The position numbers and the translations under genes were made by a program. The notes below the pieces were generated by a model. It was not told the origin of the DNA and searched no databases. It saw only the letters and a program-made list of their open reading frames with translations. A DNA stretch of 32,239 bases from a virus: IMG/VR virus record IMGVR_UViG_3300005663_000143, positions 1 to 32,239 of that record. One strand, written 5' to 3'. How positions within the stretch are numbered: the stretch's first letter is position 1; every line of letters begins with the position of its first letter. Shown piece after piece: positions 1-32,239 of this stretch.

Positions 1-24
1 CATCAGGCTCGCCCCGAAAATAGT

Positions 25-70
25 GAAGCCTCCCGAGGGGGAAAGGGTGGGCGATCCCCCGGGAGACTTC
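25..70 (-). terminator. Long bulged hairpin, possible leftward terminator
   Basis: GAAG (25-28) pairs with CTTC (67-70), CTCCC (30-34) with GGGAG (61-65), and GGGGG (37-41) with CCCCC (56-60), around a loop of about 14 bases. Read on the minus strand, the hairpin is followed by ACTATTTTCG, a weak T-rich tract. It lies downstream of the leftward operon that ends at 239, so a terminator for that operon is the simplest reading. The T tract is poor, so a stable structural RNA element is also possible. Confidence 0.4.
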
Positions 71-78
71 CGGTCCAA

Positions 79-168
79 GAGTCCCCGCCTGGGTAGGGAG
101 GGGCAGGATCGGGCAACCCTTGGTTCGACAGCCCAGCAGGGACTCGGGGTCAACCTGCTGTAGTGGGC
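79..168. other. Nested inverted repeats in a gene-free stretch
   Basis: The stretch 1-238 holds no gene that I can support. Inside it GAGTCCC (79-85) is matched by GGGACTC (139-145), CCTG (88-91) by CAGG (104-107), and CTGGG (89-93) by CCCAG (132-136). CAGCAGG (134-140) is matched by CCTGCTG (154-160), with flanking GCC/GGC at 131-133 and 166-168. Some of these pairings exclude one another, so the RNA could take alternative folds. The 7-bp outer stem plus a 4-bp arm resembles a tRNA acceptor and D arm, but no T arm or anticodon arm can be built. This could be a small structured RNA or an untranslated trailer. Confidence 0.35.
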
Positions 169-176
169 CGTCGATA

Positions 177-202
177 ACTTCGACCACGCACGTGGTTGAG
201 GT
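177..202. terminator. Hairpin downstream of the leftward operon
   Basis: ACTTCGACCAC (177-187) pairs with GTGGTTGAGGT (192-202) over 11 positions, with two G:U pairs and a 4-base loop. It lies about 35 bases past the stop codon of the last leftward gene. There is no strong T tract on either side, so intrinsic termination is uncertain. It could instead protect the 3' end of the transcript. Confidence 0.35.
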
Positions 203-238
203 AGAGCCAAGGTATTCATTTGCCTGGTCATGATGCAA

Positions 239-760
239 TCAATCTCGCACCGTTTTGTCTGGACCCATTACACGGTTCCGGTCACTCCGCAGGCCTCGGA
301 CGATGTTCAGCAGCTCCTGAAGCTTCCGGTGAAGCAGATCGAACTCGCCCGTTCCACAGGTGCGGACCTCGGCGCTCTCGTGGGCGCAGGGTCGTGTAAT
401 GGGCGGTGCCCACCGGCAGTCGCAACCAGCCAACACACAGCCGACCTCCCCACCGGACATGCGGGCGAGGTGGTTGCCCCAGTAGTGGCTGCAGTAGCTG
501 CACCGATCAAATACGGTGCGGGTGTCGTGGTCGGCCTCCTCCTCTTCCTCGTACCCGGCCGCGTCCCGGAGGTAATCCGCCATCGCGCACCACTCACACT
601 GCACCGCGAGCCATTCGTCTTCCGAGACTTGCTCCGCGCAAACGACCCCATCGGTGCAGCCCTCCGGACACGGGACCGCCGATACCGCTTCGGCCGCCCA
701 CAAGAGCGCGTGCAACTGTGGGACGTCCAGTAGCCGTACGGGAATTGTTGTGATCGCCAT
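239..760 (-). CDS. Cys-rich hypothetical protein, last gene of leftward operon
   Basis: This 173-residue protein is not recognised. It begins MAITTIPVRLLDV and holds many cysteine and histidine residues in CxxC-like groups: CPEGC, CEWC, CSYC and a later CDC, followed by CAH. This suggests one or more bound zinc ions. A run of acidic residues (EEEEE) sits in the middle. The ATG at 760 overlaps the TGA of the gene before it (TGATG), so the two are probably translationally coupled. An upstream ATG at 784 in the same frame would lie inside the previous gene and lacks a ribosome site. Role unknown. Confidence 0.7.
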   Translation of the reverse strand: MAITTIPVRLLDVPQLHALLWAAEAVSAVPCPEGCTDGVVCAEQVSEDEWLAVQCEWCAMADYLRDAAGYEEEEEADHDTRTVFDRCSYCSHYWGNHLARMSGGEVGCVLAGCDCRWAPPITRPCAHESAEVRTCGTGEFDLLHRKLQELLNIVRGLRSDRNRVMGPDKTVRD

Positions 761-1020
761 CAGTCGAACGTCTCGATGATGCACTCACCCGATACCTCGG
801 TAAGCCGGCCGGTCTCCATCGACTTGAACTGGTAGCCGTCACTGTCCACCGGGGACGTGACCTTCCCGGTCGAGGTGCCCTCGTAGATCACGACACCGCC
901 CGAATAACACTTAATCGAATGGCTCTCGCCGTAGGCCGCAATCTTGGCCGTAAAGGTGTCGGCACAGGCCAGAGTCCCGAGCGCGAGAATGATGACAGCA
1001 ACTACGATGCGTAACTTCAT
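760..1020 (-). CDS. Small exported protein with signal peptide
   Basis: The 86-residue product starts MKLRIVVAVIILALG, a basic start followed by a hydrophobic stretch and TLACA. This looks like a signal peptide cut by signal peptidase I after ACA. The cysteine also makes a poor lipobox, so a lipoprotein is less likely but possible. The mature part is small, polar and probably beta-rich, with two further cysteines (KCYSG and GECI) that could form a disulphide. The start at 1020 has the ribosome site GGAGAGGAAAT directly upstream. An in-frame start five codons earlier lacks such a site. A phage protein sent out of the cytoplasm could act on the host envelope, but no function can be assigned. 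Confidence 0.7.
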   Translation of the reverse strand: MKLRIVVAVIILALGTLACADTFTAKIAAYGESHSIKCYSGGVVIYEGTSTGKVTSPVDSDGYQFKSMETGRLTEVSGECIIETFD

Positions 1021-1031
1021 ATTTCCTCTCC

Positions 1032-1850
1032 TCAATTAACCAGCGGGATACCGAAACGCTCTCGGTCCACCCACCGGCATAGGGGTTGCCCGAAATCGGA
1101 CAGGTAATGGATCGCGTGACCGCGGCGCGCCTCCCACTTGGATTTGAACGGCTCTGGCTGGTACCGCGCGTAGTAGTCGCAGGTCGCCTCCCATTCGACG
1201 ATCGAGATCGCCTTCCCGTAGTGGCGGACGCAGCCGTCGTAGCCGGCCACGAAGGTGCGGCAACTCGGCTGCATCTCCGGGATACGGTCGTGGAACTTTG
1301 GGTACCGATGCTCCCCTTCTGGGTCTGGTTGACTGACTCGGAACAGCATCGGGATGTCGCGGTACTCGGGGCCGATCCAGCCGCGGCACTTCCACCCATA
1401 GGTCCGCCACTCGTCGGGGCGCCCCTCTGGAATCTCCCAGGTGCCGAAGCCGTCGATATCTTCTGGGGTGATGTAGAAATCGAACAGCCGGAACGATACG
1501 GCGTCCCAGCTGCTGTAGTCGAACGACTCGAAGTCGAACTCGATATGCTCGTCGGCGTCGAAGTACAGGATCCATTCGGCACCTGACTCGATGGCGGCGT
1601 CACAAGGTTGCTGCCGGCCCCACCCCTCGAACGCCCGCCGCTTGCCTGGATCGGTTTCGAGCGTCGGAACCTCGATCATGTGCCGGACGTCCGGACTGGC
1701 GATCAAGATCTCCGGGGTGGCATCGGTCGAGGCCTCGTCGAGAGCGAAGATGCCGTGGGTGCAGATTTTGCTGTAGTAGTCGAGCGTGTCCAGGAGGATG
1801 TGCTCTTCGTTTCGGACTCGAGTCACGCCAGCGATCTTGGGATAGCTCAT
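1032..1850 (-). CDS. GT-A fold glycosyltransferase, family 2 type
   Basis: This 272-residue enzyme would move a sugar from a nucleotide-sugar donor to an acceptor in the cytoplasm. RNEEHIL (13-19) and DEASTDAT (38-45) match the nucleotide-binding part of family 2 glycosyltransferases. YFDADEHIE (96-104) carries the DxD-type metal and donor motif. The C-terminal half has several Trp, Cys and His residues and no clear membrane segment. Start: the ATG at 1850 overlaps the TGA of the previous gene (TGATG) and has GGAGGGG about 7 bases upstream; a GTG just before it is less likely. With RmlB and RmlC homologues in the same window (24590-26067), it may attach a deoxysugar. The acceptor is unknown and could be DNA, a virion protein or host glycan. 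Confidence 0.8.
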   Translation of the reverse strand: MSYPKIAGVTRVRNEEHILLDTLDYYSKICTHGIFALDEASTDATPEILIASPDVRHMIEVPTLETDPGKRRAFEGWGRQQPCDAAIESGAEWILYFDADEHIEFDFESFDYSSWDAVSFRLFDFYITPEDIDGFGTWEIPEGRPDEWRTYGWKCRGWIGPEYRDIPMLFRVSQPDPEGEHRYPKFHDRIPEMQPSCRTFVAGYDGCVRHYGKAISIVEWEATCDYYARYQPEPFKSKWEARRGHAIHYLSDFGQPLCRWVDRERFGIPLVN

Positions 1851-2047
1851 CACAGCTCCCCTCCCGCGATCTCACGCAGTTGCGTGTGCGTGACGCGCCC
1901 GAGGGCGAACATCAGAAACCGCCGGGTCGTAGCCACGGGGCGCTCCTCGCACTGGTACGTTGGCGTCCAGATGCGGGGATCGAGGATCACCGCGAGATTC
2001 CAATTGGCGGTCGAGGTCGTGACCGAGATCCCAAGGGCGAGAATCAC
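1850..2047 (-). CDS. Small hypothetical protein
   Basis: This 65-residue protein is not recognised. It starts with GTG at 2047, which overlaps the TGA of the upstream gene by GTGA, with GGAGG seven bases before the start. A longer frame starting at 2152 would overlap the upstream gene fully and has no ribosome site. The sequence begins VILALGISVTTSTANWN. It contains a hydrophobic start and one Cys, with no clear domain. Its place directly before the glycosyltransferase, with overlapping stop and start codons, suggests co-translation. Confidence 0.5.
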   Translation of the reverse strand: MILALGISVTTSTANWNLAVILDPRIWTPTYQCEERPVATTRRFLMFALGRVTHTQLREIAGGEL

Positions 2048-2175
2048 AGGCAGGCCTCCGCCTCGGGCGGTCGGCCGAGCCACACGGTTTCCGTGTCGCC
2101 GCACTTCGTGCAGCACTTGATCGACTGGTACCACGGAACACCCGCGGGGCACATCACAAGAACAGGCGGGGTCAT
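2044..2175 (-). CDS. Short zinc-ribbon-like protein
   Basis: This 43-residue peptide begins MTPPVLVMCPAGVPW. It has the cysteine pattern C-x9-CC-x2-C (CPAG, KCCTKCG), typical of a tiny zinc ribbon. No function is recognised. The ribosome site before 2175 is weak, so the start is uncertain. The end is fixed by its TGA overlapping the GTG of the next gene. A longer frame up to 2361 runs through the TGAGGG leader hairpin and is unlikely to be translated. Confidence 0.45.
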   Translation of the reverse strand: MTPPVLVMCPAGVPWYQSIKCCTKCGDTETVWLGRPPEAEACL

Positions 2176-2231
2176 CTGGTAGTCATGTGAGCCAAATGTT
2201 CCCCGGAGAAAAATTCCCTGCCGAAGACAGC

Positions 2232-2288
2232 TCACAACCCGGCCTCCAGGTAACGTCGGGCAGCCTGCAGTGCTAGCAGAATTTTCAT
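2232..2288 (-). CDS. Micro-ORF of 18 codons with strong ribosome site
   Basis: The frame encodes MKILLALQAARRYLEAGL and stops at TGA. Its start has a near-ideal ribosome site, GGGAGGGGGAGACCG before ATG, and immediately upstream the TGAGGG-loop hairpin (2304-2321). That leader arrangement also precedes much larger genes here. The peptide could form one amphipathic or membrane-active helix. It may be a real micropeptide or a leader controlling the gene at 2175. Codon statistics cannot decide at this length. Confidence 0.4.
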   Translation of the reverse strand: MKILLALQAARRYLEAGL

Positions 2289-2303
2289 CGGTCTCCCCCT
2301 CCC

Positions 2304-2321
2304 GCCACGCCCTCACGTGGC
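2304..2321 (-). promoter_or_regulatory. TGAGGG-loop leader hairpin (minus strand copy 1)
   Basis: On the minus strand GCCACG-TGAGGG-CGTGGC forms a perfect 6-bp stem with a six-base loop. The ribosome site GGGAGGGGGAGA and an ATG (2288) follow at once. The TGA in the loop is also the stop codon of the NlpC-like gene. It has the same loop but a different stem from the copies at 3212-3229, 4589-4606 and 6143-6158, so the pairing is conserved while the stem sequence is not. Confidence 0.65.
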
Positions 2322-2954
2322 TATGTCGAAATCCCTCACGGTTGAGTAGCTGTCGGCCCACACGAGGTGCCAGTCCCGCACCTGGCAGTGGTCCAACATG
2401 TCGTCCGGCGACACCAGGTTGGGCAATTCACCGAACCGATAATTCAATACCCTCTTGTACACGTACGCGACGAGCCAACTGCAGATTGGGTAGTCATCCA
2501 GGCGCGCGAGTCGACGGAACACGTAGCGGTCTTTGACGAGCAAATGATCGAGCGCGTGCACGATGATTTTCAGGTACCCGTACCTGTGCTTGAGGTATTT
2601 GATAGCCTGCTCGCGCATCACCACGCGCTCCGACGACAACAGTCCGTGCGGGAGCCGAATTACCATCACGTCAGCCTCGCCCCGATAGGAATCGATGCGC
2701 CGAATCACGACCGTTCGGAGCGCCTCGATGAGAGACTGGCGCTCGGGATCCAGCACCATCCCAACATGTGATGCGAACGTGGGAGCCTCGCCGACCGACC
2801 GGCTGAACCAGCAGATGAGCCGAGAGATCCGACCCCGGCCCCGCACGAATACGAGATCACCGGTCTCGAACTCAACTCGGTCGATTCGATCCCACCCGAC
2901 CGGAATGCGTGAGGTGAGGGAAAACTGAAGCGGGATGCCCGGGAGCCCAACCAT
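2313..2954 (-). CDS. Permuted NlpC/P60-like (YiiX/BtrH-type) papain-fold enzyme
   Basis: The 213-residue protein has the layout of the circularly permuted NlpC/P60 group. GDLVFVRG (32-39) opens the barrel, ASHVGMVLD (61-69) supplies the histidine near the N-terminus (H63), and YPICSWLVAYVY (155-166) supplies the cysteine (C158) near the C-terminus. The order His then Cys is the reverse of ordinary NlpC/P60 enzymes. Members cut amide or ester bonds in peptides, cell wall or lipids. The ATG at 2954 overlaps the TGA of the previous gene and has GAGGTGG seven bases upstream. There is no signal peptide. It could be a peptidoglycan-active or host-takeover enzyme; the substrate cannot be read from sequence. 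Confidence 0.7.
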   Translation of the reverse strand: MVGLPGIPLQFSLTSRIPVGWDRIDRVEFETGDLVFVRGRGRISRLICWFSRSVGEAPTFASHVGMVLDPERQSLIEALRTVVIRRIDSYRGEADVMVIRLPHGLLSSERVVMREQAIKYLKHRYGYLKIIVHALDHLLVKDRYVFRRLARLDDYPICSWLVAYVYKRVLNYRFGELPNLVSPDDMLDHCQVRDWHLVWADSYSTVRDFDIAT

Positions 2955-3187
2955 CACTCGGCCACCTCGAGCCCAACGAGCCCCCGGATCCGCGGGATCT
3001 TGTCGGAGCGACAAAGGGGCGTCGGGAGCCTGGTTCCGGTATGGGCCTTATGCCACGCGGTCGCGGCAGGCTGATGGCCGCACACGAGACATTCCTCCCA
3101 ACCGAGGATCTTGCGGTGGCGACGGAAGCGACGGATGACGTACGTGTGGCCGAGACGTCGGCAGATGAATCGTCGGAAGTACGTCAC
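2954..3187 (-). CDS. Small zinc-binding-type protein, first gene of leftward operon
   Basis: This 77-residue basic protein starts MTYFRRFICRRLGHTYV and contains C-x-x-x-x-GH and later CLVCGH, a four-ligand Cys/His set that could hold one zinc ion. Many arginines suggest nucleic-acid contact. The GTG start at 3187 has the ribosome site AGGAGGGGGAGTC and, further upstream, the TGAGGG-loop hairpin. It is the first gene after the divergent control region, a place where phages often put early host-directed or regulatory proteins. Function unknown. Confidence 0.6.
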   Translation of the reverse strand: MTYFRRFICRRLGHTYVIRRFRRHRKILGWEECLVCGHQPAATAWHKAHTGTRLPTPLCRSDKIPRIRGLVGLEVAE

Positions 3188-3211
3188 GACTCCCCCTCCT
3201 GTGCGCGACCC

Positions 3212-3229
3212 GTCGGACCCTCATCCGAC
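3212..3229 (-). promoter_or_regulatory. TGAGGG-loop leader hairpin (minus strand copy 2)
   Basis: On the minus strand GTCGGA-TGAGGG-TCCGAC is a perfect 6-bp stem with the six-base TGAGGG loop. It is followed about 10 bases later by AGGAGGGGGA and the GTG start at 3187. Loop and position match three other hairpins in the window, while the stem sequence differs. Confidence 0.65.
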
Positions 3230-3264
3230 TGACGCGAAAGAGAACTTGCGTTGCGTGTTCAGGC

Positions 3265-3293
3265 AGCATGCGTGATGTGACCGGTTAGGTCAA
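3265..3293 (-). promoter_or_regulatory. Candidate leftward promoter
   Basis: On the minus strand TTGACC (3288-3293) stands 17 bases from CATGCT (3265-3270). The first is a good -35 match and the second a weak -10. Transcription would start near 3258, about 70 bases before the GTG of the first leftward gene, leaving the TGAGGG hairpin in the leader RNA. Confidence 0.45.
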
Positions 3294-3444
3294 GCAACTC
3301 CGCACCCGAACCAAAACTGTATGGAGGTGGCCGGGAACCTCGATCGCTTGGATGGCTGACGAGATTCCCGGCGCCAGAGGATCCATACGAACTCAACGTA
3401 GCATAGATGAGTTCGCCGGACCTAATCATACCCACAAAAGAGAA

Positions 3445-3487
3445 GGCCGCGAGGAAAGGAGGGGGAACCTCGCAAAACCTCGCGGCC
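3445..3487. promoter_or_regulatory. 10-bp stem-loop holding an orphan Shine-Dalgarno
   Basis: GGCCGCGAGG (3445-3454) pairs perfectly with CCTCGCGGCC (3478-3487). The loop contains AAAGGAGGGGGAA, a very strong ribosome site, but no start codon follows at usable distance. CCTCGC occurs twice (3468-3473 and 3478-3483), so GCGAGG (3449-3454) can pair with either copy, giving two competing hairpins. On the minus strand the stem is followed by TTCTCTTTTGT, so it could also act as an intrinsic terminator for leftward transcription. Confidence 0.5.
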
Positions 3488-3523
3488 AAACTCGTCGGGT
3501 ATCCGGCTACTGCGTTCACCTAC

Positions 3524-3541
3524 CGACTGAGGGGAAGGAGG
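3524..3541 (+). promoter_or_regulatory. Linear TGAGGG leader element, copy 1
   Basis: CGACTGAGGGGAAGGAGG lies 8 bases before the GTG of the 20-codon frame at 3550. Its end is the Shine-Dalgarno site itself. Near-identical copies occur at 4455, 7139, 21723 and 26360, and a shortened one at 3666. Confidence 0.7.
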
Positions 3542-3549
3542 AGAACTCG

Positions 3550-3612
3550 GTGTACCCGAGCAACACTATGACACAAGACTACGGAGGCAGTCAATTCCTG
3601 TGGGCCGGGTAG
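3550..3612 (+). CDS. Micro-ORF of 20 codons behind a leader element
   Basis: GTG at 3550 opens a 20-codon frame ending TAG, with product VYPSNTMTQDY followed by GGSQFLWAG. An ATG six codons in could also be used. It is placed exactly as larger genes are relative to the ACTGAGGGG element, with AGGAGG eight bases before the GTG. It may be a real micropeptide or a leader; nothing in the sequence suggests a function. Confidence 0.35.
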   Translation: MYPSNTMTQDYGGSQFLWAG

Positions 3613-3665
3613 GACTTCATTGCTTCGAACCATAGGCCCCCGTCACAATTCAGGAATCTATCACC

Positions 3666-3678
3666 CTGAGGGGAAGGA
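3666..3678 (+). promoter_or_regulatory. Linear TGAGGG leader element, copy 2 (short form)
   Basis: CTGAGGGGAAGGA precedes the ATG at 3688 by about ten bases. The leading CCGA of other copies is replaced by ACC, so this is the most diverged linear copy. The Shine-Dalgarno part reads AAGGAAG. Confidence 0.6.
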
Positions 3679-3687
3679 AGACACCAG

Positions 3688-4011
3688 ATGCCCGAGCCAC
3701 ACGTATTCCGTCTGCAGTTGATCGCGACACCCGGGGAGCAGGAAGGCGACCTCGAGGCCGTACTCCTGGTGGAGCTGCCGCCAGGGGAGTTTGACCCGCT
3801 GGACTACCTAGCGTTCCTGCACGCAGGCCAAAACAAGACCGGGGCGCTGTTCGAGGAAGAGCTCGGCAGGGTTGCAACCACGTACGCTGAACTCCAGGGC
3901 CTGACGGTCGAGCAGGCGCGCATTGAACTGCTTGACGTTGTGTGCAATGAGGCAGGTCTTGCGCTGGGAGCCGGCGGCAAGGAAGAGCAGAGGATTATTC
4001 TTGCCGATTAG
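3688..4011 (+). CDS. Hypothetical acidic protein
   Basis: The 107-residue product is not recognised. It is acidic, starts MPEPHVFRLQLIA, and contains VLLVELPPGEFDPLDYLAFLHAG. A helical C-terminal half follows (EEELGRVATTYAELQGLTVEQARIELL). No cysteines suited to metal binding, membrane segments or nuclease motifs are visible. The start follows the short leader element with AAGGAAG seven bases upstream. It is the first long rightward gene and is followed by an AT-rich gap, so it seems to be its own unit near the integration and control region. Confidence 0.65.
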   Translation: MPEPHVFRLQLIATPGEQEGDLEAVLLVELPPGEFDPLDYLAFLHAGQNKTGALFEEELGRVATTYAELQGLTVEQARIELLDVVCNEAGLALGAGGKEEQRIILAD

Positions 4012-4236
4012 GCGGCTGGAAACAAAATTGAATAGAACGCTCTTTAGTCTACTACAAAGGTCCCATAAGATTATTCATGGGGGGTTATGTTTATTCTTCT
4101 CTCTAAAACCTCTTGATCATGCTTTCAATTCTTATTTTCTACCTGTACTTGAATACTAAACTTGGAACGGTTCTTTCGTAGCTTGAAACTTATGTACTTA
4201 AAGGTCGGGGATTCGGCGAGGGGTGAATCGACACGA

Positions 4237-4267
4237 TTGGGCACGGGACCTGGGGTTGTGCTACATT
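4237..4267 (+). promoter_or_regulatory. Candidate rightward promoter, extended -10
   Basis: TGCTACATT (4259-4267) contains TACATT as a -10 box with the TGn extension. TTGGGC (4237-4242) could be a weak -35 at 19-base spacing. Transcription would begin near 4273 and read through the small gene at 4482 into the excisionase and integrase genes. Confidence 0.4.
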
Positions 4268-4277
4268 GATTTTGGTC
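4267..4277 (+). repeat. TGATTTTGGTC, copy upstream of integrase cassette
   Basis: The same 11 bases occur again at 5969-5979, just past the integrase gene. Both copies are preceded by CTAC (CTACAT here, CTAC there). A pair flanking the xis-int cassette fits arm-type integrase-binding sites. Chance is possible for an 11-mer. Confidence 0.35.
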
Positions 4278-4454
4278 ATCGGGAGATGCGGTGCAACTGC
4301 TCTTCCGCTCGGCTGCGTGCTCCTTCGGTCAGGAGGTGGGGCGCGCAGGCTCTATGGGGACGTTGTATCGGGGTAGGTTTGAGTGCTCGATGCGGCGTCC
4401 TTTGCTCGGGGGGTAAACAGGATACCGGGACCCGAAAAAGATGTTTTGCACGTA

Positions 4455-4472
4455 CGACTGAGGGGAAGGAGG
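4455..4472 (+). promoter_or_regulatory. Linear TGAGGG leader element, copy 3
   Basis: CGACTGAGGGGAAGGAGG stands about ten bases before the ATG at 4482 and supplies its ribosome site. It is identical over 18 bases to the copies at 3524 and 7139. Confidence 0.7.
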
Positions 4473-4481
4473 GCCAGATCG

Positions 4482-4580
4482 ATGAAGCGTCTGATCCGAT
4501 TCATCCGGCTGGTCTGCGGGGCCGGCATCCGGAACGCCTGGAGGCTCTCGAGGTATCCGGAGCCAATACCGTTCGACTGA
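4482..4580 (+). CDS. Small basic hypothetical protein
   Basis: The 32-residue product begins MKRLIRFIRLVCGAG and ends PEPIPFD. It is strongly basic with alternating hydrophobic residues, so it may form an amphipathic helix that binds nucleic acid or membrane. The ATG is placed about nine bases after GGAGGG, within the standard leader arrangement. No longer frame has a comparable start. Not recognised. It sits between the possible attP region and the excisionase gene, where small regulators are common. Confidence 0.45.
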   Translation: MKRLIRFIRLVCGAGIRNAWRLSRYPEPIPFD

Positions 4581-4588
4581 CACTGTCT

Positions 4589-4606
4589 CGCGACTGAGGG
4601 GTCGCG
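4589..4606 (+). promoter_or_regulatory. TGAGGG-loop leader hairpin (plus strand copy 1)
   Basis: CGCGAC-TGAGGG-GTCGCG is a perfect 6-bp stem with the six-base loop. It is followed by AAAGGAGGGGGA and the ATG at 4623. It has the same loop as the minus-strand hairpins at 2304 and 3212. Confidence 0.7.
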
Positions 4607-4622
4607 GGCCAAAGGAGGGGGA

Positions 4623-4649
4623 ATGCAGATCCCTGGGGCAGTAACATGA
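4623..4649 (+). CDS. Eight-codon leader peptide overlapping the excisionase start
   Basis: ATG at 4623 follows the strongest ribosome site in the region and encodes MQIPGAVT. Its TGA overlaps the ATG of the next gene (ATGA at 4646-4649). The excisionase-like gene has no ribosome site of its own closer than this, so ribosomes probably reach it by termination-reinitiation through this peptide. That would tie excisionase translation to the leader hairpin. Confidence 0.4.
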   Translation: MQIPGAVT

Positions 4650-4960
4650 AGGCTGAGTTCCTGACGGTCCAGGAGCTCGCGGACGTCTTCGGCGTCCACT
4701 ACCAAACCGCCTGGCATTGGGTGCACGACGGGAAGGTCCCGAGCGTCCGTATCGGTTCCCGCGCCCGAATTCCCCGCCAGTGGGTAGAGGAGGTAAAGAG
4801 TGCCGCGATCGAAGCAACCGTTTCACCCGCGAGCGACGAAGCTGGGGAGCGGAAAGTGGGTAGTGGACTGCCGAGCCTGGCGCAACTTTTTACGTTCGTG
4901 GGGTTGCCCCGTGCGGCCCGAGTTCTGGACCGAGGAGGCGGCGCTCCATCGGGTGCGTGA
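4646..4960 (+). CDS. Excisionase-like HTH protein (MerR/HTH_17 type)
   Basis: The 104-residue frame starts MKAEFLTVQELADVFGVHYQTAWHWVHDG and continues through KVPSVRIGSRARIPRQWVEEV. This is a winged HTH of the excisionase/MerR_17 DNA-binding family, in which a small protein binds near the attachment site and steers integrase toward excision, or acts as a repressor. The recognisable domain ends at about residue 50, exactly where the integrase start codon lies. The remaining 53 residues are encoded in another frame inside the integrase gene and look unstructured. The start is coupled to the eight-codon leader by ATGA. The overlap of 161 bases with int is unusually long. Confidence 0.7.
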   Translation: MKAEFLTVQELADVFGVHYQTAWHWVHDGKVPSVRIGSRARIPRQWVEEVKSAAIEATVSPASDEAGERKVGSGLPSLAQLFTFVGLPRAARVLDRGGGAPSGA

Positions 4961-5924
4961 GCTCGATGCCTACTATCTGATGGGTGGACCTCCGGTCCTT
5001 CAGGAACGTGTTTCGCTGACGGAGCTGCGGGATTTGTTTCTGGCCTCGCGGCAAGCGGACGGGCTCTCGTGGCAAACGATTTTGAAATACCAGCGTGAGA
5101 CCGAGACGTTTGTCGGTTACGCCAAGACGCGTGGGTGGCGGTACGTGGACCAGATCAACACATCGCAGTTCACTCAGTTTAAGGTCAACCAGGTGGCGCT
5201 CGGGCTAGCCCTCCGGACGGTCTATCTGCAGTGCAGTATCGTTCGGGCGTTCTTCAGCTTTGCGGAGCAGATGGGTTATGTTACGACTAACCCGGTCAAG
5301 GGCGCGATGCCAGCTCGCTCGACCGAGCAGGCGAATCGATCGTTGACCGACGAAGAGCGCACCACCATCTGGGAGTTCGGTGGGATCCGTAGTCCGGTGT
5401 GGCGTCTCATGCTCGCGACCGGATGCCGTCGCTCCGAATTGTGCAAGCTCGCCTCGGCGTCGTTCGAGTTCACCGCGATCCCGCATCCGTTCGTCCGACT
5501 CAACGGCAAGGGGAAGGTACGTAACTTTCCGCTGTCGCCCGGGACGGTCGACCTTGCCCACGAGTTCATCGCGGTCGCCCCGACGCTACGCGGCCCGAGT
5601 GCTCATCCGATCGCGGCAGACTCCGTGTGGGCCCCGGAGTATTCCAACACGTTGCTCGGGATCCTACCGATAGCGCTCAGCGGGTGGTGGCTCGCCGACC
5701 GGGGCGTGATGGGGTTGGCGGACGATGTTGTGATGCACACACTGCGGCATGACTTCGCAACGTCGGTGGTGGCGCGGTCAGGTGTTCGGGCGGCGCAGCA
5801 GCTCTTGGGTCACGCGGACATCCGGACGACCGTGCAGTACGACCACACTTCAGACGATATATTGCTGGCGGCGGTCAGTGAATATGGCGCATTCTTGTCA
5901 GCGCGGAAAACAGCGAACTCGTAA
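4800..5924 (+). CDS. int: Tyrosine recombinase, phage integrase
   Basis: This 374-residue integrase would cut and rejoin DNA at attP and attB through a 3'-phosphotyrosine link. All catalytic positions are visible: R210 in TGCRRSEL, a lysine in the beta hairpin (NGKGK, 235-239), H313 and R316 in HTLRHD, H338 in LLGH, and Y347 in VQYDHT. Residues about 70-165 form the SAM-like core-binding domain. The first 60 residues would be the arm-binding part. Start: GTG at 4800 with GAGGAGGTAAAGA directly upstream, inside the excisionase frame. The C-terminus overlaps one copy of a 17-bp repeat. The protein looks intact, so the phage is, or recently was, able to integrate. Confidence 0.92.
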   Translation: MPRSKQPFHPRATKLGSGKWVVDCRAWRNFLRSWGCPVRPEFWTEEAALHRVRELDAYYLMGGPPVLQERVSLTELRDLFLASRQADGLSWQTILKYQRETETFVGYAKTRGWRYVDQINTSQFTQFKVNQVALGLALRTVYLQCSIVRAFFSFAEQMGYVTTNPVKGAMPARSTEQANRSLTDEERTTIWEFGGIRSPVWRLMLATGCRRSELCKLASASFEFTAIPHPFVRLNGKGKVRNFPLSPGTVDLAHEFIAVAPTLRGPSAHPIAADSVWAPEYSNTLLGILPIALSGWWLADRGVMGLADDVVMHTLRHDFATSVVARSGVRAAQQLLGHADIRTTVQYDHTSDDILLAAVSEYGAFLSARKTANS

Positions 5925-6121
5925 GTGTCGACGATAAAGAGGAAAATGCTTGCGCACGATGGTACTACTGATTTTGGTCGCAGCGTTGACGACGTTGGTC
6001 GGCAATCGGCGCAAACCCTTGTCCCCGTTGGGTCAGCGGGAAATCACCTTGCGGCCCCGTAACCATCATTTTTAGTCCGCTTTAGCCTAATTCACCCGGG
6101 TTACTGGCGCATTCTTGTCAG
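5885..6121 (+). repeat. 17-bp direct repeat pair at integrase 3' end
   Basis: TGGCGCATTCTTGTCAG occurs at 5885-5901, inside the last codons of int, and again at 6105-6121 in the following gap. CGCGG follows both copies (directly in the first, after TGG in the second). The copies are 220 bases apart. A duplicated int tail next to int suggests a core attachment site, a scar of past integration or module exchange, or a duplication. Confidence 0.75.
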
Positions 6122-6142
6122 TGGCGCGGCCAGAACTACCCA
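5925..6142 (+). other. Gap after integrase, possible tiny frame
   Basis: The 5' part can encode a 38-residue peptide from an ATG at 5946 (weak site AAAGAGG) to TAA at 6060-6062. It is in the same frame as the integrase, so suppression of the int stop would extend the integrase by 45 residues. I see no family resemblance and do not call it a gene. The gap also holds the second TGATTTTGGTC (5969-5979), the second 17-bp repeat, and a short AT-rich patch around 6065-6095. It may be the right half of the attachment region. Confidence 0.3.
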
Positions 6143-6158
6143 CCGACTGAGGGGTCGG
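6143..6158 (+). promoter_or_regulatory. TGAGGG-loop leader hairpin (plus strand copy 2)
   Basis: CCGAC-TGAGGG-GTCGG is a perfect 5-bp stem with the six-base loop, followed by AAAGGAGAGGGGAACCA and the ATG at 6180. The left side equals the linear elements (CCGACTGAGGGG), so this copy links the linear and hairpin forms. Confidence 0.7.
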
Positions 6159-6179
6159 GGATAAAGGAGAGGGGAACCA

Positions 6180-6698
6180 ATGATCATCTATCTCGCTGGC
6201 GGGATGCACTCCGGCTGGCAGGACCGCGTCATGGCCGCGGTCCCGGACCACAGCTATATCAACCCCGCGCAACACGGGCTCAAGCCGCCGGCCCAGTACG
6301 CCTTCTGGGACATGCTCGGCATCCAACACGCCGACCTGATCTTCGCCTACGTCGAGCAGGACAACCCGTCGGGTATCGGGGCCGCGTTCGAGATCGGTTA
6401 CGGACTCGGGCTGGGCAAGCGGGTCATTCTGGTGGACCGCAAGTCGCTCCGGGATGAGTCGTTCCAGAAGTACGCCGCCATCATACAGCACGCCGGGCCG
6501 ATCGTACTTGAGACTCTCAACGATGGGATCACGATGCTGGAATCCATCGCGCGGCTCGCCGCAATGGTTCGGTGGTCTCCGGGCGACACCCAGAAGGCGA
6601 TCGACGCTTTTACCCCGGGGGCGGCTTTTGGGGCTCGGGGAGAAGTTGATTGCACCGACCCCGATCCGGAGTCCACGGTAGGGGGCGATCAGCGATGA
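6180..6698 (+). CDS. Nucleoside 2-deoxyribosyltransferase-like protein
   Basis: The 172-residue protein has the layout of the nucleoside 2-deoxyribosyltransferase fold, which swaps bases between deoxynucleosides or cuts the N-glycosidic bond. IIYLAGGMHSG (2-12) is the nucleotide-binding start. ADLIFAYVEQDNPSGIGAAFEIGYGLGLGK (51-80) carries the family signature, with E71 as the likely nucleophile. Residues after about 130 form a tail rich in Gly, Asp and Pro without known function. The start is the ATG behind the leader hairpin. A second protein with a related fold is encoded at 26870. Likely role: changing the deoxynucleotide pool, host or viral. The exact reaction cannot be told. Confidence 0.75.
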   Translation: MIIYLAGGMHSGWQDRVMAAVPDHSYINPAQHGLKPPAQYAFWDMLGIQHADLIFAYVEQDNPSGIGAAFEIGYGLGLGKRVILVDRKSLRDESFQKYAAIIQHAGPIVLETLNDGITMLESIARLAAMVRWSPGDTQKAIDAFTPGAAFGARGEVDCTDPDPESTVGGDQR

Positions 6699-6868
6699 AG
6701 GCTTACGAGATGCGGCGACTCAAACTCGAAGAGCAGAAGGTCGAGCATCTCAAGCGTCTCGCCGACAGCCTACGGTACATTGAGGAGTTCGTAGGCGGGG
6801 GGTTCTACGTGACTGAAGCTAGTGGCGGAAACCGTCACCGGTTTTTCGTGGAGCCGAAGCGCAGCTGA
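6695..6868 (+). CDS. Small hypothetical protein with helical N-terminus
   Basis: The 57-residue product starts MKAYEMRRLKLEEQKVEHLKRLADSL, a charged helix that could form a short coiled coil. It ends in a possible small beta part (GGFYVTEASGGNRHRFFVEP). The ATG overlaps the stop of the deoxyribosyltransferase-like gene by ATGA, so the two are probably translated together. No family recognised. Confidence 0.6.
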   Translation: MKAYEMRRLKLEEQKVEHLKRLADSLRYIEEFVGGGFYVTEASGGNRHRFFVEPKRS

Positions 6869-6880
6869 GGAGGGGGAACC

Positions 6881-7126
6881 TTGAATATCATCGAGCGTCT
6901 GCTCGGCAGTAAGGATGAGGTCATGCGGAAGGTCGGTCGCGACCTGCTCCGCGCCTGGAAGCCGCCCAAGATCCACCGGCATAACGGCCGTGAGAAGGCC
7001 ACTCTACCCAAGCGTCTGTCGAGCGGGGAACGCCGACGCAAGAGGCGCGTAGTCGCTGCCTCCCGACGCCACAACCGAAAGAGGCCCGTCCGCAGGCATC
7101 GAATGCGGGTTCACACCAGCAAGTAG
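6881..7126 (+). CDS. Small very basic protein
   Basis: This 81-residue product has over a third Arg, Lys and His in its C-terminal half (GERRRKRRVVAASRRHNRKRPVRRHRMR), so it very likely binds DNA or RNA. The start is TTG at 6881, preceded by AGGAGGGGGAACC, a textbook ribosome site. No ATG or GTG fits. The N-terminal 25 residues (NIIERLLGSKDEVMRKVG) look helical. It could be a DNA-compacting or host-regulating protein. No domain recognised. Confidence 0.55.
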   Translation: MNIIERLLGSKDEVMRKVGRDLLRAWKPPKIHRHNGREKATLPKRLSSGERRRKRRVVAASRRHNRKRPVRRHRMRVHTSK

Positions 7127-7138
7127 CGCGTTCAAATC

Positions 7139-7156
7139 CGACTGAGGGGAAGGAGG
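7139..7156 (+). promoter_or_regulatory. Linear TGAGGG leader element, copy 4
   Basis: CGACTGAGGGGAAGGAGG precedes the ATG at 7166 by nine bases and includes its ribosome site. It is identical over 18 bases to the copies at 3524 and 4455. Confidence 0.7.
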
Positions 7157-7165
7157 GCTGGTCCT

Positions 7166-7996
7166 ATGGGCCGGTTTGTAGACAAGAGTAATCCACCCGA
7201 CTACCGCACCATCTCGTACGGCGGTGGCGTCCAGTCAACCGCCATGATCGCGCTCAGTGTCCTGGGGGAGATCGAGCCGGCTGCCGATTGCGCGATCTTC
7301 GCCGACACCGGCTGGGAGCCCGCGCCGGTCTACGAGACCGTCAGGTGGATGACCGAGTGGGCGGCCGAGCGAGGCTTCACGATCCATACGGTTTCGGTCG
7401 GGAACATCCGCGACGACTTCCTGCACGCGACCCGGTTCGCTGCGATCCCGTTCTTCACCAAGCACCCTGACAAGAAGCGCGAGGGACGACTCCGTCGGCA
7501 GTGCACCCGCGAGTACAAGATCGATCCGATCTGTCGGAAGATCCGCGAGCTCCTCGGGTACAAAAAGTACGCGAAGACTAAGCACCTCGTCGAGACCTGG
7601 CTCGGCATTTCGACCGATGAGGTCTTTCGGATCAAGCAGTCGCGACTGCCTTGGCAGATCAACCGCCATCCGCTGATCGAGCTCAGCATGTCGCGCCAGG
7701 ATTGTATCGATTGGCTCGCCGACAACGACTTCCCGCCCGTCATGAAGTCCAGCTGCATCGGCTGCCCCTACCACAACAATGCCTTCTGGCGCTACATGAA
7801 GACCGACTGGCCGGAGGACTGGGAGGACGTCTGCAGCTTCGACGAAGCGATTCGTGACTTCGACAAGCGCCGGCGTGGTGGGGTGGAGTCGAAGCTCTAC
7901 ATCCACCGGAGCTGCCAGCCGCTTCGCGATCTCGATCTATCCGAGGAGAACCTCGATCTCGAGGGGGAAGAGTGTTCGGGCTATTGCTTCGTGTGA
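7166..7996 (+). CDS. PAPS-reductase-like PP-loop (adenine nucleotide alpha hydrolase) protein
   Basis: The 276-residue protein carries a PP-loop, SYGGGVQST (17-25), as in PAPS reductases and other adenine nucleotide alpha hydrolases that activate a substrate by cutting ATP or bind an adenylylated sulfur carrier. AIFADTGWE (43-51) and QCTREYKI (112-119) are also typical of the phage branch. Several cysteines (C113, C123, SSCIGC with C197 and C200, C250, and ECSGYC with C270 and C274) could hold an iron-sulfur cluster. True assimilatory reductases keep only a single essential Cys, so this is probably not a sulfate-assimilation enzyme. Sulfur or amine transfer onto a nucleic acid base is plausible but unproved. 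The start follows a leader element. Confidence 0.75.
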   Translation: MGRFVDKSNPPDYRTISYGGGVQSTAMIALSVLGEIEPAADCAIFADTGWEPAPVYETVRWMTEWAAERGFTIHTVSVGNIRDDFLHATRFAAIPFFTKHPDKKREGRLRRQCTREYKIDPICRKIRELLGYKKYAKTKHLVETWLGISTDEVFRIKQSRLPWQINRHPLIELSMSRQDCIDWLADNDFPPVMKSSCIGCPYHNNAFWRYMKTDWPEDWEDVCSFDEAIRDFDKRRRGGVESKLYIHRSCQPLRDLDLSEENLDLEGEECSGYCFV

Positions 7997-8003
7997 GGCC
8001 GTT

Positions 8004-8762
8004 ATGGGGCTGAAGGTTAAGGCGTTCGACATCGCGCTCAAGCGTGCCGTGGAGCATGACGGGGGCACCGGTGTACTGGGGGGTTGCGACCTCGCGGGGG
8101 TGTTCCGCCGCGCCCCGTCGACTCGGGAAGTCGTGCGTGAAGTCAAAACCCACACGATCGAGACCCTGACGGCATGGCTCCACCGGGGGGTGCTGGCGAG
8201 CAAGCTGTTGTCGGGTCAGTACTGCACCACGATGGGGGTGGCTCGTTCGGAAGAGCGGTGTCGCGCGCTCGAGAATGGCGTCGGGGATCGGCTGCTCGCG
8301 AAGGTGGAGCGCTCCCCTGAGGGGTGTTGGATCTGGGCCGGCCACGCCGGTCGGGGTCACACGTGCCCGCAGCCAAAGCTGGGACTCGGCGGTACCTCGG
8401 TTTCGGCCCGGCGTGCCGCGGTTGAGCTCACCTACGGAGCGGTTCCGGACGGCATTCAGATCTTCAACATCTGCGGGGACCAGCTATGTCTGGCCCCGGA
8501 GCACCAGGGGGCTCGACCGCAGCGGTGGAACGTGCAGCAGGTCGGTCATCCTAGCGGCATCCACTGTGGAAACGCCCGCATCAACTTCGAAATCGCGCAG
8601 GAGATCCGTGAGGCGTACACGACGCAACCACGTCGCGTCCGGGGTGGCCGGGGGGTTTCGCTGGTCGAGCTTGCTGCACAACACGACATTTCAATTTCGA
8701 CGGTACGCCAGGTCCTGACGGGACGGACGTGGCGCCGGCCGGATGAAGGAGGGGGAGCATGA
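8004..8762 (+). CDS. HNH-fold protein with missing catalytic histidine, plus HTH
   Basis: The 252-residue protein contains the HNH_3-type layout: GCWIWAG (107-113), ARRAAVELTYGAVPDG (135-150), then IFNICGDQLCLAPEHQ (153-168). In active members this last part reads V-x-H-x-C-x-N-x-x-C-x-N-P-x-H. Here the general-base His is Asn155, the usual middle Asn is Asp, and the AHR of the preceding helix is ARR. The structural cysteines C157 and C162 and the last His167 remain. Residues about 190-245 resemble an HTH (VELAAQHDISISTVRQVLTG), as in nuclease-associated DNA-binding tails. Residues 1-80 are unrecognised. It looks like a DNA-binding protein derived from a homing-type nuclease, with nicking activity probably lost. 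The start at 8004 has only a weak ribosome site. Confidence 0.7.
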   Translation: MGLKVKAFDIALKRAVEHDGGTGVLGGCDLAGVFRRAPSTREVVREVKTHTIETLTAWLHRGVLASKLLSGQYCTTMGVARSEERCRALENGVGDRLLAKVERSPEGCWIWAGHAGRGHTCPQPKLGLGGTSVSARRAAVELTYGAVPDGIQIFNICGDQLCLAPEHQGARPQRWNVQQVGHPSGIHCGNARINFEIAQEIREAYTTQPRRVRGGRGVSLVELAAQHDISISTVRQVLTGRTWRRPDEGGGA

Positions 8763-9761
8763 AGATTATTGAGCGCGTGGAGGTCCCGACGGGGGACATC
8801 CTGGTGGTTCAGGGCGACTACGGTTCACTCGAGCTGTTGTCCCTGGGGGACTACGGGAAGGGCGTCAACGTCAAGTGTGACGCGATGGGGTTGACGCGCC
8901 CGCTCGGTACGGTGCAGCACACCGATCTGTTGCCGCTTTACCAGAAGTGGGTCATCACGATCTCGACCCAGTACGGCTGCTCGATGGGTTGCAATTTCTG
9001 CGACGTACCCAAGGTGGGGCCGGGGAAGAACGCCACCCTGAACGACATGATCCGGCAGGTGCAGATGGGGCTGGCGCTCCACCCGGAGGTCCCGTGGAGC
9101 GACCGGCTGAATATTCACTTTGCCCGGATGGGGGAACCGACTTGGAACCCCCATGTTCTCAACGCGGCCTGTTGGTTCTACGACCACCTCTGGCCGGCGT
9201 ACCGAGTTCATCCGGTGGTCTCCACGATGATGCCGCGCCACAACGTCTATCTGCGCGACTTCCTGCAGCGTTGGCTGGAGGTAGTCAAGAACGACATCTA
9301 CCGGGGCAACGCGGGGCTGCAGCTGAGTATCAACTCGACGTCGGAGACCGAGCGTGTCGACATGTTCAACGGCAACGCACTATCGCTCGCCGATATCGGT
9401 CAGATGCTGGAGGGGTTGGCGGACCCGCTCGGGCGGAAGATCACGCTCAACTTCGCGCTCGCCGGGTACGAGATCGATCCGTATGTGCTGCGGCGCTACT
9501 TCGATCCCGCCCACTACCTGATCAAGCTCACCCCGATGCACCGCACCGATGCGGCGCTGGGCAACGGGATCGAGACCGAGGGCGACTACACCACGTTCGA
9601 GCCCTACCGATGGACCGAGGAGCGGCTGGTTGAACACGGCTACGACGTTCTGGTCTTCATCGCTTCTCGCGAGGAGGATGAGGGGCGGATCACCTGTGGG
9701 AACGCGCTGCTCTCGGGCACACGTCCCTTTGATTTGACCGAAGGAGGGGGAGCATGAAGAT
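8745..9761 (+). repeat. 22-bp direct repeats around the radical SAM gene starts
   Basis: The 22 bases 8745-8766 are repeated exactly at 9740-9761. Each copy spans the end of one gene, the ribosome site GAAGGAGGGGGA, and the start of the next gene (ATGAAGAT). The HNH and radical SAM proteins therefore both end in EGGGA, and the radical SAM and Mre11 proteins both begin MKI. The repeats bound the radical SAM gene exactly. Confidence 0.8.
8759..9757 (+). CDS. RlmN/Cfr-like radical SAM enzyme, short form
   Basis: The 332-residue protein resembles the RlmN/Cfr family, which methylates an adenine in RNA by a radical route. ISTQYGCSMGCNFCDVP (68-84) holds the 4Fe-4S cysteines C74, C78 and C81 in the order Cx3Cx2C. 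ARMGEPTWN (122-130) matches the MGEP motif that binds S-adenosylmethionine. LQLSINSTSETERVD matches the S-x-H-x-x-x-x-x-x-R region with the histidine changed. ITCGNALL near the C-terminus supplies C313, which aligns with the methyl-carrying cysteine of RlmN. The second RlmN cysteine, seven residues before the first cluster cysteine, is Thr67 here. The N-terminal RNA-binding domain of RlmN is absent. The substrate could be an unusual RNA, or DNA. Confidence 0.75.
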   Translation: MKIIERVEVPTGDILVVQGDYGSLELLSLGDYGKGVNVKCDAMGLTRPLGTVQHTDLLPLYQKWVITISTQYGCSMGCNFCDVPKVGPGKNATLNDMIRQVQMGLALHPEVPWSDRLNIHFARMGEPTWNPHVLNAACWFYDHLWPAYRVHPVVSTMMPRHNVYLRDFLQRWLEVVKNDIYRGNAGLQLSINSTSETERVDMFNGNALSLADIGQMLEGLADPLGRKITLNFALAGYEIDPYVLRRYFDPAHYLIKLTPMHRTDAALGNGIETEGDYTTFEPYRWTEERLVEHGYDVLVFIASREEDEGRITCGNALLSGTRPFDLTEGGGA

Positions 9762-10764
9762 CGCACATTGTTCAGACGTACACCTGGGGTTCGGGCGGTT
9801 CGGTGGTGCCCGGAGCGCCCGCCGCAAGGAGGACGTGATCAACTGCTTCCTCGCGGCGGTCGACACGATCATCGATCGGGGCTGTCGGGTGGCTCTGTTT
9901 CCGGGCGACTTTTTCGACAGCCCTGACCCCGATAACGAAACCCTACTCGCGGCTATTACGGGCATCACCCGTCTGACCCGCGAGGGGATCTCGGTACGGA
10001 TTATTTCCGGCCAGCACGATACGCCCAAGTCTGAACGGTGTCATATCTTCGCCGCGCTGCAGGCCACGGATTCAACCGGTCGGCTGCAGATGATGCACGC
10101 CGGCGAGTTCACCGAGGACATCGACGGCTTCCGTTTCGTCTACCAGGGCTGGGACAACATCCCGCTCGACTGGGCCGCGCTCCCTGAGGGCGACTTCCTG
10201 GTGGTGCACGCGCCCTACCCGCCAGCGATTTTCAGTGACCGACATCCGCGGGCTATCTACGAGGGCATCCCGGACAACTGGTCCTACCTGGCGCTCGGCG
10301 ACTGGCATGAGCGTAAGGAGATCATGCCCGGCGCCTGGTACAGCGGCGGCCTCGAGCGGCTCAATTTTGGTGAGCAGGGCTCGGACTGCGGAATCCTGGT
10401 CATCGACACCGATACCGGCGAGGTGACGCCCTGGGATTCTCCGGCCCGCGAGCTCATCACGATCGACTTCGACCTCGATACCTGGGACCGCCCGGAGGAA
10501 AAGCTGCGGGAGGTGCTGGAGGGGTTTGAGTCGGCTGCGATTCGGCTCCGGATGGCAGGAGATCCGACCCGGATCGATCCGAAGTGTCTCGATTTCCACC
10601 CGCTGATCCAGCGGGAGTTTCTTGGTCGCCCCGACGTGGCAGCCCAGGTCAACCTGGGCACCGCAGAGGTCGCGACCTCCTGGGAGGAATTTTGCAACCG
10701 GCAGAAGCTATCTCCTCAGGTGTTCCGGTACGGCCGCCACTTTTTGAGGGAGATTGGACGATGA
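9754..10764 (+). CDS. sbcD: Mre11/SbcD-type nuclease subunit (T4 gp47-like)
   Basis: This 336-residue calcineurin-type phosphoesterase pairs with the Rad50-like protein two genes on, to process DNA ends for recombination. Motifs: DVHLG (8-12), PGDFFD (50-55), SGQHDT (85-90), VVHAP (150-155), LGDWHE (181-186) and YSGGLERLNFGE (196-207). Compared with standard Mre11, the Asn ligand of GNHD is Gln87 and the first His of GHxH is Asp183. Both remain able to bind metal, but the change of two of the seven ligands is unusual. The C-terminal third is a capping domain and Rad50-binding tail. The ATG overlaps the previous gene by ATGA. Confidence 0.88.
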   Translation: MKIAHCSDVHLGFGRFGGARSARRKEDVINCFLAAVDTIIDRGCRVALFPGDFFDSPDPDNETLLAAITGITRLTREGISVRIISGQHDTPKSERCHIFAALQATDSTGRLQMMHAGEFTEDIDGFRFVYQGWDNIPLDWAALPEGDFLVVHAPYPPAIFSDRHPRAIYEGIPDNWSYLALGDWHERKEIMPGAWYSGGLERLNFGEQGSDCGILVIDTDTGEVTPWDSPARELITIDFDLDTWDRPEEKLREVLEGFESAAIRLRMAGDPTRIDPKCLDFHPLIQREFLGRPDVAAQVNLGTAEVATSWEEFCNRQKLSPQVFRYGRHFLREIGR

Positions 10765-10997
10765 CTAACGATTTCGAGTTCAAACCAATCCCTCTCAGTG
10801 AATTCTTGGGTGACGGCCCTTCGCTTTCGCCTCCGGTGCACCGGTGCGAAGCCTGCGGGCGCCCGGCGCTCTGCTGCGAAGAAGCTTTTCGGCCGGGTGT
10901 GTTGAGTTGTGAGGTCAACCAGTTCGTTAGTGCCACGGCTACCGTTGCCACCTTGCTGTCCGCACTGCGACGCCGCACGAAGGAGCTTGGACGATGA
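10761..10997 (+). CDS. Small zinc-type protein between sbcD and sbcC
   Basis: The 78-residue product starts MTNDFEFKPIPLSEFLGDG and has HRCEACGRPALCCEEAF, a CxxC-x5-CC group that may bind zinc, then a helical tail (VSATATVATLLSALRRRTKEL). It overlaps both neighbours by ATGA, so the sbcD, this gene and sbcC form one coupled unit. It might help the nuclease complex, but no family is recognised. Confidence 0.6.
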   Translation: MTNDFEFKPIPLSEFLGDGPSLSPPVHRCEACGRPALCCEEAFRPGVLSCEVNQFVSATATVATLLSALRRRTKELGR

Positions 10998-12871
10998 GCG
11001 CGCAACTGCGGTCTGTGGCGATTAAAAATTTCAAGGTTCACGAGGATCTTTCGCTGGAGTTTGGTCTCGGCACCACCGTGCTGGTTGGACCGAACGGCGC
11101 CGGCAAGACCTCGATCGCTGAGGCGATCGCGTGGTGCCTCTGGGGGGCACAGGGGGTGCAGGCGAAGCAACAGAAACGCCTGATCCGATACGGCGCGGAG
11201 AAGTGTCGGGTCGAGGTTGTGATCGCGCTTGACGGGCTTGACCATCTGTTCGTCCGGGAGCTATTGCAGTCCGGCGGGAGTAAGGCCTGGGTCGAGACCG
11301 CCACCGACACGTTGGCCGACAGCTCGTCTGGCGTTCAGCAGTATCTGGAGTCGCTCGGGCTTGATCTGGAGGGCTTCTCGGTCCAGTACGCCGCCCAGAA
11401 GGAGTTGGACTATTTTGTGTTCGCCATCCCGTCGGTGCGGAAGAAGCTGGTGGCTTCGCTGTTCCGTCTCGAGGACTTGGACGGCGTCATCAAGGCGGTT
11501 CGGATGGTGCACGCGGATTATGCCCAACAGTGTCTGCAGGCTCCGACGGCTGAGATGGTGGAGGGGTACGCCACCCTCACCACGGATGCGCTCGATGAGC
11601 TGGACGGACTGAAGGTCGCGGCCGCAGCGGTGGAGGTAGACAAGACCCATCAGGCAGCGAAGGTGGAGGAGCTTCGCGCCGCATTCTCCGGTGACGCGGT
11701 ACGGGAACGCACGGCCCTGGAGGCTGACGTGATCCGGTTCGCTGATATCGTCGAGGAGTGCGAGATGCTGGCCGCCGGGATCGTGGCACCGGAGGTGCCG
11801 GATCCGCAGGACTTGCCGAGCCTGGAAGAGATCGATACCAGGCTCGCCGAGGCCAACGAGGAAGCGCGCGCGTGTGTGTTGGGGTCCACGGCCCTTTCAG
11901 GTCAGCGGGACTTTCTCGCCGAGAACCGCGATGCACTTGACGGAGGAAAGTGTCCTCTGTGCCTCCGGGGCATTCGCAACAAGGCTGCGGCTCTGGAGGC
12001 TGTTGATGCCGAACTCGGTACGCTGACAGACGAGTGCGCCGCAGCCCAAGTGGCCGCGGAGGAGGCGAATCGCGCGGCTTACGACCTGGCGATGGAACGA
12101 GAGCAGGTCGTTGCCGAGCTTCAGGCCGCGGATCGTGCTGAGTCGGAAGCGGCGTCCGCCACGGCTCGCAAGAAGGAGCTGGAGGAGAAGCGGGATCGCT
12201 ACAAGGTGAAGCTCGCTGAGGTGGCCACGGCGCTGGAGCAGTTGCCGGAGGTGGACGACACCGCCGAGCGTGACCTCAGGGCCGAGGAGCGCCAGCTGGA
12301 TTCAACCACGCAAGCCCACGGGCTTGCCCTGGGACGGGTCACGGTGGCCGACCGGGCCGTCGACGAGGCTGCCTTCAAGCTGGACAAGGCCGAGAAGGAA
12401 CTCAGGAAGGCGGATCGGCTCCGGGTCAAACGCGACACCATGGAGACGCTCACGAAGGCCCTGCCGGACTTCCGAGACAGCGTCATGGCGGCGTCGCTCG
12501 GGTGGGTTGCGGACCGGGCCACGCGTCTGCTCTACGGGGCGGCCGGCCGCGACTGGCGTCTCACAGTCAACGAAGATCTGGAGTTCCATATCAACGGCAA
12601 TCCGCTTGCCGATTTCTCGACCGGGCAAGTCGACACGGTGTGTGTCTGCCTCCGGATCGCGATCGCTGAGTACCTGTCGAAGCGGATTGGCTTCGGCAAT
12701 CTCATGATCCTTGACGGGGTCCTGGACCGCATCGACGAAGACAACCGTGATGCGCTCGGGATGTTGCTCGGCGAGATTAACGTCGACCAGGTTCTGGTGC
12801 TCAGCCATTTCGATATCGGAATCCTGGACGGCGAACGGATTGAGATCGGGAAGGTGGAGGAGGTTCGATGA
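10994..12871 (+). CDS. sbcC: Rad50/SbcC-type ATPase subunit (T4 gp46-like)
   Basis: The 625-residue SMC-type ATPase has a Walker A GPNGAGKTS (32-40), two long coiled-coil arms (about 170-310 and 335-490), and a zinc hook CPLC (C320-C323) between them. The ABC signature lies in DFSTGQ (540-545), a Walker B strand in NLMILDGVLDRID (569-581), and a switch His in LSHFD. It would form a ring with Mre11 that uses ATP to open and process DNA ends. The arms are short for the family, as in phage versions. The residue after Walker B Asp574 is Gly575, where Rad50 proteins normally have the catalytic glutamate (DE). ATP hydrolysis may therefore be changed or slow. ATGA overlaps at both ends. Confidence 0.9.
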   Translation: MSAQLRSVAIKNFKVHEDLSLEFGLGTTVLVGPNGAGKTSIAEAIAWCLWGAQGVQAKQQKRLIRYGAEKCRVEVVIALDGLDHLFVRELLQSGGSKAWVETATDTLADSSSGVQQYLESLGLDLEGFSVQYAAQKELDYFVFAIPSVRKKLVASLFRLEDLDGVIKAVRMVHADYAQQCLQAPTAEMVEGYATLTTDALDELDGLKVAAAAVEVDKTHQAAKVEELRAAFSGDAVRERTALEADVIRFADIVEECEMLAAGIVAPEVPDPQDLPSLEEIDTRLAEANEEARACVLGSTALSGQRDFLAENRDALDGGKCPLCLRGIRNKAAALEAVDAELGTLTDECAAAQVAAEEANRAAYDLAMEREQVVAELQAADRAESEAASATARKKELEEKRDRYKVKLAEVATALEQLPEVDDTAERDLRAEERQLDSTTQAHGLALGRVTVADRAVDEAAFKLDKAEKELRKADRLRVKRDTMETLTKALPDFRDSVMAASLGWVADRATRLLYGAAGRDWRLTVNEDLEFHINGNPLADFSTGQVDTVCVCLRIAIAEYLSKRIGFGNLMILDGVLDRIDEDNRDALGMLLGEINVDQVLVLSHFDIGILDGERIEIGKVEEVR

Positions 12872-13047
12872 AGACTCTGTGGGTATGCCGGCGACTTCGA
12901 GTTCTCTGGTACGACTATCACAATTTTCGACTGGTTCCGTTTCGCCTCTCTCGCTGGCGGGCGCTTTCGGTGGCCGTGTCGTTCCCGAGCGCGACTGATG
13001 TCTGGGACCTTAGCGTACTTGAGTTTTTAAAAGGGAAAATTCGATGA
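12868..13047 (+). CDS. Small hypothetical basic protein
   Basis: The 59-residue product begins MKTLWVCRRLRVLWYDYHNF and is rich in Arg and aromatic residues. It is not recognised. Its ATG overlaps the sbcC stop by ATGA and has the ribosome site GGTGGAGGAGG upstream. Its own stop overlaps the next start. The tail (LEFLKGKIR) uses AT-rich codons. It lies inside the segment bounded by the 25-bp repeats, so it may be a recent addition. Confidence 0.5.
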   Translation: MKTLWVCRRLRVLWYDYHNFRLVPFRLSRWRALSVAVSFPSATDVWDLSVLEFLKGKIR

Positions 13048-13208
13048 AGCTCTGCACCGCCTGCGGGCATGACCGTCGTGTGCACGACGATTTATTTGGG
13101 TGCTTTTGCCGGGTTGTAGTTACTCGAGATCAGCGGCTTACCAAGGGGTGTAGCTGCCGACAAAAGCGAAGCGCCTCGAAAGGCTGGAAGGTGGAGGAGG
13201 TTCGATGA
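13044..13208 (+). CDS. Small Cys-rich zinc-type protein
   Basis: The 54-residue product has CTACGH near the start, then CFC and CSC, enough Cys for a zinc ribbon. Its C-terminus KVEEVR is the same as that of the SbcC-like protein, because both read through copies of the 25-bp repeat. The ATG overlaps the previous stop by ATGA, with a weak AAGGG site. Function unknown. Confidence 0.5.
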   Translation: MKLCTACGHDRRVHDDLFGCFCRVVVTRDQRLTKGCSCRQKRSASKGWKVEEVR

Positions 13209-13378
13209 AGCTCGATCAGAAGAAGCTTGAAGCTCGAACCCTGCAGATTATCCGCAGGCTGAAGCACAAGGAGAGGCCCTGCCGCTTTGACCTGCCCACG
13301 AGTATTGGGTCAACGCAAATTCGAGGTCTGATTCAGGCGTTGTGTGAGCAGATCAACGGCGAGGATTCTGATGGTTGA
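13205..13378 (+). CDS. Small hypothetical protein
   Basis: The 57-residue product begins MKLDQKKLEARTLQIIRRLKHKERPCRFD. It is mostly helical with a basic first half; a turn (LPTSIGSTQIRGLIQAL) could be part of a small HTH, but this is weak. It starts directly after the second 25-bp repeat copy, with the strong site GGTGGAGGAGG. Its stop lies eight bases inside the next gene. Confidence 0.5.
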   Translation: MKLDQKKLEARTLQIIRRLKHKERPCRFDLPTSIGSTQIRGLIQALCEQINGEDSDG

Positions 13379-13649
13379 CGCGACGCCCACCAAGCCATTC
13401 TGCTATCGGGAGCCGGAATGGTTCTACCGGACCGACGCCTGTATCGGGTGTGCTTATCGGCTGCCTTGCGCGGTGGGTGCTGGGGTCTCTGCAGACAGGC
13501 CTCGCAAGATGTTCGTGGAGTCCATCGCTCGAGCCAACATTCCTCGGGCTGACGCTATCGAGGCCATCCAGAAGGCCTACGACGTTACCCACAACGCAGC
13601 CCGCAAGCAGTACGATCGCTGGCGCGAGAAACTTGGGAGGCCCCAATGA
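13371..13649 (+). CDS. Protein with WhiB-like cysteine pattern
   Basis: The 92-residue product has C11-x12-C24-x2-C27-x5-C33 in FCYREPEWF and DACIGCAYRLPC. That is the spacing of the iron-sulfur-binding WhiB proteins of Actinobacteria and their phages, including the PEWF that resembles the PELFF stretch. The glycine-tryptophan turn that follows in WhiB proteins is missing. The second half (SIARANIPRADAIEAIQKAYDVTHNAARK) reads like a short HTH. It may be a diverged WhiB-like regulator or an unrelated zinc protein. ATG at 13371 with GAGG upstream; an earlier start at 13344 has no ribosome site. Confidence 0.5.
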   Translation: MVDATPTKPFCYREPEWFYRTDACIGCAYRLPCAVGAGVSADRPRKMFVESIARANIPRADAIEAIQKAYDVTHNAARKQYDRWREKLGRPQ

Positions 13650-15109
13650 TTCGACTGCAGGTTGAGGCCTCGTGGGTGACGGCTCCGGGCTGTCCTCGCG
13701 AGGTCGCGAAGCTGATCAAGGACCAGTGTAAGGCCCGCGACCCGCAGGCGTTCTTCACCGGTGGTGCCTCGCATTTCCACTTGTGGCGGATCAGGGAGAA
13801 GGAGCTCCAGTTCCCCACCGGGCTGCTGTGGGACGTGGTGCAGCAGCTCGATGCGGTCGGGATCGAATACGAGATCGACCCCCATCTCGGCTACGTGGTG
13901 GATCCGGAGCTGGTGGTGCCGGACGGTATTGAGCTTCGTGATTACCAGGAGGAGGCGGTCAAGGTCGCGCTCCGGGAGGGTCGGGGAATTCTTGGGCTCG
14001 CGACGAATTCGGGAAAATCGATTATCGCCGCCGCGCTGGTGCAATCCTTTGCGAGTCACGACTGTGTCGCGGTCCCGACGATCGTGTTGGTCGTGCGGGC
14101 CGAGGGTGTGCGCCAGATGACGGAGCTGTTCCGCCGGTGCTTCGGCGACGACCTCGTCGCGAACGAGACTGGCGAGGGCAAGTCCTACGTCATCATGACC
14201 TACACGAAGGCGTCGAAGCGCGACCTCAGTCCCTACCTTCTGGTCATTGCTGATGAGGTTCATCGGGTCGGCGCCAAGACCTACTGCGGCGCGCTCGCGA
14301 CCGCGGAGAACGCCTACCACCGCTACGGCCTGTCGGGCACGCCCGGCGGTCGTGAGGACGGCAAGGACCTCTATTTCATCGGGGCGACCGGGCCGGTGAT
14401 CTACCGGATGCCGCAGGATGCGTTGATTAAGCGTGGATTCTCCGCACGTGCTGCGGCGATTATGCTCCATATCCCGGGCGACATCCATCCGGCGGTCGAG
14501 GAGGATATCGCAGCACTGGTTCTGCTGCAGCAGTCCGGCAAACTGTCCCGGGGTAATCAGTTCAAGCTCCGGAAGCTCCGGGCGCAGCTTTGGCGGGACG
14601 TCGAGGCCGAGGGGATTCTCGAGAATGAGGTCCGCAATATCGCGATCGTGGACGCGGCGACCCAGGCGCAGCAGTGTGGGCGCCAGGTATTGATCCTGGT
14701 GAAGCGGATTGATCACGGGCGCCGGCTACGCGAGTTGTTTGCGTTCATCGGGTATGAGGTTCCGTTCGCCCACGGCAACTCGAAGGGGCGCGACAAGATC
14801 TACACGGGGCTCCAGTCAGGCGAGCACCGGATCGTGATCGGGTCCGGAATCTACGATGATTCGATAGATGTACCCAATATCGAGGTGCTGATCAATGCGG
14901 CCGGCGGCAAGTCGTTGAACGCCACTAAGCAGAAGCTTGGGCGCGGTCTTCGGAATCCCGGCGACAAGAGTCTTCTGGTGATCGACTTCATGGACACCGG
15001 GCACAAGATTCTCAAGAAGCATTCGAGGGCGCGGAAGCGCGCGTACCAGCAGGAGGGGGTGAGTGTGCGGAAAGCGGAGAGCCTCTCGGAGGAGGAGCTC
15101 GCCGCGTAG
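13646..15109 (+). CDS. uvsW: UvsW-like superfamily 2 DNA helicase
   Basis: The 487-residue helicase has RDYQ (98-101, Q motif), ATNSGKSI (119-126, Walker A), ADEVHR (202-207, DEAD-type box as DEVH), LSGTPGG (229-235, motif III), and in the second domain QKLGRGLRNPGDK (motif VI with arginine fingers). The N-terminal 95 residues look like the small DNA-binding domain of T4 UvsW. T4 UvsW remodels forks and branched intermediates and unwinds R-loops, changing origin-driven to recombination-driven replication. A basic C-terminal tail follows the second RecA-like domain. It is the last gene of the unit; a short A/T stem-loop follows. Confidence 0.85.
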   Translation: MIRLQVEASWVTAPGCPREVAKLIKDQCKARDPQAFFTGGASHFHLWRIREKELQFPTGLLWDVVQQLDAVGIEYEIDPHLGYVVDPELVVPDGIELRDYQEEAVKVALREGRGILGLATNSGKSIIAAALVQSFASHDCVAVPTIVLVVRAEGVRQMTELFRRCFGDDLVANETGEGKSYVIMTYTKASKRDLSPYLLVIADEVHRVGAKTYCGALATAENAYHRYGLSGTPGGREDGKDLYFIGATGPVIYRMPQDALIKRGFSARAAAIMLHIPGDIHPAVEEDIAALVLLQQSGKLSRGNQFKLRKLRAQLWRDVEAEGILENEVRNIAIVDAATQAQQCGRQVLILVKRIDHGRRLRELFAFIGYEVPFAHGNSKGRDKIYTGLQSGEHRIVIGSGIYDDSIDVPNIEVLINAAGGKSLNATKQKLGRGLRNPGDKSLLVIDFMDTGHKILKKHSRARKRAYQQEGVSVRKAESLSEEELAA

Positions 15110-15111
15110 CG

Positions 15112-15131
15112 AAAGTTTCCGAGGAAACTTT
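15112..15131 (+). terminator. Short stem-loop after the helicase gene
   Basis: AAAGTTTC (15112-15119) pairs with GAAACTTT (15124-15131) around CGAG, three bases after the helicase stop codon. The stem is AT-rich and the following TCGTTTCGG is only mildly T-rich, so it is a weak intrinsic terminator at best. Confidence 0.4.
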
Positions 15132-15209
15132 TCGTTTCGGTGAGAAGTTCGTTGAAGGCTGACCCGGTTGTCCCGCACACTGCCAGGTCTTACAGGAGGG
15201 GGAACTCCA

Positions 15210-15788
15210 TTGGCGCTAGCTGAACCGTTTGACACCTCGCTCGACCCTGTCGATACGCAAGTGTTCTGGTCTGTCGTCGACACCTACACCCGTGCTCGCC
15301 GGGAAACGCAGCCCTATTACCGGCTCAAGGTGGAGATGCATCGTCACCCGAATCGGATTCACTTTGTCCGTGCGGCTGATCTCATCCGGGAGATTGGGGC
15401 GGATCCCCACGAGTACATCGCGGCGCAGTTTGTCGACACCGTCCCCTACCCCAATGGCCTGTACAGCAAGCGGGCCCAGCAGCGGTGGGTCGATTACCTC
15501 ATTGGGCGCGACGCAGCCGGACGTGTCGCCGCGCAAGACCAACGGTTCCGGATGTACGGGGCCCACATGGGCGAGGGCACGACGGAATTTGACATCCTGC
15601 TGAACCCGGTATGCCAGTTCGACGCCTGGTACCGCATCTTTTGGTTCCTACAGTTGAACCTTGATGCTGGCCGGGACCTTGTGAGGGACGCGCGGAACGA
15701 GCTTCGCTCGGCGGCGTTTCGTCGGGCTATTCGGGATGCCGGATACGACCTCGATGCTATCGACAGTTACATCGAGGCTCACGCCTGA
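15210..15788 (+). CDS. Hypothetical protein directly upstream of replicative helicase
   Basis: The 192-residue product is not recognised. It starts at TTG 15210, chosen because CAGGAGGGGGAACTCCA precedes it; an ATG-less extension to 15168 has no site. It is rich in Arg, Tyr and Trp (for example RIHFVRAADLIREIG and CQFDAWYRIFWFLQLNLDAGRDLV), with no Cys cluster or NTPase motif. Its stop overlaps the start of the DnaB-like gene by TGATG. Small proteins coupled to a phage replicative helicase are often helicase loaders (compare T4 gp59), but this is inferred only from position. Confidence 0.65.
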   Translation: MALAEPFDTSLDPVDTQVFWSVVDTYTRARRETQPYYRLKVEMHRHPNRIHFVRAADLIREIGADPHEYIAAQFVDTVPYPNGLYSKRAQQRWVDYLIGRDAAGRVAAQDQRFRMYGAHMGEGTTEFDILLNPVCQFDAWYRIFWFLQLNLDAGRDLVRDARNELRSAAFRRAIRDAGYDLDAIDSYIEAHA

Positions 15789-17194
15789 TGGCGTTTAACG
15801 AGCTGTTTGAAAGGGACTTTCTGAGGATGATTTTACGTCGCGAGTATTTGGTTGAGTTCGCGGGTGTGATCGAGCCCGAGCTGTTTTCGTTTCCGGTGTA
15901 CGCGAAGCTCTGGCTGATCATCCAGAAATTCTACTTCGAGCATAAGGAGCCACCCTCGGAGGCGACGCTCTTTGAGCTTTTGGAGAACGCGGTTGACGAC
16001 AAGCTTTTTCGGGAGGATGAGGTCGACATTCTGGAGGAGTACATCCCGCCGGTTGTCAACATTGGGACTGATGAGGTTGTCAATTTTGAGTTTGTGCGGG
16101 AGCGGGTTTCGCGTTGGGCGCAGGAACGTCGGCTGCGCGCTCGAGTGTCAGAGGTGGTCCAGCGGGTTCAGGAGGGTAGCGCGGATGTTGACGAGGCCGT
16201 CCTCCTGATTCGAGGGGCCGCACTTTTGAAGCCGACTCCGCTCGATGAGGAGGATTTCATCATCACAATGGAGCGGCGGGTACAGGGTCTTGTGGACCGG
16301 CGTGAGGGGCTCTTCATCCCGACAGGCATCGAGCCACTCGACCGCGCTCTTGGGGGAGGGCTCATGCGCGGCTCTACTGGTTACATCATGGGCCCGCCGC
16401 ACGGCGGGAAGTCAACCTTCTGCAGTCACTTCGCCGGTACCGCCACGATGATCCATCTGAATGTTGTGTACTGCTACAACGACGAATCCTCCGAGCTTTT
16501 AAGCGCGCGGTTGGTCGGTCATTACGGTGGGGTTAGCCGGAAGGATTTTCTCGCCGGGGGTGAAAGGGCGTTGGACAAGACCAGGGCGGCGTGCGCCAAG
16601 CTGGCTGAGGTTCGGGTAGGGAAACTCATTCTGAAGCACCTTCCGAATTACGCAAAGCCTTCGGATGTGTTTCGTACGGTGGAACGTGCGGTGGCGGGGG
16701 GCATGGCGGTCGATGTCATCGTTGTTGACCACATAGGCAAGATGCAGCCGGAAGCGGGGATGTCTAGGGACAGTTACCACCTGGACGTCAAGAATGTCTT
16801 CGGCGAGCTTTCTGACCTCGCGGGAGAGTACAACTGCGTGGTGCTTTGCGTCATGCATACGAATCGAAAGGGTCGAGGTAAGGCGCGGCTGGACGACGGC
16901 ATGATGGGGCTGACGTATGAGCCGGCCAAGGACGCTGATTTCGGCCTGGGGGCTTTTCGCCTCACTGAGGACATTGCGCCGCCTGGCGCGGTTGGAGCCA
17001 AGAATTTTGGCCGCCTCCAGATCATAAAAGCTCGTGACACCGGAGCGGCAGGGATGTTGTTTCGGGCCGAGGTGGATTTCGAGAAGTGCCGGTACCTGAG
17101 GACCGAATTTCTCGGCACACAGGAAGGAGTTGCCAATGCTACGCAACCAGGAGCAGGTCGCTCGTTTGCATCACCTAATGGTGCAGCGGCATAA
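15788..17194 (+). CDS. dnaB: DnaB-type replicative helicase
   Basis: The 468-residue hexameric helicase would move 5' to 3' on the lagging strand and work with the primase encoded next. Residues 1-110 form the helical N-terminal domain and linker. GPPHGGKST (202-210) is the Walker A. VDVIVVDHIGKMQP is the Walker B strand, with Asp-His in place of the usual Asp-Tyr. VVLCVMHTNRKGRG matches motif H3. The C-terminal 30 residues are Gly/Ala-rich and disordered. Codons in the first 100 residues use T at third positions more often than neighbouring genes. The ATG overlaps the previous stop. No intein or insertion is seen. Confidence 0.85.
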   Translation: MAFNELFERDFLRMILRREYLVEFAGVIEPELFSFPVYAKLWLIIQKFYFEHKEPPSEATLFELLENAVDDKLFREDEVDILEEYIPPVVNIGTDEVVNFEFVRERVSRWAQERRLRARVSEVVQRVQEGSADVDEAVLLIRGAALLKPTPLDEEDFIITMERRVQGLVDRREGLFIPTGIEPLDRALGGGLMRGSTGYIMGPPHGGKSTFCSHFAGTATMIHLNVVYCYNDESSELLSARLVGHYGGVSRKDFLAGGERALDKTRAACAKLAEVRVGKLILKHLPNYAKPSDVFRTVERAVAGGMAVDVIVVDHIGKMQPEAGMSRDSYHLDVKNVFGELSDLAGEYNCVVLCVMHTNRKGRGKARLDDGMMGLTYEPAKDADFGLGAFRLTEDIAPPGAVGAKNFGRLQIIKARDTGAAGMLFRAEVDFEKCRYLRTEFLGTQEGVANATQPGAGRSFASPNGAAA

Positions 17195-17369
17195 CCGGCT
17201 CATGACCAAGCTGAAGTACAGCGTGAACATGTCGCCCCCGGCTGAGGAGGCACTGCGGCGTGGGGCCGAACGGGCCGCAGGTTTTATTCAGGCGCTCGAG
17301 TGGGTCCGGCACCCGGAGCACGGCGACCCGGAGTGGATGGGGATGTTGGACCGGTTGATTGACGCCTGA
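17136..17369 (+). CDS. Small hypothetical protein overlapping the helicase gene
   Basis: The 77-residue product begins MLRNQEQVARLHHLMVQRHNRLMTKLKY and is almost entirely helical and basic at first, acidic at the end (EHGDPEWMGMLDRLIDA). It starts at ATG 17136, with AGGAAGGAG six bases upstream, 59 bases inside the helicase 3' end. It sits between helicase and primase, which suggests a part in the primosome. No family recognised. Confidence 0.55.
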   Translation: MLRNQEQVARLHHLMVQRHNRLMTKLKYSVNMSPPAEEALRRGAERAAGFIQALEWVRHPEHGDPEWMGMLDRLIDA

Positions 17370-17371
17370 CC

Positions 17372-18250
17372 ATGTTCGGCAAGTACACCATTGAAGACAT
17401 CGCGGTGCTCGGTGAATACCGAGTACAGGGCAAAGAGGTCGCGGTGCGGGTGTGTCCGGAGTGTGGCGATGGTCGCTATAAGTTCTGGGTCGACCCGAGC
17501 AAGGGCGTGGGGTACTGCTACCACTGTCACTACAGCCCTCGCCTGGAGCAGCTTCTTGGCGCGGCACGTCTGTCCGGTATCGGGCTGGTGCCGACGGTGA
17601 AGAAGGCTCCTGGCCCGACCCCGGTACCCGTGATGGTCCCGGCGGAGGAATTGCCAAGTGACTCCCTCGGGTGGGAGTTTATTGTGAGGCGTCGGCTCGA
17701 TGTCGACGCGCTGATTCAGAATCGTGTGGGGTACTGCCCTACCGGTCGATACCGATACCGCCTGATCTTTCCGTTCTACTCGCGGGCTGGAGAGTACCGC
17801 GGGTTTCAGGGGAGGTGGGTACTGCCGCACTTGCCGGCAGGGGTCCCGAAGTGGATCACGGCTTCCGGCACCAAGAAGAGCCAGTTCCTTTGGAACTTTC
17901 ATCAAGTGTTCGCACAGCAGCGCTGGTGCGTGTTGGTCGAGGGGATCTTCGATGCGTTGCGCATCCCGGACTGGGGTGTCGCGATGTTGGGGAAGACGAC
18001 TTCCGCACAGCAGCGAGCACTACTGGAGTACTTCGACTACATCTTCGTCATGTTGGACGCGGATGCGACTGAGGACGCCAAGTTACTCGCGAGGACTCTC
18101 GTGAGTAACGCGGTGTTTCGGGTTGCCGTCGTGCAGCTCGAGGAAGGAGACCCGGATTCTAATGATCCGAAACATTTGGCAGCGCTTTTGCGCGCGGCAA
18201 GTCCTGCGGGTTTTGAAGAAACCGCAGGAAGTGAAGTTCTTTGCGGTTGA
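17372..18250 (+). CDS. dnaG: DnaG-type DNA primase
   Basis: The 292-residue primase would make RNA primers for lagging-strand synthesis with the helicase encoded upstream. The zinc-binding domain shows CPECGD (C28, C31) and YCYHCHY (C49, C52). A linker is followed by the Toprim part: VLVEGIFDALR near residue 190 carries the catalytic glutamate, and VMLDADATED near 227 the metal-binding aspartates. The length is short compared with bacterial DnaG and lacks a large helicase-binding domain, as in many phage primases. The start is two bases after the previous stop with no clear ribosome site, so translation is probably coupled. Confidence 0.85.
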   Translation: MFGKYTIEDIAVLGEYRVQGKEVAVRVCPECGDGRYKFWVDPSKGVGYCYHCHYSPRLEQLLGAARLSGIGLVPTVKKAPGPTPVPVMVPAEELPSDSLGWEFIVRRRLDVDALIQNRVGYCPTGRYRYRLIFPFYSRAGEYRGFQGRWVLPHLPAGVPKWITASGTKKSQFLWNFHQVFAQQRWCVLVEGIFDALRIPDWGVAMLGKTTSAQQRALLEYFDYIFVMLDADATEDAKLLARTLVSNAVFRVAVVQLEEGDPDSNDPKHLAALLRAASPAGFEETAGSEVLCG

Positions 18251-18578
18251 GGACGGGCGTACCTATGAGTTGATGCTTGACGACTCGGGCCGAGCGTTAG
18301 TGACCACCCAGGACATCTTGCTGGGTCCTGGCATGACGGCGCAGGTTGAGGCGCCCTACACGTTTCTTCCGCCGGAGGACCATCTCCTCCTGACGTCTCC
18401 CGGGTACCGCATTCCAACTGTGCGGGTTGCCCCCGGCATCATTCGGGAGCAGCGCCAGGGTCCGTTCTGGCTAGTCAATTCCGGCGAGTCCGCGGTCGCG
18501 ATTCCCGCTGGTACACAGGTCGTTTTGTTCAGTCTGTCACGAGACGTCTGGTTCGACACGACCGAGGTGACGCTCTGA
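18162..18578 (+). CDS. Possible dUTPase/dCTP-deaminase-fold protein
   Basis: The 138-residue protein from the ATG at 18162 overlaps the primase end by 89 bases; a later GTG at 18231 would shorten it to 115 residues. Residues after about 25 (VKFFAVEDGRTYELML) look all-beta. The stretch APGIIREQRQGPFWLVNSGESAVAIPAGTQVVLFS is spaced like the dUTPase/dCTP deaminase core (G-V-I-D, then G-x-x, N, and G-x-x-I-A-Q). The catalytic Asp of GVID is replaced (GIIR), so activity on dUTP is doubtful. A regulatory or structural variant of the fold is the best guess; it could be an unrelated beta protein. Confidence 0.5.
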   Translation: MIRNIWQRFCARQVLRVLKKPQEVKFFAVEDGRTYELMLDDSGRALVTTQDILLGPGMTAQVEAPYTFLPPEDHLLLTSPGYRIPTVRVAPGIIREQRQGPFWLVNSGESAVAIPAGTQVVLFSLSRDVWFDTTEVTL

Positions 18579-18859
18579 TGTTCCTCCGGGAGATGTGTGC
18601 CGATTGTCTGACCTGCTTCAACCTCAAGATCATGTTCGACCTTCGGGACCTGGAGCTCGATTCACAAGAGCGGATTCTCTCTACTCGCATCTGCACCGTC
18701 CTCAAACGTGACCGGATTATCCACATCCGATGCGCCAAGAACATGATCCTCGACAACGACGGGCTTCCGAAGGACTTCAAGTCACCTGCGGCCATCCGGG
18801 GCTGTGTTGACCGGACCCAGGTCACGTGTGTCGCGCATGACGAGGACACAGATGAGTGA
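18578..18859 (+). CDS. Small Cys-containing hypothetical protein
   Basis: The 93-residue product starts MFLREMCADCLTCFNLKIMFDL with a CxxCxxC group, and has more cysteines later (RICTV, HIRCAKN, RGCVDR, VTCVA). A metal site or disulphides are possible. It is not recognised. The ATG overlaps the previous stop (TGATG). Its last eight bases overlap the start of the polymerase gene. Confidence 0.55.
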   Translation: MFLREMCADCLTCFNLKIMFDLRDLELDSQERILSTRICTVLKRDRIIHIRCAKNMILDNDGLPKDFKSPAAIRGCVDRTQVTCVAHDEDTDE

Positions 18860-21227
18860 TGACCTTTTTTGTAGTGCCTGCTCTTTATGCCGGGGGGATG
18901 ACGGGGAGATTCGGCCCTTCGTCCAAGGTGTCGGCCCAGTTGGTGCGCGCGTGGTTGTGGTGGGGGATAAGCCGGACGACCGGGACCAGTTGAACCTGAC
19001 CTGCTTCTCTGGCACCACCGGTCAGATTCTCGGGATGGCGTCCGAGCAGTCCGGGTTCGACATCGAGAACGCCTACGTCACGTTGGCCGTGAAGCACAAG
19101 CCGTCGGGCAAGAAGAAGCCGCTGAAGGTGCACAAGGATGTGTGTCAGAAGCTGCTTGAGGAAGAGATCGAGGTCGTGGATCCCGAGCTCATCGTGGCGC
19201 TCGGTGCCGTCGCCTGGAAGATGCTGACGACACATCCGTCGTCCGACAGGGCGCGTGGTTGCATCATGGAGTCTCGACCGGAGTTCGGGAACCGTCCTGT
19301 TCTCGCGACTCTCTCGCCCGGCACTTTCTTCCACAGCGGCGGCGAGTGGCCCGCCTTCGTGGCGGACCTGTCGAAGGCGCAGAGTTTTCTCGACGGGACC
19401 CTGACGGAGAAGGGCACGGAGCTCATCATCGCCCGGAGCGAGTACGAGGCTCTGGAGATCATCGCCCATCTCAGCCAGCAAGACGTGGTGGCGTACGACC
19501 TCGAGACCACGGGCGACTTCGTTGATGGCAAGATCATCTGCTTTTCCTTCTCAGACGAGCCCGGATGGGGCTACGTGATCCCGATGCACAGCTGCGGGAT
19601 GGTGCCGGTCCTGGAGGAGAACAAGCGGGTCGACGCGGCGCTTCGGGAGCTGTTTTTGGAGTCGGGCGTGCGGTGGGTTGACCACTTCGGTGCCCACGAC
19701 TGGAAGTACCTGATGCGTCGCTGGGACATCCCCGGCCCGGTCAACCGGCTCGCCTGCACGGGACTCATGCAGCACACCGTCGACGAAAACCTCCGGTTGG
19801 GTCTCGGGTATCTGGCCTCGCTCCACACCACGATGCCACCTTGGAAGACTAAGTTTGAGGTGGAGAAGAAGAAGCTGACGGGCGGTAGGGATTGCTCGTA
19901 CGGGGATCTGCCCGATGCTCTGCTGCAGCCCTACGCTGGCGAGGATGCCGACGGGACGCTTCGTCTGTACCGGCATTACGTGCCGGATCTGGAACGGCAA
20001 GGGCTTTGGAACTTCTTCACTGATCACGTGATGCCGACTGCGGATGTGTTCATCCAGATGGAGAACGCTGGCATGCCGATCGTCCGGGAGGCGATTCAGC
20101 GCCAGGACGTGGAGATGAACCTCCATCTGCAGAGGCTGAACGCTCAGATCCAAGAGGCGGTCGGACAGGAGTTCAATCCGCGCTCGCCCCAGCAGCTCGC
20201 AAGGGTGCTGTTCGAGGACATTGGGCTCACGCCGCTCAAGCGGACCGATTCCGGAGAGGCTTGGTCCACGGACGATGAGACGCTTTCGGCGCTGGAGGGG
20301 AAACATCCCGTGGTCGCGTTGATGCAGGACTACCGGACCGGCGAGACGGTGCGGAAGATGTACCTCGGGGACGGCCCCAAGGGAATTCAGCGCAACATCG
20401 CCTCGGATGGCAAGGTCCACAGTGATCTCTATCTGACCGGCACTCGGACCGGGCGAGCCGCATCGGCCCGACCGAACCTGATGAACCTCCCGAAGCGGGG
20501 CGGGATTCGGGAGGTGTTCGAGGCGCCGGAGGGGTGGAAGCTCCTGTCGGCTGACTTCTCCCAGGCGGAGGTTCGGTATGCCGCCTACGCTGCCGGCGAG
20601 CAGGCGATGATTGATGCGTTCGAGAACGACATTGATATCCACATCAAGACGGCCGCCCAGATGTACCGGATTCCGGTCGAGGAGGCCACGGACGAACAGC
20701 GCGATAGAGCCAAAGTGCTTAACTTTGGCATCTTCTACGGGATGGGTGTCAGCACGCTCGCCAAGAAGATTGGGTGCGAGGAGAGTGCCGCGGAGGGGCT
20801 GTTGCGGGACTACTGCAACGGCTATCCGGACCTGATGGCGTGGCTGCAGTTGCAGGTCGATACTGCGATCGAGACCGGGCAGGTCAAGAACGTGTTCGGC
20901 CGCATCCGCCACCTACCGCCGGCGTTCACCAACTCGGCCCGGTCCCACATTGAGCGCGAGGCCAAGAATTCTCCTGTGCAGGGCGGCGTCGCGGACGCGC
21001 TCTGGAAGGCACTCGTGCGGATCGCTCGCCGGTTGTTAGCCGGCGGGTACCGAGCCCACATCGTGCTGACTGTGCACGATGAAGTGTTGCTCCTGTGTCC
21101 GGATGAAGAGATTGAAGAGGTTTCCCAAATCGTCAAGGAGGAGATGGAGCGGCCGTTGCCGGTACTGAACTGTGTGCTCCCAACCGATATCGAGGTGCAT
21201 CAGCGATGGCAGAGCGAGAAGGATTAG
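18852..21227 (+). CDS. polA: Family A DNA polymerase fused to UDG-like domain
   Basis: The 791-residue replicative polymerase has three parts. Residues 1-175 resemble family 4/5 uracil-DNA glycosylase (SPO1 polymerase-type): CSACSLC (8-13), VVVVGDKPDD (34-43), DPELIVALGAVAWKML (110-125), and C98 and C137 as further cluster cysteines. The catalytic GExPG is GDKPD and the HP motif is changed (TLSPGTFF), so uracil removal may be lost. Residues about 190-370 hold a 3'-5' exonuclease (VAYDLETTG, D216 and E218). The polymerase part carries motif A ADFSQAEVR (near 566), motif B RDRAKVLNFGIFYG (near 616-629, with Phe rather than Tyr at the ribose-discriminating position) and motif C VLTVHDEVLL (near 740). 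Confidence 0.92.
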   Translation: MSDDLFCSACSLCRGDDGEIRPFVQGVGPVGARVVVVGDKPDDRDQLNLTCFSGTTGQILGMASEQSGFDIENAYVTLAVKHKPSGKKKPLKVHKDVCQKLLEEEIEVVDPELIVALGAVAWKMLTTHPSSDRARGCIMESRPEFGNRPVLATLSPGTFFHSGGEWPAFVADLSKAQSFLDGTLTEKGTELIIARSEYEALEIIAHLSQQDVVAYDLETTGDFVDGKIICFSFSDEPGWGYVIPMHSCGMVPVLEENKRVDAALRELFLESGVRWVDHFGAHDWKYLMRRWDIPGPVNRLACTGLMQHTVDENLRLGLGYLASLHTTMPPWKTKFEVEKKKLTGGRDCSYGDLPDALLQPYAGEDADGTLRLYRHYVPDLERQGLWNFFTDHVMPTADVFIQMENAGMPIVREAIQRQDVEMNLHLQRLNAQIQEAVGQEFNPRSPQQLARVLFEDIGLTPLKRTDSGEAWSTDDETLSALEGKHPVVALMQDYRTGETVRKMYLGDGPKGIQRNIASDGKVHSDLYLTGTRTGRAASARPNLMNLPKRGGIREVFEAPEGWKLLSADFSQAEVRYAAYAAGEQAMIDAFENDIDIHIKTAAQMYRIPVEEATDEQRDRAKVLNFGIFYGMGVSTLAKKIGCEESAAEGLLRDYCNGYPDLMAWLQLQVDTAIETGQVKNVFGRIRHLPPAFTNSARSHIEREAKNSPVQGGVADALWKALVRIARRLLAGGYRAHIVLTVHDEVLLLCPDEEIEEVSQIVKEEMERPLPVLNCVLPTDIEVHQRWQSEKD

Positions 21228-21724
21228 TGGCCCCGGCCCGCCGTCCGGTCGAGGAGACAATGAATATCGTCGACTGGGGGAAGTTCGAGGTTGAGTTGTT
21301 CGACATCGACTCCGAGAACATCGGGGAGGAGCTGCAGAAGCAGCCGGCGCTTTTGGCGTTCTGGTCCGTACGACTCGCGGATGCCGAGACGTTGCTGCAG
21401 GAATCGAAGTATGCCTTGGAACAGGCCGAAGCTGTCGCATGGGTGCGGGTGAAGGCCAAGTTGCGAAGGGAGGAGCTGGACGAACAGAGGGGCCGTGTGA
21501 CCGAAGCGGACGTGAAGGCCGAAGTGGCCCAGGATCCCGAGGTCCGTAGTGCCCAGGAAGCCCTAATGCAGGACGAGTATCGCCAGCGCCAGTATCGAGC
21601 TGTGGTTCGTGCTCTCGACCAGAAGGGAATCATGATGTGTTCCCGGATCAAGCTGTTGATCGCCGAGCTCGAAGCCACGATGCAGAAGCGTCGGTTGAGT
21701 AACGTACAACCCAAACAACACTGA
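21206..21724 (+). CDS. Putative UvsY-like recombination mediator
   Basis: The 172-residue, mostly helical protein starts inside the polymerase 3' end; a second ATG at 21260, with GAGGAG close by, is also possible. Its layout follows T4 UvsY: an early stretch of alternating helices (LLAFWSVRLADAETLLQESKYALEQAEA), VTEADVKAEVAQDPEV in the middle, and a C-terminal RQRQYRAVVRALDQKGIMMCSRIKLLIAELEA that resembles the UvsY ending. UvsY loads the UvsX recombinase onto gp32-coated single strands. It lies directly before the gp32-like and UvsX-like genes, as expected for this job. Similarity is by pattern and context only. Confidence 0.55.
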   Translation: MAEREGLVAPARRPVEETMNIVDWGKFEVELFDIDSENIGEELQKQPALLAFWSVRLADAETLLQESKYALEQAEAVAWVRVKAKLRREELDEQRGRVTEADVKAEVAQDPEVRSAQEALMQDEYRQRQYRAVVRALDQKGIMMCSRIKLLIAELEATMQKRRLSNVQPKQH

Positions 21725-21738
21725 CTGAGGGGAAGGAA
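21723..21738 (+). promoter_or_regulatory. Linear TGAGGG leader element, copy 5
   Basis: GACTGAGGGGAAGGAA begins at the stop codon of the previous gene and lies 6 bases before the ATG of the ssDNA-binding protein at 21745. A copy located 14 kb away from the early cluster shows that the element is not limited to the integration region. Confidence 0.65.
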
Positions 21739-21744
21739 CCCAGT

Positions 21745-22563
21745 ATGGCTTATTTCAAGTCTGACATGGACGGGCTCGCCAAGGAGCGCGAGTTTCTCGA
21801 TGACCGCATGAAGCGGGCGCCGTATCCGCGGATCAAGTTGGAGATCGGCTTCACCACCGTACGGATCCTGCCGGCCTACGACGAGTCGGGCCGGTGGTAC
21901 TACCGTTACGGGATGCACTTCGGGCTGCCGATCGACAACGTTCGGAAGACCTGGCCGTGCATCGCGGCGACCGACGTGCCCGAGACCTGCATGTTCTGTG
22001 AGTGCTCGGCCGACTACCGTAACAAGGCTCCGGAGCTCTACAGCCAGTTCAAGGCCAAGACTCGCACGCTCTTCAACGCGTACGTGGTCGGCGACGAGGC
22101 TGCCGGGTGCAAGGTGCTGGAGTGCGGCCCGTCGATCTCGCGCGACATCATCGATCTCGCGGAGCGTGAGAGCGATCCGACGGACCCGGAAGACGGGTTC
22201 GCTTTCATCATCGAGAAGCGTTCGACCGGACCCAATGCTCGTGACATCGAGTACAAGGTCTCGGCCGAGCGCAAAAACACGCCCATCCCGGAGGCCGCGT
22301 GGGACACGCTGGACAACCTCCACCCGCTCGCCGAGCTGATCGAGTACCCCACGTACGAGGAGCAGCTCGCGATCCTGGAGGGCAACGCCGAGGCGCAGGT
22401 TCCGGATGACCGCCAGTTGGTGGAGGCACCGGAGACTCGTCAGATCCGTGGTGCCGCCGACGAGGCGCCTCCGGCCCGCGAGGAAGCTTCGGCGGAGACC
22501 AAGGAGTCCGTCGAGGATACCCGCAAGCGGCTGCGCGAGCGGCTGCGCGGTTCCCGGAGCTAA
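21745..22563 (+). CDS. gp32-like single-stranded DNA-binding protein
   Basis: The 272-residue protein has the features of T4 gp32-type SSB: KLEIGFTTVRILPAYDESGRWYY (31-53) with the basic and aromatic OB-fold entry, YGMHFGLPI, and a zinc-type set in PCIAATDVPETCMFCEC (C72, C82, C85, C87). It would coat single-stranded DNA in replication and recombination. Residues about 210-255 are acidic, but the end (RKRLRERLRGSRS) is basic, unlike the acidic tail of gp32, which binds partner proteins. Having its own leader element fits a protein needed in large amounts. It lies between UvsY-like and UvsX-like genes. Confidence 0.75.
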   Translation: MAYFKSDMDGLAKEREFLDDRMKRAPYPRIKLEIGFTTVRILPAYDESGRWYYRYGMHFGLPIDNVRKTWPCIAATDVPETCMFCECSADYRNKAPELYSQFKAKTRTLFNAYVVGDEAAGCKVLECGPSISRDIIDLAERESDPTDPEDGFAFIIEKRSTGPNARDIEYKVSAERKNTPIPEAAWDTLDNLHPLAELIEYPTYEEQLAILEGNAEAQVPDDRQLVEAPETRQIRGAADEAPPAREEASAETKESVEDTRKRLRERLRGSRS

Positions 22564-22565
22564 CC

Positions 22566-23579
22566 ATGGCGAAGCGCCAAGCAGCACGGGCGCTTCTCGA
22601 TTGTCTCATCCAGGCCGGTACCAAGAAGTACGGGACAGAGCGAGTCGGTCTTCTGTCGGACCGACTCGCCCCCGGCTTCCTGTCTAGTCAGATCCTGACG
22701 CTGGATGACCTGATCGGGAAACCCGGTATACCGATGGGCCGCATCACCGAACTGGTGGGCGGCTACTCGACTGCCAAGTCCATGGTGGGGAACCATCTTC
22801 TCGTCGAGGCTCAGCGGCAAGGCGGTATGGCGATCCTGCTCGACACCGAGCGTGCGTACGATGCGGCTTGGTTCGAGGCCTTCGGCGGCGACGTTGAAAA
22901 TCTGGTCGATTATAACCCCGAGACGATCGAGGAGTGTTTCGAGATGATCGACGATGTCACGAAGGCGTTGATCGATTTCGACAAGCCTTCCGTGATTGTC
23001 ATCGATTCTGTGTCGGCTCTCCAGACCGCACGTGAGCGCGACGAAGGAGTGAAAACGCCTGGCGAGCACGCTCGCATCTTGGCGCAGGAGTTTCGCCGCC
23101 TGATGGGGCGGATCTCCAGGATGCCTGTCGCGCTCGTTCTCATGTCGCAGAAGAAGGACACGATCGGACAGTTCGGTGGCGCCTTCGGAACCATTGGTGG
23201 CCACGCCATCGAATTTCACGCGGCTGTCCGGCTGGACATGCGCCGTATCGGCTTCATCAGGACCGGCAAGGACAAGACCCCCATCGGGTTCAATGTCCAG
23301 ATCACCCTTGCGAAGTCGAAGGTCGGCGGAAGTCGTCCGTTCCAGAAGATCGTGGTGCCGTTCTTCTTCGACCGTGGTGCGGACAAGCTGCAATGCGCTC
23401 TACCGCTAGCCCTGCAGTACGGGATGGTCGAGCGGGCCAGCAAGGGGCGTGTCAAGTTCCCTGGCGCCGAGAAGTCGTTCTACGACACCAAGTTCGCGGA
23501 GCACTTCACGGACGAGATGTATGAGGAACTACGGGCTCGTGTCTTCGACCCGGAGGGCGCGGATGATTCGAGCGGGTAA
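22566..23579 (+). CDS. RecA/UvsX-type recombinase
   Basis: The 337-residue recombinase forms ATP-bound filaments for strand invasion. Walker A is GGYSTAKS (65-72): the Gly normally before the Lys is Ala70. AILLDTERAYD (89-99) contains E95, the activating glutamate. VIVIDSVSAL (143-152) is Walker B with D147. VALVLMSQKKDT and GGHAIEFHAAVRLDMRR are typical RecA L1/L2-region motifs. A C-terminal part (about 275-337) replaces the bacterial C-terminal domain. The ATG at 22566 follows CCCGGAGCTAACC. It is the central enzyme of the phage recombination-dependent replication set. Confidence 0.88.
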   Translation: MAKRQAARALLDCLIQAGTKKYGTERVGLLSDRLAPGFLSSQILTLDDLIGKPGIPMGRITELVGGYSTAKSMVGNHLLVEAQRQGGMAILLDTERAYDAAWFEAFGGDVENLVDYNPETIEECFEMIDDVTKALIDFDKPSVIVIDSVSALQTARERDEGVKTPGEHARILAQEFRRLMGRISRMPVALVLMSQKKDTIGQFGGAFGTIGGHAIEFHAAVRLDMRRIGFIRTGKDKTPIGFNVQITLAKSKVGGSRPFQKIVVPFFFDRGADKLQCALPLALQYGMVERASKGRVKFPGAEKSFYDTKFAEHFTDEMYEELRARVFDPEGADDSSG

Positions 23580-23868
23580 GCGCTACGCGCAGTCCCGGCG
23601 TAGCGAGGACATCACGCAGGTGTTCCGTCGGTTGGGTCTCAGCACTCAGCCGGGGGAGCTCAAGCTCTATCTGGCTGTACTGAAGCGCGCGGTCAATGAC
23701 TTGGACCATCCGAAGGCGAAGGTTCGCGCGGATGCCGAGTCTTTTTTGTTCAATCCCGAGGACCTCGGGCTGGAAAACATTTGCGAGATGCTCGACCTCC
23801 GGGTCGGGTATGCCCGCAACCTGATCCGGCTCCAGGTCGCTCGAGCGAAGAAGGAGGAAGCAGCATGA
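23563..23868 (+). CDS. Small HTH-like hypothetical protein
   Basis: The 101-residue product starts at ATG 23563 with GGAGG six bases upstream and overlaps the recombinase gene by 17 bases. It is helical throughout. The C-terminal half (AESFLFNPEDLGLENICEMLDLRVGYARNLIRLQ) reads like a HTH in which the last helix would lie in the DNA groove. It may be a regulator or a replication accessory. Its stop overlaps the next start by ATGA. No specific family recognised. Confidence 0.6.
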   Translation: MIRAGKRYAQSRRSEDITQVFRRLGLSTQPGELKLYLAVLKRAVNDLDHPKAKVRADAESFLFNPEDLGLENICEMLDLRVGYARNLIRLQVARAKKEEAA

Positions 23869-24590
23869 CTACTCAGGATGTTGATGACGTGCTGATGGGG
23901 AGTCGGGTTGTTCGTTGGACGATTGCCGGGGTGGTGGCTGTGTCGTTGTTTATCAGTTCTGTGGTCAATATTCGGCAGTCCGATCAGCTCGCGACGCTCA
24001 CGGAAGAGCTGGCAGCTGTACGCCAGCAGGCTGCAGCAACTCAGGCGGCCGTGAAGGTGGATCAGCAGTACCTCGCGGTGGTTGACGTTCTGGTGGCCAA
24101 GGCATCGGACCACTTGACGCTCCAGCAGATCCCCGAGATCGCCTCCATGGTGGTTGAGCTCGCAACTCTCTACAGGGCCGACGGGCTCACCTCGAGTCTC
24201 GTGCTGGCCGTGATGGAGCGAGAGTCGAACTTCCGCCCGGACGCGGTGAGCGGTCGGGGAGCTGTTGGGATCATGCAGGTGATTCATGAAACCGCGGAAC
24301 CCCACCTGGTGGCGCTCGGTGAGACCTGGAGCGTCGAGCTGATGCAGCGGCCGGATGTGAACATCGGGGTTGGGGTGATGGAGTTGATGCGACTCCACAG
24401 GATCTACATGGCAGAGGGGTTGGAGGGCCGCGACGAGTGGCACCTCACCCTCACGAGCTATTTCTGGGGCCCAACCAACACCCGGCGGCTACTCGAGTCG
24501 AAGGGCGAAAAGATCCGGGTCCCGAGCCTGGAGTACAGCGTCGGCGTGCGCGGGCTCCAGAACGACATCAGGAACAGGGGGGTGGAGTGA
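23865..24590 (+). CDS. Membrane-anchored lytic transglycosylase
   Basis: The 241-residue protein has one membrane segment near residues 17-36 (RWTIAGVVAVSLFISSVVNI), then a coiled coil (40-63), then a goose-lysozyme/SLT-type domain: MERESNFRPDAVSGRGAVGIMQVIHE (117-142), with E120 as catalytic acid and GIMQV. It would cut peptidoglycan glycan strands from the outer face of the membrane. Being N-terminally anchored and in the replication region rather than next to lysis or tail genes, its role is not clear: timed lysis, superinfection exclusion or spanning-complex assembly. ATGA overlap with the previous gene; TGATG overlap with the next. Confidence 0.75.
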   Translation: MTTQDVDDVLMGSRVVRWTIAGVVAVSLFISSVVNIRQSDQLATLTEELAAVRQQAAATQAAVKVDQQYLAVVDVLVAKASDHLTLQQIPEIASMVVELATLYRADGLTSSLVLAVMERESNFRPDAVSGRGAVGIMQVIHETAEPHLVALGETWSVELMQRPDVNIGVGVMELMRLHRIYMAEGLEGRDEWHLTLTSYFWGPTNTRRLLESKGEKIRVPSLEYSVGVRGLQNDIRNRGVE

Positions 24591-25588
24591 TGGCTTATAC
24601 GCACAGGGCGCCTCCGTCGCTGGACGGGAAGCACGTTCTTGTGACCGGGGGCGGGGGCTTCATCGGCTCGCGATTGGTTGAGCTCCTTCTTGCTCGCCGC
24701 TCCCCCGCGTCACTGACGGTGGTCGACAAGTTCACTTACGCCGGCGACAGGGAGAACCTTAGTGACGTGCGGGATCAGATCATCCTGAAGGAACTGGATG
24801 TGTGCGACGAGGCCATCGGCTTCAGCGTGAAGCGACCCGATGTGATCTTTCACCTCGCGGCCGAGACCCATGTGGACCGCTCCATCGAGAATGGTCTCCC
24901 GTTCGCCCAGGTGGATTTCTACGGGACCGCGGTCATGCTCGAGTGGGCCCGCCAGTGGGGTTCACGGTTCGTCTTTGTGTCGACCGACGAGGTCTACGGC
25001 GACATGCAGACGCGCGCGATAGATGTCGCTACGGAGGACACCGCGCTGGCCCCGACCAACCCGTACAGCGCCGCAAAGGCGGGCGCGGACTTCTTGGTTC
25101 AGGCGTACCACCGAACCCATGGTCTGGACACGGTAATCCTACGCCCGGCAAACCAGTACGGGCCGCGGCAGTACCCGGAGAAGCTGTTCCCCCGCTTCGT
25201 GTATCTCGCGATGTCGGGACAGAACCTCACCGTGCACGGTGACGGATCTCAGCTCCGCGAGTTCACCCACGTGAGCGACGGGGCCATGGGGATCCTGCTT
25301 GCCGGCGAGCGAGGTGCCAGCGGATCCATTTTCAACATTGCATCCGAGGAGTACATGACCGTCAGTGAAGTTGCGTTGGCGGTCCTGCACCACTTCGGGT
25401 TGGAGGAGACCAAGATCACCTACGTCGAGGACCGGCCGGGCGGTGACGCGCGTTACAGCATTTCTTCGGAGCGCGCTCGGATGGAACTGGCGTGGGCGCC
25501 GAGGATCCCCCTCGATCGTGGTGTGTCTCACACGATCGGTTACTACGCCGGCAAGTGGACCGGAGAATTACCCGAGGTGGCGGCATGA
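24590..25588 (+). CDS. rmlB: dTDP-glucose 4,6-dehydratase-like (RmlB) enzyme
   Basis: The 332-residue short-chain dehydrogenase/reductase has VTGGGGFIGS (18-27, NAD-binding), HLAAETHVDRSIE (88-100), STDEVYGD (131-138) with the dehydratase-specific D133 and E134 after T132, and YSAAK (159-163) with catalytic Tyr and Lys. This order is that of RmlB, which makes dTDP-4-keto-6-deoxyglucose, the first committed step to L-rhamnose and other deoxysugars. The next gene is an RmlC-like cupin with ATGA overlap, so the two work as a pair. RmlA and RmlD are not in this window; the host can supply them. Confidence 0.87.
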   Translation: MAYTHRAPPSLDGKHVLVTGGGGFIGSRLVELLLARRSPASLTVVDKFTYAGDRENLSDVRDQIILKELDVCDEAIGFSVKRPDVIFHLAAETHVDRSIENGLPFAQVDFYGTAVMLEWARQWGSRFVFVSTDEVYGDMQTRAIDVATEDTALAPTNPYSAAKAGADFLVQAYHRTHGLDTVILRPANQYGPRQYPEKLFPRFVYLAMSGQNLTVHGDGSQLREFTHVSDGAMGILLAGERGASGSIFNIASEEYMTVSEVALAVLHHFGLEETKITYVEDRPGGDARYSISSERARMELAWAPRIPLDRGVSHTIGYYAGKWTGELPEVAA

Positions 25589-26067
25589 GTCTGGTCGGAG
25601 AGTGCCTGCCGGGAGTGAAGCTGCAACCCGTGAAAAGGAACGCTGACGACCGGGGGTTTCTAACCGAGATCCTTCGGGCGGATGATCGTGACTTTCGTCA
25701 GTTCGGGCAAGCCTACATCACCCATTGTCATTTTGGTGCTGTGAAGGCCTGGCACGAGCACGCAATCCAGACCGACTGCTTCTTTTGCGTGCAGGGCACG
25801 ATGAAGGTCGGACTTGTCGATCTGCGGCGCGGTCTCGCCGAGAACTCGTATATGAGTTGGGCCTACGCCATCTTGGGCGAAAAGGGTTCGGACGCACGGC
25901 TCTGGATCCCGCCCGGAGTCGCCCACGGTTTCACACCGTTGTCACGCGACGGGGCCACGATCCTCAACCTGCCGTCGCACCCGTACGACCGGGAGAATCC
26001 CGATGAGCTTCGCCACCAGTGGGACGAGTTCACGGGGCCGGAGTTCTGGGAGACGGAGAACCGATGA
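25585..26067 (+). CDS. rmlC: RmlC-like sugar 3,5-epimerase (cupin)
   Basis: The 160-residue cupin follows RmlB, whose keto-sugar product is the substrate of RmlC. DDRGFLTEI (21-29), KAWHEHAIQTDCFFCVQGTMKVGLVDLR (54-81) and IPPGVAHGFTPLS (108-120) match the RmlC pattern, with H57 near the position of the catalytic base and H114 in the AHGF motif. It may epimerise at C3 and C5 or at C3 only, giving rhamnose or another 6-deoxysugar. Residues 125-160 are a charged tail. Exact product is uncertain. Confidence 0.72.
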   Translation: MSLVGECLPGVKLQPVKRNADDRGFLTEILRADDRDFRQFGQAYITHCHFGAVKAWHEHAIQTDCFFCVQGTMKVGLVDLRRGLAENSYMSWAYAILGEKGSDARLWIPPGVAHGFTPLSRDGATILNLPSHPYDRENPDELRHQWDEFTGPEFWETENR

Positions 26068-26354
26068 CACGATTCGACGAGTTTGAGGAGCGCTTCCACG
26101 CGATGTCGGACCCGACATGTCGTGTGGAGGGGGACCACGGGATGCCGAATGTTGTCGACGAGGCGTTCGCCGAATTCCAGGTGGATCTCCTGACGATGCT
26201 GGAGAACGGCGAAGTGGGCGCGCTCCACATCACCGCGATGGGGATGGCGCTGGCGGTGAAGGGGTTGACCGCGATGGAATTCTGCCCGGCCTGTGAGATC
26301 GGCCACTGGGTGGACAACATTCACGAATCTGTTGGGTGCGCAAACGAGCAATAG
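26064..26354 (+). CDS. Hypothetical protein with Cys motif
   Basis: The 96-residue product starts MTRFDEFEERFHAMSDPTCRVEG, is acidic and helical in the middle, and ends FCPACEIGHWVDNIHESVGC, a CxxC-x-H-type group that may bind zinc. Its ATG overlaps the RmlC-like stop. A leader element follows its stop codon, so it is the last gene of this unit. No family recognised. Confidence 0.55.
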   Translation: MTRFDEFEERFHAMSDPTCRVEGDHGMPNVVDEAFAEFQVDLLTMLENGEVGALHITAMGMALAVKGLTAMEFCPACEIGHWVDNIHESVGCANEQ

Positions 26355-26358
26355 CCTA

Positions 26359-26376
26359 CCGACTGAGGGGAAGGAG
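26359..26376 (+). promoter_or_regulatory. Linear TGAGGG leader element, copy 6
   Basis: CCGACTGAGGGGAAGGAG lies eight bases before the ATG at 26385, after CTA as in the first copy (CTACCGACTGAGGGG). It opens a new translation unit after the sugar genes. Confidence 0.7.
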
Positions 26377-26384
26377 CGAGGCAG

Positions 26385-26873
26385 ATGGACAAGAAAGAGC
26401 TGCAACGAAAGATGGGGAAGCGGAACCGGACCGCCGGCAAGGGGTTCGAGCGCCGCACCGCCAAGAAGATCGCGTTCACGTTTGGCTGGGGCTGGCAAAA
26501 GTTCGCCGACCGTGCCGGTTCCGGCCACAAGCAGTCACACGACGCCGTACCGCACGCTCCCTACAGCGATACGTTTCCCTACTGGTGGGAGTGCAAGTAC
26601 CGTCAGGGCTGGTCGCTCCGGAGCCTGTTCAGGGACCCGAAGAAGTCGATCATCTACCAGTGGTTCATCGAGGCGCGGGACGATGCCCCGATTGACCTCA
26701 ACCCACTGCTCGTGTTCTCGATGCCGCACCAGCAGGTGTTCTGCATGACGGACCAGGACGGGTTCGACTTCCTCTCTGACTTTTTCGATCTGCCCGCCCA
26801 TCTGGTGTTCGTGGTCGACGACGAGGCCTATTTCGTCTGTCTGCTTGACGACTTTCTGGGGTCCATCGGATGA
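26385..26873 (+). CDS. PD-(D/E)XK nuclease, possible Holliday junction resolvase
   Basis: The 162-residue protein has the restriction-nuclease-fold core: GKGFERRTAKKIA (18-30, E22), HDAV (52-55, D53), and FPYWWECKYRQGWS (64-77), giving E69-x-K71. This D, E-x-K set binds metal. The N-terminus is basic (MDKKELQRKMGKRNR). The layout resembles archaeal-type and phage junction resolvases, which would fit next to a T4-style recombination set in place of gp49. A simple endonuclease or a packaging-linked nuclease is also possible. The ATG has GGAAGGAG in the leader element upstream. Its stop overlaps the next start by ATGA. Confidence 0.7.
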   Translation: MDKKELQRKMGKRNRTAGKGFERRTAKKIAFTFGWGWQKFADRAGSGHKQSHDAVPHAPYSDTFPYWWECKYRQGWSLRSLFRDPKKSIIYQWFIEARDDAPIDLNPLLVFSMPHQQVFCMTDQDGFDFLSDFFDLPAHLVFVVDDEAYFVCLLDDFLGSIG

Positions 26874-27559
26874 CCGATATGGGCACGCAGTTGTCACGGC
26901 ACTCCAACTACTACGTCTATCTGTCGGGTCCTATGACGGGCCTCCCGGAGCTCAACTTCCCCGCGTTCCGCGCTGCCTCGAAGGACATCAAGGCCCACGG
27001 TTGGAAAGTTTTCAGCCCCGCTGAAACTGACGGCGGTGACACCTCGAAGTCCCGCCCGCACTACATGCGGCAGGATGTCGGGGCGCTTCTGGAAGTCGAC
27101 GCGGTGGTGGTGTTGCCGGGTTGGCAGAATTCCGCAGGAGCACGCCTCGAGGTGGCGATTGCTCGCGAGCTGGGATTGGAGTTGATAACGTACCCCACTA
27201 TGGGGCCGCTTCTGGAGGTCGACGAGGAGCCGGATGTGGCGCCGACCCGGGCGTCCATCTTCCCGGAGGCTGCGGAAGTCCGCAAGCAGCGGCCCGTGGC
27301 CAGCGGCGTGCTCGACTATTTCCCCGACGCGTTCGTCGAGATCGCACATGTCTCGTGGGTCGGTAACGAACAGCACAACCCGGGTGAGCACCTGCACTGG
27401 GCTCGAGGCAAGAGCAGTGACGAGGGCGACGCGCTGATCCGCCATTTTCTGCAGCGTGGGGGGATCGACACCGACGGGACGCGGCACTCGGCCAAGATGG
27501 CCTGGCGGGCGCTGGCACTGCTGCAGAAGGAGGTAGAACTCGACCGCGAATCCGCGTGA
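26870..27559 (+). CDS. DUF4406 fused to dATP/dGTP diphosphohydrolase-type (DUF5664) domain
   Basis: The 229-residue protein joins two domains. Residues 14-110 are DUF4406, related to nucleoside 2-deoxyribosyltransferases (YVYLSGPMTG, VDAVVVLPGWQNSAGARLEVAIARELGL). Residues about 145-222 match DUF5664, a phage helical nucleotide pyrophosphohydrolase-type domain (DYFPDAFVEIAHVSWVG, HLHWARG, EGDALIRHF, TRHSAKMAWRALALL) with conserved His and Asp. Both parts point to handling of deoxynucleotides, for example clearing dGTP or dATP, or making a modified pool. Joined with a second deoxyribosyltransferase-like gene (6180), it suggests altered base metabolism. Start at ATG 26870 overlapping the nuclease stop. 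Confidence 0.75.
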   Translation: MTDMGTQLSRHSNYYVYLSGPMTGLPELNFPAFRAASKDIKAHGWKVFSPAETDGGDTSKSRPHYMRQDVGALLEVDAVVVLPGWQNSAGARLEVAIARELGLELITYPTMGPLLEVDEEPDVAPTRASIFPEAAEVRKQRPVASGVLDYFPDAFVEIAHVSWVGNEQHNPGEHLHWARGKSSDEGDALIRHFLQRGGIDTDGTRHSAKMAWRALALLQKEVELDRESA

Positions 27560-27640
27560 GAGTTTGATTGCCATGAGGGCACTTGCCTCTCCAGTATTGG
27601 GGGTGCGAAGTACACGCTCATTTTTTTCAAGGGGTGATGT
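27559..27640 (+). promoter_or_regulatory. Candidate late promoter region, copy 1
   Basis: AGAGTTTGATT (27559-27569) follows the stop of the DUF4406 gene. CTCTC begins 17 bases later (27587) and is followed by AGTATTG. The same order occurs at 29813-29852, with 18-base spacing and ATACTG, before the portal gene. Both copies lie in the only gaps of the packaging and structural block, so a late, phage-type promoter is likely. TTGATT looks like a -35 but no normal -10 stands at 17 bases. Confidence 0.45.
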
Positions 27641-28204
27641 TTGGTGGCCGGTAGGAAGAAGGATACTGAGAAGCGCACCCGATGCCTGGAGCTTTATAAG
27701 AAGCTCGGCAACCTCACGTTGGTCGCGAAGGAACTGGGTGTTGATCGATCGCAGCTCGGCCGATGGGCCAAAGAGGAGGGCTGGGACCGCCACCTCGCTG
27801 TGCTGAAGGACGAAGTGTCCCGGAAGTTGAAGCTTGGTGCACTCCAGCAGGCGGTCGATGTAGACGTCCATTCGGACGAGCTCGTCGACAACATGAAGCG
27901 CTTTCGCTTTCTGGTCACGAAGGCCATGGAGGATTTCGTAGACCAGGAGATGGAGTTCACCCAGATTGAGCAGGTGATGAAGATCTTGGCGCTGTGGGAC
28001 GACAAGCTTCGCCTCCACCTCGGCGAGCCCACCGCGAATATCCGTACGGATCACAATATCGTCCTGCACGGTCTGCCGGCCAACCGGAAGATCGCCATCA
28101 CGACGCTGCTCGAGATTGCCCAGTCCTCCCCTCATTACGAGCAGGGCGGGCCTGTCATCGACGTCACCCCTGAACCAGAGGCTCTCCCGCCCGGGGAGGA
28201 GTAG
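27641..28204 (+). CDS. terS: Terminase small subunit
   Basis: The 187-residue protein begins with an HTH (RKKDTEKRTRCLELYKKLGNLTLVAKELGVDRSQLGRWAKEEGWDR, residues 5-50) typical of small terminases that recognise the packaging site. A middle helical part (about 75-130) would form the ring core. A flexible tail follows (QGGPVIDVTPEPEALPPGEE). The start is TTG 27641 or GTG 27644; AAGGGG lies 6 and 9 bases upstream of these. The gene directly precedes the large terminase, separated by five bases, supporting the assignment. Confidence 0.75.
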   Translation: MVAGRKKDTEKRTRCLELYKKLGNLTLVAKELGVDRSQLGRWAKEEGWDRHLAVLKDEVSRKLKLGALQQAVDVDVHSDELVDNMKRFRFLVTKAMEDFVDQEMEFTQIEQVMKILALWDDKLRLHLGEPTANIRTDHNIVLHGLPANRKIAITTLLEIAQSSPHYEQGGPVIDVTPEPEALPPGEE

Positions 28205-28209
28205 CGCGC

Positions 28210-29814
28210 GTGTGCGAGGTGGGCCAGGAGGGGGAACCACGGATCATCACGCCCTGGGCGCCCCAGGTTGAGCTCCCGAATCTCGGGGCTCTGGAGGACG
28301 CGGAAGTTGAGCTGGTCCAGCAGGGGCTTCAGCAGGAGCTGATTGTGCTTGCTCGCAAGGATCCGAACGTCTTCGTCGCGCTCCATTTTATGCGGGCCCA
28401 GCACCCGATGCACATCGAGTGGCAGGACCTGCTGAGCGAGCACTCACGCATCCTGATAGCGGCTCCACGTGGGTGTGGCAAGTCAACCCAGATCTCGGTG
28501 CTGCGGTGCCTGTGGGAGATCGGTAACAGCCTGGCGATCCGCATCAAGGAGGTGTCGGTCAGTCAGACGCGGGCGAAGAAGAACCTGCAGGAGATTGGCC
28601 GCCACATCGTCGAGTGCCCGTCCGGCGTCTGCCAGGCCGTGTTTCCCGATATGCAGCCTGACCCCGATAAGGCCTGGTCGAGCGAGCAGATCAATGTCCT
28701 GCGCCCCAAGGGTACGCTCGACAGTCGTGACTCGACCGTCGAGGCCTGGGGCGTGACGAGCTCGCCGGAGGGCGGGCGTGCTGACATCATCCTGTACGAC
28801 GACATCACGTCACTCCAGACCTCTGTCGTGGAGGAGCGCAGCCGCGACAACATCACGAATGCGTTTGAGGGTACCTGGGCAGACGTCAAGTCCGGCCCGC
28901 AGGCTCGCTTCTGGTACATCTGTACGCTCTGGCACGAGGATGACTGCTCAATGCGGGTCATCAAGAACCCCGCGTGGCAGCACCGCGTCTACGGTGTCGC
29001 GGACGACTTCAACTCTATCGAGTCCTGGCACGGCTCCTCGTTTGATCTGCCGATTCCCGGCGGTCAGGATTGGACCAAAGAGGCGTACGAGGCGGAGTGC
29101 CAGGAGCGCGGTGTCTTTGTCTTCAACCGTTCGCACCGTAACCGTCCCATGGATGAGTCGGTCCGGCTGTTCCGTAGGGAGTTCTTCTACGGCGACGACA
29201 ATTCCGACGGCTCGATCGTGTACGGCATCTCTCCCGACGACCCCGAGTTCGCCGAGTACACCCGTTACACCGGAGTGGATCTCGGGATTGGGCTCAAGAA
29301 GACCAACTGCCCCAGCGTCATCTTCACTGTGGCGGTCGCCGACGGGACGGGGAGCCTCCCGAAGGGCACCCGGATCCCGATCGACATTCGGCGCGGCCAC
29401 TGGACCTCTCCCAATACAGCTCGACAGCTCATTGACGTCTACGAGACCTACCATCCGAACGCCGTCATGGTGGAGAACAACTACTACCAGCAGGCGTTGA
29501 TCGACTGGATGGAGGACATGGATGGGGTCAACCTTCCGCTCGAGGCTCACCGGACCGGTAGCCAGAAGATGGACCTCAACGAGGGCATCCCGTTGCTGGC
29601 GGCCGAGTTCCAGCGGGGCAACTGGGTCATCCCGATGAAGTTTCGGCATCCCGACGGGTGCGTGTGCCCCTGGTGCGTATGGCTCTACGAGATGGTCAAC
29701 TGGTACCCCGGGTCCAAGAAGACCGACACCGTCATGGCTCTTTGGATTGCCCAGCGGGCGATCAAGTTTCGGGCGCGCCAGGCCGGTGGGTTTGGGATCT
29801 GGAACTTCGGTTAG
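28210..29814 (+). CDS. terL: Terminase large subunit
   Basis: The 534-residue packaging motor and nuclease has Walker A APRGCGKST (85-93), Walker B GRADIILYDDIT near 190-200, and coupling motif region FWYICTLWH. In the C-terminal half the RNase H-fold nuclease starts at YTGVDLGIG with an Asp near 357, continues through NAVMVENNYYQQALIDWMED, and has a late acidic motif in KTDTVMALW. CPWC near residue 490 could hold a metal. Start: GTG 28210 with GGGGAGGAG upstream. A second, stronger ribosome-type site (CAGGAGGGGGAACC, near 28225-28238) lies inside the gene with no start codon behind it. The protein looks complete. Confidence 0.88.
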   Translation: MCEVGQEGEPRIITPWAPQVELPNLGALEDAEVELVQQGLQQELIVLARKDPNVFVALHFMRAQHPMHIEWQDLLSEHSRILIAAPRGCGKSTQISVLRCLWEIGNSLAIRIKEVSVSQTRAKKNLQEIGRHIVECPSGVCQAVFPDMQPDPDKAWSSEQINVLRPKGTLDSRDSTVEAWGVTSSPEGGRADIILYDDITSLQTSVVEERSRDNITNAFEGTWADVKSGPQARFWYICTLWHEDDCSMRVIKNPAWQHRVYGVADDFNSIESWHGSSFDLPIPGGQDWTKEAYEAECQERGVFVFNRSHRNRPMDESVRLFRREFFYGDDNSDGSIVYGISPDDPEFAEYTRYTGVDLGIGLKKTNCPSVIFTVAVADGTGSLPKGTRIPIDIRRGHWTSPNTARQLIDVYETYHPNAVMVENNYYQQALIDWMEDMDGVNLPLEAHRTGSQKMDLNEGIPLLAAEFQRGNWVIPMKFRHPDGCVCPWCVWLYEMVNWYPGSKKTDTVMALWIAQRAIKFRARQAGGFGIWNFG

Positions 29815-29882
29815 AGTTTGATTTACAACGTCTCCCCTACCCTCTCATACTGTGGATTCAGGTGTGGAACCCATATAAGGAG
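29813..29882 (+). promoter_or_regulatory. Candidate late promoter region, copy 2
   Basis: AGAGTTTGATT (29813-29823) starts within the terL stop codon. CTCTC (29842-29846) follows 18 bases later, then ATACTG, the same order as before the small terminase gene. A TATAAGGAG box just upstream of the portal start combines a possible -10-like word with the ribosome site. The 70-base gap has no gene. Confidence 0.45.
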
Positions 29883-29884
29883 AG

Positions 29885-32239
29885 GTGAAGGCGTTGTCGG
29901 TACCGATCAGGGGAGCAGGAGAAACCGTCAGTCTCGAGGAGGCCCGCCGGCTCGTTGACAGTGGGCAGGCGCGGGTCACCCGGGCCGCGAATCCACAGTT
30001 GGTGCCGGTGACCCCAGCTGGGGTCACCAGCCGTGGCTGGCGTGATGACCACGTAGGGGGCGGGTTTGGTTCGGTCTTCATGCCCGACAGCACGACCGGG
30101 TGGGACCATAGGCTTTCGCGAAAGGATCTGCGTGAGACCTATATGAAGTCAGCCGCGGTTCGGCCATGCGTCGATTTCATTGTTCGCGCTCTCTCGACCT
30201 GCCCATGGCGCATCATCGCGGAGCCCGGCGTGCCGAAGCGCGACTTCAATCGCGCCGTCGATCTCTTTACCCGTCCGGCGCCGGGTCATTCCTTCCGGGG
30301 AGTCCGGGCCCAGTACCTCAACGATCTGCTGGTCATGGACGGTGCCGTGATCGAGAAGGTATTTACTCGGGGCGGCGACCTGGTCGAGTTCATCCCGCGG
30401 GATTTCGCCAGGTTCGCGGTCAAGTGGGACTACAACGGAATTATCGAGGAGTTCGTTCAGGTTGTGAAGCTCAGCGACAAGAGTGAGAAGAAGGTCAGGT
30501 TTACCCCGGACCAGATTTCCTACTCGGTACTGTACCCGCGCACCAACAGTCCTTACGGGACCCCGATCATCGAAACGATTACACAGGAGGTCGCAGCTCT
30601 CATACTGGCAAGCGTGGATATCGCGGCCTTCTTCAATGATAACGAGATTCCACAGGGCATCTTGGCGCTTGGGGATGTCGGCGAAGAAGGGTACTTACGG
30701 GCCAAGGAAGAGTTCACTGCGAACAAGGGCGGTAAGAACAACACGAAGATGTACGCGACCTACGGCCCCGGCGAACCCCCGAAGTGGGTCCCGTTCCGCC
30801 GGCCGTACCGCGAGCAGGAGATCGCGCTGATCGTGCCCCGGATTGAGAAGATAATTTTTAGAAATTTCGGCGTAACTCCGCTGGACATGGGACAATCTGC
30901 AGATGTTAACAGAAGTTGCTATAGTGCCGACACAGAGACGTTGACGCAGCGTGGGTGGAAGACGCTTCCGGATCTTCGGGATGATGATTGTGTCGCTACG
31001 TTCAACCCGGAGACCCGTCAGATTGAGTACCGATGTTCTGCAGATGGCGTTTACCGTGCTCCCTACAGAGGCGAAATGGTCCATTTCCACAGCCTGCAGG
31101 TGGACGTAATGGTCACGCCTGACCACCGGATGTGGGCGCGTGACTTCTCGAACAGCAAGTTGGGAGACGGTCGCCATCCTTACAAGACCTATCGGGCCCA
31201 CGAGTTGGAGATAGCGAATACTCGGTGGGCATTTCGCGGTGCGGTTGAACACAGGGGGGACCGCAAGGAGGGTTTCGTTCTCCCGGGCTGCACTGTTGGT
31301 GGGGGGCCTAACGGCGACTACCCTGATCGCGGGATTCCCATGGATTTGTTTATGGAGTTTTTGGGGTATTGGCTCTCTGAGGGGCATGCCAAGCGCTACG
31401 GGAAGGGTACTTGGAAGATCAATCTGTGTCAGTCTGAAGCGTCCCCAGTGGTTGAGCGTATGCAGTATGTGGTGGACCAGATGCCGGTAGCTTTTGACCG
31501 CCGAACCAGCGCGGACAACACACGCCGCTGGCAGGTGGCTGACAAGGCATTGTGCTCGTGGCTCATCGAACACTGCGGCCAAGGGGCCGGAGAAAAGAGG
31601 CTACCTGAGTTTATTTGGGGTCTGTCCAGGGACCAGTTAGAGATTCTCTACAATGCGCTTATTGCAGGGGACGGCAGTCGAGATCCTCGCCCGAACCGGA
31701 AGGCAGCTTGCTACTACTCCAAGTCGAAGCAGCTTGCTGACGGGGTTCAGCTTCTTGCTATTAGTCTTGGGTACCGTGCCCATATAAGTGTTGTGCATCA
31801 GCGGAACGGTTATGACCCAGTTTACCGGGTGAGTATTGTCGAAGGGTGCTTTGAGGCTTCGGTTCGGGCAAACACCAATGTAGACCGTGTCGAGTATGAC
31901 GGCGAGGTCTACTGTTTCTCGGTTCCTCCGAACCAACTGTTCTTGACCCGTCGGAACGGAAGGATTGCCATTCAGGGCAACACCGCGGAGGCGTACAAGG
32001 AGCTGCGGGTCTTCAACCTCTTCAAGCCCCTGATGGACCTGATGGCGGAGAAGTTCACGTTTGACCTCCTCCACGAGATCCATCCCGGGCTGTTCCTCGA
32101 GCTTGTGCACACGGCTCAGATCGGGGATGAGTCTACCGCGGTCGACACCGACATCCCCGGTGAGGGCGAGGGCGCCAGCATGACTTCCTCTGGCCAGGTG
32201 CCACGTGGTTATCGCGCGACTCCGTTCTTCGGTCTTTCT
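29885..32239 (+). CDS. Portal protein with intein (cut off by window end)
   Basis: The frame is open from GTG 29885 (or TTG 29894, which has better spacing from GAGAGG) to the window edge. Residues 1-344 are N-extein, 345-699 the intein, 700 to at least 785 C-extein. The N-extein shows the phage portal layout: TYMKSAAVRPCVDFIVRAL, NDLLVMDGAVIEKV, FTPDQISYSVLYPRTNSPYGTPIIETI, and FGVTPLDMGQSADVNRS before the intein. It resumes TAEAYKELRVFNLFKPLMDLM after it. The joined extein sequence reads smoothly across the junction. The portal forms the ring through which DNA enters. N-extein codons in the 66 bases before the intein use ATA, AGA and AAT, unlike the rest of the gene. Confidence 0.88.
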   Translation, partial: MKALSVPIRGAGETVSLEEARRLVDSGQARVTRAANPQLVPVTPAGVTSRGWRDDHVGGGFGSVFMPDSTTGWDHRLSRKDLRETYMKSAAVRPCVDFIVRALSTCPWRIIAEPGVPKRDFNRAVDLFTRPAPGHSFRGVRAQYLNDLLVMDGAVIEKVFTRGGDLVEFIPRDFARFAVKWDYNGIIEEFVQVVKLSDKSEKKVRFTPDQISYSVLYPRTNSPYGTPIIETITQEVAALILASVDIAAFFNDNEIPQGILALGDVGEEGYLRAKEEFTANKGGKNNTKMYATYGPGEPPKWVPFRRPYREQEIALIVPRIEKIIFRNFGVTPLDMGQSADVNRSCYSADTETLTQRGWKTLPDLRDDDCVATFNPETRQIEYRCSADGVYRAPYRGEMVHFHSLQVDVMVTPDHRMWARDFSNSKLGDGRHPYKTYRAHELEIANTRWAFRGAVEHRGDRKEGFVLPGCTVGGGPNGDYPDRGIPMDLFMEFLGYWLSEGHAKRYGKGTWKINLCQSEASPVVERMQYVVDQMPVAFDRRTSADNTRRWQVADKALCSWLIEHCGQGAGEKRLPEFIWGLSRDQLEILYNALIAGDGSRDPRPNRKAACYYSKSKQLADGVQLLAISLGYRAHISVVHQRNGYDPVYRVSIVEGCFEASVRANTNVDRVEYDGEVYCFSVPPNQLFLTRRNGRIAIQGNTAEAYKELRVFNLFKPLMDLMAEKFTFDLLHEIHPGLFLELVHTAQIGDESTAVDTDIPGEGEGASMTSSGQVPRGYRATPFFGLS
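30917..31981 (+). mobile_element. Intein with LAGLIDADG homing nuclease in the portal gene
   Basis: A 355-residue intein begins at Cys (TGC 30917-30919) in SCYSADTETLT and ends at Asn (AAC 31979-31981) in NGRIAIQGN, followed by Thr. Block A (CYSADTETLTQRGW), block B with TPDH, block F (VYCFSVPPNQLFL) and block G are all visible. Two LAGLIDADG motifs are present: FLGYWLSEG (148-156, acidic Glu) and LYNALIAGDG (244-253, acidic Asp), with 87 residues between, giving a full homing nuclease. The usual penultimate His is Gly (GN), and the +1 residue is Thr. Protein splicing would restore the portal; the nuclease would spread the intein. Confidence 0.9.

Follow-up and report, generated by a model that had tools for sequence, protein, structure and literature searches.

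We identified in the genome of an uncultured phage a repeated leader element, well supported by its sequence as an RNA hairpin with a near-constant TGAGGG loop on variable stems; it stands before the Shine-Dalgarno (SD) sequences of a subset of genes, where a linear form of the same motif also occurs. The hairpins point to a phage-wide switch that would act on mRNA.

Extent and position of the TGAGGG leaders

The window, i.e., the whole 32,239-nt stretch of DNA that was analyzed, matches a section of IMGVR_UViG_3300005253_000361, a phage record of 117 kb (the parent record; 3 differences in 32,239). In this record, 18 TGAGGG leaders are hairpins and 10 are linear, 28 in all with the window's 4 and 6 included. 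A first-pass annotation of the window had held that the element should be given up if the rest of the genome lacked further copies; the parent record supplies 18 more outside the window. The 28 leaders were gathered by requiring a downstream SD, so that their orientation with the gene is partly by choice; as collected, they constitute a repeated motif tied to the starts of a gene subset and oriented with those genes. Omitted from the count as ambiguous were TGAGGG leaders at record positions 12651, 13594, and 103548, of which 12651 and 103548 are stemless, and near-copies (CCGACTGAGGA) before starts at 37381 and 63499. For the linear form, the pattern TGAGGGGAAGGA at up to 2 mismatches gave 25 record sites as against 42 for its reversed control, and only the 10 exact copies were therefore used.

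All four hairpins of the window proved perfect at the positions that the first-pass annotation had given. On the minus strand, GCCACG-UGAGGG-CGUGGC (2304-2321; 6-bp stem; covariance-model match of 25.9 bits, L039:3548-3569) lies 1 nt before GGAGGGGG and is followed by the ATG at 2288 of an 18-codon ORF (2288-2232), whose stop overlaps, as GTGA, the start of a 63-aa ORF (2235-2044, minus); GUCGGA-UGAGGG-UCCGAC (3212-3229; 27.2 bits, L039:2640-2661) lies 11 nt before AGGAGGGGG, upstream of a GTG at 3187 that opens a 77-aa ORF to 2954. On the plus strand, CGCGAC-UGAGGG-GUCGCG (4589-4606; 26.7 bits, L039:1263-1284) stands 4 nt before AAAGGAGGGGG and the ATG at 4623 of an 8-codon ORF (4623-4649), whose stop overlaps, as ATGA, the start of an excisionase-like gene at 4646. 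The last, CCGAC-UGAGGG-GUCGG (6143-6158, plus; 26.6 bits, L038:19210-19231), precedes AAAGGAGAGGGG and the ATG at 6180 of a nucleoside deoxyribosyltransferase-like gene (172 aa). Two hairpins stand before short ORFs coupled to the following gene.

The six linear copies, all on the plus strand, are likewise all present. CGACTGAGGGGAAGGAG, which ends in the SD, occurs at 3524-3540 before the GTG at 3550 of a 20-codon ORF (3550-3612) and again at 4455-4471 before the ATG at 4482 of a 32-codon ORF (4482-4580). The others are CTGAGGGGAAGG at 3666-3677 (ATG 3688; 107 aa, no family found), a copy at 7139-7155 (ATG 7166; PAPS-reductase-like, 276 aa), GACTGAGGGGAAGGA at 21723-21737 (ATG 21745; single-strand DNA-binding protein-like, 272 aa), and a copy at 26360-26376 (ATG 26385; RusA-like resolvase, 162 aa). 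As had been claimed, four linear copies contain the full motif, with CGACTGAGGGGAAGG found exactly at 3524, 4455, 7139, and 26360 and running on with AG each time; in the copy originally listed at 26359, however, CGAC stands at 26360, and at 3666 and 21723 it is incomplete. The assertion that the leaders precede gene starts needs the amendment that in four of the ten the very short ORFs listed above come first.

Position and fold, rather than the frequency of the bare hexamer, are what exceed chance in the window, where TGAGGG occurs 25 times against an expectation of 21.4. Across the parent record it is the commonest 6-nt hairpin loop, with 15 instances on a stem of at least 6 including G·U, as against 4 for the runner-up (TGAGGG's own reverse complement aside); when TGAGGG hairpins with a stem of at least 6 are taken anywhere in the record, 13/15 precede an SD and a start and two (6039, 57828) do not. 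It is also the only hexamer that recurs as a stem-loop before SDs (11 copies vs 1 for any other). Among TGAGGR sites with an SD and a start within 50 nt, 12/34 have at least 5 of 6 Watson-Crick pairs, as against 0/130 of the others; with G·U allowed, the figures become 16/34 and 7/130.

The hairpin and linear forms are split by distance to the start. Where TGAGGG lies at least 22 nt from the predicted gene start, 11/18 leaders have stems of at least 5 (at most 2 in 2000 shuffles), whereas nearer than 22 nt none of 10 does; in these strict counts 997 (far group) and 107759 (near group) are scored as stemless. For 13 of the 16 aligned hairpins the stem stops 0-4 nt upstream of the SD, and in ten leaders the linear form (CUGAGGGG) leads directly into the SD (CUGAGGGGAAGGA). 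None of the 16 aligned stems is followed by a U run, as an intrinsic terminator would have it; an SD-type sequence is found there instead. In 7/28 leaders the UGA of the element also terminates the predicted gene before it; the element can consequently sit inside operons and need not mark a transcript 5′ end. A reading of the UGA as a functional stop in all copies was dropped at this count.

Covariation and RNA folding

Sixteen hairpins could be aligned without gaps (alignment A1, which excludes 997 and 107759 with their additional bases between stem and loop). In this alignment 94/96 stem cells are paired, all six base pairs vary on both sides, and the loop-closing pair is found in all four Watson-Crick types. 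The covariation score is 0.949 vs 0.259 for shuffles, none of 500 shuffles reached 0.949, and shifting the stems by 1-3 columns yields no score above 0.172; two-sided change at all six pairs is, for its part, also attained by 12/500 shuffles. All 16 copies come from one phage population and five have similar flanks, hence not all are independent. The loop is the fixed part: positions T9-G13 are invariant and G14 is retained in 15/16, with the sole altered loop, TGAGGA (record 45347), permitting a U-A pair where the others have U·G.

In 17 leader copies selected on Watson-Crick pairs only, the non-Watson-Crick cells comprise 10 G·U, 1 A·C, and 3 of other kinds. The 10 to 1 preference for G·U over A·C argues in favor of the element acting as RNA rather than DNA. 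Covariation, shuffles, and this G·U bias together strongly support the initial contention that different stems around one loop mean a fold under selection.

On the mRNA strand a stem of 6 bp is possible, or one of 7 bp when U1 of the loop pairs with G6 and leaves a GAGG tetraloop. In predicted folds of 106 nt, the hairpin with the GAGG tetraloop appears in 12/18 hairpin leaders and a variant hairpin in 997 and 107759; a different best fold is predicted for 2411, 3699 (whose hairpin has a broken stem), 6106, and 98776. We also considered whether the linear form might fold imperfectly, as CCGAC-UGAGGG-GAAGG interrupted by a 2x2 internal loop; since folding yields it in only 2/10 (65941, 99843), we do not claim it.

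A candidate switch at translation initiation and its rivals

With the loop UGAGGR fixed and the stem sequence free, a trans-acting factor may well read the loop, and this reader would most likely be a phage-encoded RNA-binding protein. In linear leaders its binding would block the SD directly, and in hairpin leaders the bound factor would crowd the 30S platform; about 28 cistrons on both strands could therefore be switched together, most likely by repression, possibly by activation. That the element is such a repeated cis-acting RNA at translation initiation, read via its loop by a trans-acting factor that co-switches about 28 cistrons, we regard as about evenly balanced between right and wrong. 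Among the matches listed (25/33 and 25/40 families) in Pfam scans of 153/202 predicted proteins, CsrA, RegA, and Hfq were absent; the Pfam matches do offer leads for the binding partner in an ASCH domain and in proteins resembling PC4 and HicA. The genes of the PC4-like protein (record 24667-24927) and the SSB (window 21745-22563) themselves have linear leaders, which is a lead only.

The ribosome itself might be the reader, with the GAGG of the loop pairing with the anti-SD of 16S rRNA as a standby site or second SD while the hairpin leaves the actual SD accessible. The exposure of GAGG as a tetraloop in 12/18 predicted hairpin folds and the make-up of the linear form, two consecutive SD-like words, are in keeping with this. 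Nevertheless, GAGG alone needs neither the invariant U before it nor the near-invariant G after it (15/16), the loop has no second recurring hexamer, a strong SD is already present downstream, and the stretch behind the hairpin is only partly open in the folds (mean unpaired 0.37-0.73 across the hairpin leaders, n = 18, and 0.17-0.65 across the linear leaders, n = 10); we consider direct ribosome contact less likely than a trans-acting factor, if the foremost of the alternatives. Somewhat less likely again is a site of mRNA processing or protection, or a small-RNA target, i.e., a cut beside the SD, a 5′ stabilizer, or an antisense partner to UGAGGG. RegB, an endonuclease of phage T4, cuts within SDs. 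It inactivates early mRNAs (PMC3014915), and a constant loop adjoining the SD would suit a nuclease; however, the sole Rfam match is tRNA, and the CCCTCA-loop hairpins of the record do not exceed in number what the TGAGGG hairpins give when read on the other strand (9 and 9, stem of at least 5), so that no kissing partner of this form was found.

A DNA-level site, whether promoter, operator, or single-strand DNA hairpin promoter, has a precedent in the extended repeats of cluster K, which overlap putative promoters (PMC11373665). Binding to duplex DNA would leave unexplained the free, covarying stems and the sense-strand bias to G·U, and the element overlaps the preceding predicted gene's stop in seven leaders; we deem such a site improbable. 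The flanks of five leaders (record 2411, 3133, 3699, 6106, 7586) are alike, and some duplication is therefore likely. Yet the stems of these five differ in a compensating manner (AGC/GCU, CGC/GCG, GGG/CCC), the remaining eleven have different flanks and lie on both strands, and shuffles do not approach the observed counts; chance or recent duplication of one leader, contradicted by the tests run, is accordingly a most implausible source of the element as a whole.

Returning to a factor that would read the loop, we tentatively extend it to a genome-wide translational regulon, a step we think rather less probable than its premise: one RNA-binding factor may recognize the UGAGGG hexaloop, or in a second class the linear form, and co-regulate about 28 cistrons, some within polycistronic mRNAs, and the element may combine with a second hairpin-like repeat, GGCAANNNTTGCC, in a two-input leader switch. 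This second repeat has a three-base overlap with five of the stems at a constant 16-nt offset; the two folds are thus mutually exclusive, and could act as such a switch. A scan for the second repeat with an SD recovered one stretch, in the parent record. Start-associated phage repeats were described in 2011 and their role was still called unclear in 2024 (PMC3203893, PMC11373665). Here the compensating changes within one genome suffice to indicate, from sequence alone, an RNA hairpin probably read through its loop, and they make its role testable by a simple reporter and pull-down. If a phage protein binds it, the element would offer a portable regulator with which many genes could be switched at the level of translation.

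Distribution and comparison with known systems

No convincing copy beyond this phage was recovered in the IMG/VR and GTDB scans, and no close relative was found. Megablast with window 1-25000 against 50,697 phage records gave no match, and terminase (IMG/VR) and exonuclease queries returned the parent record alone. In the phage collection, tblastn with the terminase found 3 weak matches (29-30% identity), and the best 5000 matches to the polymerase were all under 60%. Radical SAM, topoisomerase, and capsid queries found homologues at 41-66% identity; the radical SAM and topoisomerase sets otherwise share only single-gene matches of 23-33% with the record. A covariance-model search had no match below E 1 in 18 chosen loci (265,237 bases) or in 5 capsid loci (66,832 bases). 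In four of these loci (L051, L057, L059, and L060) a single TGAGGA stem-loop of 5-6 pairs, G·U included, occurs, and we took these as chance. Of 29 stretches with CGACTGAGGGGAAGG in IMG/VR, six are in the parent record, and the other 23 contain no TGAGGG hairpin with at least 4 Watson-Crick pairs. In pattern scans, from which near-identical records may be missing, the hairpin with SD recovered 6 IMG/VR stretches, all of the parent record, and four in GTDB genomes, where this pattern was the one covered. The four were judged chance: L046 pairs over 4 bp around TGAGGG but falls within a reading frame of Gly-X-Y repeats and lacks a usable start, L047 has 2 bp, and L048 and L049 are stemless before an ATG (146-codon ORF) and a TTG (174-codon ORF), respectively.

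CsrA/RsmE sites are hexaloop hairpins over SDs with a GGA core. In contrast, GGA is absent from the loop UGAGGG (15/16), although the 16th loop, TGAGGA, holds it; with no CsrA domain among the listed families of 153/202 proteins either, the suggestion of a host CsrA-like contact is unsupported. The linear form contains GGA in its SD. At the gathering score, Rfam matched only tRNA in 131,862 bases (record 78,501-97,500 covered via the window alone) and, at a lax threshold in window 2000-7300, one sub-threshold snoRNA. Literature searches of titles and abstract starts, with subscription papers little covered, gave no phage element of fixed loop and varying stem before many starts, which is weak evidence.

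The start-associated sequences (SAS) of cluster K were rightly singled out by the first-pass annotation as the nearest concept that still differs from the element. Genomes of actinobacteriophages carry 10-19 copies of SAS, which lie on the SD of a gene subset or shortly before it and mostly in one orientation, with a short form at the SD, an extended form upstream, and a proposed role in translation initiation (PMC3203893, PMC7302621, PMC11373665, PMC12699233). The TGAGGG element is likewise a short, SD-associated motif repeated before a gene subset in two forms, but the sequence of SAS is constant whereas here the loop is fixed and the free stems covary. The difference holds, because published SAS inverted repeats generally lack RNA-pairing support (PMC3203893). 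The 16 SAS sites within 2 mismatches in the right half of Anaya comprise 12 with GGG/CCC ends and 4 with broken ends, with 0 compensating changes, and the 13-bp cluster K SAS consensus (GGGATAGGAGCCC, up to 2 mismatches) occurs 0 times in the window and the parent record. Cluster O and EG phages have inverted repeats, with constant arms and a short spacer, in many copies; many of these are intergenic, and in EG they usually lie 14-22 bp before a start (PMC4351075, PMC7302621). Those of cluster O have constant arms and a variable center, the reverse of the TGAGGG element. A second repeat of the cluster O kind, GGCAANNNTTGCC, is present in this phage.

The operator of gene 43 (DNA polymerase) is, in T4 and RB69, an upstream hairpin whose loop is conserved although the hairpins differ in length (18 and 16 bases), and at which the bound phage protein represses its own translation (PMC3014915). 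As with gp43 and RegA of T4, the leaders found here overlap or adjoin the initiation region; however, the gene 43 operator serves one gene per phage with the loop UAAC, as against 28 leaders with the loop UGAGGG. The one protein RegA represses about 30 mRNAs at initiation regions, through sites rich in A+U that have neither structure nor a clearly conserved sequence (PMC3014915). The scale is alike (about 30 mRNAs vs 28 leaders), whereas the present element is G-rich and structured with a strictly conserved loop; if a phage protein binds it, the system would operate on a scale similar to that of T4 RegA, with a clean hairpin as its target.

The TGAGGG leaders and their parent phage record

All ten TGAGGG leaders listed by the first-pass annotation were recovered in the window, one of them displaced by a single base. 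The hexamer as such is not enriched there (25 copies against 21.4 expected); what is odd is where it stands, immediately ahead of ribosome-binding sites, and that perfect stems of differing sequence surround it. A scan of IMG/VR with the linear core of the element retrieved 29 stretches. Six lie in a single contig (IMGVR_UViG_3300005253_000361); four of these are the window's own leaders and two are new. The window corresponds to bases 103,370 to 71,132 (reverse) of this parent record, with 3 differences in 32,239. Judged by its predicted large terminase, portal, major head protein, tail fibre, DNA polymerase A, DnaB-like helicase, integrase and SSB, the record is a tailed phage; a single tRNA gene, tRNA-Ile (GAT), was found in it (104704-104776). 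The last ~30 of its 117123 bases resemble a Nextera transposase adaptor, so the public record probably ends in a library artefact.

We surveyed the whole 117,123-base parent record, with gene starts from a simple purpose-made caller, and obtained 28 leaders, including the window's ten. The 18 hairpin forms have loop starts at 997, 2411, 3133, 3699, 6106, 7586, 12402, 17985, 21669, 100148, 101056, 105960 and 107759 (plus strand), and 45347, 45749, 46047, 97223 and 98776 (minus); the 10 linear forms (CTGAGGGGAAGGA) lie at 11312 and 24650 (plus), and 36064, 65941, 77007, 81645, 96228, 98912, 99704 and 99843 (minus). The stem of 3699 is broken, 997 and 107759 carry additional bases beside the loop, the loop of 45347 is TGAGGA, and five hairpin leaders (2411, 3133, 3699, 6106, 7586) have similar flanks. 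Five ambiguous look-alikes were excluded, namely the TGAGGG leaders 12651, 13594 and 103548 and the near-copies before starts at 37381 and 63499. The 28 leaders were gathered by the presence of a downstream Shine-Dalgarno sequence (SD); without that filter, 13 of 15 TGAGGG hairpins with stems of at least 6 in the parent record precede an SD and start.

Hairpins lead genes for a radical SAM protein (838 aa), a nucleoside deoxyribosyltransferase-like protein, an excisionase-like HTH protein, GP88 and orphans, and linear forms those for a PC4-like protein, an exonuclease, a glycosyltransferase, RusA, SSB, PAPS reductase and orphans. In 7 of the 28 leaders the predicted gene before it terminates at the element's own UGA, so the element can sit within polycistronic messages. 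Two hairpins in the window stand before very short ORFs (8 and 18 codons), each with a stop that overlaps the start of the following gene (ATGA, GTGA), an arrangement that fits genuine initiation at these ORFs and coupling to the gene behind.

Other features of the phage were noted in passing. The 972-aa portal gene (70559-73477 of the parent record; 12059-14977, minus, of its fetched stretch L037) matches portal families in its N-terminal part and, further on, thymidylate synthase, ribonucleotide reductase and PhoH-like families, which suggests that the portal contains an intein. A radical SAM protein with an unknown role (window 8759-9757; phrog_24834, 7e-106) has counterparts at 44-66% identity in seven IMG/VR loci that differ widely in G+C, and its gene perhaps travels between unrelated phages. 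An exact 17-bp direct repeat, TGGCGCATTCTTGTCAG (window 5885-5901 and 6105-6121), with one copy inside the end of the integrase gene and the other ~180 bp behind, may be part of an attachment site; an exact 25-bp direct repeat, GGAAGGTGGAGGAGGTTCGATGAAG (12849-12873 and 13186-13210, 337 bp apart), contains an SD and start.

Selection for a hairpin fold

The gap-free alignment of 16 hairpins holds 96 base-pair cells, of which 84 are Watson-Crick, 10 G·U, 1 A·C and 1 other. Each of the six stem pairs shows two-sided change in some copy, with 26 cells differing on both sides. Covariation scores 0.949, compared with 0.259 +/- 0.056 in shuffles, none of 500 reaching it; by a cruder measure, the number of pairs with two-sided change (6), 12 of 500 shuffles did as well. 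Sliding the 3' arm by 1-3 columns lowers pairing from 98% to 18-46%.

Because the aligned copies were partly picked for having stems, we ran two tests independent of that selection. Where TGAGGG lies at least 22 nt before a predicted gene's start, 11 of 18 leaders have stems of 5 or more, as against at most 2 in 2000 shuffles; among nearer copies the count is 0 of 10, a set that includes 107759, counted as a hairpin with an extra base. Similarly, at least 5 Watson-Crick pairs of 6 flank 12 of 34 TGAGGR sites on both strands with an SD and start within 50 nt versus 0 of 130 without (16 of 34 versus 7 of 130 with G·U permitted). When all hexamers were compared as loops of leader hairpins, TGAGGG scored 11 and every other at most 1. 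The earlier proposal that differing stems around one loop mean a fold under selection is thus borne out. The aligned sequences demonstrate selection, in many leaders of one phage, for an RNA hairpin adjoining the SD, with the loop held fixed and the stem sequence free; all copies derive from one phage population, for which no close relative was found.

We further took the 17 leader copies in which 4 or more of the 6 pairs are Watson-Crick, linear 96228 among them, without using G·U or A·C in the choice; their remaining cells comprise 10 G·U, 1 A·C and 3 of other kinds. From this pattern we read the element as acting as RNA, not DNA, because a double-stranded DNA site has no reason to favour sense-strand G·U.

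In predicted 106-nt folds, 12 of 18 hairpin leaders extend the stem by U·G (or U-A) across the loop to leave a GAGG tetraloop, and TGAGGA, the sole altered loop, would convert the U·G pair to U-A. Leaders 997 and 107759 give a variant of that hairpin, and 2411, 3699, 6106 and 98776 another best fold; folding the tandem region alone yields the TGAGGG hairpin for 2411 and 6106 but not for 3699. Between the end of the 3' arm and the SD that follows lie 0-4 nt in 13 of 16 copies and 11-14 nt in the other 3, and in linear leaders the motif continues into the SD. Predictions for the ten linear leaders are mixed, 2 giving a weak, internally looped hairpin that would take in the SD and 2 burying the motif in other pairing; as modelled, the folds count against a uniform structural picture.

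Two further regularities were seen near starts. The SD context is unusually uniform, with AAAGGAG(G/A)GGGGAACC before many starts (e.g., window 4611-4622, 6163-6178, 15194-15205), more than anti-SD pairing requires. A second repeat, GGCAA-NNN-TTGCC, has 19 exact copies in the parent record, mainly in 1-17000 (e.g., 276-288, 1455-1467, 11465-11477, 12661-12673 and 15516-15528 of its stretch L034), against 4 for the next commonest 5-bp/3-nt palindrome. Nine copies immediately precede an SD and start, and five are placed ahead of a TGAGGG loop at a distance of exactly 16 nt. In these five the repeat and the stem of that loop have three bases (GCC) in common, and only one of the two folds can form at a time.

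Specificity, candidate partners and known systems

A covariance model recovers its 16 members in the parent record (E 2e-5 to 0.009); the next match (18.9 bits, E 0.026; 57815-57836) has no SD and start after it, and none of the rest exceeds 15.7 bits. The best E in 18 other loci (265,237 bases) was 1.3, and five distant capsid relatives (66,832 bases) gave no match. The hairpin-plus-SD pattern was found in IMG/VR in the parent record alone; four stretches retrieved from GTDB genomes were judged chance. Among 23 control loci, together 341,931 bases and none as long as the parent record, no 6-nt leader loop occurs more than 3 times per locus, and no Rfam family matches the element.

A factor acting in trans would recognise the loop. 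The GAGG of the loop might instead pair with the anti-SD; however, such pairing would need neither the U nor the last G, and no alternative word recurs in place of TGAGGG. We favour a phage protein as the putative loop-reading factor because the aligned copies all keep UGAGG and nearly all keep the last G. Two candidate partners, the SSB and the PC4-like protein, have the element in their own leaders; an ASCH-domain protein is also among the families found in the phage. T4 SSB (gp32; PMC535899) and T4 DNA polymerase (gp43; PMC3014915) are autogenous translational repressors, so the role that a candidate may play here has a precedent in another phage.

The nearest class is the start-associated sequences of phages in clusters K and EF, which are constant sequences (PMC3203893, PMC7302621). 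The inverted repeats published for them do not in general support pairing as RNA (PMC3203893), and of 16 sites matching within 2 mismatches in the right half of phage Anaya, 12 carry GGG/CCC ends, 4 carry broken ends and none a compensating change. The first-pass annotation had named those of cluster K as the nearest known concept while holding that sequence and hairpin form differ, and our comparison agrees: because they are constant, whereas the stems here vary, the element is, by sequence and behaviour, not one of them. Its position is the same as theirs, and its purpose is probably of a like kind; it is similar in form to the T4/RB69 gene 43 operator and in regulon size to RegA (PMC3014915).
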